Below are positions 1 through 64,000 of a stretch of 64,000 nt of DNA, one piece after another (the stretch's first letter is position 1; each line of letters opens with the position of its first letter). The notes under the pieces are model-generated. The model worked only from the letters and a program-made list of their open reading frames with translations, ran no database searches and was not told where the DNA came from. The stretch is taken from assembly GCF_026241195.1 (NCBI RefSeq), contig NZ_JAPFQO010000008.1:248001-312000 (forward strand). Direction: 5' to 3'. Position numbers and translations under genes: made by a program. Source of the DNA: Pontibacter anaerobius (lineage in GTDB: Bacteria; Bacteroidota; Bacteroidia; Cytophagales; Hymenobacteraceae).

Positions 1-58
1 AACCAGGGCGCGAAGTGCTGTTAAGCTTTTATCAAAATTATTTAAGGGAAGTGTCTAA
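1..58 (+). CDS. ECF sigma factor, C-terminal tail (partial)
   Basis: A reading frame is already open at base 2 and closes at TAA 56-58. Its last residues (TRARSAVKLLSKLFKGSV) look like the end of sigma region 4, where the recognition helix (typically GTVKTR-x-R-A) is followed by a short basic tail. The next gene is an RskA-type anti-sigma factor whose likely GTG start (51) overlaps this stop by 8 bases, the usual sigma/anti-sigma coupling. Only 18 residues are visible, so the identification rests on this motif and the neighbour. Confidence 0.6.
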   Translation, partial: TRARSAVKLLSKLFKGSV

Positions 59-887
59 CGAAGAATACATGGCATCCGGCATCCTGGAGCTTTATGCCGC
101 AGGTGGCCTCTCTCAGGCAGAGCGTGAGGAGGTGGAGCTGCGTGCTGCAAGCTCCCCTGAGATCCGCGCCGCACTGGATGAAGCCTGCGCGGCCATGGAG
201 GCCTATGCCCACCTGCATGCAGTGTCTCCAAGACCTGAACTAAAGCAAAGGATACTGGCACAGGTACAGGATGAGGCAAAAACTGATGCTGCCGATGCAC
301 CCGGGAATGATACGGCTGTTCCGTTTCCTTTACCTGATCAAGAAGCGGAAAGCTCCCCATACAAATGGATGTTTGCGGCCAGCATCGTGCTGTTCCTGAT
401 TTCGGGCATGCTAAGCTATCATTTCTACACCAAGTGGCAGCAGGCAGAACAAAGGCTGGCCACAGCCATGGCCTCGGAGCAACTTCTGGCGCAGGATATG
501 CAGCAAACCTCACTTAGAACGCAACGGCTAGAAGAGACACTAGCCATACTTCGTGACCCAAGCTACCAGCCTGTAAGACTGCAGGGCGTAGAGGCGCACC
601 CAGACGCGAACATGATTGTGTACTGGAACGCACAGAAACAGGAAGTATACATAGACGAGCTTAAACTACCGGCTCCACCAGCAGGCAAGCAATACCAACT
701 TTGGGCCTTGGACAACGGCAACCCGATTGATGCTGGTATGATTCCGCTAGCTGGTGCGGGTGCCGAACTACTCAGGATGAAACCAATTAAGGCTGCACAG
801 GCTTTTGCTGTAACCATGGAACCCGTGGGGGGCAGTGTGAACCCGACGCTGGAGCAACTTATGGTGATGGGCAAAGTAAAATCCTAG
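51..887 (+). CDS. RskA-type membrane anti-sigma factor
   Basis: Probable anti-sigma factor that holds the upstream ECF sigma factor at the inner membrane. With the GTG start at 51 (SNEEYMASGILELYAAG follows) it has about 278 residues. The N-terminal cytoplasmic helical domain resembles RskA/ChrR-like anti-sigma N-termini, whose usual opening is EYIASGILELYVLG. A membrane segment lies at about residues 107-126 (WMFAASIVLFLISGML), followed by a short coiled coil. The C-terminal 100 residues form the extracytoplasmic RskA domain, with the family's YQLWA and DAGMIPL motifs. An earlier GTG at 15 would add 12 residues unlike the family, so 51 is preferred. The start overlaps the sigma factor stop. 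The signal that releases the sigma factor cannot be read from sequence. Confidence 0.8.
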   Translation: MSNEEYMASGILELYAAGGLSQAEREEVELRAASSPEIRAALDEACAAMEAYAHLHAVSPRPELKQRILAQVQDEAKTDAADAPGNDTAVPFPLPDQEAESSPYKWMFAASIVLFLISGMLSYHFYTKWQQAEQRLATAMASEQLLAQDMQQTSLRTQRLEETLAILRDPSYQPVRLQGVEAHPDANMIVYWNAQKQEVYIDELKLPAPPAGKQYQLWALDNGNPIDAGMIPLAGAGAELLRMKPIKAAQAFAVTMEPVGGSVNPTLEQLMVMGKVKS

Positions 888-969
888 AAACTACGGCCGG
901 TCTCAAAAATGTTCCTGCCACACTTGTGCGTTAATAACCAAACACGCCTTTACCACTCCCCTGCTACTG

Positions 970-1716
970 ATGAACAAATTCTTATCCAAAGAGCAAGCAT
1001 CCATATTGCTTCGTGCCATCGAGGCGGAGAAAATTGCAGCTGTATATGAGCAGGAGAAACACCGGATTGCCTTGCCAGTCGAAAGCGGGAATGAGCAAGT
1101 ATACTTTAGGCTGCCGTTAGTGATTCCTGCCCCCGGCACCAGCCAGCCTGACAAAAAAGAGCAGGTAAACTATGTGATCCTGCTGATTCAGTCGGGGAAC
1201 TGCGCGATGGGATACTTTGAAAACGGCGTGAACCTGGACCACAAAGTTTTCCGCTCCTACATGGTCCGGAAGAAGCAGGGGAAAAGCCAGCTCAAGTACC
1301 TCAAGACCAAGGGCAAATCCAGGGCTGGCTCGCGCGTGCGATTGGGTGAAACAGTAGAGTTTTTTGAGAACATTAATGAGCGGCTGCAATCATACTTTGA
1401 GGATTACAGGGTAGACCGCATTGCCATCAGCTGCTCTAAAACCCTTATCCCCTACCTCTACAACTCCAAAACTGCCACGCCCTTCGATAAGCACGATCCG
1501 CGCCTGTATAAAATACCCAAGCACATCCACACGCCAATTTACGAGGTAATGCTGGACGCCAACCGCTTCCTGCTGCGGGGCGAGTTGATTTATGAGGAGG
1601 CACAGCAGGCTAAGGTAAACGAACTGCTGGCGCTGGCAGGGATTACAGATGTTGACGATGCACCCGAGGCGTATGATGGCGACACGGAGGAGGAAGGCTT
1701 TGATTTGTGGGATTGA
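970..1716 (+). CDS. VLRF1-like (Vms1-type release factor) domain protein
   Basis: This 248-residue cytoplasmic protein has no signal peptide or membrane segment. Residues about 65-175 resemble the VLRF1 fold found in eukaryotic Vms1/ANKZF1 and in uncharacterised bacterial homologues. The resemblance is a strand ending GYFENG, then VRKKQGKSQ with Gln107 in the G-x-S-Q loop, then SRAGSRVRLGE, then a helix ending in NINERLQSYF. In Vms1 the equivalent Gln is needed to cleave peptidyl-tRNA on stalled ribosomes. The C-terminus is acidic (DTEEEGFDLWD). Nearby genes are unrelated, so the role (ribosome rescue or tRNA cleavage) is inferred from the motif alone. Without a structure prediction it should otherwise be treated as a conserved hypothetical protein. 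Confidence 0.55.
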   Translation: MNKFLSKEQASILLRAIEAEKIAAVYEQEKHRIALPVESGNEQVYFRLPLVIPAPGTSQPDKKEQVNYVILLIQSGNCAMGYFENGVNLDHKVFRSYMVRKKQGKSQLKYLKTKGKSRAGSRVRLGETVEFFENINERLQSYFEDYRVDRIAISCSKTLIPYLYNSKTATPFDKHDPRLYKIPKHIHTPIYEVMLDANRFLLRGELIYEEAQQAKVNELLALAGITDVDDAPEAYDGDTEEEGFDLWD

Positions 1717-1873
1717 AACCCACTCAAACCGCAGCGGTAGCAACAAACTAAATGGCCCCCTCCACCACTGTTTTATACTTATACACGCAATAGTTTTAAC
1801 AAATTTCCCTGTTTTCAACCCGGAATAGTATACCTTATTATACCGGATTCGTGAAATTAGAGGAGTTACGACT

Positions 1874-2512
1874 ATGAAAAAGCATTCTATTTATTCCTGC
1901 TTCCTTCTTTCAACCGTTTGGGTCTTTTCGCAGTGCTCTGAGGCAAGTACAGAAAACGACATGCAGAAAGCCGGCTTTGATTCAGCAGGTCAGCAAGGAC
2001 CCGAGCAGTTAAAGAACGGAGGATACGCCAGCCAGATCGAGTTTGGGGAGCACCTGGTTTTAAGTATAGGTTGCCACGATTGCCACACACCTAAGATGGT
2101 GACCGAGAAGGGACTGGAGCCTGACTTCTCACGGGCGCTCTCGGGCCACCCCTCAAAAATGCCCCCACCAGACGTAGACCGTGCTGAACTCGAAAAGAAA
2201 GGATTGACGGCAAGCGATCATTTTACGGCATGGGTAGGCCCCTGGGGAATTTCTTATGCCGCTAACTTAACCTCCGATAAGACCGGCATCGGCACCTGGC
2301 AGGAGCAGAACTTCATCACCTCCATCCGGGAAGGAAAACACAAAGGAATTGCCACCGGACGCGATGTGCTGCCTCCAATGCCTTGGCCCATGTACAGAAA
2401 CTTGACGGACGAAGAACTAAAGGCAATATTTGCCTACCTGAAATCTACAAAACCCATACAGAATACCGTTCCACCTCCTGAGCCACCCGTTTCAGCAGGC
2501 GTTCAGAAGTAG
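1874..2512 (+). CDS. c-type cytochrome, monohaem, exported
   Basis: Exported c-type cytochrome of 212 residues. A signal peptide (about residues 1-20) ends at Cys21. Because the residue before Cys21 is Gln, lipidation is possible but not canonical. One haem-binding motif CHDCH lies at residues 67-71. A distal Met ligand is probable in the LPPMPWPMYRNL stretch, followed by the class I helix motif LTDEELKAIFAYLKS. The length and the insertion between haem site and C-terminal helix resemble the c-type cytochromes paired with periplasmic dehydrogenases. No redox partner is adjacent. The molybdo-hydroxylases farther along the window are candidates only by analogy. Confidence 0.8.
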   Translation: MKKHSIYSCFLLSTVWVFSQCSEASTENDMQKAGFDSAGQQGPEQLKNGGYASQIEFGEHLVLSIGCHDCHTPKMVTEKGLEPDFSRALSGHPSKMPPPDVDRAELEKKGLTASDHFTAWVGPWGISYAANLTSDKTGIGTWQEQNFITSIREGKHKGIATGRDVLPPMPWPMYRNLTDEELKAIFAYLKSTKPIQNTVPPPEPPVSAGVQK

Positions 2513-2550
2513 CGTTTATACTTCATATTAAACAATTGACTAGGCGCCAA

Positions 2551-2587
2551 CAGTTACACGGCAGAGGCTTTTGTGTGCCGTTAACTG
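2551..2587 (+). terminator. Imperfect hairpin after cytochrome gene
   Basis: The arms CAGTTACACGGCA and TGCCGTTAACTG pair with one bulge around a 12-base loop. The T-rich stretch after it is weak, so this may be a terminator or just an inverted repeat. Confidence 0.3.
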
Positions 2588-2636
2588 AACAATTGTCTTC
2601 TATTTCAGTATCTATAGCTGAACCAATACTTTAAAT

Positions 2637-3059
2637 ATGGATGCTCCTGAAGAGGTTCTTGATGAATCCGGAACTGTGCTGCCCAACCCGAAAGCACTTG
2701 TGCCCAAGGCACTGCAGGAAGTAAACGTGCTCTTTATAGGGCCTGTGGAAGATGGTTATTTCCAGCCTGTGCAGGACATGCTGCACACGCCGCCCCGCTG
2801 GGAAAAGGGAAACTACAGCATCACGGCGGGCAAATGGCCTGCTCCCGGCTCCACCGCAAACCTCATGGACCTCTCGCAGTATAACGGGTATGCCATCATG
2901 GTGATGGCTTCAGCCTGGGACAAGGAAGTGATCAGCCAGGCCAGGATATTCGGGGTACTGAACACCATGGCGAGCGATGTGATAGCTAAATTCGCATACG
3001 AGCACCAGCAGGGCAAAGAAGATGAAATTGCAGCTTACATCTCCGGTATCAGCAATTAG
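2637..3059 (+). CDS. Hypothetical protein, 140 aa
   Basis: I do not recognise the family. It is a soluble 140-residue protein without signal peptide or membrane helix. The sequence is Pro- and Gly-rich in the first 90 residues (LFIGPVEDGYFQPVQDML, PPRWEKGNYS), then predicted helical (DKEVISQARIFGVLNTMASDVIAKFAYEH). It stands alone between a cytochrome and a hydrolase on the same strand, with 124 bases upstream. Codon use and base composition match its neighbours, so it is likely a real gene. Confidence 0.5.
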   Translation: MDAPEEVLDESGTVLPNPKALVPKALQEVNVLFIGPVEDGYFQPVQDMLHTPPRWEKGNYSITAGKWPAPGSTANLMDLSQYNGYAIMVMASAWDKEVISQARIFGVLNTMASDVIAKFAYEHQQGKEDEIAAYISGISN

Positions 3060-3220
3060 TATCCTTCTAAAGTATAAAATCAGTCTTTCTGTAGCTTAGG
3101 GCAGGCGCAAACCACCTCTCACTTCTCTCCCTGTATACTTTACCGCTTCTCTTTGCTGCCGCAATTGTTTATATTTACTAGCTATACCTGTATCTACCTC
3201 ACCTTAAACAACAGAGAAGT

Positions 3221-4309
3221 ATGAAACTACTGTTACCTGCTATACTTGTGGGTTCGCTCCTGCTCCAGAGTTGCTCCACCTCTACTGATTCCGCCGTCTT
3301 GGAGAGCAACACCCCTGCCCTGTCAGAATACTTTGATAGCTCCGGCAAAGATGATCAGCTGAGTGGTGGAGTTAAGATGGTAAAGATCAACACCCCTTCC
3401 GGAGAATTCGATGTCTGGACGAAGCGCGTGGGTTATAACCCCTCCATGAAGGTGCTGCTGCTGCACGGTGGCCCAGGCGGCACCCACGAAGGCTTTGAGT
3501 GCTTTGACAGTTACCTGCCTAAAGAGGGTATAGAGTATTATTATTATGACCAGTTAGGTTCTCATTACAGCGCCCAACCCAACGACACCAGCCTCTGGAA
3601 CATACCCCGCTTTGTAGAAGAGGTCGAACAAGTGCGTAAAGCGCTGAACCTGGACAAAGACAATTTTTACCTGCTCGGCCATTCGTGGGGAGGCATACTG
3701 GCTATGGAGTACGCGCTTAAGCACCAGGATAAGCTTAAGGGCCTGATTATATCCAACATGATGTCGAGTATACCTGCTTACAACAAGTACCCTGATGAGG
3801 TGCTCGGCCCCCAGATGGACCCCAAGGTGCTGGCGGAGCTGAAGCAGATCGAGTCCGCAAACGACTTCTCCAACCCAAGGTATATGGAGTTGCTGATGCC
3901 GAATTTCTATACCAAGCACGCCTTGCGCATGCCGCTGGAGCAATGGCCTAACCCCGTTAACAGGATGTTCAGCCACATGAACCAGACGGTGTATGTACAG
4001 ATGCAGGGGCCAAGTGAGTTCGGCATAAGAGGAAACGCCTCGCTGAAAAACTGGGACCGCTCCGGCGACCTGGATCTGATAAAAGTGCCGACCCTGACAA
4101 TTGGCGGAGAGCACGACACCACGGATCCGGAACACATGAAATGGATGGCAGAACAACTACCGAACGGCAGCTATCTTTATTGCCCGGAGGGAAGCCACAT
4201 GGCCATGTATGACGACCAGAAAACATACTTTGCGGGCTTTACCACGTTCATAAAAAAGGTAGATGCCGAAAGAACTGCAACAGGCAACCAGCAAGTACAT
4301 GATTTGTAA
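3221..4309 (+). CDS. Lipoprotein alpha/beta hydrolase, proline iminopeptidase-like (S33)
   Basis: Probable exported lipoprotein peptidase of family S33 that removes N-terminal proline or hydrolyses small amides or esters. The signal peptide ends in LLLQSC, giving a lipidated Cys18. The oxyanion motif HGGPGG is at residues 81-86. The nucleophile elbow GHSWGG is at 152-157 with Ser154. The predicted acid is Asp298 (GGEHDTTDP) and the base His325 (EGSHMAMYDD). The 362-residue length suits proline iminopeptidases plus a lipoprotein leader. It is a single-gene unit closed by a strong hairpin at 4356-4400. Substrate specificity is not determined by these motifs. Confidence 0.85.
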   Translation: MKLLLPAILVGSLLLQSCSTSTDSAVLESNTPALSEYFDSSGKDDQLSGGVKMVKINTPSGEFDVWTKRVGYNPSMKVLLLHGGPGGTHEGFECFDSYLPKEGIEYYYYDQLGSHYSAQPNDTSLWNIPRFVEEVEQVRKALNLDKDNFYLLGHSWGGILAMEYALKHQDKLKGLIISNMMSSIPAYNKYPDEVLGPQMDPKVLAELKQIESANDFSNPRYMELLMPNFYTKHALRMPLEQWPNPVNRMFSHMNQTVYVQMQGPSEFGIRGNASLKNWDRSGDLDLIKVPTLTIGGEHDTTDPEHMKWMAEQLPNGSYLYCPEGSHMAMYDDQKTYFAGFTTFIKKVDAERTATGNQQVHDL

Positions 4310-4355
4310 CTAACTCCAGCCCTAACCTCTCTAAAGAGGGACGGGAAAGGAATAA

Positions 4356-4400
4356 GCAGCACAGCCCGGGCAGAAAGAGTACTTATCCGGGCTGTGCTGC
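4356..4400. terminator. Bidirectional hairpin terminator
   Basis: A 14-base perfect stem (GCAGCACAGCCCGG with its complement at 4387-4400) lies between the plus-strand hydrolase and the minus-strand DUF2892 gene that face each other. It is well placed to end both. Confidence 0.6.
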
Positions 4401-4406
4401 ATCGGT

Positions 4407-4628
4407 TTACTGGTGATGCCTGCTGTTGTTTTTGGGGCAGGTGTCTATTCCTATCAAAGTATACAACGGGCAGAACCCTACCAGGCTGGTAAGCACAAAC
4501 ACACCAGCAAATACGAGCAGCAAAATGCCTACCGTGCCTGTTAAGGTGCCGGTAAAGTATAAAACTGCTATCAGCACCGCAATTATCAGCCTGATAACCC
4601 GGTCTGTACTTCCCATGTTCTTTTTCAT
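4407..4628 (-). CDS. DUF2892 (YgaP-like) small membrane protein, copy 1
   Basis: Small inner-membrane protein of 73 residues with two hydrophobic segments (IIAVLIAVLYFTGTL; VGILLLVFAGVFVLTSLVGF) and the family's CPLY and DTC cysteines near the C-terminus. DUF2892 is the membrane part of rhodanese proteins such as YgaP. Alone its role is unknown, though many are linked to sulfur or thiol handling. ATG at 4628 (MKKNMG) is preferred over the GTG two codons upstream. It has a near twin at 9339-9560: the proteins differ at only six positions and the DNA is almost identical across the gene and a few bases beyond. The copies lie about 4.9 kb apart on the same strand, on either side of the stress protein and ATPase. 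Confidence 0.85.
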   Translation of the reverse strand: MKKNMGSTDRVIRLIIAVLIAVLYFTGTLTGTVGILLLVFAGVFVLTSLVGFCPLYTLIGIDTCPKNNSRHHQ

Positions 4629-4796
4629 GATCACTCAGATTATATCTTATTTTAAGATATTGTCGCAGGCTTTGGCATATTAAGTATACTTCTGCCTTTC
4701 TCTGATATAATTAAGCTCCTACAGGCTACAGAAAAGCTGTGACATTCATCATGCTTGCTGGTGTTAGAAGACTTTTAATTGCTCCCCAATACAAAA

Positions 4797-4827
4797 AATC
4801 CCTGGCCAGCAGAACTAGCCAGGGATT
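4797..4827 (-). terminator. Terminator of universal stress protein gene
   Basis: The stem AATCCCTGGC / GCCAGGGATT has an 11-base loop and is followed on the minus strand by a run of six T. It lies 60 bases past the stop of the stress protein gene. Confidence 0.7.
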
Positions 4828-4886
4828 CTCATTTATCAATCAGCTTAACCTTATACTTTAGCTTGAGGTAGTCTCCTGCAATACCG

Positions 4887-5747
4887 CTACAGCTGGTCTC
4901 TTTCTAGCCTGGCTTGTCTTCGCAGGTCGAGCAGGTTGCCGTTTTCTGGCAGTGCCAGCATCGGGATCTTCAGTGTCTTGAGCAACTGGGATGTAACACT
5001 GCTATGAAATATTTTCTCCCAGAACATCCTGTTAAGTATGGTAAAGGCCAGCAGGCTGGTGTCGTTTGCCTGCACGTACTTGGTAATGCCCTCGGCCACA
5101 TCTTTATTGGCTATCTCCATAAAATTCAGCTCAGCCTCCGGAAACTGCTTCACCAGGCTATCTTTAATGTACTCATCATCTATGTAGTCTGGCTGGCTCT
5201 CGCTCTTGATGTGCAGAAAGGTTATGGTAGCATTCAGCAGTTCTTTCAGGTTTAGCAGCTGCATGGTTGTTACCTGGTCGCCATTCTCAAAATCGGCAGC
5301 GTACACGATATGCTCTATCGGCCTAATGGCGGCACCCTCAGGTATAGCCAGCACCGGGCACAGGCCTTCTTTCGCAACGGACTCTGTGGTAGTGCCGAAA
5401 ACCTTTTTCGTAAAGTTCTTTGCGCCACCGGTTCCCATTACCACCAGGGTAACCCCGAACTCTTCAACCGCCTTTACTATCTCGCCAACTGCTCCTCCTT
5501 CTCTCACAATATACCTGACCGGCACATCACTTCTGTTAATATTTGCCAGTATACCGTCTAACTTCTGTTGTGCCGTCCTTTTGTCTTCCTCCACCTTGCC
5601 ACTGCCCAATCCAGGCAATATTGCTCCCTTTTCAGCGCTATGCATTACTACAATCTCTACCTGAGATCTGGACGCCAGGTCTAAGGCATACTCAAGAGCA
5701 CGGAAAGAACTTTCAGAGAAATCAACTGGAACAAGTAAAGTCTTCAT
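4887..5747 (-). CDS. Universal stress protein, tandem UspA domains
   Basis: Cytoplasmic stress protein of 286 residues formed of two UspA-like domains (about 1-145 and 146-280). The first carries the nucleotide-binding signature G-x2-G-x9-G-(S/T) in MGTGGAKNFTKKVFGTTTES and opens with KTLLVPVDFSESS. The second domain starts at HIVYAADFE and lacks a clear G-rich loop, so it probably no longer binds ATP. It is transcribed away from the P-type ATPase across a 493-base spacer. Usp genes often sit beside ion-transport ATPases, which suggests a shared stress response but does not prove it. Confidence 0.9.
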   Translation of the reverse strand: MKTLLVPVDFSESSFRALEYALDLASRSQVEIVVMHSAEKGAILPGLGSGKVEEDKRTAQQKLDGILANINRSDVPVRYIVREGGAVGEIVKAVEEFGVTLVVMGTGGAKNFTKKVFGTTTESVAKEGLCPVLAIPEGAAIRPIEHIVYAADFENGDQVTTMQLLNLKELLNATITFLHIKSESQPDYIDDEYIKDSLVKQFPEAELNFMEIANKDVAEGITKYVQANDTSLLAFTILNRMFWEKIFHSSVTSQLLKTLKIPMLALPENGNLLDLRRQARLERDQL

Positions 5748-6240
5748 GGTTTTAAAGTTTAGTGTGGAAACAATGGGTAAACATTACTTACCGCTTCATT
5801 ACGTAAACAAAACTACCTGATTAACAGCCTGATGCCAATAATGTTTATCATCTTAAAAATTGATCTTCGTCATCATTCGGCTGTAGCGAATGTATGAACT
5901 TTGTGTATGGCCTTTATTTCACCTTGGCCAATGCTTCAAATGATTATCAGACGATTGTAATGCTGTTTTTATACCTTCCTGAAGCAAACTAAAACAGGCT
6001 CAGGCTACATTTGGCGCTGTACAGTACAGGAAGGAAGACACGGCTATAATACCTGGTGACCAGGATGTGATAGGACCGATTTGTTTCATCAGGATTGTGC
6101 TCCTGCATGAAAATGCGCGTGAGTTCCACTCCAGTAACATAGTATAAATAAACAGTTTAATGCAAATTGAATTATAGCTTGATAAGCAAGCAACCCGTAA
6201 TAGTATAAGGCTTTATTATCACAGGATATCTACCACGACC
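5748..6240. other. Divergent intergenic region, stress protein / P-type ATPase
   Basis: This gene-free stretch of 493 bases must hold the promoters of two divergent genes. The only symmetrical elements I see are a short dyad CCTGGTGACCAGG near 6053-6065 and two AGTATAA boxes near the ATPase start (6148, 6203). I see no reading frame with coding character and no RNA gene. Confidence 0.4.
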
Positions 6241-9018
6241 ATGCGTGTTACCCAAGAAAAACCACTTAACAAAAGACCTCTGACGCTAGAAAAACAGTAT
6301 CCATGGCATAGCCTGAAGGCTATAGAGGCACTGAACCTGTTGCAGGTTTCTGCAGACGAAGGCCTGAGCGATGAGGAAGTGGAGCTGCGAAGAGAGCAGT
6401 TTGGCCGTAACGTAATGACTCCCAAGAAACAGCAGAGCGCCTTTGTGCGGTTCCTGCTACAGTTTCACCAGCCACTGATCTACATTTTACTTGCAGCAAC
6501 CTTAGTTACTATTCTGCTGGAAGAGTATGTAGATGCCATTGTAATCTTTGCGGTGGTGTTCATCAACGCCATTATTGGCTATGTGCAGGAGTCTAAGGCG
6601 CTGGAGGCGATAGATGCACTGGCCAATAGCATGACCGCTAGGGCCCAGGTGATCCGCAACGGCACAAAACAGAACATCGATGCGCAGGAGCTTGTGCCAG
6701 GCGATATCGTGTTGGTACAGTCCGGAGATAAGTTTCCGGCGGATGTGCGACTCGTGCGGACCCGTGATCTGAAAGTAGACGAATCCGCGCTGACGGGGGA
6801 GTCTGTAGCAGTGGAGAAAGAAGATACACCCGTAGCAGCAGATGACGTACTTGGCGACCGGCTTGGCATGGGCTTCTCGTCCACTGTGGTGACCTACGGG
6901 CAGGGCAAAGGAATTGTTACCGCCATCGGCGACCAGACAGAGGTTGGTAAGATACAGAAGTCTATTGCCGGTGCCCAGGACTTGGAAACACCGCTTACCA
7001 TAAAAATAAAGGAGTTCAGCCGACTTTTGCTTTGGGTAATCCTAGGTCTTTCGGCAACAGTGTTTGTAGTAGAGTATATCCGCGGAGCAGGCCTCGGCGA
7101 GACCTTTATGGTAGCCGTGGCGCTCGCTGTAGGCGCCATTCCGGAGGGTTTGCCGGTGGCTGTTACCATCATGCTGGCACTGGGCGTGTCCAAAATGGCC
7201 AGGCGCAGGGCCATTATACGCAAACTGGTGGCCGTTGAGACCCTTGGCAGCACCAATATCATCTGCTCCGATAAGACCGGCACGCTCACCGAAAACCAGA
7301 TGACGGTACAGCAGATAGTGGCAGGTGGTAAAACCTACACTGTTTCCGGACTCGGTTACCGCCCGGAAGGAGATATCCTAGCCGGGGAGCAAACAGTCAA
7401 CCTATCTACCAATGCCGCGCTGGAGCAGTGCCTGAAGGCGGGTTTGCTTTGCAACGACAGTAGTGTAAAGGAGAAAGACGGGCAATGGCACATTGAGGGA
7501 GACCCTACGGAGGGAGCCCTGGTCGTGTCCGCTCAAAAAGCCCAACTGGAGGCCTGGAAGCTGGAGCAGGACCTGCCCCGCAAAGATAGCATTCCATTTG
7601 AATCTGAATACCAGTACATGGCCACGCTACACGGCGGCAACAGCCCGGTAATTTATATGAAAGGCTCTGTAGAGGCCATTCTGGAGCGTAGCGAGCAGGC
7701 GATGCTGCCAAACGGTGAAATGACCGGCTTGGATAAAGAAGCCATACATAAACATGTAGAACAAATGGCCAGCGAGGGTTTGCGTGTGCTGGCTTTTGCC
7801 ATGGCCAGTGTACCGGCGGATATGGATGGCATCGATCATGTGAACACAAAGGCTGGTATGGTGTTTTTAGGTGTGCAGGGCATGATAGACCCACCGCGCA
7901 AGGAGGCAGTTGAAGCCGTGAAGCTATGCCAGCAAGCGGGTATAGGTGTAAAAATGATTACCGGCGACCACGCCGTTACCGCGGCGGCCATTGCCAGCCA
8001 GATCGGCCTGAAAGGGCGCCGGGAGAACGGGAAACTGGTTGCCATAACCGGCAAAGAGCTGCAGCAGATACAGGACAGAGATCTGGAGGATACGGCCGAG
8101 GAAGTGTCTGTTTTCGCGCGCGTGGCCCCCGACCAGAAACTGCGCCTGGTGAAAGCCCTGCAGGCCCGCGGGCATGTGGTGGCCATGACCGGCGACGGCG
8201 TGAACGACGGCCCGGCCCTGAAGCAGGCCAACATAGGCATAGCCATGGGCATTACCGGCACCGACGTAGCCAAAGACGCCTCTGATATGGTGCTGACCGA
8301 CGACAACTTTTCCTCTATTGAAGGAGCTGTGGAGGAAGGCAGAGGGGTGTTCGACAACCTGACCAAGTTCATCGTCTGGACACTGCCCACCAACTTGGGA
8401 GAGGGGCTAGTTATACTTGCCGCGGTTATAGTTGGCTCTCAGCTGCCCGTGCTGCCTGTGCAGCTACTATGGATAAACATGACCACAGCCGTGCTGCTTG
8501 GCCTTACTTTGGCTTTCGAGCCTAAAGAACCTGGAATCATGGACCGCCCGCCACGCCCTTCAGATGAACCTATACTTACCTATGACCTTATTATGCGTAC
8601 CTTACTGGTGGGCACCATTCTGCTGATCACATCATTCGGTTTATACTTGTATGAGGTGGAGCAGGGTGCTACAACAGCTGAGGCACAGACGGTAGCTACT
8701 ACCGTTTTCGTGGTTCTGGAGGCGTTCTACCTATTAAGCTGTCGCTCACTTGTACGGCCTATGCAGGAGATCGGTTTCTTCACGAACTTGTGGGTCTATT
8801 ATGGTATTGCCGCTATGTTTTTCTTCCAGGCATTGTTCGTCTACACCCCATTCATGAATACCCTCTTTAGTTCAAGCCCGCTGGATGCCATGCAGGTGCT
8901 GCGCATTTTTGGAGCTGGTGTGCTGCTGCTTATTATTGTATCCATAGAGAAGTATATCCGGTTTAAGGTTGACCGCCGGAAAAAGGCAATTGCAAGGGAG
9001 ATGCCTAATCTTTCCTGA
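6241..9018 (+). CDS. P-type cation-transporting ATPase (P2-like)
   Basis: Inner-membrane ion pump of 925 residues, complete for a P2-type ATPase. In order it has a cation ATPase N-terminal domain (about 20-90), actuator domain with LTGES, M4 with IPEGLP (Glu302), phosphorylation site DKTGTLT (Asp344), nucleotide-binding domain, hinge TGDGVNDGPAL (about 650-660) and six C-terminal membrane segments. M5 keeps the Asn/Glu of NLGE. M6 reads NMTTA, where SERCA-type calcium pumps have N-L-V-T-D, so Ala750 replaces the calcium-coordinating Asp800. The ion is therefore uncertain: calcium-type architecture but an altered site, so Na+, K+, H+ or Mg2+ are possible. It is followed by a strong terminator at 9030-9073. 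Confidence 0.92.
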   Translation: MRVTQEKPLNKRPLTLEKQYPWHSLKAIEALNLLQVSADEGLSDEEVELRREQFGRNVMTPKKQQSAFVRFLLQFHQPLIYILLAATLVTILLEEYVDAIVIFAVVFINAIIGYVQESKALEAIDALANSMTARAQVIRNGTKQNIDAQELVPGDIVLVQSGDKFPADVRLVRTRDLKVDESALTGESVAVEKEDTPVAADDVLGDRLGMGFSSTVVTYGQGKGIVTAIGDQTEVGKIQKSIAGAQDLETPLTIKIKEFSRLLLWVILGLSATVFVVEYIRGAGLGETFMVAVALAVGAIPEGLPVAVTIMLALGVSKMARRRAIIRKLVAVETLGSTNIICSDKTGTLTENQMTVQQIVAGGKTYTVSGLGYRPEGDILAGEQTVNLSTNAALEQCLKAGLLCNDSSVKEKDGQWHIEGDPTEGALVVSAQKAQLEAWKLEQDLPRKDSIPFESEYQYMATLHGGNSPVIYMKGSVEAILERSEQAMLPNGEMTGLDKEAIHKHVEQMASEGLRVLAFAMASVPADMDGIDHVNTKAGMVFLGVQGMIDPPRKEAVEAVKLCQQAGIGVKMITGDHAVTAAAIASQIGLKGRRENGKLVAITGKELQQIQDRDLEDTAEEVSVFARVAPDQKLRLVKALQARGHVVAMTGDGVNDGPALKQANIGIAMGITGTDVAKDASDMVLTDDNFSSIEGAVEEGRGVFDNLTKFIVWTLPTNLGEGLVILAAVIVGSQLPVLPVQLLWINMTTAVLLGLTLAFEPKEPGIMDRPPRPSDEPILTYDLIMRTLLVGTILLITSFGLYLYEVEQGATTAEAQTVATTVFVVLEAFYLLSCRSLVRPMQEIGFFTNLWVYYGIAAMFFFQALFVYTPFMNTLFSSSPLDAMQVLRIFGAGVLLLIIVSIEKYIRFKVDRRKKAIAREMPNLS

Positions 9019-9029
9019 TTTTAACGTAT

Positions 9030-9073
9030 AAAAAAGGCCATCAGATGCTGTAATGCGTCTGATGGCCTTTTTT
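9030..9073 (+). terminator. Rho-independent terminator of P-type ATPase
   Basis: A long stem (AAAAAAGGCCATCAGATGC with its near-perfect complement) has a 6-base loop and ends in seven T. It starts 12 bases after the ATPase stop. Confidence 0.85.
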
Positions 9074-9089
9074 AGCCGCCTGCCAAAGT

Positions 9090-9265
9090 CAGTCCCCGGC
9101 AGCACATCCAAAGCAAAAGAAGCCTTAGCGTTTCAAATGCACCCGATCGGCAGGCTCGGTGCGCCGGGGGAGGTGGCAGAGCTATTAGCATGGCTCAGTT
9201 CTGAGAAAGCCTCTTTTGTTACTGGTGCCTACTATGCCGTAGATGGTGCCTATCTGGCGCAGTAA
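9090..9265 (+). pseudogene. Remnant of a short-chain dehydrogenase (C-terminal piece)
   Basis: The translated stretch [19 protein letters not shown] and, further on, [15 protein letters not shown] matches the last 45 residues of classical SDR oxidoreductases (P-x-G-R-x-G-x-P-x-E-V-A; TG-x-x-Y-x-V-D-G). The Rossmann nucleotide-binding half and the YxxxK active site are absent. The frame runs upstream straight into the ATPase terminator, so there is no plausible start. It appears to be a leftover 3' end of a lost gene, beside the second copy of the duplicated DUF2892 gene. Confidence 0.7.
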
Positions 9266-9338
9266 AGTAGGACTAGGTACTACCTCTAAGGCAGCTTGGG
9301 CAAGGAATGGTGGCTTGTCTAGGCAGTTTTATACTTGT

Positions 9339-9560
9339 CTATTGGTGATGCCTGCTGCTGGTTTTAGGGCAGGTGTCTATTCCTATCAAAGTATACAACG
9401 GGCAAAAGCCTACCAGGCTGGTAAGTACAAACACACCAGCAAATACGAGCAGCAAAATGCCTACCGTGCCTGTTAAGGTGCCGGTAAAGTATAAAACAGC
9501 CACCAGTACCGCTAGTATCAGCCTGATAATGCGGTCTGTATTTCCCATGTTCTTTTTCAT
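9339..9560 (-). CDS. DUF2892 (YgaP-like) small membrane protein, copy 2
   Basis: Near duplicate of the gene at 4407-4628, also 73 residues with two membrane segments and the CPLY / DTC cysteines. The six substitutions are Ser/Asn, Val/Ile, Ile/Leu, Ile/Val and Asn-Asn/Thr-Ser, all conservative or near the C-terminus. Most DNA differences are silent or conservative, which suggests both copies are under selection or one is recently copied. The sequence past the start codon (GATCACTCAGATTA on the plus strand) is also conserved, then the flanks diverge. Confidence 0.85.
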   Translation of the reverse strand: MKKNMGNTDRIIRLILAVLVAVLYFTGTLTGTVGILLLVFAGVFVLTSLVGFCPLYTLIGIDTCPKTSSRHHQ

Positions 9561-9594
9561 GATCACTCAGATTAAATTGTTTTTATTCTCTGTT

Positions 9595-9765
9595 TCAGGC
9601 TACTGCCGCCGCCATAGCGGCCGGTTCTGTACGTGCCCCTTCAGAATATAAATGTACGTGTTTCGGCCCTTCAAAAGCAGTGACCTTCATCACCTTTCTG
9701 AATGATGCTGGGTGATATATGTCTTCATTGGTGATAGTATAGGCCTCGGAGCCTTTAATGCCGGA
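9595..9765 (-). pseudogene. Possible gene fragment downstream of ABC ATPase
   Basis: On the minus strand a frame outside any other gene reads protein-like for about 50 residues (YTITNEDIYHPASFRKVMKV, then FEGPKHVHLYSEG) and ends at TGA 9595-9597. It has no good start: its open frame only continues upstream by overlapping the ABC ATPase gene out of frame. It may be the 3' remnant of a lost gene, like the dehydrogenase piece 300 bases away. I do not recognise the family. Confidence 0.3.
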
Positions 9766-10435
9766 TGATGCGGCCGTCCTCCATCTCAATAATGCGGCCG
9801 CTACGCTCGGCAAAGCTTTGGTCGTGGGTAACGATGAGCAGGGTATGGTTATGCACATCTGTAAGCTCTTTGAAGATCTCGAACACCAGCTCTGAGTTGT
9901 GCGAGTCCAGGTTACCGGTGGGTTCATCGCCCATCAGGATAAGCGGATCGTTGATAAGGGCACGGGCAATAGCCACGCGCTGTTTCTCCCCTCCTGATAT
10001 CCTGTAAGCCATTTTGTCGGCCAGATGGCCGATGCCAAGCATTTTCAGGCGCTCCATGGCGCGGTGCTCCACCTCTTGCTCGCTATACTTTCCCAGCTTC
10101 ATTCCGGGCAACATTACGTTGCGCAGTACGGTAAACTCGTTGAGCAGGTAGTGGAACTGAAACACAAAGCCGATCTTCTCATTGCGGATGCGCGCCAGTT
10201 CCAGGTCTGTCCTTCCCGTCATGCGCTCATTGTCTATCAGCAGTTCGCCGTCATAATCGGTATCCATAGTAGACAGGATGTAGAGCAGGGTAGACTTCCC
10301 GCAGCCCGACTTCCCGATCACAGACACGAATTCACCGCCCCTCACTGAAAAGGTTATATCGCTGAGCACCTGCACCGTTACAGGGTCGTGAAACTCTTTG
10401 TTAATGTGCCTTGCCTCAAGTACAACGTTATGCAT
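9755..10435 (-). CDS. ABC transporter ATPase, LolD/MacB type
   Basis: Cytoplasmic ATPase of 226 residues, the usual length for LolD/MacB-like subunits that power FtsX-type permeases. It has Walker A GKSGCGKST at residues 41-49, the Q-loop, signature SGGEKQR, Walker B LILMGDEP and the D-loop GNLDS. It is the third gene of a minus-strand operon: adaptor (11740), permease (10484), this gene, with 48 bases between permease and ATPase. The set should form a tripartite exporter driving substrate or lipoprotein transport from the periplasmic side. The substrate is unknown. Confidence 0.92.
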   Translation of the reverse strand: MHNVVLEARHINKEFHDPVTVQVLSDITFSVRGGEFVSVIGKSGCGKSTLLYILSTMDTDYDGELLIDNERMTGRTDLELARIRNEKIGFVFQFHYLLNEFTVLRNVMLPGMKLGKYSEQEVEHRAMERLKMLGIGHLADKMAYRISGGEKQRVAIARALINDPLILMGDEPTGNLDSHNSELVFEIFKELTDVHNHTLLIVTHDQSFAERSGRIIEMEDGRIIRH

Positions 10436-10483
10436 GAGCTGCCTCTATTAAGTGTTGCAAAGTATAAATCCCCCCGGCTTCCT

Positions 10484-11743
10484 TTATTTTCCTCTGATGA
10501 TCTCCACCGGATCAACCTTGCTGGCTTTTCGGGCCGGGAAAAAACCGGCAAAGTAGGTAGTGATCAGGGAAAAGGAGCTGCCTATGAAGTAAAAGAAGGG
10601 ATCATAGTTTACCGGGTAAGTTTCGATGGTCGGAAGCGCAGCGGTTTTGAACGGGATGTTATCGATGACAACAGAGAAGACAAATCCGAAAATAAGCCCC
10701 ACGGAGCCCCCGAAAAAGCCAATGCTTAGGGCGATCAGCAGGAAGATGAGGTTTACGTCTCTGCCCGAAAAGCCGGTGGCTTTTAATATGGCAATGGAAT
10801 CCATCTTCTCATAGATCATCATGTTCAGGATATTGAAAATGCCAAAACCGGATACAATGAGCAGCACAATGCCTACGGAGAATGAAATGAGCGAGCGCAC
10901 GGTGGAGCCCGTCTCAAACTGAGCGTTTGCGGTCTGAATGTCTTCGGCATCTACCTCAAACTTCTCCCTGTACTCTGCTGCCACGGCTGGGGCTATGTCC
11001 AGGTCATGCAGCTTTACCTGGATATCAGTGATGTAGTTGGCCGGCTTGCCCAATAGCTTTTGCGTGGTGTTGATGGAGGCATAGCTTTGCACCTTATCTA
11101 TATCCTGTATCCCAGACTGAAAATAGCCTACCACCTTTAGTGAAAAACGCTCGCCCTCCGGAGTGGTTACCTGCACCACATCGCCAATGTCGGCCACCAG
11201 GATGTCGGCCAGCCCCTTGCCAAGTATAATGCTGTTGGCCACATGCTTCACATCGATGGCTGTTCCGGCCGTAACGTAGTCCTGAAAGTTAAAAAGCCGC
11301 ATCTCCTCCTCCACATCTATACCGCTGATGGTGCCGGATATATCGATGGTACCCTCGTTGAAGAAAACCTGCGTGTTCAGCTTGGGGGCCACCCCCAGCA
11401 CACGCTCGTCGTTCCTGACCGCCTGTATGATGGGTTCGCTGTTGTATACCTCCTGCCGCGAAATGCCAGACTTTACGGAGCTGATGAAATTATAGGAGTC
11501 CTTGAACTCAGAGGCGACATTTACAGGCTGGTTCTCACTGGGCTTTATCTCGTTGTAGAGGCGCACATGCGGGGTGCGGTTAAGTATAAGCCCATCCAGC
11601 ATGTCGTTCAGGCCGTTCATAAAGCCTAACAAGGTAATGAACATGGCAATGCTGAACGTAACGCCCACCGCAGCCACCAGTGTTTGGCGCCAGCGGGCCA
11701 GCAGCAGCGACTTCGCTATCCCGAATGTGAGTCTCGTGTTCAT
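10484..11743 (-). CDS. ABC transporter permease, FtsX/LolC-like
   Basis: Inner-membrane permease of 419 residues with four membrane segments in the MacB/LolC arrangement: one near residues 20-45, then three in the C-terminal FtsX domain (about 285-405). Between them is a large periplasmic domain (about 50-275). The last segment carries the family's PARKASKVDPVEIIRGK ending. Its start overlaps the stop of the HlyD-type adaptor by 4 bases (ATGA), showing translational coupling. It works with the ATPase just downstream. Confidence 0.9.
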   Translation of the reverse strand: MNTRLTFGIAKSLLLARWRQTLVAAVGVTFSIAMFITLLGFMNGLNDMLDGLILNRTPHVRLYNEIKPSENQPVNVASEFKDSYNFISSVKSGISRQEVYNSEPIIQAVRNDERVLGVAPKLNTQVFFNEGTIDISGTISGIDVEEEMRLFNFQDYVTAGTAIDVKHVANSIILGKGLADILVADIGDVVQVTTPEGERFSLKVVGYFQSGIQDIDKVQSYASINTTQKLLGKPANYITDIQVKLHDLDIAPAVAAEYREKFEVDAEDIQTANAQFETGSTVRSLISFSVGIVLLIVSGFGIFNILNMMIYEKMDSIAILKATGFSGRDVNLIFLLIALSIGFFGGSVGLIFGFVFSVVIDNIPFKTAALPTIETYPVNYDPFFYFIGSSFSLITTYFAGFFPARKASKVDPVEIIRGK

Positions 11744-12831
11744 CGGTCCGGTTTCAGCAGCACATCCTCCTTCGTAACCCCCTTCAAAATCTCCACCTTC
11801 TGATAATCCATCAGACCGGTTTTAACTGGCACCTCCTCTTTCTCCTCCGTCATCACATAAGCGCCGTCTATCAGGTACTCGCGCGGAATGGTAAGGGCAT
11901 CTTTTTTAGTTTGTATGATGATATTGGCCTCGGTGGTGAGGTTGGGGTACAGCGCAGGCGGAGCGGTTACGAAGCTGGCCTCTACGGTAAAGGATCGGGT
12001 GCGCTCGTTCATGGCCGGGTTCACTTTGTATACCTTGCCCTCGAACACCTGACCTTTGTAACTGTCGAGGTTCAGCAGCACCCTCTGGCCCGGCTTTACG
12101 CGTGCAATGTCGTACTCATCCACCTGCAGCTCCAATATAAACTCATCCGCATCGCCAATTACGGCCACCGGCGTCTGGGGACTCACCAGCTCACCCTGCT
12201 CCCGCAGCACATCGTATACTTTGCCGCTGGTCTCGCTTTTCACGGTATAGTCCCCCGACATGGTTTCGCTGATCTGGAGGTTCTTCTGTGATTGCCGCGC
12301 AGCAAAGTCGAGTTGTTTTTTGAGGTCGTTGTAGCGAAGTACAGCCGATTTGTAAGCTGTGACGGAGTTTTTATAGTTCAGCTCCCGCTGCTCCAGCTCT
12401 ACACGGGTACCTATTTTGTTTGCCCACAGGTTGCGCTGCCGCTCCAGCAAAAGCGAGTCATTCTGCTTTTTGCTACGGGCCAGGTCTATGGTTTCCTGCA
12501 GTTCGTTCAGCTTCTCGGTATTGGCACTTACACGGTTATACTCAGCAGCAATCCGTGCATTCTCGGTGCTCAGGCGGGCTGCCTCATTATCCAGTTTCAT
12601 AAGCGGCTCCCCCTTCTTCACCACATCGCCTTCGGTAACCATAATCTGCTCGATAACCCCGCTCACCGTCGGGAAAACCTGGTACTGGTTACGGCTCTTC
12701 ACCACCCCCGAAGCATAAACAGCCTCCGTGATATCCTCTACTGCTGGCTGTATCTTTTCTTGCTTACCGGAGCAGGAGGCAAGTACAAGCAGGATCAGGG
12801 CGATGAGAAAGTATGGCTTCATGTGGTTCAT
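11740..12831 (-). CDS. HlyD/MacA-family periplasmic adaptor, lipoprotein
   Basis: Membrane-fusion protein of the tripartite ABC exporter. The signal peptide ends in LLVLASC, a canonical lipobox. Choosing ATG 12831 (MNHMKPYF) places the hydrophobic core right at the N-terminus, whereas the longer frame to 12879 adds a charged Pro/Arg-rich extension. Then come the first half of a biotinyl-lipoyl domain, a long alpha-helical hairpin (about 90-190, rich in Glu, Asn, Leu and Lys), the second lipoyl half (GDYTVKSETSGKVYDVLREQ) and beta-barrel domains. It is the first gene of the operon with the permease (4-base overlap) and ATPase. A TolC-like outer-membrane partner is not in the window. Confidence 0.88.
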   Translation of the reverse strand: MNHMKPYFLIALILLVLASCSGKQEKIQPAVEDITEAVYASGVVKSRNQYQVFPTVSGVIEQIMVTEGDVVKKGEPLMKLDNEAARLSTENARIAAEYNRVSANTEKLNELQETIDLARSKKQNDSLLLERQRNLWANKIGTRVELEQRELNYKNSVTAYKSAVLRYNDLKKQLDFAARQSQKNLQISETMSGDYTVKSETSGKVYDVLREQGELVSPQTPVAVIGDADEFILELQVDEYDIARVKPGQRVLLNLDSYKGQVFEGKVYKVNPAMNERTRSFTVEASFVTAPPALYPNLTTEANIIIQTKKDALTIPREYLIDGAYVMTEEKEEVPVKTGLMDYQKVEILKGVTKEDVLLKPDR

Positions 12832-12975
12832 AGTTTTTCTGGAGCGGCTGTCTGGCTCAGGACATGTATCGACTTTCAAATGTAGCAGATTAGGAATACG
12901 ATTTCATAAAACTCTATGATTTTTAAAGTATAAACTCATGGCACTAGCATAACAGCCCGCCGGGTTTGCCCGTTC

Positions 12976-14670
12976 CTAGAACCCGGCTGCGGCATCATCG
13001 CCACGCGGGTCTGCACCGCCTTCCAGCCTGCCATCCGGCAGCACCAGAATGCCTGCCGCACGGCCTATCCCACCTGGTTTAGGTGCTAGCCTGTGGCCTT
13101 TCCACCACAGCCCCAACCCGTCTAACGCCCCCAAAGCGCCCCATTCCGACAGTATCCAATCCGGCTTCCACTGATGATGAAAACGACCCGCGTTTATGGC
13201 CGCCTGCATTGGAAAGCCATGCACCGTAACGTTCAGGATGATCTGGTAAACCGTTGTGATGATGGTGGAGCCGCCCATACTTCCGACCACCATGAACAGC
13301 TCGCCGTTTTTCTCCAGGATGGTGGGCGTCATGGAGCTGAGCATGCGTTTTCCGGGGGCAATGGCATTGGCCTCGCCGCCTACCAGGCCATAGCTGTTCG
13401 GGAAGCCCGCCTTCACGCTAAAATCATCCATTTCATTGTTCAGCAGAAACCCTGCGCCCGCCACAAACACCTTAGACCCGAAGCTGCTGTTAAGGGTGGT
13501 GGTAACAGAAACCGCGTTCCCTTGTGCATCTACTATAGAATAGTGCGTGGTATTGGGGCTTTCAGGTGGGGCGGGCGCACCTGCGGCCACCAAATCGCTG
13601 TCAGTTGCTTTGCCTGGATCAAACCCCTTCATCCTCCTTTGTATGTACGCAGGCGCTAACAGCCCCTCTACCGGAACCCGGTAAAAATCGGGGTCACCGA
13701 GATGCTTTGCACGGTCAGCATACACCCTTCGCTCCGCCTCTACCATCAGGTGCGCCGACTTAACTGAGTTCCAGCCCCAGTCCTGCAGCGGATAAGCCTC
13801 TGAAATAGTAAGCAGCTGTATAAGCGCGATGCCCCCGCTGGATGGAGGTGGCATGGAGATGATGCGGTAGCCGTTGGCCTGCCCTGTGAGCGGTTTGCGC
13901 CATACCGAAGTATAATCGGCAAGGTCCTCCTTGGTTATAATCCCCCCGCCCCGCTTCATTTCGGCCACCAGCAAATCTGCTGTTCTTCCTTCGTAAAACC
14001 CGGCCCTGCCCTTATCCCGGATCAGTTCTAAGGTACGGGCCAGGTCCTGCAGCTGCACGGTATCGCCTTCGCTCCAGTGCGGCTTAAGGATAAATTCGGG
14101 CCTCCTGGTGCTGTACCTGATAAACTCCAGGCGCTGTTCGTTTAGCTTTTCCGCCTCTTTGCTGGTGAGCGTAAACCCGTTAGCAGCCAGCGCAACGGCT
14201 GGTTGCACCAGTTCCTGCCAAGGCATGCTGCCATATTTTTCGTGCAGCTGCACCATGCCATCTATGGTGCCCGGCACACCTGCTGCCAGATGCCCTTTCA
14301 GGCTCAGGTCCTCTACCACTTCTTTCTGCTCGTTCAGGAACATATCCGGGTGTGCCGCGGCAGGTGCTTTCTCGCGATAATCCAAGGCATCCAGCATGCC
14401 ATCGTGCTGCCGCAGCACCAGGAAGCCCCCACCGCCAACGTTACCTGCATCAGGGTATACCACGGCAAGGGCAAACTGCACTGCTATGGCTGCATCCATG
14501 GCATTGCCGCCCTGCCGGAGTATTTCTGCCCCAACTGCGGAGGCAAGCGGATGTGCCGACACAACCATGGCCTGTTCCGTTACAAGCCCCCGCTCCTGCA
14601 AGTCCCTGTCTGCACAGCCGGCCGCCGTAACTAGAAGTATAAAAATAAAAGAGAGTCTTCTAATAAGCAC
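12976..14670 (-). CDS. ggt: Gamma-glutamyltransferase, lipoprotein
   Basis: Exported gamma-glutamyltranspeptidase of 564 residues, which cleaves the gamma-glutamyl bond of glutathione and related peptides or moves the glutamyl group to amino acids. The signal peptide ends VTAAGC, a lipobox. The autoprocessing site and nucleophile lie in NTTHYS with Thr374 as predicted N-terminal nucleophile of the small subunit. The oxyanion motif is GSMGGS (GSPGGS in most). The conserved end GGADPRGDDAAAGF is intact. It lies 97 bases upstream of the exporter operon on the same strand and is divergent from the amidoligase gene, which may make gamma-glutamyl-type bonds. Confidence 0.93.
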   Translation of the reverse strand: MLIRRLSFIFILLVTAAGCADRDLQERGLVTEQAMVVSAHPLASAVGAEILRQGGNAMDAAIAVQFALAVVYPDAGNVGGGGFLVLRQHDGMLDALDYREKAPAAAHPDMFLNEQKEVVEDLSLKGHLAAGVPGTIDGMVQLHEKYGSMPWQELVQPAVALAANGFTLTSKEAEKLNEQRLEFIRYSTRRPEFILKPHWSEGDTVQLQDLARTLELIRDKGRAGFYEGRTADLLVAEMKRGGGIITKEDLADYTSVWRKPLTGQANGYRIISMPPPSSGGIALIQLLTISEAYPLQDWGWNSVKSAHLMVEAERRVYADRAKHLGDPDFYRVPVEGLLAPAYIQRRMKGFDPGKATDSDLVAAGAPAPPESPNTTHYSIVDAQGNAVSVTTTLNSSFGSKVFVAGAGFLLNNEMDDFSVKAGFPNSYGLVGGEANAIAPGKRMLSSMTPTILEKNGELFMVVGSMGGSTIITTVYQIILNVTVHGFPMQAAINAGRFHHQWKPDWILSEWGALGALDGLGLWWKGHRLAPKPGGIGRAAGILVLPDGRLEGGADPRGDDAAAGF

Positions 14671-14841
14671 AAGTATAAATTTCTATGTATAGGTTCTGAT
14701 GTAGTCTTTACCCTTCAGCGGCGCTCCGGGTTTAAGATGAGGTATGGTAATGCGGTGCAGGCAGGTATAACCGGCAGCGACTCATTTACCGGCTATCATA
14801 ACTGATTCCGCTGATTGACGTTTTTATCTTAACATCATTTT

Positions 14842-15855
14842 ATGCGCATTATGCCGTTTAAACATCCGCCGAAACTATATAACACCCACGGAGAGATACG
14901 CAAAGTGGGTTATGAGCTGGAGTATGCCAAGGTACGCATTGAGGAAGCTGTACAACTAATACAGGAGCTTTTCGGGGGCAGGGTACAACAGGAGAGCCGA
15001 TTTAAGCGCACCGTACAGGATACGGAACTGGGTGACTTTACAGTGGAGTTTGACCTGACGCTGCTATCCGAGAAGCGCTATAAAAAAGCTTTTGAGGCAC
15101 TAAACATACACCTGGAGGATGTGCACCTTGGAAACGGCACCCTGGAGACGGAGGTAGAAACGGCGCTGGAAAGTGTCGTGTCGAAGGTGTTTCCCTACGA
15201 GATTGCCTGTCCGCCCATACCTTGCACACAGTTGGCCCCGCTCGAAAAGCTGCGGGAGGCGCTTTACCGGAATAACGCCGAAGGCACAAACTCTTTCCCT
15301 ACAAACGCCTTTGGCACGCACATAAACGTAAAGGTTCCGGATACTTCTACCACCACGCTTCTGGCCTACCTCAGGTCTTTCCTGTTGCTGTACCCCTGGC
15401 TGCTGGAGGCAGGCAAAACAGACCTGGCCCGTAAAATTAGCCCGTTTATAGACCCCTACCCCGCTGCCTACGCCGAGTTGGTCCTGGCCCCGGCGTATAA
15501 GCCTGCACTGGAACAATTTATACTTGATTACCATACCCACAACCCTGACCGCAACCGGCCGCTGGACCTTTTCCCACTGTTTGCCTATCTGAGAAAAGAC
15601 CTGCCGGCTCAGTTCACCGGGCTGGGCAAGGTAAAGGCCAGGGATGCGTTTCATTACAGGTTGCCAAACAGCTCCATCGCGCAACCAGACTGGACGCTGG
15701 CACAGGAATGGAATAACTGGGTAAGGGTGGAGGAACTGGCAAACGACCCTGCTAAGATCACTGATCTGAGTCTGGAGTATCTGTCCCTGAAAAAGAATAC
15801 CTTCATCGGGTTTGAAACCAGGTGGGTGAAAAGAACGCTAGCGTGGCTAACCTGA
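14842..15855 (+). CDS. Amidoligase family protein (COOH-NH2 ligase)
   Basis: Predicted ATP-dependent ligase of 337 residues, in the amidoligase group related to glutamine synthetase and glutamate-cysteine ligase. The core opens with VGYELEYA (the family's G-x-E-x-E magnesium site) and continues with DFTVEFD. The motif NAFGTHINVKVP gives the conserved His/Asn, and later comes the Arg-rich YRLPNSS. No signal peptide is present, so it is cytosolic. Its stop overlaps the next gene (class I amidotransferase-like) by 34 bases, and the two-gene pairing of amidoligase with such a hydrolase is a recurrent arrangement in bacteria. The product is unknown. A gamma-glutamyltransferase gene is divergent next door. 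Confidence 0.75.
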   Translation: MRIMPFKHPPKLYNTHGEIRKVGYELEYAKVRIEEAVQLIQELFGGRVQQESRFKRTVQDTELGDFTVEFDLTLLSEKRYKKAFEALNIHLEDVHLGNGTLETEVETALESVVSKVFPYEIACPPIPCTQLAPLEKLREALYRNNAEGTNSFPTNAFGTHINVKVPDTSTTTLLAYLRSFLLLYPWLLEAGKTDLARKISPFIDPYPAAYAELVLAPAYKPALEQFILDYHTHNPDRNRPLDLFPLFAYLRKDLPAQFTGLGKVKARDAFHYRLPNSSIAQPDWTLAQEWNNWVRVEELANDPAKITDLSLEYLSLKKNTFIGFETRWVKRTLAWLT

Positions 15856-16763
15856 AAAGACAAAATAAGATAAACCGCGACAGGCCCACCATCGGTGTTA
15901 CCGGGCCTGATAAAGGAGGCGAGGCTGCCTGGCTCTTCACCGCCCTTTCTGTCTGGCTGGCCGGTGGCAAACCCGTGCGCATCACCCCCTCCTGGCCCCG
16001 CACCGCCGACGGACTACAGGGGCTGATTATCGGGGGAGGCGCGGATGTGGACCCCAGCACCTATGAGCAGGAGCACGTTTTGGATGACTACCTGCAGCGC
16101 ACCCTGAAGCAACCTGACAAAAACATTTTCCAACGATTAGGACGTTTTGCCCGCTGGCTATACTTTCCGGCCCTGTTCTTTGTCCGGAAGCTCCTGAGCC
16201 GAAAACTAACCTTTGGCCTCGACCCCGCCCGTGACCATCTGGAGCTGCAGCTGCTGGACCAGGCAGCCAGAAAAGACCTTCCTGTGGTGGGCATTTGCCG
16301 CGGCGCACAACTGATGAACGTATACTTCAGGGGCACGCTCTACCAAAGCATCCACTCGTTTTACACCGAAGCGCCCAACCCAGCCAGCGTCTTTCCGGTG
16401 AAGGCTGTACGTATTAAACCGGGCAGCAAACTGGCGCAGGTGCTGGGCACACAGCAACTACAGGTAAACGCGCTCCACAAGCAGGCTGTAAAAACCCCGG
16501 GAGATGCCATCGCTATCGTGGCCCGGGAGCCTAACCTGGTGGTGCAGGCCATCGAGCACACCGGGCAGCGGTTTATGCTGGGGGTGCAGTGGCACCCGGA
16601 GTACCTGCCGCAGTACAAAACCCACCGCCGCTTATTTAAGGCCCTTGTGCAGCAGGCAAGGGAGGTGCAGCAGCAGATTGAGGAAAACGATATGCAGCAG
16701 GCTTTAGCCCGACCAGAAGCAGATGTACAGAAAATGATAGAAGAACGGACGGAAAGCGAATAG
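15822..16763 (+). CDS. Class I glutamine-amidotransferase-like gamma-glutamyl hydrolase (C26)
   Basis: Cytosolic peptidase C26 / PuuD-like enzyme of 313 residues, expected to hydrolyse a gamma-glutamyl amide. It shows GLIIGGGADVDPSTY at the start of the fold, the nucleophile elbow VVGICRGAQLMNV with the catalytic Cys, and the His-Glu pair in GVQWHPEY. A C-terminal helical extension rich in Gln and Glu follows. It begins inside the amidoligase gene (34-base overlap), so the two are translated together. The pair may make and break the same amide bond, or the hydrolase may act on a related metabolite. Confidence 0.85.
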   Translation: MGEKNASVANLKRQNKINRDRPTIGVTGPDKGGEAAWLFTALSVWLAGGKPVRITPSWPRTADGLQGLIIGGGADVDPSTYEQEHVLDDYLQRTLKQPDKNIFQRLGRFARWLYFPALFFVRKLLSRKLTFGLDPARDHLELQLLDQAARKDLPVVGICRGAQLMNVYFRGTLYQSIHSFYTEAPNPASVFPVKAVRIKPGSKLAQVLGTQQLQVNALHKQAVKTPGDAIAIVAREPNLVVQAIEHTGQRFMLGVQWHPEYLPQYKTHRRLFKALVQQAREVQQQIEENDMQQALARPEADVQKMIEERTESE

Positions 16764-16822
16764 GCTACAAACCGCTTCGCGCTGGCAGTTATACTTCCCG
16801 AACCTTATCCAGAGCCAAAGCA

Positions 16823-17629
16823 TTGCGTACCATCATCAGAACTACGGCTATACTTCTAACGCTATACCTGCTACTCATGAGCCTTGGATTCTTTCAACAG
16901 GAAAGCCTGATTTTCTTCCCGGATAAACTGCCGCAGGACCACCGGTTTGCTTTTGACCAGGAATTTGAGGAAGTGTTTATACCTGCCGGCGACGGCGCTA
17001 CGCTGCATGGGCTCCTGTTTAAGGCTGCAAACCCAAAAGGGCTGGTGTTTTACCTCCATGGCAATGCCGGCTCTGTAGACTCTTGGGGGGGTATAGCGGA
17101 AACCTACACCAGCCTGAACTACAGCATTTTTATACTTGACTACCGGGGCTTTGGCAAGAGCGAGGGCAAGATCAGCAGCGAAGCGCAGTTTTATGCGGAT
17201 GCACAGACTGCCTACACCCACCTGAGAACAAAGTATGAGGAAAGCCAGCTGATAGTTGCGGGCTACTCAATTGGAACAGCAGCTGCGGCCAAATTAGCCG
17301 CTGACAACACCCCACTACTGCTGATTTTGCAGGCCCCATACTATAGCCTCGGCGATTTGATGCAGAGCCTCTACCCTTTAGTGCCCACTTTTCTGCTCAA
17401 GTATAAATTCGAGACATTCCGATTTGTGGAGCAGGTGAAGGCACCCGTTATACTTTTTCACGGCGATCAGGATGAAATCATTTATCCCGGCTCTTCCCAA
17501 AAACTGCAGCCCCACCTCAAGCCAACGGATAAGGCAATCTTCTTGAAAGGGATAGGCCATAACGGCATGAACGAGAACAGGGAGTACCAACGGGAGTTGG
17601 CAAAGGTGCTGGCGAGCATAGGGAAATGA
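16823..17629 (+). CDS. Alpha/beta hydrolase, BEM46-like, N-terminal membrane anchor
   Basis: Serine hydrolase of 268 residues with an N-terminal membrane segment (ILLTLYLLLMSLGFF) that anchors it with the catalytic domain outside the cytoplasm. Features are YLHGNAGS (oxyanion region), nucleophile elbow GYSIGT, acid Asp in FHGDQDEII and base His in GIGHNGM. The start is TTG at 16823, unusual but the only one that includes the whole anchor; the next ATG (16877) cuts it in half. It follows the amidotransferase-like gene by 59 bases on the same strand and may belong to that unit. The substrate is unknown; the family includes esterases and deacylases. Confidence 0.85.
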   Translation: MRTIIRTTAILLTLYLLLMSLGFFQQESLIFFPDKLPQDHRFAFDQEFEEVFIPAGDGATLHGLLFKAANPKGLVFYLHGNAGSVDSWGGIAETYTSLNYSIFILDYRGFGKSEGKISSEAQFYADAQTAYTHLRTKYEESQLIVAGYSIGTAAAAKLAADNTPLLLILQAPYYSLGDLMQSLYPLVPTFLLKYKFETFRFVEQVKAPVILFHGDQDEIIYPGSSQKLQPHLKPTDKAIFLKGIGHNGMNENREYQRELAKVLASIGK

Positions 17630-17672
17630 CCTGTCGGCTACCTTAAAGTATACGTCAGGTTAAAACGATACC

Positions 17673-18092
17673 TTACCTGCGATACGTTTCTGCTTCGGTA
17701 ACTGGTTTTCTGTGCCTGGCAGCGTCTACACTCCAGATGCCGGAGCCGCGGGCAGCCATGTACAGGAACAGGAAACAGTAAAGCACAGCTAGTTCCCCTT
17801 TGTTGAGGATGGGCCACAGGGCCTGCGAGGCATGGGCCACAAAGTATGCCACCGCCATCTCGCCGCTGGCTATAAAAGCGGCCCAACTGGCCAGAAAGCC
17901 AAAGGCTATCATAAGGCCACCCACAAACTCGATGATGCCAGCCAAGCCCATCAGCGAAGCCAGTTCTACGGTATCGCCCGCTCCGGGCCAGCCAAACAGC
18001 TTTTGGGTGCCATGCATGGCAAACATCAAACCTGCCACCACGCGCAGAATGGCATATAGCTGCGAACTGTACGAACCCAAAAATCTTTCCAT
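17673..18092 (-). CDS. DoxX family membrane protein
   Basis: Inner-membrane protein of 139 residues with four hydrophobic segments and the family opening LRVVAGLMFAMHGTQKLFG. DoxX-like proteins are linked to thiosulfate oxidation, redox stress or simply unknown roles. It is a single gene that converges with the alpha/beta hydrolase (43 bases apart) and lies 366 bases from the next minus-strand gene. Nothing in the context fixes the function. Confidence 0.88.
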   Translation of the reverse strand: MERFLGSYSSQLYAILRVVAGLMFAMHGTQKLFGWPGAGDTVELASLMGLAGIIEFVGGLMIAFGFLASWAAFIASGEMAVAYFVAHASQALWPILNKGELAVLYCFLFLYMAARGSGIWSVDAARHRKPVTEAETYRR

Positions 18093-18458
18093 AGTCTTAA
18101 AGTAGGTTTAACAAGAAGTTTACACTTTACCAACAAACTGTTTAACAACAACTTACACCATTAACGCACCCTCCCACTTTAAAGTTAAGCAGGGCTATAT
18201 TTTTAAACTTGGAGTTTTTTTAAGGATCGCAAGGCTATACCCCAAGTATGGCCTGGGCAAAAGCTGAATCCGTAAACACATGTAAACACAAGCCCCAGCT
18301 CTGGCAGAGCCATTTCATGCCAGTAATCTGACCGCAATACCTTTATCAGCCTGTTAAGAACCTCGGTTAAAGGGAATTCAAGCCCCAAAATAAGGGGCCA
18401 AGATCCTTTCGGGGTGACTATGACATGAGCGCTGAGGGCATCAATTAGCTTATTTCTT
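18093..18458. other. Intergenic region without a supported gene
   Basis: This stretch holds the upstream region of the DoxX gene and the downstream region of the PBP4-type gene. I see a weak hairpin GCCCCAAAATAAGGGGC near 18383-18399 and no convincing promoter. One 61-codon minus-strand frame (18203-18388) is open, but it has no recognisable features and I do not call it. Confidence 0.4.
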
Positions 18459-19859
18459 CTACTTCAGTTCATCCAGCACAGTATACATTTTTTTGACAAG
18501 CGCGGAAGCGGAGCCATTGTAGTTATTCACCAGAAATGAGAAAATATAGGTTTTGCCGTCTTTGCCTTTGTGGTAGCCGCAGTAGCCTTTCACGCCACGG
18601 ATGGTGCCGCTCTTCATCTTCATGCCGTTGTAAACCGGCAGCGACGTATAGAACCCATCAAACCAAGCCTGTGTGCTGGCGTGCTCCAGCAATTGCACCT
18701 GAGCATGCGTCGTTACGCGGTTGAGCGGCGATAACCCAGAGCCATCTACCATACTTAACTCAGTTTCAGGAATGCCCTGCTGCTGCCAAAACTCCCTGAT
18801 TTTCTCGAGCCCCTTCCCTGTGTCGCTGCTATGCGTTTTTTGGTAGGCAATTGTTTTCACGAGCGCCTCTCCATAGAGGTTAATACTTTTGCGGTTAAAC
18901 CAGTAGATGATGCTGTCCAGTGCAGGGGAAGTGACGGTATGGAAAACGTTGTAGCCCTCTTTGGGAAGCGCAGCGTTATGCGCTTCCGGCAACTTCGGGA
19001 TCTTAATACCAGCCGTTTCAAGTGTGTCGGATAAGGTGCTTACAAACTGGCGTGCCGCTGAAGGCATGGCGCCTGAGATCTTAAAACTGCTTTCGTTAAC
19101 CGGGATGGTGCCCCGTATTGTGGCAGAAGGAGCGCTCAGCGGAAAATAGATGTAGGCATTGTCGCCGGTGCCGGCAGCGGCAGACGTAAGCTCTGATTTT
19201 AGTCCATAACCATCTAAGGCCGGCACTGTTTTCACGATGGCAACCGGATCGCCTACACTTTTTCCCGACCTCAGGATAACGTCATACTGGTTCTCGCGCC
19301 AATTCAGCTTTGCAGGACCCGCACCATAGTAATTGGCAATATCTTGCCACATCCATCCATCCGGCACGGTCTCATCGTTCCAGCCTTCGTTCGCGATGAT
19401 TACTTTGTTATAAGATTTAACCCCGGTGCGCTGCAATGCCTGCGTCAGCCGCTTTAACACGATTCCCTCCCGGGTGTCAGACCATCGCCAGCTTCCAAAG
19501 GTAGGGTCGCCACTGGGTACGATGACCAGTTCTGCTCCTTTCGGGCCTTTATGGTAAGCAAACTTGGTCTTGTACACAAAGTCTTTCCCTAAAAGCTCGT
19601 AGGCGCTGAGACTCGTGATGACTTTCATGGTGGAGGCGGGCGCAAGGCCAATTCTGCTGTTCCTATCAAAGACAACTTTACCTGTTTCGGCATCTGTTAT
19701 ATAGAGCGAGCTAATTGCGTTCTGAAGCTGCGGGTCCTGCTCAAACTTGCGGAAGGCGGCGGCCAGCTTTTCATCCACGGCCTGCGACCAGGCAGAAGTA
19801 TGGACCAGTGCGAATGCCAGAAGTAGGGCGGCTTTGGTAGTGAAGAGTTTCATAGCCAA
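18459..19859 (-). CDS. dacB: D-Ala-D-Ala carboxypeptidase/endopeptidase, PBP4 type
   Basis: Periplasmic penicillin-binding protein of family S13 (466 residues) that trims or cuts peptidoglycan cross-links. The signal peptide is about residues 1-26 (ending WSQA). The active-site motifs are PASTMK (Ser76, Lys79), VDGSGLS with the SxN-equivalent loop, and KSGT near the C-terminus (MKSGTIRGVKGYCGY). The inserted domain between the first two motifs is present, as in DacB. It is a single gene, and the gene upstream (20021) carries its own terminator. Confidence 0.9.
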   Translation of the reverse strand: MAMKLFTTKAALLLAFALVHTSAWSQAVDEKLAAAFRKFEQDPQLQNAISSLYITDAETGKVVFDRNSRIGLAPASTMKVITSLSAYELLGKDFVYKTKFAYHKGPKGAELVIVPSGDPTFGSWRWSDTREGIVLKRLTQALQRTGVKSYNKVIIANEGWNDETVPDGWMWQDIANYYGAGPAKLNWRENQYDVILRSGKSVGDPVAIVKTVPALDGYGLKSELTSAAAGTGDNAYIYFPLSAPSATIRGTIPVNESSFKISGAMPSAARQFVSTLSDTLETAGIKIPKLPEAHNAALPKEGYNVFHTVTSPALDSIIYWFNRKSINLYGEALVKTIAYQKTHSSDTGKGLEKIREFWQQQGIPETELSMVDGSGLSPLNRVTTHAQVQLLEHASTQAWFDGFYTSLPVYNGMKMKSGTIRGVKGYCGYHKGKDGKTYIFSFLVNNYNGSASALVKKMYTVLDELK

Positions 19860-19964
19860 AATTTAAGCATTTTAAATCGTTTATACTTTATTCCGAGGTT
19901 ACTGAATTCAGGAAGTAACTCGTTTGCAGTTCATCTAAAGGAGGGGATTCTACTGCTATAAAAA

Positions 19965-20003
19965 GGCAGCAGCCGCCTGTTCTGTAAACAGGCGGCTGCT
20001 GCC
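19965..20003 (-). terminator. Strong hairpin terminator
   Basis: A perfect 17-base stem (GGCAGCAGCCGCCTGTT and complement) with a 5-base loop is followed by five T on the minus strand. It lies 17 bases past the stop of the low-complexity gene at 20021. Confidence 0.85.
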
Positions 20004-20020
20004 AAAGTATAACGTATGAC

Positions 20021-20704
20021 TTACCAGTTCTGGTGCGTGTTATAGTAGTTACGTTCGTCGGTCCAACGGTCTCTGTCCTGTCGGCTGCCATAGGCACTTC
20101 TTTCGCGGTCTACGTCGCGGTTGTTGTAGCTGGTTGCACCGTAGCCTGTACGGCCAAAGTCATCGTAGCCTCGGTTGTAGCCGGTATTTTCACGGCCTGC
20201 GCCTCCATAGCGTGCGCCTTGCCGGCTATCCTCGTAACGGTCGGTGTAACCACGTTCCTCCCGGTTTCTTCCCTCATTTACATAGCCTCCATCACGGCTT
20301 CGCCCGAAGCTATCGCTGAAGCGTTGGTCGCGGTCGCGGTTATGCGCACGATCACCGTAAGCATCATACCTTCTGCTTTCATCCCAGTGCAACTCGTGCT
20401 GCGTCATGCGCGGCCCTTCGTTGCCGGATAAGCCATAGTATGAATGCCCGTAGGAGGAGCCTCCGCCTTTGTTGCTGCCGCCCTCGCCGTAGCGCGTGCC
20501 ACTGCCGTAATCGCCGTAGGCATGAGCTGCATTGGTATCCCGATGGTGGCCTTCGTGCCCATACCTGTCGCCGTAGTCACCATAAGCACCTCTTGGGTTA
20601 TAATGGGATAGGCTATGGGTATTGCCTGTGAGCGGGTTGCCGTGCCGGTCAAAATCGGCGTAATGGTTTTTATTCCGGAAGTCGTTATTCTCGTTTCTGT
20701 TCAT
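20021..20704 (-). CDS. Low-complexity R/G/Y/D/N-rich protein
   Basis: This 227-residue protein has no recognised domain. It is dominated by Arg, Gly, Tyr, Asp, Asn, His and Ser (for example YGDYGDRYGHEGHHRD, RDRDQRFSDSFGRSRDGGY), with almost no hydrophobic core, signal peptide or membrane segment. It is probably intrinsically disordered. Similar hydrophilic proteins in related bacteria are seen with stress, desiccation or nucleic-acid binding, but no function is shown here. The gene is bounded by its own strong terminator and an upstream spacer containing TATACTT. The opposite strand is open for over 100 codons purely because of the biased composition. Confidence 0.65.
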   Translation of the reverse strand: MNRNENNDFRNKNHYADFDRHGNPLTGNTHSLSHYNPRGAYGDYGDRYGHEGHHRDTNAAHAYGDYGSGTRYGEGGSNKGGGSSYGHSYYGLSGNEGPRMTQHELHWDESRRYDAYGDRAHNRDRDQRFSDSFGRSRDGGYVNEGRNREERGYTDRYEDSRQGARYGGAGRENTGYNRGYDDFGRTGYGATSYNNRDVDRERSAYGSRQDRDRWTDERNYYNTHQNW

Positions 20705-20840
20705 AGCTTCGTGTTTTAGGGTTTTATACTTCCCTTACTAACGAAGCCAATTGCCGCATGTTTTTAGATTTTCACCAGCAACGCCTGTTTGCTCACTCCG
20801 CGTCTTCCAAGGCAGCCAAGCCAGGGGCTTCGGTAAGGTG

Positions 20841-21398
20841 TTAAAGCTTGTGCAGCTGAAAGTACCCCAGTTGCATTTCGTCTTCCGCCGTGCTGTTGTT
20901 TGGGGTTACCTGCAGGCTATACTTCTGCTTGATCGCCTCCGGCAGAATATCCTGCACCTGGTAGAGTTCATCCACATCCACCCCAAACTTATCATCCACA
21001 TGCGATGCGGCACCTTTGAAGCCCGTATTCTTGTAGAAAGCAGTTTGCTTGGCCTGCTTTATAGCCCCCGCTGTATCCGGTGCCACGGCCAGCATTTTGT
21101 AGTGAAACTCATCGAACTCACCAGGCTTGTACCCGCCCAGGTTCAGGAAAAACAGCTTATCTGTGCTTGCGCCTGCCTCTGCTTTTGGCACCACGGTTAT
21201 ACTATGGCCGTTCACCTGCGTTACCTCCCGCCAGGCATCCACGTGTATATTTCCTTTCGCCTCAGGCCAAAAAGCCTGTATCTCCGGCACCAGATCTTTT
21301 AGAGTTGCTGCCACGCTAAAGAAGATATCGTGCTGCTCTGTGTTTCTGCCGGCTGGCCTGCAGCCAAGCATCAGCATAAAAAGTTTAGGTGTTTGCAT
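20841..21398 (-). CDS. DUF1543 family protein
   Basis: Soluble protein of about 185 residues. The opening KLFMLMLGCRPAGRNTEQHD matches the DUF1543 pattern of a short strand, G-x-x-x-G-R-x-x-E-x-H-D. A second half (FHYKMLAVAPD, ASHVDDKFGVDVDELYQV) repeats the domain's H-V-D-D element. The family has no known function. I chose the ATG at 21398 (MQTPK) because the family motif begins right after it; the frame continues 12 codons farther without similarity. It is a monocistronic minus-strand gene, 48 bases past the end of the large permease. Confidence 0.7.
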   Translation of the reverse strand: MQTPKLFMLMLGCRPAGRNTEQHDIFFSVAATLKDLVPEIQAFWPEAKGNIHVDAWREVTQVNGHSITVVPKAEAGASTDKLFFLNLGGYKPGEFDEFHYKMLAVAPDTAGAIKQAKQTAFYKNTGFKGAASHVDDKFGVDVDELYQVQDILPEAIKQKYSLQVTPNNSTAEDEMQLGYFQLHKL

Positions 21399-21446
21399 GC
21401 TGTAAAAGTACAGACTTAACCGGGCTTTTGGCAAAGTATTTCAGGC

Positions 21447-23873
21447 TCAATCAAACCTGAGATTGGCGACCGGATTGGCGGAAGCCGCTTTAAGCGCCTG
21501 GTAACTGACGGTTGCAAAGGCTACAATACCCGCCACTATACCTGCCGCTAAGAACACCCACAACGGAATCTCTATGCGATAGGCGAAGTTCTGCAGCCAA
21601 CTGTGCATGGCGTACCACGCCAGCGGAAAAGAAAGAAGTGTGGCAGCCACTATCAGCATCAGAAACTCTTTAAAGAGCAGCACGACAATGGAGGTGTTTT
21701 CTGCTCCCATCACCTTGCGTATACCTATCTCCTTTTTCCTGCGCTCTGCGGCATAGGCAGCTAAGCCATACAAGCCGAGGCAGGCGATAAAGATGGCTAT
21801 ACCTGTAAATATCCAGAGCAGGGTCCTTAGCTTGTCTTCGGCCTTATACATCTTGTCAAAGTTCTCATCTATAAAGGTGTATTCAATCGGGTAATCGGGC
21901 GAGAACTTGTCCCACACCCGCTTCACATGGCCGACAGAGCCAGCCACATCCGCGGCGTCTATTTTCACGGCCACTTTCCAGTAGGCACCCGGGAAGATCT
22001 GGAGCACCGTTGGCTCTACTTTATCATACAGACTCTTGAAGTGAAAATCCTTTACAACACCTATGATTTTGCCTTCCTTCAGGGTATCAGGATTTGTATC
22101 ACTCCACACTTGCCACCGCAAGGGCTTCCCGAGTGCTTTCTCCGGTGTGCCGTAGCCGAGTTCCCTTACGGCAGTCTCGTTTATCATAAAAGCATGGTCG
22201 GCGTCTGTTCCATACTTTTTTGAGAAAGGCCTTCCGGCCAGCAGCTTTACATTCAATGTATTGAGGTAATCGTAATCCACCATCAGTTGTGTAACGCTGT
22301 GATGTACCTGCTCCCCGTTTTTAGGCACTATGATCCCGTCACCAGCAGTCGCGTCGCCCGGAAAACCGTAGCCGATAGACACATCCTTTATACCGGGTGC
22401 TTTACGTAATTCGTTTTTAAGGGTCTCATAGTTCTCAAACATGCTATCCCCTCTCATCTGGAAAAACATGATCTGCTCCTTATCAAAGCCAAGGTCTTTG
22501 TTATGGAGATAGGATACTTGCCTGAAAACGATGAAAGCACATATGATCAGAAAGATCGACAAGGTAAACTGCACCACAATCAGCCCATGCCGCAACCACT
22601 GTATCCGTCCTACCCTGCTATCGACAACAACAGCGCTCTTCAGTACTTTTACAGGCTTGAAGCCGGACAGGACCAGCGCCGGGTAAAACCCCGCCAGTAT
22701 GCCCACTACCAGTGTTAAGAGGAACAGCAGTAAAAGAAGAGAGGGATCCGTGAAAATGTTAAAGCTCATTTCCTTACCTGTAAATGCGTTCAGAGAGGGT
22801 AAAAGCAGTGACGTGAGCGCAGCCGAGAAGATGATGCTGATGAATGTAAGAAACACGGTTTCTGCCAGGAACTGTACCACTAACTGGCCCCGGCTGGCTC
22901 CAACGGCCTTCCTCACCCCAACCTCCCTGGCGCGCTGCATAGACTTTGCCGTAGCTAGGTTCACGAAGTTGAAACAGGCAATCAGGAGGATAAAGGCCGC
23001 AATGACACTCAGCGCCTTCACATACGTGATGTTGCCTTTAATGGCCTGATCATATTTGAAACCAGCTGAGTACAGGTATACTTCGTTCAGTGGCTGGAAG
23101 ACCGGGAGGTAGCCGAATGGCTGGTTTCTTTCCGGGTCGATCTGCTTCGCCACGATAGCCCGGAATTTATCCTGGACAAACTGCGGGTCAGCGCCTTCCT
23201 GCAGCTTTACATAAGTATAAAACTGCTGCCAGCTCCACCGCTTCATGCGCTCGGCAGGCAATTCCGCGGCTGCCATGGGAAGTATAAAGTTTACCGGAAG
23301 ATGGAATTTATCGTTGCTTGCAAACACGCCATTTACAAGGTAAGGAAGCTTATTAACTAAAACCTGCTTGCCAACAGGGTTTGTGTCTCCGAACACACGC
23401 TCAGCAAACGTATCCGATATAACGATGGAGGACGGATCTTCCAGCGCTTTTTCGGGCGAGCCGTACTTGAAAGGGAGTTGGAACAGCTCAAAGAACCCTG
23501 GATCAGTATAGGTGCGGCCTTTTTCGTACAGGCTCTTGTCCCCAACCTCCACCAGGTTGTTCGCATCAAACTGCAGCATCAAAATACGCACAACAGTCTC
23601 CACCTCCGGAAAGCTCTGCTCCAACGTGGTTCCGTACTTGGGCGGAACCGGCGCAACCATCGCCCCGTCCTCTCTGGCTGACATGTCATTGTAGAGCCGG
23701 TATACACGGTCCCCTTCAGGCAGGAACTTATCATACTGCAGCTCGTCGTATACAAACAATCCGATGAGCAGGCAGGCGGTAATCCCCAGGGTTAAGCCGG
23801 CAATGTTAATGAAGGTGAAACCTTTGTGCCGGAACAGGTTCCGATAAGCCGTTTTAAGGTAGGTTCTGAACAT
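21447..23873 (-). CDS. ABC transporter permease, FtsX/MacB-like, two-module
   Basis: Large inner-membrane permease of 808 residues built from two MacB/FtsX modules, each with a first membrane segment, a large periplasmic domain (MacB_PCD) and three further segments, giving eight in all. The N-terminus FINIAGLTLGITACLLIG and the end GIRKVMGAENTSIVVLLFKEF are typical of the Bacteroidetes family of such permeases. No ATPase is adjacent; many genomes supply a shared one elsewhere. It is divergent from a sigma-54 regulator and sensor kinase. A sigma-54-type promoter (23986-24000) and two dyads (24072-24105) lie upstream, so expression is probably controlled by that pair. Confidence 0.9.
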   Translation of the reverse strand: MFRTYLKTAYRNLFRHKGFTFINIAGLTLGITACLLIGLFVYDELQYDKFLPEGDRVYRLYNDMSAREDGAMVAPVPPKYGTTLEQSFPEVETVVRILMLQFDANNLVEVGDKSLYEKGRTYTDPGFFELFQLPFKYGSPEKALEDPSSIVISDTFAERVFGDTNPVGKQVLVNKLPYLVNGVFASNDKFHLPVNFILPMAAAELPAERMKRWSWQQFYTYVKLQEGADPQFVQDKFRAIVAKQIDPERNQPFGYLPVFQPLNEVYLYSAGFKYDQAIKGNITYVKALSVIAAFILLIACFNFVNLATAKSMQRAREVGVRKAVGASRGQLVVQFLAETVFLTFISIIFSAALTSLLLPSLNAFTGKEMSFNIFTDPSLLLLLFLLTLVVGILAGFYPALVLSGFKPVKVLKSAVVVDSRVGRIQWLRHGLIVVQFTLSIFLIICAFIVFRQVSYLHNKDLGFDKEQIMFFQMRGDSMFENYETLKNELRKAPGIKDVSIGYGFPGDATAGDGIIVPKNGEQVHHSVTQLMVDYDYLNTLNVKLLAGRPFSKKYGTDADHAFMINETAVRELGYGTPEKALGKPLRWQVWSDTNPDTLKEGKIIGVVKDFHFKSLYDKVEPTVLQIFPGAYWKVAVKIDAADVAGSVGHVKRVWDKFSPDYPIEYTFIDENFDKMYKAEDKLRTLLWIFTGIAIFIACLGLYGLAAYAAERRKKEIGIRKVMGAENTSIVVLLFKEFLMLIVAATLLSFPLAWYAMHSWLQNFAYRIEIPLWVFLAAGIVAGIVAFATVSYQALKAASANPVANLRFD

Positions 23874-23985
23874 AGTTTTATTTAGTAATAAGCCTGATAT
23901 ACCAGAAGTACGGGTGGCAACACCTCAGCCTTAACCGGCCATTATCCCGCGCTTTGTCGGAACCGGCAAAATCCGTTAGCTCCTG

Positions 23986-24000
23986 GCATACCTCCTGCCA
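23986..24000 (-). promoter_or_regulatory. Candidate sigma-54 (-24/-12) promoter
   Basis: On the minus strand the sequence reads TGGCAGGAGGTATGC against the consensus TGGCACGNNNNTTGC, with exact GG/GC spacing and two mismatches outside the invariant bases. It lies 113 bases upstream of the permease start, and an NtrC-type activator gene is divergent from it. Confidence 0.6.
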
Positions 24001-24071
24001 TTCAGAACATATGCCACAAAAGCATATCATTGTTTATCAGCAACTTATGCAATAACAAGAAATTTAGAACG

Positions 24072-24105
24072 TGCAGAATCGTGCAACAGGTGTGCGAATT
24101 CGCAC
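24072..24105. promoter_or_regulatory. Paired dyads, candidate activator-binding (UAS) sites
   Basis: Dyad A, TGCAGAATCGTGCA, is at 24072-24085. Dyad B, the perfect palindrome GTGCGAATTCGCAC, is at 24092-24105. Their centres are 20 bp apart, about two helical turns, as for cooperative dimer binding. They lie about 100 bp upstream of the -24 element of the permease promoter and about 90 bp upstream of the regulator start. Confidence 0.55.
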
Positions 24106-24195
24106 GCCCTCTCCAGCTACAACATACGCTACTACTTCGTTATCAGCATGTTGGATAAATGGCACAATTGTAGTTTCTTTATGTACTATAAATTT

Positions 24196-25560
24196 ATGCG
24201 TATGCAGTTAAAAAAGGCTTCCGTTCTGGTAGTGGATGATGATGCAGATGTGTTGACAGCTGTCCGTTTACTGTTGCGGCCGCATGTAAAGGAAGTTGTT
24301 ACAGAGAAGAACCCCGACAACCTCCCTGCCCTGCTCAGGCAACAGGCATATGACCTGATCCTGCTGGACATGAACTTTAAAAGCGCCCTGAACACCGGTA
24401 ACGAAGGCCTTTACTGGCTCAGGAAGGTAAAAGAGCTGAAGTCGGACGCCGCTGTTATCATGATCACCGCCTACGGAGACATAGACCTGGCCATACGCTC
24501 GTTGAAAGAAGGGGCTTTTGATTTCGTGGTGAAACCCTGGCACAATGATAAACTGCTGGCTATCCTAGCAGATGCAGTCAGTAAAAAGGGAAAAGGCATG
24601 GCAGCCGAAGCAACAGAAAGCCTATCGGACCTACCTTATTCTGAACTACTGGGAACATCTGAAGCTATGAAGGATATCTTCCTGAAGATCAGGAAAGTTG
24701 CCCCAACAGATGCCAACGTTCTGATTTTAGGGGAGAACGGCACGGGAAAGGAACTGGTGGCCAAGGCTATCCATTCCTACTCGCTGCGGGCCGGTAAACC
24801 CTTTATAAAAGTGGATGTGGGTGCCCTTACCGAGTCACTTTTCGAGAGTGAGCTGTTCGGGCATAAGAAGGGTGCCTTTACGGATGCCCGAGAGGACCGT
24901 GCCGGCAGATTCGAAGCTGCCAGCGGAGGAACCATCTTCCTGGATGAAATCGGCAATATCTCGCTGCACCAGCAGGCCAAGCTCCTCAGCGTGCTGCAAA
25001 ACTGGCAGGTGATCCGTGTGGGAGCTAACGAACCGGTGAACATAGATGTACGCCTGCTTTGCGCCACCAACGTACCGCTGGCAGAACTGGCAAATGAATT
25101 CCGCTTCCGGAAAGACCTTGTTTACCGGATCAACACGGTAGAAATCATGATACCGCCCTTACGCCAAAGGGGCTCCGACATTTTGCTGCTTGCCAAGCAT
25201 TTTACAACTGTGTATGCAGACAAGTATATGAAGCCTGCCCCCGAATTAAGCAAGGCCGCAACCGATAAACTGATGCAGTACCATTACCCAGGCAATGTGC
25301 GGGAACTGCAGTATGCCATTGAGCGCGCAGTTATCATGGCCGACGGACAGGTGCTGGCCGCCGACGATATTATCTTCTCTCCTATTGAGGCTGTACCAGC
25401 AGATCAGCCGCTCGCCCAGGAGAGCAACCTGGAGGAACTGGAGAAAACAACTATCAACCGTGTGCTGCAGAAGCACGGCGGCAACCTTACAAGAGCATCA
25501 AAAGAGCTGGGGATCACCCGGACAGCCTTGTACAGACGATTAGGCAAGTATGGGCTCTAA
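24196..25560 (+). CDS. Sigma-54-dependent response regulator, NtrC family
   Basis: Transcription activator of about 454 residues. The receiver domain has acidic residues VVDDDADV and phospho-acceptor Asp58 (LILLDMNF). The AAA+ domain has Walker A GENGTGKE (from residue 179), GAFTDA at 226-231 in place of the usual GAFTGA sigma-54 contact loop, Walker B GGTIFLDEIG and the Arg finger region. The Fis-type HTH is at the C-terminus (LTRASKELGITRTALYRRL). I take ATG 24196 (MRMQLKKAS), since the frame upstream adds a Trp/Cys/Phe-rich stretch unlike receivers. Its stop overlaps the kinase start by 11 bases. It is predicted to activate the divergent permease through the dyads between them. Confidence 0.9.
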   Translation: MRMQLKKASVLVVDDDADVLTAVRLLLRPHVKEVVTEKNPDNLPALLRQQAYDLILLDMNFKSALNTGNEGLYWLRKVKELKSDAAVIMITAYGDIDLAIRSLKEGAFDFVVKPWHNDKLLAILADAVSKKGKGMAAEATESLSDLPYSELLGTSEAMKDIFLKIRKVAPTDANVLILGENGTGKELVAKAIHSYSLRAGKPFIKVDVGALTESLFESELFGHKKGAFTDAREDRAGRFEAASGGTIFLDEIGNISLHQQAKLLSVLQNWQVIRVGANEPVNIDVRLLCATNVPLAELANEFRFRKDLVYRINTVEIMIPPLRQRGSDILLLAKHFTTVYADKYMKPAPELSKAATDKLMQYHYPGNVRELQYAIERAVIMADGQVLAADDIIFSPIEAVPADQPLAQESNLEELEKTTINRVLQKHGGNLTRASKELGITRTALYRRLGKYGL

Positions 25561-26920
25561 AAGCTTTGAGTGGCATGTGGCACTGAGGGTAGTGCTTCTT
25601 CTGATCACCCTGAGTACACCAGCGGTGGCCATTGTGCAGGGATGGTCCGAAACACTTGTTTTTATACTTCCTGTCATCGTTTTTCAGGTAGTCGAACTGA
25701 TCAGGTTTCTCAGAAAGGCACAGGATGAACTCAACCAGTTTATCGAGTCGGTGCATTACCGCGACTTCTCCAGGTACTACAGCGAATCGTACCAGGGCAC
25801 TAGGCTACAGCTGCTACACAAGGGGTTTAATGAGATCAACACGACACTTAAAAGTATAAGCAAAGAGCGTGAAAGCCAACACCTGCATCTGCAGAAGATC
25901 ATGGAGTTGGTGGACACGGGCATCCTTTCTTATGACACGGAGAGTGGAGAGGTAGTGCTGATGAATGAGTCTCTGAAAAAGCTCCTGCACCTGCCCTACA
26001 TGAAGAGCATACATCACCTCGACAAAAGGGATCATGCCTTGTACCTGGCCGTGCGTGAATTACAGGCCGGGCGCACAAAAATTGCGACGGCTTATAGTGC
26101 GCACTTTGTAAAGAGCCCCTTCAAAGTGCTTTTGTCTGCCACATCTTTTCGGAGTGATGGCCATACATATAAACTGGTGGCATTCCAGAACGTGAATGAG
26201 GCACTGGACGAAACGGAATCCAGGGCATGGCAAAAACTGCTGAACGTAATGACGCACGAAATCATGAACTCTGTGGCGCCCATTGCCTCACTGGCTGATA
26301 CCCTGAAGAACCGCCTCCACAAAACAGCTGTAAACGGCCCATCGGTACACGACTTGGAAGACTTTGAGGTGAGCGTAAGCACGATTAAAAGCAGAAGCCT
26401 TGGCCTGCTGCGCTTTGCCGAAGTATACCGAAACCTGAACAGGATCACGAAGCTTAACCTGGCTGATGTAGCGGTAAAAGATGTTTTTGCCAACCTGAAA
26501 CACTTGATGCAGCCCACCCTGGCACAGAAAAACATAGCGCTGGAGATTCTACTGGAAGACCCCGCCATCCGATTACTGGCAGACAGGAACCTCCTCGACC
26601 AGGTATTGATTAACCTGCTGGTGAATGCCATTGAGGCCGTTAAAGACCAGCCAAGCCCCTCTATTACCTTATCCGCCTATACTTCGGAAGGGAACACCTT
26701 AATCAGAATCATGGACAACGGCATAGGTATGTCGCGGGAGGTGCAGGAGAAGATTTTTATACCCTTCTTCAGTACCCGTAAGAACGGCAGTGGCATTGGC
26801 CTGAGCCTTTGTAAGCAGATTATCATGCTGCACCAGGGCACTATTCAGGTGCAGTCGGCTGAGGGCGAGGGCACAGCCTTTATTCTGCGGTTCAGCAAGC
26901 CGCATGAGCTAGAGAATTGA
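25550..26920 (+). CDS. Sensor histidine kinase, NtrY-like
   Basis: Membrane sensor kinase of 456 residues and partner of the NtrC-type regulator. Two adjacent membrane segments lie at about residues 10-50 (VVLLLITLSTPAVAIVQG; LVFILPVIVFQVVELI) with almost no periplasmic loop, suggesting it senses at or inside the membrane. Next come a linker, a PAS-like domain (about 115-215), H-box MTHEIMNSVAPI with His236, N-box LINLLVNAIEA, G1 DNGIGM and G2 GSGIGLSL. The start lies within the last codons of the regulator gene (11-base overlap), so the two are co-translated. Confidence 0.9.
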   Translation: MGSKSFEWHVALRVVLLLITLSTPAVAIVQGWSETLVFILPVIVFQVVELIRFLRKAQDELNQFIESVHYRDFSRYYSESYQGTRLQLLHKGFNEINTTLKSISKERESQHLHLQKIMELVDTGILSYDTESGEVVLMNESLKKLLHLPYMKSIHHLDKRDHALYLAVRELQAGRTKIATAYSAHFVKSPFKVLLSATSFRSDGHTYKLVAFQNVNEALDETESRAWQKLLNVMTHEIMNSVAPIASLADTLKNRLHKTAVNGPSVHDLEDFEVSVSTIKSRSLGLLRFAEVYRNLNRITKLNLADVAVKDVFANLKHLMQPTLAQKNIALEILLEDPAIRLLADRNLLDQVLINLLVNAIEAVKDQPSPSITLSAYTSEGNTLIRIMDNGIGMSREVQEKIFIPFFSTRKNGSGIGLSLCKQIIMLHQGTIQVQSAEGEGTAFILRFSKPHELEN

Positions 26921-27002
26921 GCAGGTTACGTTTTACCGGCCACCCTGGATGCCCGAAAGTAGAAGTTTATTGCGTATCTTAGTACCTAAATATTGAGAGA
27001 AC

Positions 27003-27431
27003 ATGATCAAGGGTTTATTCATCGCTTTTATACTTACCACCGGTTTATCCTCTTTGGTATCGCCAACGGAGCCTGCAGCTGCTATACAGGCTGATACCTT
27101 GAAGGAAAGTCTAAAAAGAGGAGAGAAAGTATACATGGCCAACTGCCAGAGTTGCCACATGCCCGAAGGTGAGGGCATTCCAGCCACTTTTCCACCACTT
27201 GCCAAATCGGATTACCTGATGAAAGATCAGAAAAGAGCCATCGGCACTGTGCTTCATGGGTTAAGCGGTGAGATCACCGTAAACGGTGAAAAGTATAGTA
27301 TGGATATGCCGGCAATGAGTTACCTGTCGGACGAGGAAGTAGCCGATGTGCTGAATTACATCCAGAATAACTGGGGCAATAAAGCCAAGGCTGTTACGCC
27401 TGCTCAGGTAAAGGCGGAAAGAAAGAAATAG
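27003..27431 (+). CDS. Cytochrome c, monohaem, periplasmic
   Basis: Small exported class I cytochrome c of 142 residues. The signal peptide covers about the first 20-28 residues. The single haem motif is CQSCH in VYMANCQSCHMPEGEG, and the axial Met is likely in MDMPAMSYLSDEEVADVL, the usual C-terminal helix. It begins a plus-strand run with TauE/SafE, MoaD and MoaE, and it faces a molybdo-hydroxylase island. It could accept electrons from the periplasmic two-subunit hydroxylase at 35079-37694, but that link is inferred from position only. Confidence 0.85.
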   Translation: MIKGLFIAFILTTGLSSLVSPTEPAAAIQADTLKESLKRGEKVYMANCQSCHMPEGEGIPATFPPLAKSDYLMKDQKRAIGTVLHGLSGEITVNGEKYSMDMPAMSYLSDEEVADVLNYIQNNWGNKAKAVTPAQVKAERKK

Positions 27432-27494
27432 CATTACTTTACAGGACAACTTAAAACACCTGTATTTTCACACCAGCCACCGCCACCCTTAAGC

Positions 27495-28259
27495 ATGCAG
27501 CACTGGGAGTTACTGTTTTTCTTTTTTGTCATTGCCTTTGTGTATGCATCCGTAGGCTTCGGCGGCGGCTCCAGCTACCTGGCTGTCCTGGCACTTTACC
27601 CGCTAGCTTTTCAGGAAGTACGTTTGATTGCCCTGTTGTGCAACGTGGTTGTGGTTACAAGTGGCACGATCCTGTTCATCCGGCACAGGCAGGTTAACTG
27701 GCAGAAAATCATTCCGCTCGTTTTACTCAGTGTGCCAATGGCATTTCTGGGAGCGAGCCTGCGACTGGAGCAGGATACATTCTTTGTGCTGCTTGGCTGC
27801 AGCCTGCTGGCAGCCGCTTTTTTGCTGTGGACACAAAAACTGTCTGCCAATGTAGCGCTGGAAGAGGTCTCTGGCAAAAACAACTATACCCGCGACGGGT
27901 TTTTAGGCGGTAGCCTTGGTTTACTGTCCGGTATGGTGGGTATCGGTGGCGGCATTTTTCTGTCTCCCCTGTTAAACCTGATCAGGTGGGACACATCGAA
28001 GCGGATTGCAGCCACGGCGAGTTTTTTTATCTTAGTGAACTCTGTGGCAGGTATAGCAGGGCAACTGACACATCTACCAGCCTCAGTAGATTTTACACGT
28101 ATACTTCTGCTGGGCATAGCCGTACTGGCTGGCGGGCAGATTGGCTCCCGCATCGCAATTGCCCGGTTTAACCCTCGGGTCATCCGGCGCACGACGGCAG
28201 TCCTTATTTTTATGGCAGGGTTGGAAGTGTTGTACAAACACCTGCCCTGGATAAATTAG
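27495..28259 (+). CDS. TauE/SafE family anion exporter
   Basis: Inner-membrane protein of 254 residues with about eight hydrophobic segments in two repeats, each opening with a Gly-rich motif (VGFGGGSSYLAVLAL; MVGIGGGIFLSPLLNL). This is the signature of the TauE/SafE (sulfite/sulfonate exporter) family. It lies only 8 bases before MoaD and 63 after cytochrome c, so it is co-transcribed with molybdopterin synthase genes. The family also exports other organic or sulfur anions. Sulfite export fits a molybdenum/sulfur context but is not demonstrated. Confidence 0.85.
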   Translation: MQHWELLFFFFVIAFVYASVGFGGGSSYLAVLALYPLAFQEVRLIALLCNVVVVTSGTILFIRHRQVNWQKIIPLVLLSVPMAFLGASLRLEQDTFFVLLGCSLLAAAFLLWTQKLSANVALEEVSGKNNYTRDGFLGGSLGLLSGMVGIGGGIFLSPLLNLIRWDTSKRIAATASFFILVNSVAGIAGQLTHLPASVDFTRILLLGIAVLAGGQIGSRIAIARFNPRVIRRTTAVLIFMAGLEVLYKHLPWIN

Positions 28260-28267
28260 AAAAGCTT

Positions 28268-28510
28268 ATGAAAGTAAATGTCCTGGCATTCGGCATCGCG
28301 AAAGATATTTTCGGAAGCTCTTGCATTGAGGTAGAGCTAAGCAGCGCGGCGACAGTAGAATCCCTCCGCGCAGTGCTGGAGGAGCAGCATCCCCGTTTAA
28401 AGCAATTGACTTCTTACATGGTAGCCGTAAACGACGAGTACGCAGAGGCCGGTGAGACGATAGAGCAGCGAGATGAAGTCGCAATTATTCCACCGGTAAG
28501 TGGCGGTTAA
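28268..28510 (+). CDS. moaD: Molybdopterin synthase sulfur carrier subunit
   Basis: Small ubiquitin-like sulfur carrier of 80 residues ending in VSGG, the C-terminal Gly-Gly that is adenylated by MoeB and then carries the thiocarboxylate for dithiolene formation. The body has the beta-grasp pattern (MKVNVLAFGIAKDIFG; AVNDEYA; RDEVAIIPP). The MoaE gene starts 2 bases after its stop, so the two synthase subunits are made together. Confidence 0.92.
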   Translation: MKVNVLAFGIAKDIFGSSCIEVELSSAATVESLRAVLEEQHPRLKQLTSYMVAVNDEYAEAGETIEQRDEVAIIPPVSGG

Positions 28511-28512
28511 GA

Positions 28513-28938
28513 ATGGTGCACATGATAGACATACACATATCCGAAGACTCCTTAAGCATTCCAGCCTGCATCGATTGGGTGATGTCGCCGCAATGCGGAG
28601 GCATTGATGTGTTTATTGGCACGGTGCGCAATGCAACAAAAGGGAGGCAGGTGTTACGTTTAGAATTTGAAGCCTACCAGAAAATGGCCCTGAAGGAGAT
28701 GCGGAAAATTGCGGAACAGGCACTGGAAAAATGGCCAGTGGAGAAAGTACTCATACACCATCGCACTGGCGTATTGCAGGTAGGCGAAGTGCCTGTTGTG
28801 ATTGCCGTGGCCGCTGCCCACCGTGCCGCTGCTTTCGAAGCCTGCCGCTACATCATCGATACCCTAAAGCAAACAGTGCCCATCTGGAAAAAGGAGTTTT
28901 TTGAGGATGGGGAAGTATGGGTGGCAGCGCATCCTTAA
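28513..28938 (+). CDS. moaE: Molybdopterin synthase catalytic subunit
   Basis: Catalytic subunit (141 residues) that converts cyclic pyranopterin monophosphate to molybdopterin using sulfur from MoaD. Motifs are FIGTVRNATKGR, the central LEFEAYQKMA, HRTGVLQVGE, and AAHRAAAFEACRYIIDTLK followed by WKKE with the conserved active-site Lys. It lies directly behind MoaD (2-base spacing) and ends 3 bases before the convergent MoeB gene. Confidence 0.93.
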   Translation: MVHMIDIHISEDSLSIPACIDWVMSPQCGGIDVFIGTVRNATKGRQVLRLEFEAYQKMALKEMRKIAEQALEKWPVEKVLIHHRTGVLQVGEVPVVIAVAAAHRAAAFEACRYIIDTLKQTVPIWKKEFFEDGEVWVAAHP

Positions 28939-28941
28939 TTT

Positions 28942-30003
28942 CTACTGCTGTTCCAGCCACGCTTTCATTCCCCCTTCCAGGGAGTAGATGGTTAGCTCCG
29001 GAAAGTGTTTTCTTATGCGCTTTACAGCCTCCCCGCTTCGTTTACCGGAGGCACAGTACACCACAAGTTTTTTGGCTGTCTGCAGCTGTGGCAACTTCTG
29101 CCCAAGCTGGTCAAGCGGCACGTGCGCTCCGCCAATATGGAACACATCCCGCTCCTCCGCCCTCCTTACATCCAGTAGCTCAAAATGTCCATGGGCCATA
29201 CTTTGTTTCAGCTCTGCGACGGATATGGTTGGCACCTCCTCCGTTTCAGGTAGTTTTTCTATCGTTACTTTAGATACTTTTCCAACCTTGATGATTCGGC
29301 TTTGCAGCGTCTGCGCATCCAGCAGCAACAGCTTACCCGCCAGCGCTTCCCCTGTATTTGTAATGATTTTAATGACCTCATTGGCCTGCATACAGCCAAC
29401 CATACCTGCCAGAGTAGGAATAACGCCTCCTTCGGCACAGTTTGGCACCTGCGAGGCATCCACCTCCACAAAAACATCCCGGTAGTTAGGGCTCCGGCTT
29501 CCGTTCCCGTTCAGTAAATTCCAGACCGCTACCTGCCCTTCATACTGATAGATGGCACCGTACACCAGCGGCTTTCCTGCCAGCACACAGGCATCGTTGA
29601 GCAGGTATTTCGTATCAAAGTTATCAGTGCCATCCAGCACCATATCATAATGCTGCAGCAGGTCCATCACGTTCAGAGCGGTTACCTTCACCTCATGCGG
29701 CACCAGTTTTATACCTGGGTTCTGTTTCTGCAGCTTTTCGCAGGCTACCTTGACTTTTTTTTGCCCCACTTCCTCCGGGGTGAATAAAACCTGCCGGTGC
29801 AGGTTGCCGATGGACACCGTGTCGAAGTCTGCTATGCCTAACGTACCCACACCTGCCGCCGCCAGATACTGGGCAGCAGGGCAACCTAAGCCGCCGGCCC
29901 CCACCACCAGCACGCGTGCGTTTTGGAGAAGCTGCTGCCCTGCTTCGCCAAAACCCGGAAGCGACACCTGGCAACTGTAGCGCAAAAGTTCAGGTTGTGC
30001 CAT
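28942..30003 (-). CDS. moeB: MoeB/ThiF-type adenylyltransferase with C-terminal rhodanese domain
   Basis: Activates the C-terminus of MoaD by adenylation and supplies sulfur, as in MoeB-rhodanese fusions (353 residues). The N-terminal E1-like domain (about 1-245) has GAGGLGCPAAQYLAAAG for ATP binding, DFDTVSIGNLHRQ, LDGTDNFDTKYLLND and PNCAEGGVIP. The rhodanese domain (about 255-353) has HFELLDVRRAEE and active-site loop YCASGKRSGEA with its Cys. The zinc CxxC pairs of classical MoeB are not evident. It overlaps MobA by one base and belongs to the minus-strand cofactor operon. Confidence 0.9.
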   Translation of the reverse strand: MAQPELLRYSCQVSLPGFGEAGQQLLQNARVLVVGAGGLGCPAAQYLAAAGVGTLGIADFDTVSIGNLHRQVLFTPEEVGQKKVKVACEKLQKQNPGIKLVPHEVKVTALNVMDLLQHYDMVLDGTDNFDTKYLLNDACVLAGKPLVYGAIYQYEGQVAVWNLLNGNGSRSPNYRDVFVEVDASQVPNCAEGGVIPTLAGMVGCMQANEVIKIITNTGEALAGKLLLLDAQTLQSRIIKVGKVSKVTIEKLPETEEVPTISVAELKQSMAHGHFELLDVRRAEERDVFHIGGAHVPLDQLGQKLPQLQTAKKLVVYCASGKRSGEAVKRIRKHFPELTIYSLEGGMKAWLEQQ

Positions 30004-31172
30004 TAGCTGGTAGTTTTCTGCTGTAGAATCTCTTTCACTTTCTCAGAGTCTTCCGGTGTGTTCGCGTTAAGCAGTGCTTCGGCCTGTAAGGGCTCTAATA
30101 AGCTGATAACACTGTTCCGCAATACCTTGCGTGGGCAAGTATAACCCTGCGCCAGAAAGGCAAGCAACACAGGGTAGCTTTTGGGCTCCCATATCGTGAT
30201 CAGCGGTTCCGGGAAGCCATCGTGCGGGCTTACATACGTAGTGGCGACAGAAGAGGAATTCCTGTTTTTTACCAGGTGCTGCAGTGTGGCGCTGTCGAGC
30301 AGCGGCATGTCGCAGGCCACTACCAGCCACGCCGCATCAGGCTGCTCCCTGAAAGCGGAAAGTATGGCACCGTAAGGGCCTAGGCCGGTAAAGGTATCGG
30401 GAAGTGCAGTATAGGTGCTGTCGATCTCTGCCTGCTGCTCTGGGCGGCAGGAAATGAACACCTCCTCGCATACTTCCTTAAGCAGGTCAGCAGCATAATA
30501 CCGTTGTTCTTTACCGTGCCAGTTCATGGCTCCTTTGTCCTGGCCCATGCGTATACTTTGCCCGCCGGCCAGCACAAGTCCGTTGAGTTTAGGCTTTGCC
30601 CGCTGCATCTGCTCCCTGAAAAAAGTAATGATCTTGTCCGTGTCGCTAAGCCGGCACGTAGGTATAGCCTGCCAGGCAGGGATTGCCTTCTGCACAAAAT
30701 CAAACACTTCCTCAGCATCATCGGCAAGTATAAAAAGGGCCACGTTATCCAGCTGCGACAGCCTTTTCTGCAACGATGCTTTTTTGGCGTTATCGATTAC
30801 CACCACCTGCGCCCTGGCCTGCTGGTGGTTACCGTTTACCAGCACCACATCCGCCTCCTGGAACAGCTGCCGGAACTGGAACTGGTTCAGCTCCCGGTTC
30901 AAATCAAACTGGTGGTAGTGGATCTGATCCGTATACTCCATTTCAGCCCCTGAAGCCAATCGTCCTGGTAGCGTAGTCTCTCCATCAGCATGTGCATGGC
31001 TGGCATCCACATAAGCACATTTATACTTTGGTGCTAAAGCCTGAATGACAGTATCTGCCAACGCTTTGATCGTGCCACAAGGTGTACCAAGTATAGCCCA
31101 CTCGTTGCGCCCAAAGTTGCCAAAGGATGGCCTGGTGATCAGGCTATGCTTTTTATGATCTTTTAAAGTCAT
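30003..31172 (-). CDS. mobA: MobA-like molybdenum cofactor guanylyltransferase with degenerate MobB-like N-domain
   Basis: A 389-residue two-domain protein. The C-terminal half (about 195-389) is a MobA-type nucleotidyltransferase: GLVLAGGQSIRMGQDKG binds nucleotide, AACDMPLLD-like (VVACDMPLLDSATL) binds metal. It would attach a nucleotide (GMP in MobA) to molybdopterin. The N-terminal half begins ILGTPCGTIKALADTV, spaced like the P-loop of MobB, followed by YVDASHAHAD where MobB has KHDAH. The Gly-Lys-Thr/Ser of a working Walker A is missing, so it probably no longer binds GTP. It overlaps MoaC by 20 bases and MoeB by one. A separate MocA-like gene is at 37770. Confidence 0.82.
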   Translation of the reverse strand: MTLKDHKKHSLITRPSFGNFGRNEWAILGTPCGTIKALADTVIQALAPKYKCAYVDASHAHADGETTLPGRLASGAEMEYTDQIHYHQFDLNRELNQFQFRQLFQEADVVLVNGNHQQARAQVVVIDNAKKASLQKRLSQLDNVALFILADDAEEVFDFVQKAIPAWQAIPTCRLSDTDKIITFFREQMQRAKPKLNGLVLAGGQSIRMGQDKGAMNWHGKEQRYYAADLLKEVCEEVFISCRPEQQAEIDSTYTALPDTFTGLGPYGAILSAFREQPDAAWLVVACDMPLLDSATLQHLVKNRNSSSVATTYVSPHDGFPEPLITIWEPKSYPVLLAFLAQGYTCPRKVLRNSVISLLEPLQAEALLNANTPEDSEKVKEILQQKTTS

Positions 31173-31629
31173 GCTTCCCTCCTGTCTTTTCTATCAGCTT
31201 TGTTTCCCGGATCACGATGTCATGGCTCATTGCCTTGCACATATCATACACCGTTAGCGCAGCAACGGTGGCACCCACCAAAGCCTCCATCTCGATTCCT
31301 GTCTTGGCTGTAATACTGGCCGTGCAGTCTATCACCACCTCCTGTTGCTCATTCAGCTGTATGGCAACGTGGCAGTTATCCATCCCAATCGGGTGACAAA
31401 GCGGTATCAGTTCCCCGGTTTTTTTGGCCGCCATGATGCCTGCTATTATCGCTGTCTGAAACACCGACCCTTTTTTGGTCTGTATATCATCGGCTGCGAA
31501 CTTCTCCAGTACCTCCGGCGGCAACGACACAATGCTTCTGGCTGTGGCGGTACGGTGCGTTGGCTGTTTTCCGCCTACATCCACCATCGTGGGCTGCCCT
31601 TTATCATTCAGGTGTGAAAAATCACTCAT
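31153..31629 (-). CDS. moaC: Cyclic pyranopterin monophosphate synthase
   Basis: MoaC (158 residues) acts with MoaA in the first step of molybdopterin synthesis and forms cPMP from the 3',8-cyclo-GTP intermediate. Conserved blocks are FSHLNDKGQPTMVDVGGK, KGSVFQTAIIAGIMAAKKT, LIPLCHPIGMDN (with the CH metal/substrate motif), KTGIEMEALVGATVAALTVYDMCK and IRETKLIEKTGGK. Length and motifs are complete. It overlaps the MobA-like gene by 20 bases. The oppositely oriented oxidase gene at 31842 separates it from MoeA and MoaA. Confidence 0.95.
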   Translation of the reverse strand: MSDFSHLNDKGQPTMVDVGGKQPTHRTATARSIVSLPPEVLEKFAADDIQTKKGSVFQTAIIAGIMAAKKTGELIPLCHPIGMDNCHVAIQLNEQQEVVIDCTASITAKTGIEMEALVGATVAALTVYDMCKAMSHDIVIRETKLIEKTGGKHDFKRS

Positions 31630-31783
31630 GGTTATTAGTACTTGCTTTGTCTTATATCAAAAATACGCCTTAAAAAGCGCAACTCAAATTTCTTTGCACT
31701 GCTCCGGTATCCGTATCCCGATGTTTCAGGAGATAATTATGCGGTTTTACCATGCTAGCCAGCATTTGCTTATATTTCAGCTA

Positions 31784-31813
31784 TTGTACGGTTAAGGCCA
31801 ACTGTATACTTTG
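31784..31813 (+). promoter_or_regulatory. Candidate Bacteroidetes-type promoter of the oxidase gene
   Basis: TTG at 31784-31786, an 18-base spacer, then TATACTTTG at 31805-31813. This is close to TTG-N17-23-TAnnTTTG but with one extra base in the second box. It lies 28 bases upstream of the ATG. The second box is also an instance of the abundant TATACTT motif. Confidence 0.4.
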
Positions 31814-31841
31814 TACTAGGGTATAACTCTTACGCTGTAAC

Positions 31842-32777
31842 ATGAAAAGCATTGCAATTATAGGCTCAGGAATTTGCGGTTTATCTACTGCTTATACTTT
31901 GGTAGAGAAAGGATACCCAGTCACGATATACGCTAAAGACTTCCCGCCCGAAACAACTTCTAACAGAGCGGCTGCTTTCTGGTTCCCATACCATATCGAA
32001 AACGACTTAAGATGCATCCGCTGGAGCCAGGCAAGCTACCATAAATACCTTTCGTTGCTGGATAACCCTGCCACGGGTGTAAGTATGAGGGAGCTGCAAA
32101 AAGTAACCAAAAGCAGTGATGCGCCTGCCACCTACTGGAAAGATTTCATACCTGCAGGCAGTTGCAGGCTCATGGATAAAACGGAATTCCCAGGGGAGTT
32201 TCAGGAAGGCTATACTATACAGGTACCCTTGATGGAGACTCAGATTTTCCTCTTCTGGCTCATGGATTTCCTAAGCCAAAAAGGCGTAAAATTTGTAAAG
32301 GATGAAATAAAGGAGTTTAGCGAATTAATAGCTAAATATAGCTGGGTGATTAACTGCACCGGCCTTGGCTCCCGGGAGTTGTGCCACGACCAGAGCATTT
32401 ATCCCATCAGGGGACAGGTAGCTCTCATGGCACCTCAAAAACACATGCCGATATTTTTATACGAAGAGCAGCCATTCTACATTGTCCCCAGAAAAGACGC
32501 CACGATAATTGGTGGAACCTTTGAAGAAAATGTATGGGACACCACTCCCGAAACTGCAACTGTTCAACGGCTGTACCAGCAGGCAACCGACCTGTTCCCA
32601 CAACTAGCTGATTGCCCTGTAACAGGAAGCTGGGCTGGCTTGAGGCCTTACAGAAAAGTAATCCGGGTAGAGCAGGAAGCGGGGCAAAATATCATCCACA
32701 ACTATGGGCATGGCGGTAGCGGGTTTACCTTGGCATGGGGTTGTGCAGAAGATATCGCCTTTATGATCAGCAACTGA
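31842..32777 (+). CDS. D-amino-acid oxidase-like FAD enzyme
   Basis: FAD-dependent amine oxidase of 311 residues, very like the eukaryotic-type D-amino-acid oxidases. The FAD motif is IAIIGSGICGLSTAYTL (residues about 4-20). The second block, PETTSNRAAAFWFPY, corresponds to the T-S-x-x-A-A-x-W-x-P-Y of that family. The C-terminal block GLRPYRKVIRVE, with the substrate carboxylate Arg, is followed by NYGHGGSGFTLAWG. No signal peptide is present, so it should act in the cytosol, oxidising D-amino acids to keto acids with hydrogen peroxide. It sits between MoaC and MoeA on the opposite strand, breaking an otherwise continuous minus-strand cofactor operon, and its DNA looks somewhat AT-richer than its neighbours. 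Confidence 0.85.
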   Translation: MKSIAIIGSGICGLSTAYTLVEKGYPVTIYAKDFPPETTSNRAAAFWFPYHIENDLRCIRWSQASYHKYLSLLDNPATGVSMRELQKVTKSSDAPATYWKDFIPAGSCRLMDKTEFPGEFQEGYTIQVPLMETQIFLFWLMDFLSQKGVKFVKDEIKEFSELIAKYSWVINCTGLGSRELCHDQSIYPIRGQVALMAPQKHMPIFLYEEQPFYIVPRKDATIIGGTFEENVWDTTPETATVQRLYQQATDLFPQLADCPVTGSWAGLRPYRKVIRVEQEAGQNIIHNYGHGGSGFTLAWGCAEDIAFMISN

Positions 32778-32786
32778 TCGAACCGC

Positions 32787-33983
32787 CTATTTGAACGGCC
32801 ATACTTTGTATACTTCTCCTGCCTTGAAGTCACTTTTATCTGATGGAAGCTCCAGGAATGCATCTGCCTCTACCAGATTGGCAAAGTCGCCGGAGCCATT
32901 GCCTTGCAGGGGTATTGCGGATAACTGCCCGTTTTTGCTTATATCGAGTTTTACCTGCAGAAAGTACTGTAGCGCCGGCTGAAAGCTAAGGTCTGTACTT
33001 AGCGTGGCGAAAAGGCCAGGGCCATACTTTATACATAAGCTGCTTTCGAGCCAGGATATAAAATAGCGGTGCAGGCACATAAAGGTAGAGGCCGGATTTC
33101 CCGGTAAGGCAAAGACTACAACTCCATTAGGATGGGCTCCAAACCAGAACGGCTTTCCCGGGCGCTGCTGTACTTTATGAAAAAGCTTCTCTACGGCCAA
33201 TTCCTCCAGCACCTGCGGCACATAGTCAAACTTGCCCATCGAGATGCCCCCGCTAAGTATGATTACATCATAAGCCTGCAGGCAATTTCTTAAATGTTCC
33301 TTCGTCTGATCCAGGTCATCCGGTATGTGCAACAGGTCGGGCTGCAGGCCATACTTCTGCAAGGCAGCTTTTACCATGTAGCTGTTTGAGCGCCTGATCT
33401 GGTAAGGCAGCGGTGTCTCCTCCACAGCAACCAGCTCGTTACCAGTTGATATCACGACAGTACGCGGCAGCTTTTTCACTTCCAGTTCGGTAGCTCCTAC
33501 TGCCGCCGCCATACCTACCAAAGCCGCTGTAACCACCTGGTCAGCCGAGGCTACCACGTCTCCCTTTTTCCTATCCTTGCCCTGTGGGTGAATGTTTTGA
33601 CCTTGCTGAACGGTATCGATCATAATGGTAGCCTGCCCCTCCTGCAGCTCCAGGTCCTCATAGCGGATTACGGTGTCGGTGGTGGCTGGCAAGGCCGCAC
33701 CCGTCATGATCTCCACACACGCTGCTGCTGAGGTGATCTCGATCGGGGTCTCTCCTGCCGCCTGTGTTCCCTCTACCTGAAACGTGCGTGTCCCCCCGGC
33801 ATAAGTGTTATAGCTAATGGCAATCCCATCCATGGCTACCCGGTTAAAAGGCGGCAAGTCCCTGTCCGTGCACAGGTCTCTAGCCAGTACCCTTCCCAGC
33901 GCCTGCTCAAAAGGTAAGCGTTCGGTGCCAAAGTCTCTTACCTGTGCCTGTATAATGGCTTCAGCTTCCTCAACCCGGATCAT
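32787..33983 (-). CDS. moeA: Molybdopterin molybdenumtransferase
   Basis: MoeA (398 residues) inserts molybdate into adenylylated molybdopterin. Key regions are LPPFNRVAMDGIAI near the N-terminus, MTGAALPATTDTVIRYEDLE, the MoCF-like core VVISTGNELV and the substrate motif IILSGGISMGKFDYVPQVLEEL, and then GKPFWFGAHPNGVVVFALPGNPAS. Its usual partner that adenylylates molybdopterin (Mog/MoaB) is not in the window. It is read 17 bases after MoaA on the same strand. Confidence 0.94.
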   Translation of the reverse strand: MIRVEEAEAIIQAQVRDFGTERLPFEQALGRVLARDLCTDRDLPPFNRVAMDGIAISYNTYAGGTRTFQVEGTQAAGETPIEITSAAACVEIMTGAALPATTDTVIRYEDLELQEGQATIMIDTVQQGQNIHPQGKDRKKGDVVASADQVVTAALVGMAAAVGATELEVKKLPRTVVISTGNELVAVEETPLPYQIRRSNSYMVKAALQKYGLQPDLLHIPDDLDQTKEHLRNCLQAYDVIILSGGISMGKFDYVPQVLEELAVEKLFHKVQQRPGKPFWFGAHPNGVVVFALPGNPASTFMCLHRYFISWLESSLCIKYGPGLFATLSTDLSFQPALQYFLQVKLDISKNGQLSAIPLQGNGSGDFANLVEADAFLELPSDKSDFKAGEVYKVWPFK

Positions 33984-34000
33984 GTATGAATATTTATGTG

Positions 34001-34987
34001 TTAGCCCCCAATCGTAGCCATGGAGGCGTGGAGAGTATGCAAATTGCTGTTCTTTTCGGCTGCCCAGCCGTCTTCCTCTTTCTGGCTGATGGCCCCTGCA
34101 AGTGCCTCTTGCAGCTGCTGCTCCGGCAAACCGCTGCGCATCAGGTCCTTCACGTTCAGGATGCTGCTCCCATAGAGGCAGGTCCTAAGCTCGCCCTGCG
34201 GCGTTAGCCTGATGCGGTTACAGGTGCCGCAGAAAGAACGGGTGTAGGCCGCTATAATACCCACACTGCCCTTATGCCCCGGAATCTGGTAATTGTAGGA
34301 TGTAGAATGTGGCGGGTCGGCCACCTTCCGGATGTTGGGGTATTTGCCTTTGATGACCTCCAATATGCGCCAGTGGTCCCAGCTAAGGTTAGCAGCATGA
34401 CCAGCTCCCCCGTTAAAGGGCATTTCTTCGATAAACCGTACACTGACTGATGCATCCTTGGTGAGCGCCACCAATGGCAGAATATCTTCCGTGTTCTTTC
34501 CCTCCATCACCACCGCATTAATCTTGACCTCCAGGCCATGTTGCAGCACAGCTTCCAGTGTATTCAGCACGTTTGGTAATTCATCGCGCCTTGTAATGGC
34601 AAAGAAACGATTCTGGTCAAGGGTATCGAGACTGAGGTTGACGGAGTGTAAGCCAATTTTTTTCAGCTCAGGTACAAAGGGGGCAGTGAGCACGCCATTG
34701 GTGGTAAGAGCCAGTTGCTGCAGCCCCTGCAGTTTAGAGAGCCGGGCCAGGAACGACATGAAATCTTTGCGCACAAACGGTTCGCCTCCGGTGATCCGAA
34801 TCTTATCTATCCCCATTTTGAGCAATACCGAACTGATGTGCAGCATTTCCTCATAGGTCATTAACTCGCTTCTGGAAAGCCAATCGAGCCCCTCTTCGGG
34901 CATGCAGTAAAAGCAACGCAAATTGCACCTGTCGGTCACCGCCAGCCTCAAATAGTTTATTTTTCTTCCGTGTCTGTCTACCAGCAT
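34001..34987 (-). CDS. moaA: GTP 3',8-cyclase
   Basis: Radical SAM enzyme (328 residues) that rearranges GTP to 3',8-cyclo-7,8-dihydro-GTP. The N-terminal 4Fe-4S motif is CNLRCFYC with Cys21, 25 and 28. The SAM-binding stretch ITGGEPFVRKDF follows. The C-terminal second cluster motif is FCGTCNRIRLTPQGELRTCLYG. The protein ends in Gly-Gly (MATIGG), as MoaA enzymes do for activity. All features are complete. It leads the MoeA gene. Confidence 0.96.
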   Translation of the reverse strand: MLVDRHGRKINYLRLAVTDRCNLRCFYCMPEEGLDWLSRSELMTYEEMLHISSVLLKMGIDKIRITGGEPFVRKDFMSFLARLSKLQGLQQLALTTNGVLTAPFVPELKKIGLHSVNLSLDTLDQNRFFAITRRDELPNVLNTLEAVLQHGLEVKINAVVMEGKNTEDILPLVALTKDASVSVRFIEEMPFNGGAGHAANLSWDHWRILEVIKGKYPNIRKVADPPHSTSYNYQIPGHKGSVGIIAAYTRSFCGTCNRIRLTPQGELRTCLYGSSILNVKDLMRSGLPEQQLQEALAGAISQKEEDGWAAEKNSNLHTLHASMATIGG

Positions 34988-35078
34988 ATTCCCTCATTTC
35001 ATATTACAGGCACCAAAGTTGCACCTACGCTTTTGTGTAAGCTGTGCGGCGTAAGTAAGGAGGCTCACGCCACACAGC

Positions 35079-37229
35079 TTAACCTATTACGTTCTTCAGC
35101 TCCGGCTGTTCTACAAACGGCTGGTTGCGTAGGCGCTTCCCGGTGGCCTTGAAAATGGCATTTGCCACGGCTCCGCCAGTAGGTGGCAAAGCCGGTTCGC
35201 CAAGTCCTGTTGGGTCGATACCGTTGTTAACGAAGTGTACGTCTATCTCCGGCACTTCCTTCAGGCGAATCAGCCGGTAGTTGTTAAAGTTTTGTTGCTC
35301 CGGCGCCCCGCCTTTGAAAGATAGCTTGCTGTACATCGCATGTCCCAGGCCATCTACTATACCGCCGCGCACCTGTTGGTAAGCGCCACTCAGGTTCACC
35401 ACAATACCACAATCAGCAGCCGCGTAGATTTTATCTATTACCGGCACAGCGTTCTTCAGCTTCACTTCTGCCACCTGCGCTACATAAGAGCGGTGCGAGA
35501 AGTATACGCTGAAGCCTTGTGCCACGCCTTTCTTCTTTCCCCAACCCGATTTCTCAGCCGCCAGCTCGATCACACCACGCATACGGTCAATATCATACTT
35601 GATCTCTCCAACAGGAGATTTCTTGGCTCTTTCCAGCAGTTCTAGGCGGAACTGTACCGGATCTTTCTTGGCAGCGTGTGCTATCTCGTCCAGAAAAGCC
35701 TGTTCGGCATAGGCCAGGAAGTTGGTAATCGGTGCGCGCCATGGCCCGGTGGTGATGGGAGACTGGTGCTCAACCGACTCGATCAGGAGGTTCTCTACTG
35801 CGCCAGACGGAAAATTGTCTTCTCTTGTAGGGTTGCCGGAGTTAATACCCACGCCACGTAACTTGTAGCCGATCATGTTTCCCTTCGCATCCAGGGCGGC
35901 CTCAAAACGATAGCGCACAGCCGGACGGTAAATACCTCCGGTCATATCATCCTCACGGCTCCAGATTACTTTTACAGGCGCTTTGACAAGGCTCGACAGT
36001 TCCGCTGCTTCCAATACATAGTCTGCACTAAGGCGGCGACCGAAGCCTCCTCCAAGTCGTGTCAGCTCAAGGGTTATACTTTCGGGTGCTATACCTAAGA
36101 GCTTTGCCACCTGGTCGCGGGCCCTTTCCGGGGTTTGAGTCGGACCTGCCAGTTCTACGCCATCCGGGCGCACATGCGCGAAGAAATTCATCGGCTCCAT
36201 CGGGCTGTGCGAAAGGAACGGACACTGGTACTCGCTCTCTATTATTTTAGCAGCCTTTTTAAAAGCAGCATCCACATCACCGTCTTTACGGCGAACGGTA
36301 GCTTCCGGGCTTTTCAGCAGCTCTTTGAACAGGCGGTCATGGTCGGCGGAACTCTCCAGTGCCCCCTCCTGCTCATAGCTTATCTTCAGCGCCTTGCGGG
36401 CCTTCATCACCTGCCAGGTAGATTTACCCACTACAGCTACGTTGTTCTTGAAAGTCACCACATCCACAATGCCCGGCATGGCCTTGGCAGCAGCGGCGTC
36501 CACCGACTTCAGCTTCAATCCGAAAGCCTCCGGGCGCTGGATCATGGCGTACAGCATGCCTTCTTTGTAGATGTCAAGGCCATACAGCGGCTGGCCTGTT
36601 ATCATCTCATGGTTATCTACGTTCCGAACGGCTGTGCCAATGAGTTTGAAATCCTTGTTGTCCTTGAGCTTCACATCAGCCGGAACCGGGACTTTAGAAG
36701 CTTCCGTAGCCAGTTCGCCATAGGTAAGCTTTCGTCCGCTGGCGGCGTGCACCACCGTTCCGTTTTCGGTGGTGAGGGAGTTGGCGGGCACCTTCCAGCG
36801 CTTGGCGGCTGCCTCAACGAGCATGTGACGGGCTGTAGCCCCCGCCTTCCGGAGGCGCTCCCAAGAGTGCGGTACAGCACCGCTGCCACCTGTCACCTGG
36901 CGCTCAAACTTGTTTGTATCTAAGGGTGCCTGCACCACTTTTACTTTCGTCCAGTCTGCATCCAGCTCCTCCGCTACAATCATCGGGAAAGAGGTTTTGA
37001 TGTTCTGCCCCAGTTCCGGGTTAGGAGAAAGTATGGTAATGATATTTTCCGGGGAGATGGAAAGGTAGCTGTTAAAATCGATGGCAGCTGCCGGGAGCTT
37101 AGCCTCATCGATCAGCCCCAGTGCCGATGCCACCGAACTGGTTGTGTTAAAGCCTAAAACCAGTCCGCCGCCCGCTGCTGCGAACAGCTTCATGAAATTA
37201 CGTCTGCTATCTTGGGTTACGTTCGGCAT
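35079..37229 (-). CDS. Molybdo-hydroxylase large subunit, periplasmic (isoquinoline/aldehyde oxidoreductase type)
   Basis: Catalytic subunit (716 residues) of a two-subunit xanthine-oxidase-family enzyme. The twin-arginine signal SRRNFMKLFAAAGGGLVLG predicts folded export to the periplasm with cofactor inserted. The large molybdopterin domains follow: GGGFGRRLSADYVLEAAELS, and near the C-terminus DPTGLGEPALPPTGGAVANAIF with the catalytic Glu in GLGE. The split, domain-duplicated form resembles isoquinoline 1-oxidoreductase beta (IorB). Its partner Fe-S subunit ends 3 bases upstream. Likely substrates are aldehydes or N-heterocycles. The electron acceptor is probably a periplasmic cytochrome c. 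Confidence 0.88.
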   Translation of the reverse strand: MPNVTQDSRRNFMKLFAAAGGGLVLGFNTTSSVASALGLIDEAKLPAAAIDFNSYLSISPENIITILSPNPELGQNIKTSFPMIVAEELDADWTKVKVVQAPLDTNKFERQVTGGSGAVPHSWERLRKAGATARHMLVEAAAKRWKVPANSLTTENGTVVHAASGRKLTYGELATEASKVPVPADVKLKDNKDFKLIGTAVRNVDNHEMITGQPLYGLDIYKEGMLYAMIQRPEAFGLKLKSVDAAAAKAMPGIVDVVTFKNNVAVVGKSTWQVMKARKALKISYEQEGALESSADHDRLFKELLKSPEATVRRKDGDVDAAFKKAAKIIESEYQCPFLSHSPMEPMNFFAHVRPDGVELAGPTQTPERARDQVAKLLGIAPESITLELTRLGGGFGRRLSADYVLEAAELSSLVKAPVKVIWSREDDMTGGIYRPAVRYRFEAALDAKGNMIGYKLRGVGINSGNPTREDNFPSGAVENLLIESVEHQSPITTGPWRAPITNFLAYAEQAFLDEIAHAAKKDPVQFRLELLERAKKSPVGEIKYDIDRMRGVIELAAEKSGWGKKKGVAQGFSVYFSHRSYVAQVAEVKLKNAVPVIDKIYAAADCGIVVNLSGAYQQVRGGIVDGLGHAMYSKLSFKGGAPEQQNFNNYRLIRLKEVPEIDVHFVNNGIDPTGLGEPALPPTGGAVANAIFKATGKRLRNQPFVEQPELKNVIG

Positions 37230-37232
37230 GGC

Positions 37233-37694
37233 TTATTTTTGTTTAGTGGCGGCTAATGCTACAGCTTCACGGATACGATGGTAGGTTCCGCAACGGCAGA
37301 TGTTACCATTCATGGCATTGTCAATCTCTTCTGCCGAAGGTTTTGGGTTCTTGTTCAGCAGGGCAGTGGCCGTCATGATCTGGCCGGCCTGGCAGTAGCC
37401 GCATTGCGCCACATCTACCTCATCCCAGGCCAGCTGTACCGGATGGCTGCCATCTTCAGACAAGCCCTCAATAGTGGTTATTTTGGCATTACTGGCGGCC
37501 GAAACCGGGTATACACAGGAGCGCATCGCATTGCCATTTACATGCACGGTGCACGCACCACACTGCGCAATGCCGCAGCCATACTTGGCGCCTACCAGAC
37601 CCAGGTTGTCGCGCAGCACCCACAGCAGCGGGGTGTCCGGCTCTACATCGACCTCATAGCTTCGGCCGTTGATTTGCAGCTTATAAATTGCCAT
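37233..37694 (-). CDS. 2Fe-2S subunit of periplasmic molybdo-hydroxylase
   Basis: Small subunit of 153 residues with two 2Fe-2S clusters, partner of the large subunit 3 bases downstream. The first cluster has [21 protein letters not shown] in the plant-ferredoxin-like domain; the second has CGYCQAGQ and [13 protein letters not shown] in the helical domain. It has no signal peptide of its own, so it should be co-exported with the Tat-tagged large subunit. Its start is preceded by a short spacer to the MocA-like gene (75 bases). Confidence 0.92.
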
Positions 37695-37769
37695 CTCTCT
37701 CCTTGTTAAGTTTAAACTCTAAGTTAAGAAAATATATTAATCGGGGAACATGAAAATTCCTGAAAACTC

Positions 37770-38384
37770 TTATTCATCATTGGGGGTGTTGTCAGTCTGC
37801 AGTAGCGCTGCATAATCTTCCGCTGTGTCAATGTCGGTGGCGCCTGCCGGAAAAGAGATGGACGTTACCGCCGACTTATGTTTCATAATGATCTTTTTGG
37901 CGCCCTCCTGCCCCTGCAGCGCCAGCAACTCCGGGAAGTATACTTTATCGAACAACACTGGCGTTCCCCATGTACCTTGGTAGGCACTGGCAACGATACC
38001 ACTTCTTCCATCCTGCTTAGCCTGCACCAGCTGTTTCAATACGGCCGCATCCACATAGGGCTGATCGCAGACCATAAACGTAACATCATCCAACTCTGGC
38101 TTCAGCCGTAAAAGTTCACTCAGCCCTGCCCGGATCGAGGATGCCATGCCCTCCTGCCACTCGGGGTTCCGGACGATAGTGACAGCACTGTTGGAAACCT
38201 CTGGCAAAAGTATAGCTGCGTTGGCACCCAACACGACCACGACAGGCGAAAAGCCAGTTTCCAGGGCCACTTGGGTGGCACGCTGTAACAGACTTTTCCC
38301 CTGGTAGCGAAGTAACTGCTTTGGCTCGCCCAAGCGTGTGGAAGCACCTGCCGCCAATATGACCAACCCGCTTACAGAGAACAT
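37770..38384 (-). CDS. mocA: MocA-like molybdenum cofactor nucleotidyltransferase
   Basis: Nucleotidyltransferase of 204 residues that probably adds CMP to the cofactor for xanthine-oxidase-family enzymes (MocA type). Motifs are LVILAAGASTRLGEPKQLL (nucleotide binding), VCDQPYV (metal binding) and the GTWGTPVLFD loop. MobA and MocA differ mainly in their N-terminal loop and in the base they choose, so GTP use cannot be excluded from sequence. It overlaps the XdhC gene by 13 bases, consistent with joint delivery of the finished cofactor. Confidence 0.85.
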   Translation of the reverse strand: MFSVSGLVILAAGASTRLGEPKQLLRYQGKSLLQRATQVALETGFSPVVVVLGANAAILLPEVSNSAVTIVRNPEWQEGMASSIRAGLSELLRLKPELDDVTFMVCDQPYVDAAVLKQLVQAKQDGRSGIVASAYQGTWGTPVLFDKVYFPELLALQGQEGAKKIIMKHKSAVTSISFPAGATDIDTAEDYAALLQTDNTPNDE

Positions 38385-39550
38385 CCCAGAAATTTTGCCT
38401 GTCTGCCCAGCTCTGGGCTTTCTTTGCCGCGCTCGTGTATAGCACCCTGCTTTTCGCGCAGTGGTGTACCTGGTTTACCTGCCAGCACTGCCTTCATCTC
38501 CGCCAAAATGGAAAGTGCGATTTCTTCGGATGTCTCTGCACCCATGTCCAGGCCGGTAGGCCCGTACACCCGCTGCAGCATCTCCTCACTTAAGCGCATG
38601 CCCTCGTCCTGCAGCTTCTCCAGCATGCGCTCCAGCTTCTTTTTAGGCCCCAGCGAGCCAATATAAGGAACCTGCAACGGCAACAGCTGTCGCAGCATGG
38701 CCATATCATAGTTATAGTTGTGCGTCATCAGCACAAACACCGTTTGTGAGTCGATTGTCAGCTGTGACAGTACTCCTTCCGGCTTTGCCACGATCACCCG
38801 CTCAGCCTTCGGGAAACGGGTGCCCGTAGCGTAGTTGGCGCGGCCATCCACTACCGTCACCTGCCAGCCCAGCAAGTTTGCCATGTGCATCAGCGGCACA
38901 GCATCGTTACCCGCGCCTACAATGACCAGAGACACGGCCGGCTGCAGCAACTCCACAAAGCCCGTCAACTCGCCGGCAGCAGAAGTATAGGAGTTGGTGA
39001 GGGAGACACCGGAATGGAGTACCTGCTGCGCATCAGCCAAGAGATTTTCCTGCAAGTCGGCATCCGGACACACACCAGCCATGTCTCCTTTCTCCGCTAT
39101 GAAAAGGCAGGTACCTGGTTGTTGGGATTTTGTTTTTTGGAGTGAAAACAGCGTAACGACCACAGCCGATTGCCGGCTGCTCAGAAAGGACTGGAAAAAA
39201 GAAATCGGGTTCGCCGGGTCTTTGGGATCGATGGGTTCGATCAGGATCTGAATAATACCGTTGCAGCCCAGGCCTACGCCAAGTGTAGCATCGTCCTCAT
39301 CGGTGGTATCATAAGTCACAAGCATAGACTTTTGCTGCAGCATTGCAAGCCGGGCTTTGCGTAAAGCATCGCCTTCCAGGCAGCCTCCGCTGATGGCACC
39401 GGTCAGCTGCCCGTCGTCACGCACCAGCATACGCGCACCCGGCCTTCTGTAAGAAGAGCCCTGCACCTGCACCACTGTTGCCAGGGCCGTCTGCCGCCCC
39501 TCCTGCTGCGCTTCCTCGTATGCCTTGACTATATCCTGTATTTCCTTCAT
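38372..39550 (-). CDS. xdhC: XdhC-family molybdenum cofactor insertion chaperone
   Basis: Chaperone of 392 residues that binds mature cofactor and helps its sulfuration and insertion into xanthine-oxidase-family enzymes. The N-terminal XdhC/CoxI domain has TVVQVQGSSYRRPGARMLV and GAISGGCLEGD. The C-terminal Rossmann-like domain has LVIVGAGNDAVPLMHMANLL and a conserved MTHNYNYDMAML. It lies between the two hydroxylases and directly before the MocA-like gene (13-base overlap), the placement expected for a common maturation factor. Confidence 0.9.
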   Translation of the reverse strand: MKEIQDIVKAYEEAQQEGRQTALATVVQVQGSSYRRPGARMLVRDDGQLTGAISGGCLEGDALRKARLAMLQQKSMLVTYDTTDEDDATLGVGLGCNGIIQILIEPIDPKDPANPISFFQSFLSSRQSAVVVTLFSLQKTKSQQPGTCLFIAEKGDMAGVCPDADLQENLLADAQQVLHSGVSLTNSYTSAAGELTGFVELLQPAVSLVIVGAGNDAVPLMHMANLLGWQVTVVDGRANYATGTRFPKAERVIVAKPEGVLSQLTIDSQTVFVLMTHNYNYDMAMLRQLLPLQVPYIGSLGPKKKLERMLEKLQDEGMRLSEEMLQRVYGPTGLDMGAETSEEIALSILAEMKAVLAGKPGTPLREKQGAIHERGKESPELGRQAKFLGCSL

Positions 39551-39618
39551 GTATTAGTAATGACAAAGCTGCTAACACCAGTTACCCTTTTCGCTAACAA
39601 GATACAAAATTTAAGATG

Positions 39619-41838
39619 TTAAAGCAGCTTATCCAACGTAACAGGCAGCTCTCGTACCCTCTTGCCGGTGGCATGGAAAATGGCGTTCACAATGGCCGGG
39701 GCTACGCTGACGATACCGATCTCTCCGAGGCCTTTCGCCCCCAGTGGGTTCACGATATCATCTTTTTCCTCCACAAAAATCACTTCCATGTCGTGCACGT
39801 CGGCATTTACCGGCACATGATACTTGTCCAGGTCATGGTTCATGAAACGGCCCAGGTTGTTGTCCATTACCGCTTCTTCTTCCAGGGCCACACCAATACC
39901 CCATACCATACCGCCCAGGATTTGACTTCGGGCTGTTTTCGGGTTGATGACACGCCCCCCGGCAATGGCACTCACTATGCGCGTTACCTTCACTGTACCC
40001 AAGTCCTCATCCACCTTCACTTCCACAAAAGTGGCCGCATGTGTGTAGGGGGCATAGTTATCCTGCTTATCGGCAGGTTTACTATCCACTTGCTCCTCAA
40101 TACTTTCTCCTCCGTTCTGCTTTAGCGCAGCAGTTATAGTCACGGCTTTCGAAGCATCCTGTTGTAAACTGATCTTTCCATCGGTAAAACGTACCTCTTC
40201 AAACTTAGCGTCTTTTAAAGGGGAGTTCTCCACCTGCTGTGCCAGCTTAAAAAGCTTTTCACGCACCTTATCACAGGCCGCTTTAACAGCAGATCCAACA
40301 GAGGACACCGTCCAGGAGCCGCCCTCCAATGGAGACTTCGGCAGTGATGTGTCGCCAAGCAAAAAAGTAACATCCTGAAGCGGAAGGCCAAGGGTATCGG
40401 CAGCGATCTGCGTCATCACAGTATAGGTTCCGGTACCGATATCAGCGGTAGCGGAACTTACCGTCAGTTTTCCGTCCGGACTCAGAACCGCTTTCGCGGA
40501 AGCCTCTTTCTGTGTTGCCTCCCAGGCACCATGGGCCATGCCCCAGCCAATCAGGTTGTGCCCTTCCTTCATGGAGCGTGGCTCCGGATTGCGCTTGCTC
40601 CAGCCAAACTTCTCAGCTCCCTGCCGGTAACACTCCTTCAGTTCTTTGCTGGAAAAAGGCTTGTCCTGGTTCTGGTCCTTCTCGGAGTAATTCTTCAGCC
40701 TGAACTCCACAGGGTCTACACCCGCCTTGTAGGCCAGCTCATCCATGGTGCACTCTAAGGCAAAGATGCCGGTGGTACCGCCGGGGGCACGCATGTCCAG
40801 CGGCGTGTATACATCCAGCCCCACCAGTTTGTGGCTAAGCTTCATGTTATCGCACTTATACAGCACGCCGGGCCAGGTAATTACATTTTCGCTGTAGTCC
40901 TCAAACTTAGATGTCTCTGCAAAAGCATCGTGTTGTATCGCCTCCAGCTTGCCGTCTTCGGCGGCACCCACTGCCAGGCGCTGCGTGGTTTTTGGCCTGT
41001 GGCCAAAGGAGAACATTTGTTGCCGCGTCAGCATCACTTTTACCGATCGTTTCAGCTCACGGGCAGCCAATACAGCCAGGAACAGCTGATACTGCGGACG
41101 CAGGCCGGAGCCAAAAGCACCTCCCACGAACGGAGAAATCACGCGTACTTCCTCTTTGTCCATACCGAAGGCATTGGCAATGTACTGCTGGCTGTTATCT
41201 ACCCCCTGAATCTTGTCATACACGGTTAACTTCCCATCCTTTTCCCATACTGCCACTGATGCATGCATCTCCATCGGGTTGTGGTGTTCGCTGGGGTGGG
41301 TATACTCTGTCTCTATCTGAAGAGCTGCGTCAGCAAAGGCTTTCTCAGGCTTACCGCGCGGGTCCGGGGGCGGGGTAGATTTATACTTCTCCGGCACATA
41401 AGCCTTCTCGATGTTCGCTTCAAAGTTTGTATCAAATGCATCCTGCTTATACGCTACCTCTACCAGCGAAGCCCCGTAGCGCGCCAGTTCAAACGTCTCT
41501 GCCACCACTAAGGCAATCGGCTGCATACTGAACTGTATCTCGGATTGGTACAGCGGGCGGAACGGTGAGCCCGGGGGCGAGTCCTTGTCCTGGTACTTTT
41601 CATCGCCCCATACATAGCCGGGCCTGTTCTCGTGGGTGAACACCTGCAACACCCCGTTTACAGCCAGTGCCTTGCTGGTGTCTATGCTTTTTATTTTTCC
41701 GCGGGCGATGGCGCTGCTCACCACAAAGCCATAGGTTAGGTCAGGCACGTTAAACTCTGCCGCATACTTTGCCTCACCTGTTACCTTGGCGCGCCCGTCC
41801 ACGCGGCTGGTGGCTTTGCCTATCTGTTCGTTTTTCAT
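39619..41838 (-). CDS. Molybdo-hydroxylase large subunit, PaoC/YagR-like
   Basis: Catalytic molybdenum subunit of 739 residues from a three-subunit xanthine-oxidase-family enzyme (2Fe-2S, FAD and Mo subunits as in PaoABC). Features are the N-terminal fold GKATSRVDGRAKVTGEAKYAAEF, the central GGAFGSGLRPQYQLFLAVLA cofactor loop, and near the end LGAKGLGEIGIVSVAPAIVNA with the catalytic Glu. There is no Tat signal, in contrast to the other hydroxylase, so this one is probably cytosolic unless exported with a partner. It overlaps the FAD subunit by 4 bases (ATGA). Confidence 0.9.
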   Translation of the reverse strand: MKNEQIGKATSRVDGRAKVTGEAKYAAEFNVPDLTYGFVVSSAIARGKIKSIDTSKALAVNGVLQVFTHENRPGYVWGDEKYQDKDSPPGSPFRPLYQSEIQFSMQPIALVVAETFELARYGASLVEVAYKQDAFDTNFEANIEKAYVPEKYKSTPPPDPRGKPEKAFADAALQIETEYTHPSEHHNPMEMHASVAVWEKDGKLTVYDKIQGVDNSQQYIANAFGMDKEEVRVISPFVGGAFGSGLRPQYQLFLAVLAARELKRSVKVMLTRQQMFSFGHRPKTTQRLAVGAAEDGKLEAIQHDAFAETSKFEDYSENVITWPGVLYKCDNMKLSHKLVGLDVYTPLDMRAPGGTTGIFALECTMDELAYKAGVDPVEFRLKNYSEKDQNQDKPFSSKELKECYRQGAEKFGWSKRNPEPRSMKEGHNLIGWGMAHGAWEATQKEASAKAVLSPDGKLTVSSATADIGTGTYTVMTQIAADTLGLPLQDVTFLLGDTSLPKSPLEGGSWTVSSVGSAVKAACDKVREKLFKLAQQVENSPLKDAKFEEVRFTDGKISLQQDASKAVTITAALKQNGGESIEEQVDSKPADKQDNYAPYTHAATFVEVKVDEDLGTVKVTRIVSAIAGGRVINPKTARSQILGGMVWGIGVALEEEAVMDNNLGRFMNHDLDKYHVPVNADVHDMEVIFVEEKDDIVNPLGAKGLGEIGIVSVAPAIVNAIFHATGKRVRELPVTLDKLL

Positions 41839-42830
41839 GATGATGCCTCCATTTTGAATGCCTGCTCCAGCGAACGCACAATGGCGCGCTTTGCCAGTTC
41901 TATTTTAAAGTCATTGTATCCGTAGCCCCTGGCACCCTCCAAGTATGCCTCTGCCACCTTCTGGAATTGCCCCCGTGTTGCCGGTTTTCCCTGCAGCATG
42001 GCCTCCGCCTCCGGTTTGCGCCAGGGCTTGTGTGCCACCCCACCTAAGGCAAGGCGGGCTTCTTTTACTGTATCACCATCCATCTCCAAAGCTGCAGCCA
42101 CTGATACCAGGGCGAAGGCGTAGGAAGCACGGTCACGAAGCTTCATGTAAGTATAATGTTCCGCAAAACCCTTGGCAGGCAGGTCTATGGACGTGATGAT
42201 CTCGTCTTCCTTCAGGTTCGTGTCGATGTGCGGGGTATCGCCGGGCAAGCGGTGGAACTTAGCGAATGGGATCACCCGGTCACCGTCCTTGCCGGTCACG
42301 TTCACCTTTGCCTCCAGCGCCGCCAGCGCCACGCACATATCGGAAGGGTGAGTGGCGATGCAGTACTCACTGGTGCCTAGTATGGCCAGATCGCGGTTAT
42401 ACCCTTTGATGGCAGAGCAGCCGGAGCCGGGCTCGCGCTTGTTACAGGGGGTGTCGGTGTCGTAGAAGTAGTAGCAGCGGGTGCGCTGCAAGAGGTTTCC
42501 GCCATCGGTGGCCATGTTGCGCAGCTGCCCTGTGGCCCCCGCTAAAATAGCATGCGACAGCAGCGGATAGCGTTTCTCTACCTGCTCGTGGTAGGCTGTG
42601 TCAGCATTCGAGACCAGTGCCCCCAGCCGCAGGCCTCCTTCCTCGTTCTCCTCTATGGTTTTGAGGGCGATGTTGGTGATGTCCACCAGGTGCCTTGGGG
42701 TCATCACGTCTATTTTCATCAGGTCGAGCAGGTTGGTGCCGCCGGCAATAAACTTTGCTTTTTCATGAGAGGTGACGTCGCTAATTGCGCTAGATACATC
42801 TCTTGCTTTGGAAAAGGTAAATGGTCTCAT
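41835..42830 (-). CDS. FAD-binding subunit with 4Fe-4S, PaoB/YagS-like
   Basis: Middle subunit of about 331 residues. The FAD-binding domain has FIAGGTNLLDLMKIDVMTP and GATGQLRNMATDGGNLLQR. A Cys-rich insertion (TRCYYFYDTDTPCNKREPG, then SGCSAIKG) matches the extra 4Fe-4S site of PaoB. A CO dehydrogenase flavoprotein C-terminal domain completes it. I take ATG 42830 (MRPFTFSK) as the start; it overlaps the stop of the 2Fe-2S gene by 4 bases, while the longer frame lies out of frame inside that gene. It passes electrons from the molybdenum centre through 2Fe-2S to FAD and an acceptor. Confidence 0.9.
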   Translation of the reverse strand: MRPFTFSKARDVSSAISDVTSHEKAKFIAGGTNLLDLMKIDVMTPRHLVDITNIALKTIEENEEGGLRLGALVSNADTAYHEQVEKRYPLLSHAILAGATGQLRNMATDGGNLLQRTRCYYFYDTDTPCNKREPGSGCSAIKGYNRDLAILGTSEYCIATHPSDMCVALAALEAKVNVTGKDGDRVIPFAKFHRLPGDTPHIDTNLKEDEIITSIDLPAKGFAEHYTYMKLRDRASYAFALVSVAAALEMDGDTVKEARLALGGVAHKPWRKPEAEAMLQGKPATRGQFQKVAEAYLEGARGYGYNDFKIELAKRAIVRSLEQAFKMEASS

Positions 42831-43327
42831 CGGGTCTCGCTCCTTTCCAGTGCTTCCTGCACCACTTTTACAATGTTCACGTAAGCTCCGCAGCGACAAA
42901 TGTTCCCGCTCATCAGGTCGCGGATATCGTCCAGGGTTTTAGCCTTCCCTTCGTTCACCAGGCCGATCACCGAGCAGATCTGCCCCGGCGTGCAGTAGCC
43001 GCACTGAAAGGCATCATGGTTGATGAAGGCCTGCTGCACCGGGTGGAGCTCCCCATCTTTTGCCAGACCTTCCACAGTGGTGATTTCCTTGTCTTCCTGC
43101 ATCATGGCCAGCGTCAGGCAGGAGTTGATGCGTCTGCCATCAACCAGCACCGTGCAGGCACCGCACTGGCCGTGGTCGCAGCCTTTCTTGGTGCCGGTCA
43201 GGTTCAGGTGCTCGCGCAGGGCATCAAGCAGCGAGGTCCAGGGAGCTAGCTCCAGCTGCTTTTCAGCCCCGTTGATTCGAAGCTTTACCGTCTGTTTAGG
43301 GGGTAAGGCGGGGGAGTTGTTTTCCAT
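42827..43327 (-). CDS. 2Fe-2S subunit of PaoABC-like molybdo-hydroxylase
   Basis: Small subunit of 166 residues with the two typical 2Fe-2S motifs: CDHGQCGACTVLVDGRRINSC and CGYCTPGQICS with CRCGAYVNIVK. There is no convincing Tat motif at its N-terminus; the first 15 residues are Pro/Lys-rich rather than SRRxFLK, whereas E. coli PaoA does carry one. It is the first gene of this minus-strand run, and the FAD subunit follows by a 4-base overlap. Confidence 0.92.
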   Translation of the reverse strand: MENNSPALPPKQTVKLRINGAEKQLELAPWTSLLDALREHLNLTGTKKGCDHGQCGACTVLVDGRRINSCLTLAMMQEDKEITTVEGLAKDGELHPVQQAFINHDAFQCGYCTPGQICSVIGLVNEGKAKTLDDIRDLMSGNICRCGAYVNIVKVVQEALERSETR

Positions 43328-43553
43328 AGTAGTTAAGCGTTTAAAGGTAAAAGCGCCTGTCCGTCCCGGGCCAAGCAGGTGGTAAAGAGAGAGTAATTAT
43401 ATAGAAATAGTCTTACGCTCCTGCTTTTGTTATTGTTGGCAAAAGCGCTGCCATGGGCCGCATCAATTAAGTAAATAGGAAGTATAAGGAAGAGTAAGCC
43501 CGCTGCCGGAGTTTGTCACGTATACTTCCCCGGACATTGCAGTAGCTATTGCT

Positions 43554-43561
43554 TACCTTTG
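43554..43561 (+). promoter_or_regulatory. Candidate -7 promoter box
   Basis: TACCTTTG fits the Bacteroidetes TAnnTTTG box exactly and lies 22 bases upstream of the ATG at 43584. The upstream TTG is only 14 bases away, so the match is partial. Confidence 0.35.
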
Positions 43562-43583
43562 TACCCGACAAGTATAAAATTAC

Positions 43584-44021
43584 ATGAAACTGATCGGAAA
43601 CATACAGGACATCAAGTATAACCGCGAGAACCGCAACGCAGGAGTTGAGCTGCACATCAGCAAGGTAGAGTACATCACACACAAAAAGGACGGCCGCTTT
43701 TTCCAGCCTTTTGACCTGGAGGTTGAGCTGGAGGAGCCGATCGTGATTACCGGTGATCGTCTGTCCCGCATCCAGAACAAGCAACTGGAGGAGGGAGAGT
43801 ATGAGTTTGAGGTGTACGACCTGGAGGACGACGAGTATGTGCTAAACCCCGACAAGGAGCTGTCGCTTACCATCACCTATGACTTCGACACCGATATCAC
43901 CATTTTGTCTGAGCTGTATTATACAGAGACTGTTTCGAATGAGGAGTTTAAGGAGCTGAAGGCCCAGCACATCAAGCAGAAGAAACAGCAGCAGAAAGGC
44001 CGCGGCAAAAAAGGCCGCTAA
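43584..44021 (+). CDS. Hypothetical protein, 145 aa, basic tail
   Basis: I do not recognise the family. The body (residues 1-125) is beta-strand-like and acidic (ELHISKVEYITHKKDGR, DLEVELEEPIVITGDRL, YDLEDDEYVLNPDKELSLT). The last 20 residues are strongly basic and Gln-rich (KQKKQQQKGRGKKGR), suggesting nucleic-acid or ribosome contact. There is no signal peptide. It is a single gene between the hydroxylase operon and the VWA gene and shares a bidirectional terminator with the latter. Confidence 0.65.
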   Translation: MKLIGNIQDIKYNRENRNAGVELHISKVEYITHKKDGRFFQPFDLEVELEEPIVITGDRLSRIQNKQLEEGEYEFEVYDLEDDEYVLNPDKELSLTITYDFDTDITILSELYYTETVSNEEFKELKAQHIKQKKQQQKGRGKKGR

Positions 44022-44050
44022 AGAGCCGATTTATACTTGGCGGGATAAAG

Positions 44051-44083
44051 AAAGGGCAGCTTAAACGTATAAAGCTGCCCTTT
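44051..44083. terminator. Bidirectional hairpin terminator
   Basis: Stem AAAGGGCAGCTT / AAGCTGCCCTTT with a 9-base loop, flanked by A- and T-rich ends, between the convergent genes ending at 44021 and 44107. Confidence 0.75.
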
Positions 44084-44106
44084 CCTATTTAGCCTGATGT
44101 TTAGCC

Positions 44107-45969
44107 TTAACGCCTGTCACTCAATAACACTCTTGAGTTGACGAGCCTGATGAACTCTGCCCGATAGCCTTCCGCATCCTTGCCGAGGGCGCCCTGCACC
44201 AGTTCCAGCACCTGGGCGTAGGTGGCGTTACCCTTAAACTCAGAATCGCGGAGCAGCATGCCAAAAGAGGCGACCGCCGCCGCAAACCGGAAGTTATCGG
44301 AGGTATTGCCCGCATCCAGGGCCTTGTCGGAAACCGTGGTGGAGATGAGCTTGCTCTTGCTGCCCTCCGGCTCCTTATACCGCAGTTTCAGCGTCAGGAT
44401 CTCATCGGTGGTGCTGGGCTGTTTGTTCAGCTGCGTTTGCTGGTACTTCAGCTTGTCCACTGCTCCCGTAGCTGTTCCCTTTGCACCTACTGGCACGATC
44501 TCGTAAAGGGCGGTTACGGTATGGCCGGCACCGAGCTCGCCCGCGTCTTTCTTGTCGTCGTTAAAATCCTCGCTCTGCAGGGTGCGGTTCTCGTAGCCGA
44601 TCAGGCGGTAAGCCTTTACCTTGGCCGGGTTAAACTCCAGCTGCAACTTCACGTCCTTGGCGATGGTAAAGAGCGTGCCGCCGAACTCGTTGATGAACAC
44701 TTTCTTCGCCTCCAGGATGTTGTCTACATAGGCATAGTTGCCGTTGCCTTTGTCAGCCAGCTGCTCCATGCGGGAGTCTTTCAGGTTGCCGGTTCCGAAA
44801 CCCAGCACCGTCAGGAAAATACCTGTCTCGCGCTTCTGCTCGATCAGCCGGTTCAGCTCCCCGTCGCTGCTCACGCCCACGTTAAAGTCGCCGTCTGTGG
44901 CAAGTATGATCCGGTTGTTGCCGCCCTTCCTAAAATTCTCCTGCGCCACCTGGTAGGCCAGGTTTATGCCTGCGCCGCCCGCCGTGGAGCCGCCGGCCTC
45001 CAGTTGGTCCAGCGCCTGCAGTATCTTGTCTTTATGGTTACCGGGCGTGGAGGGCAGCACCAGCCCCGCCGCGCCGGCATACACCACAATGGCTACCCTG
45101 TCCTGCGGGCGCAGCTGGTCTACCAACAGGTTAAGACCGGATTTTAGCAGCGGCAGTTTATCCGGGCTGGCCATGGAACCAGACACATCCAGCAGGAACA
45201 CCAGATTAGAAGGCGGGAGGTTATCCGTGGGGATCTCCTTGCCTTGCAGGCCGATGTGCAGCAGCTGATTCTCCTGGTTCCAGGGGCAGGCGGAAAGCTC
45301 GGTAGTCACAGAAAAAGGGTCTTCCCCGGTCGGCTGCGGGTAATCATAGGTGAAGTAGTTCACCATCTCCTCGATGCGCACAGCATCAACCGGCGGTTTC
45401 TGTCCATTGTTCAGGAAGCGGCGCACATTGCTATAGGAGGCCCTGTCTACGTCAATAGAGAAGGTGGAGAGCGGCGACTTTTTCGCATCCTGGAAGGTAC
45501 TCTCCTTCAGGTGGGCATAGTTCTCGGTGTTGTGCAGTACCTCCTGGTCGTAGGCAATATAACTGGTAGTATGCTTCTGCACGGCTATACCGGACGCAAT
45601 ACCTCTTATTTTTATTCTTTCCTTCACAACAACTTCGTCGCCCGTCACCACAACTTCCTGCAAGGCTGTGTTATCCACCTGAAGCTGCACATCTACTACA
45701 CGCTTGCTCCCCACCTTCACCTCTTTGTCCTGATAGCCGATAAACCTGAAAACAAGTATGGCTTTCTCGCTGGATACCTGCAGGCTATACTTGCCATGCT
45801 GATCGGTGGAGGTTCCGGTTCTCGTTCCTTTCTCCAGAACGGTAACACCCGGCAGCGGCGTACCGCTATCGGCGTCAGTTACGGTGCCAGTAATACTTAT
45901 CGACTGGGCTTTTGCCTGCAGCCCCAGCATCAGCAGGGCCAGCAGCAATGTGTAAAGATGGTTTTTCAT
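44107..45969 (-). CDS. VWA/DUF3520 (YfbK-type) protein with carboxypeptidase-like N-domain
   Basis: Exported protein of 620 residues. After a signal peptide (ending AKAQ) comes a CarboxypepD_reg-like beta domain (ITGTVTDADSGTPLPGVTV, about 25-105) ending NTALQEVVVTG, a SusC-like linker. A YfbK-type N-domain (STFSIDVDRASYSNVRRFL) precedes a von Willebrand A domain (about 250-430) with the metal site FLLDVSGSM (D-x-S-x-S) and TDGDFNVG. The C-terminal DUF3520 domain (about 440-610) completes the YfbK architecture. It may bind a partner in the periplasm or outer membrane; the function is unknown. It is divergent from the sigma/anti-sigma pair at 46067, and its fold pieces recur there. Confidence 0.85.
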   Translation of the reverse strand: MKNHLYTLLLALLMLGLQAKAQSISITGTVTDADSGTPLPGVTVLEKGTRTGTSTDQHGKYSLQVSSEKAILVFRFIGYQDKEVKVGSKRVVDVQLQVDNTALQEVVVTGDEVVVKERIKIRGIASGIAVQKHTTSYIAYDQEVLHNTENYAHLKESTFQDAKKSPLSTFSIDVDRASYSNVRRFLNNGQKPPVDAVRIEEMVNYFTYDYPQPTGEDPFSVTTELSACPWNQENQLLHIGLQGKEIPTDNLPPSNLVFLLDVSGSMASPDKLPLLKSGLNLLVDQLRPQDRVAIVVYAGAAGLVLPSTPGNHKDKILQALDQLEAGGSTAGGAGINLAYQVAQENFRKGGNNRIILATDGDFNVGVSSDGELNRLIEQKRETGIFLTVLGFGTGNLKDSRMEQLADKGNGNYAYVDNILEAKKVFINEFGGTLFTIAKDVKLQLEFNPAKVKAYRLIGYENRTLQSEDFNDDKKDAGELGAGHTVTALYEIVPVGAKGTATGAVDKLKYQQTQLNKQPSTTDEILTLKLRYKEPEGSKSKLISTTVSDKALDAGNTSDNFRFAAAVASFGMLLRDSEFKGNATYAQVLELVQGALGKDAEGYRAEFIRLVNSRVLLSDRR

Positions 45970-46066
45970 GGCTTTATGCGTTTGTTTCCTATAGGATGCG
46001 GCCCTCCCGGAAATTCCATAAGCCCTTCTGAAAAAAAATTCCTTTCTTTAGGAAAAGATACTCCAG

Positions 46067-46666
46067 ATGCTGCCCTTTTTCCTCAAGCTGTTCACAAACG
46101 CCAAGCCGCCTCCTCCGGATGCGGAACTGCTGCGCCTGTACCGGCAGAGCGGGGAACTGGAGCACCTGGGCGAGCTTTTTCAGCGGCACTCGGAAATGGT
46201 ATACCTGGTCTGCCTGAAGTACCTGAAGGATGAGGAGGAAAGCAAAGACGCCACCATGCAGCTTTTCGAGCACCTGACGACGGCGTTACTAAAGCACGAG
46301 GTGGATAATTTTAAAAGCTGGCTCTACGCCACGGCCAAGAACCACTGCCTCATGAAACTGCGACCGCAAAAGGGGGCGACAGGGGTTTTCAAAGAAGAAT
46401 CGCCACCTGCGCTTATGGAAAACCATGAGCCGCTGCATCTTACAGAGGCAGAGCAGGCCGAGGAAACGGAACAGCTTTTGCAGCAGGCCCTGCAGCAACT
46501 GCCGACAGAACAGTATACTTGCGTAGAGCTGTTTTACCTGCAGCAGAAAAGCTACGCTGAGATTGTTACCCTGACGGGTTATGAACTGAACAAAGTAAAA
46601 AGCTATATCCAGAACGGGAAGCGGAACCTTAAAATTTACATGGAGAAACACCATGCCACACGATAA
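46067..46666 (+). CDS. ECF-type RNA polymerase sigma factor
   Basis: Sigma factor of 199 residues. Region 2 (LGELFQRHSEMVYLVCLKYL, KDATMQLFEHL, NFKSWLYATAKNHCLMKLR) binds core polymerase and the -10 element. Region 4 (QYTCVELFYLQQKSYAEIV, YELNKVKSYIQNGKRNLKI) reads the -35 element. A linker of about 50 acidic residues lies between. The next gene starts 14 bases before its stop and carries an anti-sigma-like zinc motif, so the two are co-translated. Targets probably include the divergent VWA gene, by position only. Confidence 0.92.
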   Translation: MLPFFLKLFTNAKPPPPDAELLRLYRQSGELEHLGELFQRHSEMVYLVCLKYLKDEEESKDATMQLFEHLTTALLKHEVDNFKSWLYATAKNHCLMKLRPQKGATGVFKEESPPALMENHEPLHLTEAEQAEETEQLLQQALQQLPTEQYTCVELFYLQQKSYAEIVTLTGYELNKVKSYIQNGKRNLKIYMEKHHATR

Positions 46667-48032
46667 GCACCACATACTTTGGCCAGACGGCGACCACCCT
46701 TCGCTGGAGCTGCTGCGGCAGTACCAGCAAGGCGATCTGCCCGCTGCCCTGCACCACCAGCTGGAGCGGCACCTGCTGGGCTGTGCCCTGTGTGCAGACG
46801 TGCTGGAAGGTATGGAGGTGTCCGATGCCGGGCAAACCAAAGCCGCTGTAACCGACATTAACCAACGCATACAGGCGCAGGCGCAGCAACGCAAGGAGAA
46901 AGCTGCCCCGGTGTACTGGCAGAGTGCTGCGGCCATACTTATATTGGTGGCCTCGGCAATGCTGGTGCTGTACTATAATTACCAAAAGCAGCAGCCGGCG
47001 CAGGAGCTGGCAAAAACAGAGATACTAGCTGACGAAGAATTGCCCAATGTGGCTGCCAATGAGCCGGTAGCACCTGCAGCGGCGGATACCCAAAGCACTG
47101 AAATCTCGGAGAAAAGTATAGCCGCCGTTACGCCTGCCAGAAAGTATACTTCCCCGTTGGTGAGGGCGGATGCCGAGGAGGTATCGGACCTTGAGTTTGA
47201 CTTAGACGATGCCGTAGTTGAGGAGGAGGTTCCAGATAATGAAGCCTTGGATACTGTATACCTGGCAGATAAAGGCGAAGCAACCACTAAAAAGTCATCT
47301 AGTCAGGATTACGCCACCATAACCGAAAGCAAGCCCCTTGCCTCACCTAGCATGGCAGTGGCTCCTGAATCGCTGGATGTTTCCAAAGCGCTGTCTGGAA
47401 AAGTGGCAGGAGTTTCCATCAGGGGAGTAAGTACTGTCAGACCCAGAAACAACTCTGCGGCTAATCAGAAGCAGATTACAGGGCGGGTACTGTCGGAGGA
47501 GGGGGAGCCGCTATCGGGGGTGGCAGTTCTGCTAAAGGGCAAGGCCATTGGCACGGTGACCGATGCCGAGGGGAATTACAGTTTGGCGCTGCCGGAGGGG
47601 GAGCAAACGCTGCGCTTCAGCTTCATTGGCTTCGAAACCGCGGAAAAGACACTGGCCCAAAACGATACCTCTGCCGATATCACTATGGCCCAAGACCAGA
47701 GGTCGCTGAGCGAAGTAGTGGTGACCGGCTACGGCGTGCAGCGGGAAGTGCCGGAGAAAGTATCCCCGATGCCTGTCCCAAGGATGCGTCAGTATAAAAA
47801 ATACCTGCAGGAAAACAGCAGAACAGTTCCGGTATCAGGAAAGGTAAAAGTGGCCTTTACCGTGGGCACGAACGGAAAGCCGCAGCAGATCAGGGTGGTG
47901 AAGAGCCTGTGCCCTGCGTGTGATGCCGAGGCCATCCGGCTGGTGCAGGAAGGCCCGCGCTGGAAACCTGGCCAGGAGAACGGCCAGCCTGTGGAGCGGG
48001 AGGTGCGGCTAAGTATAAAGTTCAAGGATTAA
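46653..48032 (+). CDS. Anti-sigma-like / TonB energy-transducer fusion
   Basis: Multi-part membrane protein of 459 residues. The N-terminal region (about 10-60) has HHQLERHLLGCALCADVLEG, a H-x6-C-x2-C motif of zinc-type anti-sigma domains. A membrane segment (AAAILILVASAMLVLYY) lies at about 90-107. An acidic periplasmic linker (about 120-235) follows. Next is a stretch like a SusC plug (LDVSKALSGKVAGVSIRGV), a carboxypeptidase-regulatory-like beta domain (about 270-345) ending LSEVVVTGYGVQ, and a TonB C-terminal domain (GKVKVAFTVGTNGKPQQIRV, about 385-459). It overlaps the sigma gene by 14 bases. It may couple outer-membrane signals to sigma activity; each piece is recognisable but the whole is unusual. 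Confidence 0.8.
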   Translation: MPHDKHHILWPDGDHPSLELLRQYQQGDLPAALHHQLERHLLGCALCADVLEGMEVSDAGQTKAAVTDINQRIQAQAQQRKEKAAPVYWQSAAAILILVASAMLVLYYNYQKQQPAQELAKTEILADEELPNVAANEPVAPAAADTQSTEISEKSIAAVTPARKYTSPLVRADAEEVSDLEFDLDDAVVEEEVPDNEALDTVYLADKGEATTKKSSSQDYATITESKPLASPSMAVAPESLDVSKALSGKVAGVSIRGVSTVRPRNNSAANQKQITGRVLSEEGEPLSGVAVLLKGKAIGTVTDAEGNYSLALPEGEQTLRFSFIGFETAEKTLAQNDTSADITMAQDQRSLSEVVVTGYGVQREVPEKVSPMPVPRMRQYKKYLQENSRTVPVSGKVKVAFTVGTNGKPQQIRVVKSLCPACDAEAIRLVQEGPRWKPGQENGQPVEREVRLSIKFKD

Positions 48033-48437
48033 GGCGTACACCCTTGCAGGTATACGCCCTAATCTTTCTTTATCTCAGTTTGATTCTGATAATTTTTAAT
48101 ACTTATTGCGCGAGCGTCCACGCTCGTGACTGGCTATTTTTGGGCCTCTGGCCCAGTTGAGTTGCAAACTCAACACCATTGTAGGCCACAAGTTGAAAAC
48201 TTGCGGCAGAACGGGTCTTCAGCCTTACTTCCTTACCCCATAACATCTCTGGAATGGATCTGAAGATGAAGAATTGTCCCCTTAAGGGGACCACAGGGGT
48301 GTTAATTTGCCCTGTGATCCCCTCAAGGGGGTAGTTGGAAAAGCACGGGTTACAAACCCGCGCCAGCATCTCGTATAAATTTCAAATAACCGGGCACACC
48401 AAGTAGGTACATACCCTTCTTTCTCCTTACTATCCGC
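48033..48437. repeat. Cluster of back-to-back hairpin repeats
   Basis: Within 48105-48365 there are at least six short perfect hairpins with 5-8 base arms and 0-3 base loops: CGAGCGTCCACGCTCG (48111-48126), TGGGCCTCTGGCCCA (48141-48155), GTTGAGTTGCAAACTCAAC (48156-48174), CAAGTTGAAAACTTG (48189-48203), TCCCCTTAAGGGGA (48277-48290) and CGGGTTACAAACCCG (48346-48360). A wider pair CACAGGG / CCCTGTG spans 48292-48316. This looks like REP-type intergenic repeats; no gene is present. Confidence 0.7.
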
Positions 48438-48851
48438 TTACGAGGCAAACACCTCGTCCGGGTCCTTGAAAGCCTTGAACTCCAGCGGATTGCTGCTCAG
48501 ATCAAGTACGAACATGGTGCGCTGCTCCCCCACTTGCCCTTCGTAGCGCGTGTGCGCCTTCACCACAAACTTTATGTCGTGCTGCTGCAGTTTCTGCTGT
48601 ACCTCCTCAAACTGCTCATAGCTCAGTATACAGCCAAAGTGCGGCACCGGCACACTCACGCCATCCACCTTGCCGCAGTAATCCAGTTCCGGGATGTTGG
48701 CGCTCACGTGGCCCGACAGCTGATGCCCGAAAAAGTCGAAATCGATCCAATGCTCAGTGCTCCGCCCCTCTTTGCAGCCCAGGATATCCACGTAAAACCG
48801 TCGCGTGGAGGCGATGTCTTTTATCTTGAAAGCGTAATGAAATGGGTTCAT
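48438..48851 (-). CDS. VOC (glyoxalase-like) superfamily protein
   Basis: Metal-dependent VOC-fold protein of about 137 residues, with two beta-alpha-beta-beta-beta modules (FHYAFKIKDIASTRRFYVDI; PHFGCILSYEQFEEVQQKL). The first-module ligand is the His of FHYAFKI, and the last strand carries the Glu of SSNPLEFKAF, the usual glyoxalase metal-ligand layout. I take ATG 48851 (MNPFHYAF) because the fold begins there; an upstream extension into the next gene lacks similarity. It starts 2 bases after the stop of the dehydrogenase gene. Substrate unknown. Confidence 0.85.
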   Translation of the reverse strand: MNPFHYAFKIKDIASTRRFYVDILGCKEGRSTEHWIDFDFFGHQLSGHVSANIPELDYCGKVDGVSVPVPHFGCILSYEQFEEVQQKLQQHDIKFVVKAHTRYEGQVGEQRTMFVLDLSSNPLEFKAFKDPDEVFAS

Positions 48852-48852
48852 G

Positions 48853-49782
48853 TTAATAACCTTTGGTTCTAGAAACAAGATTGAGCAGGGGCTCTCCGCT
48901 TTGGGCCCTATCGTAATTTTCCAACAGCTGCACCACCGCCGACTCTGGATCGGTGACACTGGCAATGTGCGGTGTTACACTTATTTTAGGGTGCGTCCAG
49001 AATGGATGCCCCTCCGGTAGCGGCTCCTCCCGCAACACATCCAGGCTTGCCCCTGCCAGATGCCCCGCATCAATCACCTGGATCAGGTCTTCCTCTACCA
49101 GGTGCTCGCCGCGCGCTACGTTAATTACATAGGCCTGCTTGGGCAGCTTAAGTAAATTATCCTTGTTGAGGATGTTGGCCGTTTCGGGAGTAAGTGGAAG
49201 CAGGCAGATGAGAATATCCGCTGTGCCTAGAAAGGCATCAAGCTCCTCAGGGCCGGCGTATACTTTTATACTTTCCAGCCTCTTTGCGGAGCTTGCCCAG
49301 CCCGTTACCTTAAATCCAATGCTGCTGAGGCGGTGGGCAACTTCAGTGCCCAAGGTACCTATGCCCATCACGCCGACAGTTACATCTTCGTTTCTTTTAT
49401 ACTTGTGGGGTTTCCAGGTTTGCGTTTTTTCTGCAGCCTTGTAGGCATGAAGCCCACGCATATGGTTCAGCACCAGGGCCATGGTAAAATCAGCCATGTC
49501 GTTGGTCAGGTTCTCGTCCTTTATTCTGGTAATCTGTACCTGCTCCGGAATATCCGGATCTTTCAGGATGTGGTCCACGCCTGCACCAAGCGAAGAAATA
49601 CTTTTCAGGTTCGGGAATTCTTTAAACACGCCCAGCGGATGGTTCCAGGCCAAGGCGAAGGTAACCTCCTCGCGCGGCAGGTCATGGGGGTATATCCGGA
49701 CATCCAGTTCTGGCCTTTTCTCTTTAAGTGCTTTCACCCAGGGGCTCACATTTCTGCCCTGGCTAACTATCGTAATTGGCAT
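48853..49782 (-). CDS. D-2-hydroxyacid dehydrogenase, GhrA-like
   Basis: NAD(P)-dependent reductase of 309 residues, close to the glyoxylate/hydroxypyruvate reductase A group. The N-terminal catalytic half includes ISSLGAGVDHIL. The Rossmann domain has GVMGIGTLGTEVAHRL for cofactor binding. Active-site Arg is in VINVARGEHL, Glu in SLDVLREEPLP and His in PHIASVTDP. It reduces 2-oxoacids such as glyoxylate. It is read before the VOC gene, 2 bases apart, suggesting joint handling of small oxo-acids or aldehydes. Confidence 0.9.
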   Translation of the reverse strand: MPITIVSQGRNVSPWVKALKEKRPELDVRIYPHDLPREEVTFALAWNHPLGVFKEFPNLKSISSLGAGVDHILKDPDIPEQVQITRIKDENLTNDMADFTMALVLNHMRGLHAYKAAEKTQTWKPHKYKRNEDVTVGVMGIGTLGTEVAHRLSSIGFKVTGWASSAKRLESIKVYAGPEELDAFLGTADILICLLPLTPETANILNKDNLLKLPKQAYVINVARGEHLVEEDLIQVIDAGHLAGASLDVLREEPLPEGHPFWTHPKISVTPHIASVTDPESAVVQLLENYDRAQSGEPLLNLVSRTKGY

Positions 49783-50130
49783 AGTAAATTCGGGGTATCA
49801 GCAGCTGATTCTCTTTTAAAAGGGCAAGCCTTTACAGCTACAGCCACTAAGTTACGACCTATACTACAAAAGAACGGTATCAGCAGCTTAAAAATCAGGA
49901 CGTGCCTTCAGTAAAGTACTCTGGATACCATACTCAACGCCCTTAAACTTTGGGAAGGACATAAAAACAGAGCCTGCCTTAAGTTTTGCTTAAGGCAGGC
50001 CTTACATTTTTGAATTTCGAGCAAACATCAAGTTAGGTCGAAAAGCTTCTACAAGCTTAATTCAGGCTATCACCTGTCTGGTCGAAAACACAGAATGTAT
50101 GTTAGTATATACGTTGGTTTTCCGGTGGTG
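49783..50130. other. Intergenic region with one hairpin
   Basis: This region of 348 bases holds the upstream part of the GhrA-like gene and a terminator at 49972-50000. Apart from a duplicated HindIII-like AAGCTT pair near 50043-50060, I see no gene or RNA. Confidence 0.4.
49972..50000. terminator. Hairpin terminator
   Basis: Perfect 12-base stem GCCTGCCTTAAG / CTTAAGGCAGGC with a 5-base loop and a T-rich end on the minus strand. It probably ends the small membrane protein gene at 50131. Confidence 0.6.
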
Positions 50131-50343
50131 TTAAGCTGTCATATCCTGTTTTTCACTTCTACCCAGATAAATCCCGTAGGCAATAAGACCGAAGGCGGCG
50201 GCAAAAAGGATATACTGCTGCTCCTTTACCGATAGCCCTTTGTAAAAGTCGATGCCCCTCGTCGGGTCTTTGATAATATCGGCCAGTTGGGAAGGGTTGC
50301 TAACAAGGCTGCGCAGTGAGGTGTTTTCCAATGTATTTTCCAT
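50131..50343 (-). CDS. Small single-pass membrane protein, 70 aa
   Basis: Unknown protein of 70 residues. A soluble N-terminus (STRSLVSNPSQLADIIKDPT-like) is followed by KGLSVKEQQYILFAAAFGLIAYGIYLG, where about residues 47-62 form one membrane segment, and a short charged tail. It has its own terminator downstream. The composition is coding-like and small proteins of this design are common in this phylum, but no function is known. Confidence 0.55.
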   Translation of the reverse strand: MENTLENTSLRSLVSNPSQLADIIKDPTRGIDFYKGLSVKEQQYILFAAAFGLIAYGIYLGRSEKQDMTA

Positions 50344-50533
50344 AGTTTAGTAGCTGTTTTAGTAATTTCCTAGTAGATACGTCACTACGAGCGCATTAGA
50401 TATACTTAATCGATATATGCTGTTTCGCCGGCTACAAAGTATAAATCCGATCGCTGATCAACCTCCACTCTGATGCAAAATCAGAAGGTAGAGGCTAACT
50501 AATTGTGCTTTATCTTTGTTACCTACAGAAGCC

Positions 50534-50562
50534 TTGAAACTATACTTTAATAAGTAGCTTTG
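50534..50562 (+). promoter_or_regulatory. Promoter of selO, TTG-N18-TAnnTTTG
   Basis: TTG (50534-50536), an 18-base spacer and TAGCTTTG (50555-50562) match the Bacteroidetes housekeeping promoter exactly. The box lies 31 bases before the ATG of the SelO gene. A second TATCTTTG box at 50511-50518 lacks a spaced TTG. Confidence 0.55.
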
Positions 50563-50593
50563 AGGATAAGTATAAATCAATAAGCCTGTACCT

Positions 50594-52150
50594 ATGGAGA
50601 GCCTGCGCTCAAAGAAGTATAAAAAAGAATTTGTAGATACGTTTCCGGGCGACGAAACCGGTGACCTGACGCCACGCCAGACTCCCGGCATGCTGTACAG
50701 CAAAGCCCTGCCCACCCCCGTCGGGAGAGTTACCCTGCTGGCCTGGTCAGACGACCTGGCGGCAAAGCTTGGAATTCAGAAACCTGCTGATCAAAAGGAG
50801 CTGGACATACTCGGTGGAAACCATGTAACCGACACCATGTACCCCTACGCCGCCTGCTATGCCGGCCATCAATTCGGCGGCTGGGCCGGCCAGCTGGGCG
50901 ATGGCCGCGCCATTACGCTAGGCGAGTGGGAAACCCCTGACGACACATCATGGGAGTTGCAGCTGAAAGGAGCTGGCCCAACCCCTTACTCCCGCCGCGC
51001 CGACGGTCGCGCGGTACTGCGCTCTTCGGTGCGTGAATACCTCATGAGCGAAGCCATGCACTACCTTGGGGTGCCTACCACACGTGCCCTCAGCCTGGTG
51101 GCCACCGGCGATCCGGTGCTGCGCGACATGTTTTACAACGGCAACGCAGCTTTTGAGGCAGGCGCCATTGTGATGCGCGCTGCTCCGAGTTTCCTGCGCT
51201 TCGGCAACTTTGAGATCCTGAATGCCCGAAAGGAAACTGACAACCTGCGCCAGCTCGTGGACTGGACCATAAGCCGCTATTACCCACACATTAAGGGTGA
51301 GGATAAGATAGTTACCTTCTTTAAGGAAGTGGTAGAACGCACCGCGAGTCTGGTGGTGGAGTGGCAGCGGGTGGGCTTTGTGCACGGCGTGATGAACACC
51401 GACAACATGTCTATACTTGGCCTCACGATAGATTATGGCCCTTATTCCTTTCTGGATGACTATGATCCCGATTTTACGCCCAACACCACAGATTTGCCTG
51501 GCAGGCGCTACGCCTTCGGTAAACAGCCCAGCATCGCCTACTGGAACCTTGGTTGCCTGGCCGCGGCGCTGCTGCCTTTAGTAGAAAAGGATCAGCTGCT
51601 GCCTGCCCTGGAAACTTATAAGGAGGTGTATTGGCAGAAATACTACGCCATGATGGGCAACAAACTAGGACTAGACCGGGTTAGCCGCCTCGACACAGAC
51701 CTGATCACACAGTTCGAAAAAACACTTTCCTCGGTAAAGCCCGACATGGCGATCTTCTTCCAACTGCTGATAGACCTGCCGCTGTACATGGGCAGTGCAC
51801 AGGAAGTGGCGGAGCATTTTAAGGAAAGCTTTTATGATGAACTGAGCCAGGAGCAACACCAGCAGCTTTATACTTTGATTGAGAGCTACCTGGATCGGCT
51901 CAACAAAAACACCATTACCCGCAAAGTCTCGCAGGAGCTGATGCGCAAAACCAACCCGCGCTTCATACTTCGGAACTACCTGCTGCACCAGGCCATTGAG
52001 GAACTGGAAAAAGGCGAGACTGCTCTTTTCGAGAAACTCCAGAAAGCCATTAGAGAGCCATATTCTGATAAGTATGATGAGTTCTTTGCTAAGCGCCCGG
52101 AATGGGCTACGCAGAAGGCCGGGTGCTCCATGCTGTCTTGCAGCTCTTGA
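50594..52150 (+). CDS. selO: SelO-family protein adenylyltransferase (YdiU)
   Basis: Pseudokinase that transfers AMP from ATP to Ser/Thr/Tyr of target proteins (SelO family; 518 residues, full length). Motifs are QFGGWAGQLGDGRAITLGE (Gly-rich ATP region), QLKGAGPTPYSR, RADGRAVLRSSVREYL, the catalytic segment VHGVMNTDNMSILGLTIDYGPY with DYGP, and the C-terminal redox Cys pair in GCSMLSCSS. Some SelO proteins carry selenocysteine there; this one ends in Cys-Ser-Ser. Targets in redox defence are known from E. coli and mammals but not shown here. Confidence 0.93.
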   Translation: MESLRSKKYKKEFVDTFPGDETGDLTPRQTPGMLYSKALPTPVGRVTLLAWSDDLAAKLGIQKPADQKELDILGGNHVTDTMYPYAACYAGHQFGGWAGQLGDGRAITLGEWETPDDTSWELQLKGAGPTPYSRRADGRAVLRSSVREYLMSEAMHYLGVPTTRALSLVATGDPVLRDMFYNGNAAFEAGAIVMRAAPSFLRFGNFEILNARKETDNLRQLVDWTISRYYPHIKGEDKIVTFFKEVVERTASLVVEWQRVGFVHGVMNTDNMSILGLTIDYGPYSFLDDYDPDFTPNTTDLPGRRYAFGKQPSIAYWNLGCLAAALLPLVEKDQLLPALETYKEVYWQKYYAMMGNKLGLDRVSRLDTDLITQFEKTLSSVKPDMAIFFQLLIDLPLYMGSAQEVAEHFKESFYDELSQEQHQQLYTLIESYLDRLNKNTITRKVSQELMRKTNPRFILRNYLLHQAIEELEKGETALFEKLQKAIREPYSDKYDEFFAKRPEWATQKAGCSMLSCSS

Positions 52151-52158
52151 TATTGTTG

Positions 52159-52216
52159 CTACAAAGTATAAAAGCCTCCCCGGAAGTAGTTTCGGGGAGG
52201 CTTTTATACTTTGTAG
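52159..52216. terminator. Bidirectional terminator, perfect 24-base inverted repeat
   Basis: The 24-base arms (52159-52182 and 52193-52216) are perfectly complementary around a 10-base loop. Each arm contains AAGTATAAAAGCC or its complement, so the abundant TATACTT motif is built into the stem. It lies between the convergent SelO and aminotransferase genes. Confidence 0.8.
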
Positions 52217-52227
52217 CCAATCTCATG

Positions 52228-53082
52228 CTATACTTTTATCCTCGGCACTGACTCCTCCTCCAGCCTCACCAGATCCTCTAATAAAGAAAGTGTGATATCA
52301 CCTGGCTTGCCGGTTCCAATCACCTGCTCATCCACCTGCACGATGGGCAGGATACGCTTGGTAGTGCTGGTCAGGAACACCTCCTTTGCCTGGTAAACAT
52401 TTTCTAATGTTACAGTGCCTTCCACAGCTTTATACTTTTTGCCGGCCAGCGCCAGCACGTTCTTTCGGGTTACGCCCAGCAGCACGTTTTCCGCAGGCGT
52501 TACCAACGCATCATCCTCCCTCACAATAAACAGGTTACACCTCGGGAACTCCGACACCACGCCCTGCTGCTGGTACAGCACATCGCTGGCGCCACGGTTC
52601 TTTATCTCCTCTATCAGCCGGATGCCCATGGTGTAGTTGATGGTCTTGGCCCGGGGCACCTCCCGCACATATTCGTGTGTGATGATCTTGATGCCTTTCG
52701 CCAGCATTTCAGGGCCGGGTAGCATAAGCGGCTGCTGCAGTATAACCAGGCTCGGCTCGGCCGGGTCGTAGCCGTTTTCGGAGTACCCTCCCGTCAGGAT
52801 CATTTTCATGCCTGCCATGGGTATGCCGTTTTTGCTGATCAACTCCCGGATAACTGACCGGAGTTCTTCATCAGGTATGGGTACCTGCATTCGCATCGCC
52901 TGGGCTGAGGCGTGGAAACGCTCGAGGTAATCGTCCAAGAAAACCGGCCTTCCGTTGGATATTCTGAAGTAGTCGAAAACTCCATAACCGCGTTGTATAG
53001 AAAGGTCGCTGATGTGCAGTGTGGCCTGCTCCAGTGGCAGCACTTGCCCGCGCACATAGGCATAGTTAACGTTTGATTGCAT
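52228..53082 (-). CDS. Class IV PLP aminotransferase (D-Ala or branched-chain type)
   Basis: PLP-dependent transaminase of 284 residues in fold class IV. The opening SDLSIQRGYGVFDYFRI, the Schiff-base Lys146 in RAKTINYTMG and the late EFPRCNLFIV (phosphate/aminotransferase motif) are present. The K-T-I-N-Y context resembles D-amino-acid and branched-chain aminotransferases and aminodeoxychorismate lyase; sequence alone does not separate them. Its coding start overlaps the end of the DmpA-type peptidase gene by 17 bases, so they are co-translated in a D-amino-acid or peptide context. Confidence 0.85.
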   Translation of the reverse strand: MQSNVNYAYVRGQVLPLEQATLHISDLSIQRGYGVFDYFRISNGRPVFLDDYLERFHASAQAMRMQVPIPDEELRSVIRELISKNGIPMAGMKMILTGGYSENGYDPAEPSLVILQQPLMLPGPEMLAKGIKIITHEYVREVPRAKTINYTMGIRLIEEIKNRGASDVLYQQQGVVSEFPRCNLFIVREDDALVTPAENVLLGVTRKNVLALAGKKYKAVEGTVTLENVYQAKEVFLTSTTKRILPIVQVDEQVIGTGKPGDITLSLLEDLVRLEEESVPRIKV

Positions 53083-54202
53083 TATGTTTCTTTAACAGCT
53101 TAAGCACCTTATCAATCGGCAGCGCCTCCACCGTTCTGCCGTCTTTGCCCGTCATAGTTTCTGCCATAAAAAGCGAGTTGATGATAGCCTCTTCCGTAGC
53201 CTCGATCACCGCCATGAACATCGGCGACATTTCATCGTTCCGAAGTGTGGATGCCGCATGTGTTTTAGCATCTGAGGTGTAGGGTATACGCAACTCCGGA
53301 TTCGTGGAAAAGGCAATTACGTAATCGCCGCTCCCGTTTGAGGCAATGCCACCCGTTTTGGCAAGGCCCATCATGGCACGCTTGGCCATGCGCTCCAGGT
53401 TGCGGGCATCCACGGGCGCATCGGTTGCCACTACGATCATACAGGAACCATCTGCGCTGTCCTTGATCTGCTGGTGCATGTAATACTGCCCCAACTCCTT
53501 CCCCACCGGCACACCGTTTACCTGCAGCACGCCGCCGAAGTTTGTCTGTACCAGCACTCCCACCGTGTAGCCTCCTGCCTTCTCCGGCAGCTTTCTGGAG
53601 GAGGAACCGATGCCACCCTTCCACCCGAAACACACGGTTCCGGTGCCAGCCCCCACGTTACCCTCCTGCACAGCACCGGACTTTGCCTCTTGTACAGCCT
53701 GCAGCACATGCTCCTCCGATACATGCCTGCCCCGAATATCGTTCAGGTAACCGTCGTTCGTCTCTCCCACTACCGCATTCACCGACTGCACCTGCTCGTT
53801 GCCAGGTTGCTGCAAAGTATACCCTACCACCGCATTCATAGCCGTGCCAACGCTCAGGGTATTTGTAAGTATGATAGAAGTCTCAAGGTTGCCCAGCTCC
53901 TGCACCTGCGTGCTGCCGGTCAGTTTCCCAAAGCCGTTGCCCACGTACACGGCGGTGGGAACCTTTTGCTGAAACACATTGCCATTATGCGGAAGTATAG
54001 CTGTTACGCCGGTGCGGATGGCATCAGCTTGTATTAAGGTAGTATGGCCAACTCGAACACCATCCACATCGGTAATGGCATTATACTTTCCTGTTGGGAG
54101 TACGCCAATTTTAATGCCTTGTTCCCTGGCGCGTTTGTGCGCCTGGGCTTCAACATCTATGCTCATACTCAAAATTAGTAACAGGAGGAATAGAATTCTC
54201 AT
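53066..54202 (-). CDS. P1-family (DmpA-like) aminopeptidase, exported
   Basis: Exported peptidase of 378 residues in the DmpA/P1 (S58) family, which self-cleaves into two chains and trims N-terminal residues. The signal peptide ends VEAQA. The family opening GVLPTGKYNAITDVDGVRVGH is present. The autoprocessing site is at GIGSSS, giving Gly199-Ser200 as the predicted cut, and Ser200 would be the nucleophile. DmpA enzymes can act on D-Ala and beta-alanyl substrates. It precedes the class IV aminotransferase with a 17-base overlap. Confidence 0.88.
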   Translation of the reverse strand: MRILFLLLLILSMSIDVEAQAHKRAREQGIKIGVLPTGKYNAITDVDGVRVGHTTLIQADAIRTGVTAILPHNGNVFQQKVPTAVYVGNGFGKLTGSTQVQELGNLETSIILTNTLSVGTAMNAVVGYTLQQPGNEQVQSVNAVVGETNDGYLNDIRGRHVSEEHVLQAVQEAKSGAVQEGNVGAGTGTVCFGWKGGIGSSSRKLPEKAGGYTVGVLVQTNFGGVLQVNGVPVGKELGQYYMHQQIKDSADGSCMIVVATDAPVDARNLERMAKRAMMGLAKTGGIASNGSGDYVIAFSTNPELRIPYTSDAKTHAASTLRNDEMSPMFMAVIEATEEAIINSLFMAETMTGKDGRTVEALPIDKVLKLLKKHNAIKR

Positions 54203-54344
54203 CGCAAGCTGTTTATGCTTGAAGTAAATATAGGAAAAAGGAAGAGTAGTATGTAAAATTTATGCTTAAACCAGCTGAACATAAAAAAATCTATACAACA
54301 TGATGCTGCACCGCTTTCCTATATAGAAGATCTATATTTCAAGA

Positions 54345-57300
54345 CTACTTTTTAAGCAGCATTTTAACGTTCTCAGTTACATCTCCACTCTCTAATCTCA
54401 ACATATACATCCCTGTAGTAAGTTTAGCTCCATGTACCTCTACAGTTTGAGTTGCTCCGGCATTTGTCCTTCCCTGTTTCAAGATCTCCACCAATGCTCC
54501 CTTAGAGTCAAATAAACTTACCTTATACTCTCCATCTACCGGAAGCACAAATTGAACAGTAGCTTTGCCCGAAAACGGATTAGGATAAACACTTAGCATT
54601 CTCTCCCCTCCCGCTGCATCCACTGCCAATAGTTTGGAAGACGTGCTTACATAGCCTGGAGTAACAGTAAACTTTTCTTTTACCGTTATAGAGCCAGCAG
54701 TGGTATTAACAGAAACATTTACTCCTTTAGGTAGCTTACCCTTTATCTGTGGCACAACAGCTCTAATTTCTGTATCAGTGTTTGACCTAATTTCGGCCGC
54801 AGACGGACCGAACGTCACTTTAGTAGCACCGCTAAGCCCCCAGCCACTAATTATTACCACCGTTCCCTCTGGACCAGATTTTGGATTAAAAGCGCTGATA
54901 ATTGGTGCCGTAGGGTTAGAGTCGCTAACTGTGACGTTCACCAACGCAGAGTTTGTGAAGGCACCAGAGTTGTCTGTGGCCCGAGCCGTTAAGCTGTAGT
55001 TTCCGGCTGTTACGTTGCTCCAAGCATAGCTCCACCCATCGGTACCGTCCGTATCCAAGCCCAACCTATTAGAGTCTTGAAAGAACTCTACCATACTCAC
55101 TGTGCCGTCAGGGTCAGAAGCTGAAACTACAATATTTATGTTTGCTGGTGACGTGAGAGTAGTGTTGTTGGAAGGCGAAGTGATAGTCACAGAAGGCGCT
55201 TGGTTTGATGGCGATGCGACTGTAAAGTTAATTATATCTGAATTTGTAAAGGCGCCTTTATCATCAGTTGCCCTTGCCATCAAAGAGTATACGCCTACCG
55301 CCACGTTGTTCCATGTAAAACTGTAAGGGCTGGTTAAGTCTTCACCTAACTTAGTGGAACCATGAAAGAATTCTACTTTTGCAACGTTGCCATCTATGTC
55401 AGAGGCAGAGGCTAGAACGGTTATGTTGGCAGGTCCCATAAAAGTGGCATTATACTCCGGAGAGGTAATTGACACTGATGGAGCTTGATTGGCAGGATTA
55501 GTTGAAGTATAGGGAGTAAGGCGAATACCGGGGATTGGGCGCTCCTGCCCTCCGTCTGGTAAAGTCCAACCAACAGCTAAATGATCAGTATAATTTTCCT
55601 CTTTGTGAAGCGATTCAATATAATACTTTTGCCCAGCCTGAAGCGGAATAGCTATTGATTTTTGTGTAGTATACTTTTCCCACTCTCTGCTGTTGGTGAC
55701 TCCGTTCACATAAGCTATTCGTTTGCGGTTCACTGGGTTTTCATCCGAACTTAGCCACAACTCACTATTGTCATCACTCGCTATCCAAAAAATATAGTTA
55801 CCACTGACCGGAGGATGGATAAAAGCCCTTATCCTTGTGCCATAGTTATCAGCTACATTTGTAGGTTCCTCAAAAGAAGTGAGCTCAGATGTCATACTAG
55901 GTGGGGTATTTACAGGTATAGACTCTACGGTAGCGCCACTTATATTGCCCCAGTACTCTCTTACTATCGGCATAGCAGAAACACCACAATCAGGATTCAA
56001 GATAACTTCTTTTGCTGTGGCTGCCCCACTATCATCAGTTACTGTTAATTTAATAGTATAATAGTACGGCTCAGCTCCACATCCTAAAGGTGAGATTGTT
56101 GTTGTTGTTTGAGGGGCAGTATCAATAGGCTCAGGATGTTCATGGTCATTATGATGAAGGATGGTCTGCCACTGGTAAGATAACTGGTCGCTTGTATGCT
56201 CTTGATCTAATACCGTTGCCATTAATTCATATGTAACTTTGCCACTGTTAATAGGATAAAGTGTGTTTTTAGCAGGGCTAGTTATCTCTACTTGTGGTGG
56301 AGTATTATTTACAAAAACCTTTAGAGTAGTTTGCCCTGTACTTCCGGGAGGGTCTTTTACTGTAAGAGTAACAGTATAGGTAACAGGATCAGTCGTGCTC
56401 GTCGTAAAAGTATGTTCCGGGTTTACCTGTGTACTTGTGTTGCCATCCCCAAAGTCCCACAGGTAAGATAAGCTTTGCCCATCTGGATCGTAAGAGTCAT
56501 TCCCGCTGAACTGTACTGTCAAGGGGCTTGAGCCAAATAATTTATCAGATTTGGCTACGGCTACAGGAGTTCTGTTTCTGTACGTTACTCTCCTGATCTC
56601 AGAGGGATAGCTAACATAGTATATACCACCTTCAACAGGGTGAGTTGCCATGCCTACTACTACTGCACCACTATTGATAAAATTACTAACTGATACAGGT
56701 TTATCGTTTGAGTCGGTTTTAATGCTTCTAATCCAGCCTCCTGCATAATCTCCAAAAAAGAATGTATTCCTAAACTCTGGAGGAAAATCGTTTCTTGTGT
56801 AGAACACACCAGCGACAGAAGCGTTTCCTCCGAATTGAGGACCTGAAACAGGTGAACCTGCCGCTCCTATATTAGTTTCTGTAGCTAAATCTCCTTCAAA
56901 TGTAGCTGCTCTTGATGGACCTATGGTGTTGAATACCCAGTCGTGCATCCAATCTATAACAGGCCGACTGTGTAGAAAAGTTTTTACAGACGATGGTATA
57001 GCCTGTCCTGTGTTGCAAGGGTTACTGAATGTTGCTGTGCCACTGGCTGTTTCTTGTTTGATTAAATCTTGAAAGTAAAAATATTGTTGAGTACAACCAT
57101 TTGTACCAAACATAGGATTTGGAGCGTGATAGTTAAATGTTTTTAAGTTAGCATAGCCTATTAAATTTCCATTGCGATCGTACTGCGAAAGACCCTCGAA
57201 AATTGGCCACCCAAAATTCATACCTGGTTTGGTAACGATATTTAGGTCCTCCCAAGAATAGAACCCTACATCTCCTACATAGAGGACTCCAGGTCTTCCG

Positions 57301-58307
57301 TCTGATGGATTAACACTACCTGATCCTGGTTTAATTGACATACGAAAAGGATTACGTAATCCTAAAGCCCAGACTTTAGAACGAACTGATCCTGGATTAG
57401 AAGACTCATAATAAGGATTACTAGGGATACCTTCTCCTGTCTCTGGGTTGATACGTAATATTTTTCCGTTGTAGCTTTCAAGTAATTGCGAACGAAAAGC
57501 TCCAACGTTCTCTTCGCTGGTTATTATACCATCTAGCAGTGCTTGGGCATAGTAGGTATCGCTTGAGCTGCCTGCATCATGTCCGTCATAGCTAGCACCG
57601 TCTCCTGTTGAGACAAGTAGAGTACCATCAATACCAAACACCAAAGAGCCCACGCCATGGCTTTCATGCAAAGATGGGATTCCTGAACTTTTAGTAGCAC
57701 CTAAGAGCACTTTTCGGCTATTAGGATCTACATTGTAACCATTGGTAGCGCTTGTAGCGGTGTAACGGGTGACTCTGCCTATTGTAGCACTAAAGTATTC
57801 ATTTTTTGACGAACTATACTCACTGCTACCATAGTACATCAAATGATGGCGATCTACTGTATATAGCAGATAGAAGTAACCATTAACATCGAATTGTGGG
57901 TGCAGGACAAAACCAAGCAAGCCAAAGTCCCGCCATGCGCCTACTTCTTCACTTATATCTATTAATATTTGCTTCTGGTTATTTTTTACTACCCACACTT
58001 TACCCCCTTTTTCCCAAACAAACATTTGCGTACCATCTTTATTAAAGGCTAACCCCACTGCATCTTGCCATTGTGAAGATACCAGTTCGTTTGAAAAGCC
58101 AGAGGGCGGGGTTTGTGCTAACAGAAGCTGCCAAGAGTTAGCACCTACTCCGATTAGCAAGACTAAAGATGCCTTAATAAATAATCTACTTATTAAAGAC
58201 CACAATGTATTAACTGGAGTAATTGCGAACTGTACTTTTGCAACTTTAGGAAATGAACTTCGGACTAATTGTCCCTGCTTTTTTTTAAGCCAGTATCTCT
58301 TTCTCAT
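54345..58307 (-). CDS. Secreted PQQ-sugar-dehydrogenase-like protein with PKD, PA14, Ig, IPT domains and T9SS tail
   Basis: Very large exported protein of 1320 residues. A long basic N-terminus with a hydrophobic stretch (about 43-65, ending LLLAQ) is the signal peptide. Then come a soluble-glucose-dehydrogenase-like beta-propeller (about 70-580), a PKD domain (about 590-680; SYDPDGQSLSYLWDFGDGN) and an Ig-like region. A PA14-like region (about 795-930; WIASDDNSELWLSSDE), two tandem Ig-like domains (each starting NQAPSV-x-I-TSP, about 945-1135), an IPT/TIG domain (PKSGPEGTVVIISGWGLS) and a type IX secretion C-terminal domain (about 1240-1320; SVYPNPFSGKATVQF, VKMLLKK) complete it. It should be exported by T9SS, probably to oxidise sugars or bind carbohydrate. 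DNA here is visibly AT-richer than upstream. Confidence 0.85.
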   Translation of the reverse strand: MRKRYWLKKKQGQLVRSSFPKVAKVQFAITPVNTLWSLISRLFIKASLVLLIGVGANSWQLLLAQTPPSGFSNELVSSQWQDAVGLAFNKDGTQMFVWEKGGKVWVVKNNQKQILIDISEEVGAWRDFGLLGFVLHPQFDVNGYFYLLYTVDRHHLMYYGSSEYSSSKNEYFSATIGRVTRYTATSATNGYNVDPNSRKVLLGATKSSGIPSLHESHGVGSLVFGIDGTLLVSTGDGASYDGHDAGSSSDTYYAQALLDGIITSEENVGAFRSQLLESYNGKILRINPETGEGIPSNPYYESSNPGSVRSKVWALGLRNPFRMSIKPGSGSVNPSDGRPGVLYVGDVGFYSWEDLNIVTKPGMNFGWPIFEGLSQYDRNGNLIGYANLKTFNYHAPNPMFGTNGCTQQYFYFQDLIKQETASGTATFSNPCNTGQAIPSSVKTFLHSRPVIDWMHDWVFNTIGPSRAATFEGDLATETNIGAAGSPVSGPQFGGNASVAGVFYTRNDFPPEFRNTFFFGDYAGGWIRSIKTDSNDKPVSVSNFINSGAVVVGMATHPVEGGIYYVSYPSEIRRVTYRNRTPVAVAKSDKLFGSSPLTVQFSGNDSYDPDGQSLSYLWDFGDGNTSTQVNPEHTFTTSTTDPVTYTVTLTVKDPPGSTGQTTLKVFVNNTPPQVEITSPAKNTLYPINSGKVTYELMATVLDQEHTSDQLSYQWQTILHHNDHEHPEPIDTAPQTTTTISPLGCGAEPYYYTIKLTVTDDSGAATAKEVILNPDCGVSAMPIVREYWGNISGATVESIPVNTPPSMTSELTSFEEPTNVADNYGTRIRAFIHPPVSGNYIFWIASDDNSELWLSSDENPVNRKRIAYVNGVTNSREWEKYTTQKSIAIPLQAGQKYYIESLHKEENYTDHLAVGWTLPDGGQERPIPGIRLTPYTSTNPANQAPSVSITSPEYNATFMGPANITVLASASDIDGNVAKVEFFHGSTKLGEDLTSPYSFTWNNVAVGVYSLMARATDDKGAFTNSDIINFTVASPSNQAPSVTITSPSNNTTLTSPANINIVVSASDPDGTVSMVEFFQDSNRLGLDTDGTDGWSYAWSNVTAGNYSLTARATDNSGAFTNSALVNVTVSDSNPTAPIISAFNPKSGPEGTVVIISGWGLSGATKVTFGPSAAEIRSNTDTEIRAVVPQIKGKLPKGVNVSVNTTAGSITVKEKFTVTPGYVSTSSKLLAVDAAGGERMLSVYPNPFSGKATVQFVLPVDGEYKVSLFDSKGALVEILKQGRTNAGATQTVEVHGAKLTTGMYMLRLESGDVTENVKMLLKK

Positions 58308-59134
58308 AGCTAGATTAATAAAAGGTTAGAAAACAGTTTGAAAGGGCAAACCTGCTTAACAGGCAACAGAGGGATATATGCTAACAAGGAAGTGAGTTTC
58401 GGAGACTAATTTTTATCGCAGCATAAAACTTTTAGATAGATTTAACAATGATGTATTATACTTATATAACAAAAAATAGTATGCATAATACTAAATTAAA
58501 TAAGTGAGCGTTAAAAATAAATTATTAAATGTTGTATAGCAGCCTCTTTAACATTCTAGAATAACACTATAAATAAACTTATAATTTATATCATGTTTAG
58601 ATTAAAAAGATACTTGTTATTTGTTATTCTTCAGCTTCAGTAAACAACAAAATCCCTACGATTGCATAACACAAGATACATTTGGCAGATTATAACTATA
58701 TATACTTATAGTATTTTTATTTTAGCGCAACAATTTATCATCTTTCTAAAATAAATTTGTAGCTTATTATCTAACCTCGAATTATAGGTTAAAATTGATA
58801 AGTAATTAGTCTCTCTGCGTAAAACACCTTCACTCAAGGTCTGCTTCATGTAATTAGATTTTCCATCGCTTGAAAACCAAGCTCAAACAGTAATATTTTT
58901 ATAAAATATTACAATCTTAGTTTACAACTTTAAACATCTACTGTGGCTGGCACTAAGTTCACTGTTTTATTCACACCATTTGCAATTTTTAAATAGAACT
59001 TATATAACTCTACTAGAAAGAGCTCGTATTAGATTTTAACAATTTAATAGAAAATTAATATAAATTACAAAGCAATCAATTAGATATATGATAACTCACA
59101 TAAACTTATTACAATAAAACTTTATATATTCACT
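58308..59134. other. AT-rich intergenic region
   Basis: Strongly AT-rich stretch of 827 bases between the secreted dehydrogenase and the polysaccharide export gene. There is no reading frame with coding character, no RNA gene and no clear terminator. It probably holds divergent promoters and marks the edge of the lower-GC polysaccharide locus. Confidence 0.45.
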
Positions 59135-59935
59135 ATGATTTCTACACCCTTGAGAAAGCATATAATGTACATTCTTATAACTTTATGTATATTAACCTTT
59201 ACATCCTGTACAAATACTAAGGATGCAATTTATTTCAGTCAAATAGGAAACGTAGAATATTCAGAATTTCAAGCAGAAGACTTAGAACCTGTAATACAAA
59301 AAAATGACCTTCTAAGTATTAGTGTTAGCAGCATTAATCCAGAAGCTACTAAGATTTTTAACATCCACAATTTAGCTTTGAATAACTCCTACAGTACCGC
59401 AAATTCTACAGGTACAGCTGCGGGTTATTTGGTAGATCAGGAGGGCTTTATACTGTTTCCCTATTTAGGCAAATTCAAAGCAGCCGGTCTAACAAAGAAG
59501 TCCCTAAGAGAGGCAATCACTAGTGAATTGGTTGACAGACGCCTCTTAATAGAGCCAATAGTTGATGTAAGATACATCAACTACAAAGTATCTATTCTAG
59601 GGGAAGTGGCAAAACCTTCTGTAATCACTGTGCCTAATGAAAAAATAACCCTACTGGAAGCTTTAGGCTTAGCAGGAGATCTTACGATTTATGCTAATCG
59701 TAGCAACATACTACTTATAAGAGAAGAAGAGGGGAAAAAGAAGCTTACTCGGATTGATTTAACAACAGATGAACTATTTGCGTCCCCTTACTACTACTTA
59801 AAGTCTAATGACATTATTTATGTCGAACCGAATAAAGCCAAAATCCAGAGCACTAACTCAACAAGACAATGGTTGCCAGTGATTCTAAGTGGTTTATCGG
59901 TAGCAGTTATAGCCGTTGACCGTTTTATAAGATAG
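59135..59935 (+). CDS. wza: Polysaccharide export outer-membrane lipoprotein, Wza-like
   Basis: Outer-membrane export channel lipoprotein of 266 residues. The signal peptide ends LTFTSC (lipobox, Cys25). The Poly_export domain (about 55-135; LEPVIQKNDLLSISVSSINP) is followed by a SLBB-like region (about 140-215; VDVRYINYKVSILGEV, VTVPNEKITLLEALGLAG) and a C-terminal hydrophobic segment (VILSGLSVAVIAVDRFI). It pairs with the Wzc-type kinase 18 bases downstream to move a capsule or exopolysaccharide across the envelope. Confidence 0.9.
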   Translation: MISTPLRKHIMYILITLCILTFTSCTNTKDAIYFSQIGNVEYSEFQAEDLEPVIQKNDLLSISVSSINPEATKIFNIHNLALNNSYSTANSTGTAAGYLVDQEGFILFPYLGKFKAAGLTKKSLREAITSELVDRRLLIEPIVDVRYINYKVSILGEVAKPSVITVPNEKITLLEALGLAGDLTIYANRSNILLIREEEGKKKLTRIDLTTDELFASPYYYLKSNDIIYVEPNKAKIQSTNSTRQWLPVILSGLSVAVIAVDRFIR

Positions 59936-59953
59936 CTTATTAGCAGTTTTTTT

Positions 59954-62272
59954 GTGAATAGTATGTCAAGATCAGAAGAAAATTTATTCACTTCATTAGT
60001 ATTCAAATACTTGCCTTATTGGCCTCTATTTGTTGTATTGATTGTATTGTCAATGACTGGTGTTTGGGCCTACCTTAAGTTTTTTGCTACACCCACATTT
60101 GAAGCTTCAGCTACAATAATAATTAAAGATGAGGAAAAAGGTGTAAACGAGTCAAGAATGACAGAGTCCATCGACGCATTTATATCCAATAATATTGTCG
60201 AAAACGAAATCAAGATTATTCATTCTCGTGCATTAATGAGAGAAGTGGTAAATACAATGAAGCTTTATGCCCAAGTGTATGAAGAAGGAAGATTTAAGCC
60301 AACTCTAGCTTACAATTCATCACCAATAATTATCTCTATTGATTCACCATCAAAACTAGTGGAGTATGAGAAGGTTTACTTCACGTATGACGAATCAAGC
60401 AATGAAGTTACGATAAGAGACAGGAGGTACCCAATCAATAAATGGGTAGATACTCCTTTTGGCAACTTAAAATTTAAAATAAACGATAAAAAGAACCGTC
60501 TTGCTAAGCACCCACTGTTTTTCTCCTTAATAGAAACAAAAAAAGTAACTGATGCACTACTAGCTTCGCTGTCAATAGAAGCAGAAAGCAAAGTATCTAC
60601 AGTTGTTAACCTAAAGCTTTTAGACCCAGTGCCTGAAAGAGGTGAGGATATTTTAAACACGTTGATTCAAACATATAACCAGCTTGCTGTTACAGAAAGA
60701 AATAAGTTAGCTGCTAACACGCTTGAATTTGTAGAAAATCGAATTAAGCTTGTTGAGAAAGAACTAGAGAATTTAGAGACTAAAGTTGTACAATTTAAAT
60801 CTGTAAAAGGGGCTATCGATTTAAGCGAACAGGGAAAGCTCTTCTTGAAGAACGTTGGAGAAAATGATCGAAAGATAGCCGAGGTTAATACTCAATTAGC
60901 AATCCTAGATAAGGTAGAGAAGTATGTTATTGCCAAAGATAATACTTCAGGCATTGTTCCATCAACTTTAGGTATAAGTGATCCCGTTTTGTCGCAGCTG
61001 TTGCAGAAACTATATGATTCAGAAATTGAATATCAAAAACTGAGAAGAACAACTGCAGAAAACAACCCTATTCTTCTGTCTTTAACGGAAGAAATAGAAA
61101 AAGTACGACCTAGTATTTTAGAGAATATAAGAAATCAGAGGGCAAATTTACAAGCGAGTCGTACAAATCTAGCTGCAACTAACAGCCAATATAACACAGC
61201 TCTACAGGCTATACCGCAAAAGGAGAGAGAGCTATTGGAAATAAGTCGCCAACAGGCGATAAAGAACAATGCCTATAGTTTTCTTTTACAGAAAAGGGAA
61301 GAAACAGTTCTCTCTTACGCACCAACTGCAGGTGATAGTAGAATAATAGATGCAGCCGAAGCTTCTTTATGGCCTGTAAGTCCTAAGCCTCTGTATTTCT
61401 ACATTGCCGGTGCGTTTTTAGCATGTGGTTTAGGGTTAGCCTTCATTACCTTCAAAGAAATATTTAGTGGTAAACTATTATTTAGATCCCAGATAGAAGT
61501 CTATACCAACGCACCTATAGTGGCAGAACTGGCAATTGCGAAGCAAACAGCAAGAGATAAATTTGAGGAGCCTACAGAGGCTTCGGTTGTGGAGCAGTTC
61601 CGACAATTGAGAGTCACAATGGGTCTATATGGTCGCTCATTTATAAAGAAAAAAATAGTAATTACGTCCAGTATTCCAGGTGAGGGTAAAAGTTTTATTA
61701 GTTCAAATTTGGCGTACAGTTTAGCCTCATCAGGGAAAGAAGTAGTACTACTTGATTTTGATATGAGAAACCCTAAGTCAACTCAGCTTTTTAGCCTTCA
61801 TGTTGAGAAGGGTTTAATTGAATACATGAAGGGTGAGGCAGAGCCGCGAGACATAGTCAAGATAACTAAATTGAAGAACCTATCCATCATTCCAGCAGGC
61901 ATAGATATTGGGGATCATACGGAACTGCTTCTGAACGGAAAGTTAGAGCCATTATTTTCTTATCTAGATAAAGTTTATGATTATATCATTATAGACACTC
62001 CACCAGTTGATTTAGTTTCTGACGCTTATTTGCTCTCAGACTACTGTGATATAACATTACTTGTAATGAGACATGCGCACACGCCAAAAACAATAATCCA
62101 GAGACTAGCCCAGTCTGAAAAAATAAAAACACTTAATAATGTTGCTATTGTATTCAATGGGGTCAAACCAAGAGGCTTCATAAAGGGCCAGTACGGCTAC
62201 GGTTACGGGTATGGTTTTGAAAGTAAGTACAGTAACAAGTATTACAGAAGCAAGGCTGTTACGAAATATTAG
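59954..62272 (+). CDS. wzc: Polysaccharide copolymerase / tyrosine autokinase, Wzc-like
   Basis: Inner-membrane protein of 772 residues controlling polysaccharide chain length. The Wzz-like N-terminus has one membrane segment (about 25-45) and a second near 472-495 around long periplasmic coiled coils. The cytosolic BY-kinase domain has Walker A SIPGEGKSFISS (Lys579), Walker A' VVLLDFDMRNP and Walker B DYIIIDTPPVD. The C-terminal tail (last 30 residues) has eight Tyr in a Gly-Tyr cluster (GQYGYGYGYGF and KYYRSK), the autophosphorylation region. It is read just after the export protein. Confidence 0.93.
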   Translation: MNSMSRSEENLFTSLVFKYLPYWPLFVVLIVLSMTGVWAYLKFFATPTFEASATIIIKDEEKGVNESRMTESIDAFISNNIVENEIKIIHSRALMREVVNTMKLYAQVYEEGRFKPTLAYNSSPIIISIDSPSKLVEYEKVYFTYDESSNEVTIRDRRYPINKWVDTPFGNLKFKINDKKNRLAKHPLFFSLIETKKVTDALLASLSIEAESKVSTVVNLKLLDPVPERGEDILNTLIQTYNQLAVTERNKLAANTLEFVENRIKLVEKELENLETKVVQFKSVKGAIDLSEQGKLFLKNVGENDRKIAEVNTQLAILDKVEKYVIAKDNTSGIVPSTLGISDPVLSQLLQKLYDSEIEYQKLRRTTAENNPILLSLTEEIEKVRPSILENIRNQRANLQASRTNLAATNSQYNTALQAIPQKERELLEISRQQAIKNNAYSFLLQKREETVLSYAPTAGDSRIIDAAEASLWPVSPKPLYFYIAGAFLACGLGLAFITFKEIFSGKLLFRSQIEVYTNAPIVAELAIAKQTARDKFEEPTEASVVEQFRQLRVTMGLYGRSFIKKKIVITSSIPGEGKSFISSNLAYSLASSGKEVVLLDFDMRNPKSTQLFSLHVEKGLIEYMKGEAEPRDIVKITKLKNLSIIPAGIDIGDHTELLLNGKLEPLFSYLDKVYDYIIIDTPPVDLVSDAYLLSDYCDITLLVMRHAHTPKTIIQRLAQSEKIKTLNNVAIVFNGVKPRGFIKGQYGYGYGYGFESKYSNKYYRSKAVTKY

Positions 62273-62438
62273 TCTTCGAATAAGTAAGATATAAGCAAAT
62301 ATTTAGTAGCTATTACACATAGGTACTACAAGTTCGCACCTGTTTGAAGTATAAATCAGCATTGATAAGGTTGTATAAATACACCTTTGCAGTCATATAA
62401 ATCATCTAAATAAAAGCTATTACCCAGGTTATTAAGCA

Positions 62439-62458
62439 TGACTGAGAATGGCGAAGCC
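62439..62458 (+). repeat. UpxY leader direct repeat, copy 1
   Basis: TGACTGAGAATGGCGAAGCC, differing from copy 2 (62491-62510) by one base, 52 bases apart. Each holds a mini-hairpin GGC-GAA-GCC. It lies in the untranslated leader of the UpxY gene. Confidence 0.6.
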
Positions 62459-62490
62459 TTATAAGAGGCATGGTCCTAGTTACACAACTG

Positions 62491-62510
62491 TGACTGAGAG
62501 TGGCGAAGCC
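62491..62510 (+). repeat. UpxY leader direct repeat, copy 2
   Basis: TGACTGAGAGTGGCGAAGCC, 27 bases before the UpxY start. Its GCC-ATGC end could also pair with GGCATGG at 62467-62473, giving an alternative, mutually exclusive fold. Confidence 0.6.
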
Positions 62511-62536
62511 ATGCTATAACCCTATAAATTTTAACA

Positions 62537-63037
62537 ATGGAGAAGAAGTGGTATGCTGTTTATACAAAACCTCGATGGGAAAAGAGAGTAGCTTCTCTAC
62601 TGGTAGTTAAGGAGGTAGAGCACTATTGCCCTCTTAATTCTGTAGTAAAGCAATGGTCTGATAGGAGAAAAAAAGTATATGAACCACTTATACCATCTTA
62701 TGTTTTTGTTCATGTATCTAGTGCAGAGATGGTTAAGGTGCAAAAAACCGACGGTATCATAAATTTTGTTCATTTATCAGGTAAACCCGCTGTTATTCGG
62801 CAACAAGAGATAGATGTTATTAAGGATTTTTTAAACAAGCACAGAAATGTTAAGGTCGCCAAAATTGATGTTAATGTAAATGATACCGTACGCATTACTT
62901 GTGGTCCCTTGATGAACCAGGAAGGAAATGTGATCGAGGTCAGTTCAAATAAGGTTAAAGTAGTGCTCCCATCATTAGGCTTTCTTCTGGTTGCAGAAGT
63001 TGAAAAAGCTAATATAACAACCTCTAGCAGTCATTGA
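62537..63037 (+). CDS. UpxY/NusG-like transcription antiterminator
   Basis: Specialised NusG paralogue of 166 residues. The N-terminal NGN domain opens KKWYAVYTKPRWEKRVASLL and has a central CPLNSVVKQWSDRRKKV and PLIPSYVFVHV. A C-terminal KOW-like region follows (NDTVRITCGPLMNQEGNVIE). UpxY proteins in Bacteroides allow polymerase to read through the leader and long operon of one capsule locus. This gene sits within the polysaccharide locus after Wzc with a 264-base leader holding paired repeats, which suggests regulated readthrough of the rest of the locus. Confidence 0.88.
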   Translation: MEKKWYAVYTKPRWEKRVASLLVVKEVEHYCPLNSVVKQWSDRRKKVYEPLIPSYVFVHVSSAEMVKVQKTDGIINFVHLSGKPAVIRQQEIDVIKDFLNKHRNVKVAKIDVNVNDTVRITCGPLMNQEGNVIEVSSNKVKVVLPSLGFLLVAEVEKANITTSSSH

Positions 63038-63089
63038 CTAAAACGCATTCAGTGCTTTTTCAAATGTTTAACAGGAATGTACATCTTAC

Positions 63090-63977
63090 ATGAATATCAC
63101 TTTAAGAAATGTTGGAGCTTTTGTAATGGCTAGAGTCCTAATATTACTAGGTATTGTAAAAAGGGCTCAAAGAAAGGCGCTACATAGCCATTGTATTCTT
63201 GCAGTATACTTTCACGCTCCCAGCAGAGAATTATTTGAGTCCAGCATAAAGTGGTTTACTGATTCAAATTTCAAGTTTATATCTGTATCAGATTTAGAGA
63301 AAATATATAAAAGGGAAAGTCCTTTTCCCAAGGGCGCTGTACTACTCACGGTGGATGACGGATGGCTAACCAACAGGACAAACGTAGTTGCCACCGCCGA
63401 ACGGTACAATGTACCTGTTGCCATTTTTGTATCAACAGAACCAATTGAAACAGGTGCTTACTGGTGGTCATATGCAGATTTAGCAGAAAGAAAAAAGTTA
63501 ATTCCCTACAACAAGGAATATCTCAAAACCATACCCAATATGATAAGAAACAAGGTAATTGAAGAACTTAAGGAGCAGATCAAAGTTGATAGGCAGGCGA
63601 TGACAGTTGAGCAAATTAAGAAAATTGCCAAGTCCAAGAACATCATAATTGGCGGACACACAGTCACTCACCCTATCCTTACAAATTGCGATGACACCGA
63701 AGCTTTCGAAGAAATAAAGCACTCAAAAATGCATCTTGAAGAATGGGTTGACTATGAAGTAAACTTCTTTTCTTTTCCTAACGGAAGCTACTCCGCAAGA
63801 GAAATCAAGTGCCTAAAGGAGCTAAACTTTAGTTTAGCTTTTACCACAGAAGAAACTTATATAACTCCAGATAAGCTTCAAGAACGATTCACTCTGCCTC
63901 GGTTCTATGTAAAAGAAGGGGCATCGTTTTCAGAAAATGTGTGCAGAATGTTAGGCGTATGGCCGAGCAAGGGTTAA
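63090..63977 (+). CDS. Polysaccharide deacetylase family protein
   Basis: NodB-fold deacetylase of 295 residues that would remove N- or O-acetyl groups from a glycan. The metal motif reads LLTVDDGWLTN (TFDDG in most). The second motif, IIGGHTVTHPILTN, supplies both His ligands. The C-terminal strand motif is FSFPNGSYSARE. It is complete (TAA 63975-63977). A weakly hydrophobic N-terminus (VGAFVMARVLILLGIV) could be an anchor. It is 52 bases after UpxY on the same strand, so it is the first visible enzyme gene of the locus that continues beyond the window. Confidence 0.88.
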   Translation: MNITLRNVGAFVMARVLILLGIVKRAQRKALHSHCILAVYFHAPSRELFESSIKWFTDSNFKFISVSDLEKIYKRESPFPKGAVLLTVDDGWLTNRTNVVATAERYNVPVAIFVSTEPIETGAYWWSYADLAERKKLIPYNKEYLKTIPNMIRNKVIEELKEQIKVDRQAMTVEQIKKIAKSKNIIIGGHTVTHPILTNCDDTEAFEEIKHSKMHLEEWVDYEVNFFSFPNGSYSAREIKCLKELNFSLAFTTEETYITPDKLQERFTLPRFYVKEGASFSENVCRMLGVWPSKG

Positions 63978-64000
63978 CCATTTTTGTTTAAAGGTATGGG

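Follow-up and report, generated by a model that had tools for sequence, protein, structure and literature searches.

A short asymmetric word iterated in clade-wise dialects through Pontibacter genomes: a possible pilus-independent DNA-uptake tag

Genome-wide tags of such strength with a proven role in DNA uptake are known from two proteobacterial families, and their proposed readers are type IV pilins, pilins being the receptors proposed for both DUS and USS. The DUS of the Neisseriaceae is asymmetric, occurs in thousands of copies, and joins a constant core to variable positions, with dialects that differ between clades by one or a few bases; as described in PMC3630211, one genome, that of Simonsiella muelleri, carries two dialects in nearly equal numbers (2,257 and 2,292). 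The USS of the Pasteurellaceae exists in two clade-specific forms, is reported to arise by substitution (PMC1626085), is biased to gene ends (PMC2346458), and includes inverted-repeat spacer forms discussed as terminators (PMC1626085, PMC2346458), and the over-representation of both DUS and USS is described as falling with mismatch load (PMC1939737). HIP1 is another short word iterated genome-wide, with alternate words in some relatives; HIPs and the HIP1 extensions listed in PMC4390886 are palindromic, and HIP1 and the alternate HIPs are proposed there to stem from a process of methyltransferase plus repair. In Riemerella, which belongs to the Bacteroidota, pilus-independent transformation is described as requiring ComEC, DprA, and a DUF1343 protein, and R. 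columbina is described as preferring its own DNA (PMC8459023, PMC7965970); the top words given for Riemerella species in PMC7965970 are A-rich only.

The Pontibacter word AAGTATA (TATACTT on the other strand) is more like the dialects of DUS and USS than like HIP1, Chi, or promoter elements. It shares with DUS the copy number, asymmetry, core with variable positions, clade-wise dialects, and even a genome in which two dialects are equally numerous, but it belongs to another phylum, is shorter and AT-rich, and comes without a pilus ATPase that we could find. It shares with USS the clade-specific forms, the origin by substitution, and the inverted-repeat spacer forms, but has no strong flanking tracts and at most a slight gene-end bias. 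It differs from the palindromic, methyltransferase-tied HIPs in being asymmetric. As for Riemerella, the three proteins are also found in Pontibacter, but the top k-mers differ.

The window (the whole 64-kb stretch of DNA analyzed) contains 106 exact heptamer sites, 56 on the forward strand and 50 on the reverse, as compared to a mean of 6.25 (SD 2.47, largest 14) in 100 dinucleotide shuffles, which confirms the over-representation reported in a first-pass annotation. That annotation had read by eye at least 12 sites in the first 5 kb and at least 9 between 15 and 18 kb; we counted 14 in positions 1–5000 and 9 in 15000–18000, and the four sites it named were found at 15519, 16159, 17131, and 17399, at most 2 bases off. 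AAGTATA is the most frequent 7-mer of the window and AAGTATAAA its most frequent 9-mer, the fuller form AAGTATRV has 134 sites, and the span 1–58300 holds 101 of the 106 exact ones. Forty-four sites lie in spacers and 62 in called genes; six of the nine at 15519–17652 are in called genes, where they occupy all three phases. The full palindrome mentioned in the annotation, AAGTATACTT, is present four times, inside called genes at 1097–1106, 37936–37945, and 47142–47151 and in a spacer at 4682–4691. Sites in both orientations also crowd a divergent gene boundary at 43480–43620 (43480 −, 43521 +, 43570 −, 43614 −) and the interval 50401–50621 (50401 +, 50437 −, 50541 +, 50568 −, 50615 −). The annotation had likewise placed the motif inside a terminator stem near 52 kb, and two sites (52164–52170 and 52205–52211) are indeed the outer arms of a strong terminator-like stem-loop at 52158–52217 (limits approximate; −49.7 kcal/mol over 52151–52225), flanked by convergent genes at 50594–52150 (+, SelO) and 52228–53082 (−). 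The end of the window, 58301–64000, is motif-poor (5 sites in 5.7 kb, with a gap of 35% GC at 58701–62346) and lies over a Wzz/AAA_31 exopolysaccharide-type gene.

The annotation had also called for counts in the whole genome and in relatives, a codon-shuffling null, and a test of strand bias. Across the whole 4.65-Mb genome the heptamer occurs 8,810 times and the reversed word 385 times, a 23-fold difference far from expectation. The fuller consensus is AAGTAT-R-V, asymmetric with positions 7 and 8 degenerate, and no strong flanking tracts were seen beyond ∼2 bases from the word. Observed/expected ratios by number of mismatches to AAGTATAA were 22.9 (none), 2.41 (one), 1.10 (two), and 0.98 (three), as compared to 0.76 to 1.26 for three control words (one reversed, two shuffled). 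In eight samples, each of one word in one genome and together spanning all three of the dialects described below, the base that follows the heptamer is rarely T (3–9%), as if one receptor family read them all.

A sample of 390 genomes from the order showed strong enrichment in Pontibacter alone; the other genera of the family had no such word in samples of 40–120 kb per genus (two pieces, L194 and L197, of 288 and 2,498 bases, were left out), and no published report of the motif was found in the open-licence PubMed Central literature. Enrichment is genus-wide, with a dialect in 39 of 50 Pontibacter genomes: AAGTATA in 19, AGGTATA in 12, and AACTATA in 8 (4 of these mixed with AAGTATA), while 11 have little or none. 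The dialects share a core and differ at positions 2–3 (AAG, AGG, or AAC), and those other than AAGTATA reach 13,168 sites per genome. They follow the tree: dialect changes take 8 parsimony steps as compared to 26.3 with shuffled labels (minimum 20 in 1,000 shuffles), on a midpoint-rooted tree of rpoB alone in which some nodes are weak. G158, G160, G191, and G195 are species in mid-switch between dialects, and G191 holds two in similar numbers (7,552 and 8,118). The suggestion of the annotation that the word is a genome motif of the HIP1 or uptake-sequence kind is supported. The annotation had not noticed the dialects, the confinement to a single genus, the scarcity of the word on plasmids, or the degeneracy of positions 7 and 8.

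In alignments of G191 with G174, one dialect is replaced in place by the next, and the current one is extra-conserved: AACTATA was kept at 151 of 264 aligned sites (57%), as compared to 33% for GC-matched background 7-mers, whereas AAGTATA was kept at only 36 of 220 (16%), with 25 sites turned into AACTATA and 11 into AAATATA. Because only 1 of 395 aligned AACTATA sites of G174 lay wholly in a gap and 50 partly (344 were gapless), sites arise mostly by substitution, and insertion of a small element as their origin is ruled out.

We propose that AAGTATA(RV) is a genome-wide Pontibacter recognition tag, most likely a pilus-independent DNA-uptake signal, a reading to which we give a probability of about one in two. 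We infer that the reader would be a DNA-uptake receptor and the driver natural transformation. A cell-surface or periplasmic receptor would prefer word-bearing DNA, transformation would swap resident stretches for tagged ones, and point mutations creating the word would thereby accumulate at tolerant chromosomal sites. Were the receptor's preference to shift at positions 2–3, with AAG becoming either AGG or AAC, existing sites would lose protection and new ones would build up, often where an old one had stood and through a single substitution, and dialects would result. Speaking for this reading are the graded over-representation, the asymmetry with roughly balanced strands, the dialects that follow the tree, the rarity of T after the heptamer, the two dialects of G191, the in-place replacement with extra conservation, the origin of sites by substitution, the presence of ComEC and DprA in all 50 genomes with both broken in two of them, the larger genomes of motif-poor species (see below), and the low density on plasmids. 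In the plasmid DNA examined from P. kalidii (73.8 kb), P. akesuensis (100 kb), and P. actiniarum (100 kb) there were 20, 23, and 25 sites as compared to 128, 127, and 82 at genome-wide density. This low density may perhaps reflect plasmid youth alone, and it is somewhat above chance, with reversed controls of 5, 16, and 14 and counts 1.4–2.2 times a Markov model. The machinery would have to work without type IV pili, a route already proposed for Riemerella: the pilus assembly ATPase (PF00437) gave only short partial matches in the 50 genomes, mostly of 40–65 profile positions, with a match just over the cut-off in 3. ComEC, DprA, and NamZ/DUF1343 had matches in all 50 genomes; because they are equally present in motif-less species, the uptake machinery does not track the motif, and none of the three discriminates the motif-rich species. 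Both ComEC and DprA are broken in G166 and in G186, where the rpoB regions are intact, and G186 retains 2.0 sites/kb despite the breaks. The missing pilus ATPase, the lack of tracking, and the persistence of the word in G186 count against the uptake reading, as do the A-rich top words of Riemerella and the slightness of any gene-end bias. The more specific proposal, that a self-specific, pilus-independent uptake system has had its tag switch dialect several times in one genus, with living intermediates and with tag loss accompanying genome growth, has in our estimate somewhat less than an even chance. If true, it would extend uptake-signal systems to a new phylum and offer a natural series in which receptor and tag have co-evolved, and a further case lacking pilus genes would point to an unrecognised DNA receptor in Bacteroidota. 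A genus with three dialects, mid-switch species, and tag-poor species would also open the debate among uptake bias, repair bias, and selection to testing by comparison.

Of the alternatives, the one that fares best, while still unlikely, is that the word is a mutational product favored by a methyltransferase together with mismatch or site-biased repair, dialects then reflecting changed methyltransferase specificity, which is how HIP1 and alternate HIPs have been proposed to arise in cyanobacteria (PMC4390886). Iteration densities are comparable in magnitude, with ∼1/kb for HIP1 and as many as 3/kb in Pontibacter, and the Eco57I-type family PF07669 has matches of some kind in 47 of the 50 genomes; however, these are weak (E 1e-6 to 3e-10) in G154, G158, G163, G174, and G191, and PF01555 has no match in 19 genomes, among them G000 and the motif-rich G154, G156, G158, G161, G163, G174, and G184. 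Neither family fits the division into rich and poor genomes, and no methyltransferase matching the word was found in these two families. Nor does the word have the palindromic form of the HIPs; single mismatches between relatives spread over all seven positions and not over one repairable base, and plasmid density is far under chromosomal. The methylase origin that the annotation had listed as an option is thus weakened.

Slightly less likely is a chromosome-wide architectural or protein-binding site that is itself selected and is read by a nucleoid, partition, or repair factor whose specificity co-evolves with it; a nucleoid-protein site was among the options of the annotation. The graded preference, the conservation above background, and the scarcity of the word on plasmids are in keeping with such a site, but strands were roughly even in 40-kb bins (six of the own genome, five of G174; extreme 97/70), and this absence of clear polarity rules out a polar recombination or segregation site of the Chi or KOPS type. 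Moreover, thousands of sites turn over between relatives and 11 of 50 congeners nearly lack the word, which is difficult to square with a structural need, and its numbers exceed those known for such sites.

We consider it improbable that the word is selfish or defence-linked, e.g., a self-marker sparing chromosomal DNA from a nuclease. Low plasmid density together with dialects would suit such a marker, but the three plasmids persist in word-bearing hosts. The larger genomes of motif-poor species (independent contrasts on rounded genome sizes, r = −0.55 for counts and −0.70 for density) would also suit a defence-linked word; under the preferred reading of an uptake tag, this inverse relation touches on the question whether genomes stay lean through selective transformation. 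Mobile elements do not account for the three longest motif-free chromosomal gaps in the own-genome sample, as 10 of their 13 called genes were annotated and none looked mobile.

Scattered −7 promoter boxes, which the annotation had raised on the likeness of TATACTTTG to TAnnTTTG, and codon usage are already refuted as a full explanation, since both strands are used about equally and all frames occur, synonymous shuffling leaves a 7-fold excess, and density is similar across spacer classes. Spacers are richer in the word than genes, as promoters would have it, but convergent spacers (4.68/kb) match divergent (4.22/kb) and tandem (4.43/kb) ones among spacers of 15–1500 bases, and no peak was seen upstream of start codons. 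Called genes of the own genome hold 451 sites versus ∼64 after shuffling, and G174, G191, G192, and G195, which span all three dialects, show 5- to 7-fold excesses, so the view of the annotation that the enrichment is nucleotide-level and not protein-level stood while its promoter boxes fell. Neither outcome that it had named as refuting the pattern, counts near expectation after codon shuffling or enrichment fully accounted for by promoter positions, was observed. Its impression that ATA and CTT are uncommon did not hold at least for ATA, which makes up 26% of Ile codons in a 464-kb own-genome sample (CTT, 14% of Leu codons); 11% of these ATA and 7% of these CTT codons lie in the motif. A modest peak follows stop codons within the first 25 bases (4.9 and 4.7/kb per orientation), and sites per gene quintile in the own sample appear to rise slightly toward the 3′ end (37, 40, 31, 49, 49 sense; 31, 42, 53, 44, 53 antisense). 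Genes were called with a home-made program based on a hexamer score, which took 79% of that sample as coding, and the densities for genes and spacers are therefore approximate.

One genome, G181, has a candidate fourth word, CTATATA: two pieces of 20 kb held 21 and 17 copies, and the second held 9 copies of the reversed control. TATATATA is also high in this genome.

The over-representation of AAGTATA (reverse complement TATACTT) reported in the first-pass annotation is borne out and extends far past the window. We counted 106 copies in the 64 kb of the window, against a mean of 6.25 and a maximum of 14 in 100 dinucleotide shuffles, and 8,810 in the whole genome that contains it (4.65 Mb, 29 contigs), far from the 385 found for the word read backwards. 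In a 464-kb sample of this genome, made up of the window and 20 further stretches totalling 400 kb, AAGTATA was the top 7-mer by z-score (844 versus 79 expected under a second-order Markov model), and AAGTATAAA stood at 42 times expectation. The fuller motif reads AAGTAT, then A (less often G), then A, G or C (T is scarce, at 5%), then a position that mildly prefers A; the flanks outside it carry little information. Observed-to-expected ratios by mismatch load were 22.9, 2.41, 1.10, and 0.98 at zero, one, two, and three mismatches, as compared to 0.76 to 1.26 throughout for three control words.

When 80 relatives were ranked by a P-type ATPase encoded in the window, the top five bore the name Pontibacter (70–78% identity). 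In a family-wide set of 204 genomes, which includes 50 from this genus, strong AAGTATA enrichment was limited to members of the genus, and the next genus (g2) reached at most ∼2.5 times its own reversed control. A survey of 390 genomes of the order with ARSTATA found none outside the genus above ∼2.2 times control; of the 18 Pontibacter genomes included, 15 gave 4.7 to 11.9 times control and three poor ones 1.2 to 2.0. Within the genus, AAGTATA density ranges from 0.14 to 2.5 per kb (50 genomes). In g4, another genus of the family (sequence pieces L187–L191), the palindrome ACCTAGGT occurs 30 times in 100 kb versus 2.6 expected and is possibly a HIP-like word of that genus.

Genome-wide counts in all 50 genomes revealed that many AAGTATA-poor species carry other words. 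AGGTATA is found in 12 species of one clade (5,748 to 9,303 copies versus 226 to 357 reversed) and AACTATA in four species (12,524 to 13,168 versus 626 to 833). Both AACTATA and AAGTATA are used by genomes G160 (11,674 and 5,110, respectively), G191 (8,118 and 7,552), G158 (6,094 and 9,116), and G195 (3,531 and 10,614), and across the clade of G154, G184, G158, G160, G191, G174, and G163 the two words sum to 14,507–16,784 per genome regardless of the mixture. The 22.7-kb loci of two named species concur (34 AAGTATA in P. cellulosilyticus, 47 AGGTATA in P. aquaedesilientis). None of the three words reaches 0.62 per kb in 11 species, among them G187, with weaker AGGTATA (3,132 versus 545), and G162, with weak AAGTATA (2,905 versus 723). 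By parsimony on an rpoB tree of the 50 genomes, with G187 hand-labelled AGG, dialect states require 8 changes, compared with 26.3 on average and never fewer than 20 when labels were shuffled 1,000 times, and the state at the midpoint root is AAGTATA. Because T follows the heptamer at only 3–9% in eight word-by-genome samples covering all three dialects, these data suggest that one reader may serve every dialect, its preference having changed at positions 2–3. In G181 (pieces L168 and L236), which lacks the three dialects, CTATATA and TATATATA are frequent, possibly as a fourth word or as an AT-repeat effect.

Turnover was followed between G191 (mixed) and G174 (AACTATA), with 143.6 kb aligned at 81.8% identity. 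AACTATA of G191 was retained in G174 at 151 of 264 aligned sites (57%; a further 160 unaligned), exceeding the 33–35% of background 7-mers of equal G+C count that were identical, and AACTATA of G174 was retained in G191 at 151 of 319 (47%; 282 unaligned). AAGTATA of G191 was retained at only 36 of 220 sites (16%; 146 unaligned); 25 of the 220 read AACTATA in G174, differing by a G/C transversion, and AAATATA, which differs by a transition, stands at 11, transitions being generally commoner than transversions. The less numerous AAGTATA of G174 was retained in G191 at 36 of 72 sites. The current word is thus retained above background and the old one below it, and dialects are replaced in place. 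Alignments cover 395 AACTATA sites of G174; gaps take in the whole of 1 and part of 50 others. Single mismatches are spread over all seven positions. In the closer pair G171/G156 (93.3% identity, 38 kb), AAGTATA was retained at 75 of 93 and 75 of 92 aligned sites versus a background of 0.70 and 0.69.

The Pontibacter word resembles the uptake sequences of Neisseriaceae (DUS) and Pasteurellaceae (USS) in most sequence features tested, with the exception of a clear gene-end bias. In the cited accounts, DUS form dialects with a constant core, one genome carrying two in equal numbers (PMC3630211), and USS two clade-specific forms of mutational origin (PMC1626085). Of the HIP1- or uptake-like motif proposed earlier, the uptake side is therefore favoured, and we regard the word as uptake-signal-like with a probability of about 0.5. 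We do not term it a DUS because preferential uptake, which defines a DUS, is only putative here and the 50 genomes did not yield the pilus machinery that usually goes with it: PF00437 (pilus/secretion ATPase) gave only short partial matches, just above cut-off in three genomes, and no type IV pilus ATPase was found. ComEC (PF03772), DprA (TIGR00732), and NamZ/DUF1343 (PF07075) had matches in all 50. Two genomes, G166 and G186 (L237–L240), each carry stops or frame changes that disrupt ComEC as well as DprA, a joint loss which suggests that the two proteins may act as one module; open frames are normal in the rpoB regions of both genomes and in another 20 kb of G166. Because G166 has 1.00 site per kb, lowish for its tree region, but G186 has 2.02, there is no clean link between this breakage and the motif.

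The main rival, that repair or methylation drives the word, we consider unlikely. Cyanobacterial HIP1 words are described as palindromic and tied to methyltransferases (PMC4390886). In Pontibacter, PF01555 methyltransferases had no match in 19 of 50 genomes, several of the richest included, and PF07669 matches, present in 47, were uneven in kind and strength. The suggestion of scattered -7 promoter boxes fails, as no peak upstream of gene starts was seen in the own-genome sample and convergent spacers (4.68 sites/kb) are as rich as divergent ones (4.22; tandem, 4.43).

With genes and spacers of the 464-kb sample delimited by a home-made gene caller, 451 sites fell within genes and 381 in spacers, at 1.23 and 3.92 per kb, respectively, and 12 more spanned a gene edge. 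Genic sites used every frame, as the first-pass annotation had described, and both orientations (218 sense, 233 antisense), and their number far exceeds the ∼64 left after synonymous-codon shuffling. A small peak directly follows stop codons, and strand counts are roughly even in 40-kb bins. Sixteen adjacent site pairs make the palindrome AAGTATACTT. Terminator-like stems also occur where a few pairs are inverted, most clearly at 52158–52217 of the window, in agreement with the earlier description. Sites are sparse across the 20-kb rpoB region, which is strongly conserved (11 in the own genome).

Three plasmids were near Markov expectation, yet 1.4–2.2 times above it. That of P. kalidii (73,841 bases) bears 20 sites over 73.8 kb (genome-wide density would give 128; Markov 14.0; reversed 5), that of P. 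akesuensis (116,138 bases) 23 in the 100 kb examined (127; 10.7; 16), and that of P. actiniarum (204,027 bases) 25 in 100 kb (82; 15.5; 14). Because TraG is 98% identical between NZ_CP111080.1, from P. kalidii, and NZ_CP021236.1, from P. actiniarum, the plasmids appear partly young, and their low density would thus be compatible with an uptake drive as well as with too little time having passed.

Genome size falls with summed word density across the 50 species (Spearman -0.74; -0.64 with summed counts), as it does in 49 independent contrasts on the rpoB tree (r = -0.70 and -0.55, respectively). Mean size is 5.71 Mb in the 11 word-poor species versus 4.22–4.78 Mb in the other three groups. Because rpoB-region G+C relates to both counts (rho -0.31) and genome size (0.46), we treat this as correlation, not cause.

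Within the window, sites thin out over 58301–64000, to 5 in 5.7 kb, where a stretch low in GC (35%) adjoins a Wzz/AAA_31 exopolysaccharide-type gene; this might be recently acquired DNA. Positions 30003–41838 hold molybdopterin genes encoding a MobA/MobB-like protein, MoeA, and two molybdopterin-binding oxidoreductase large subunits.
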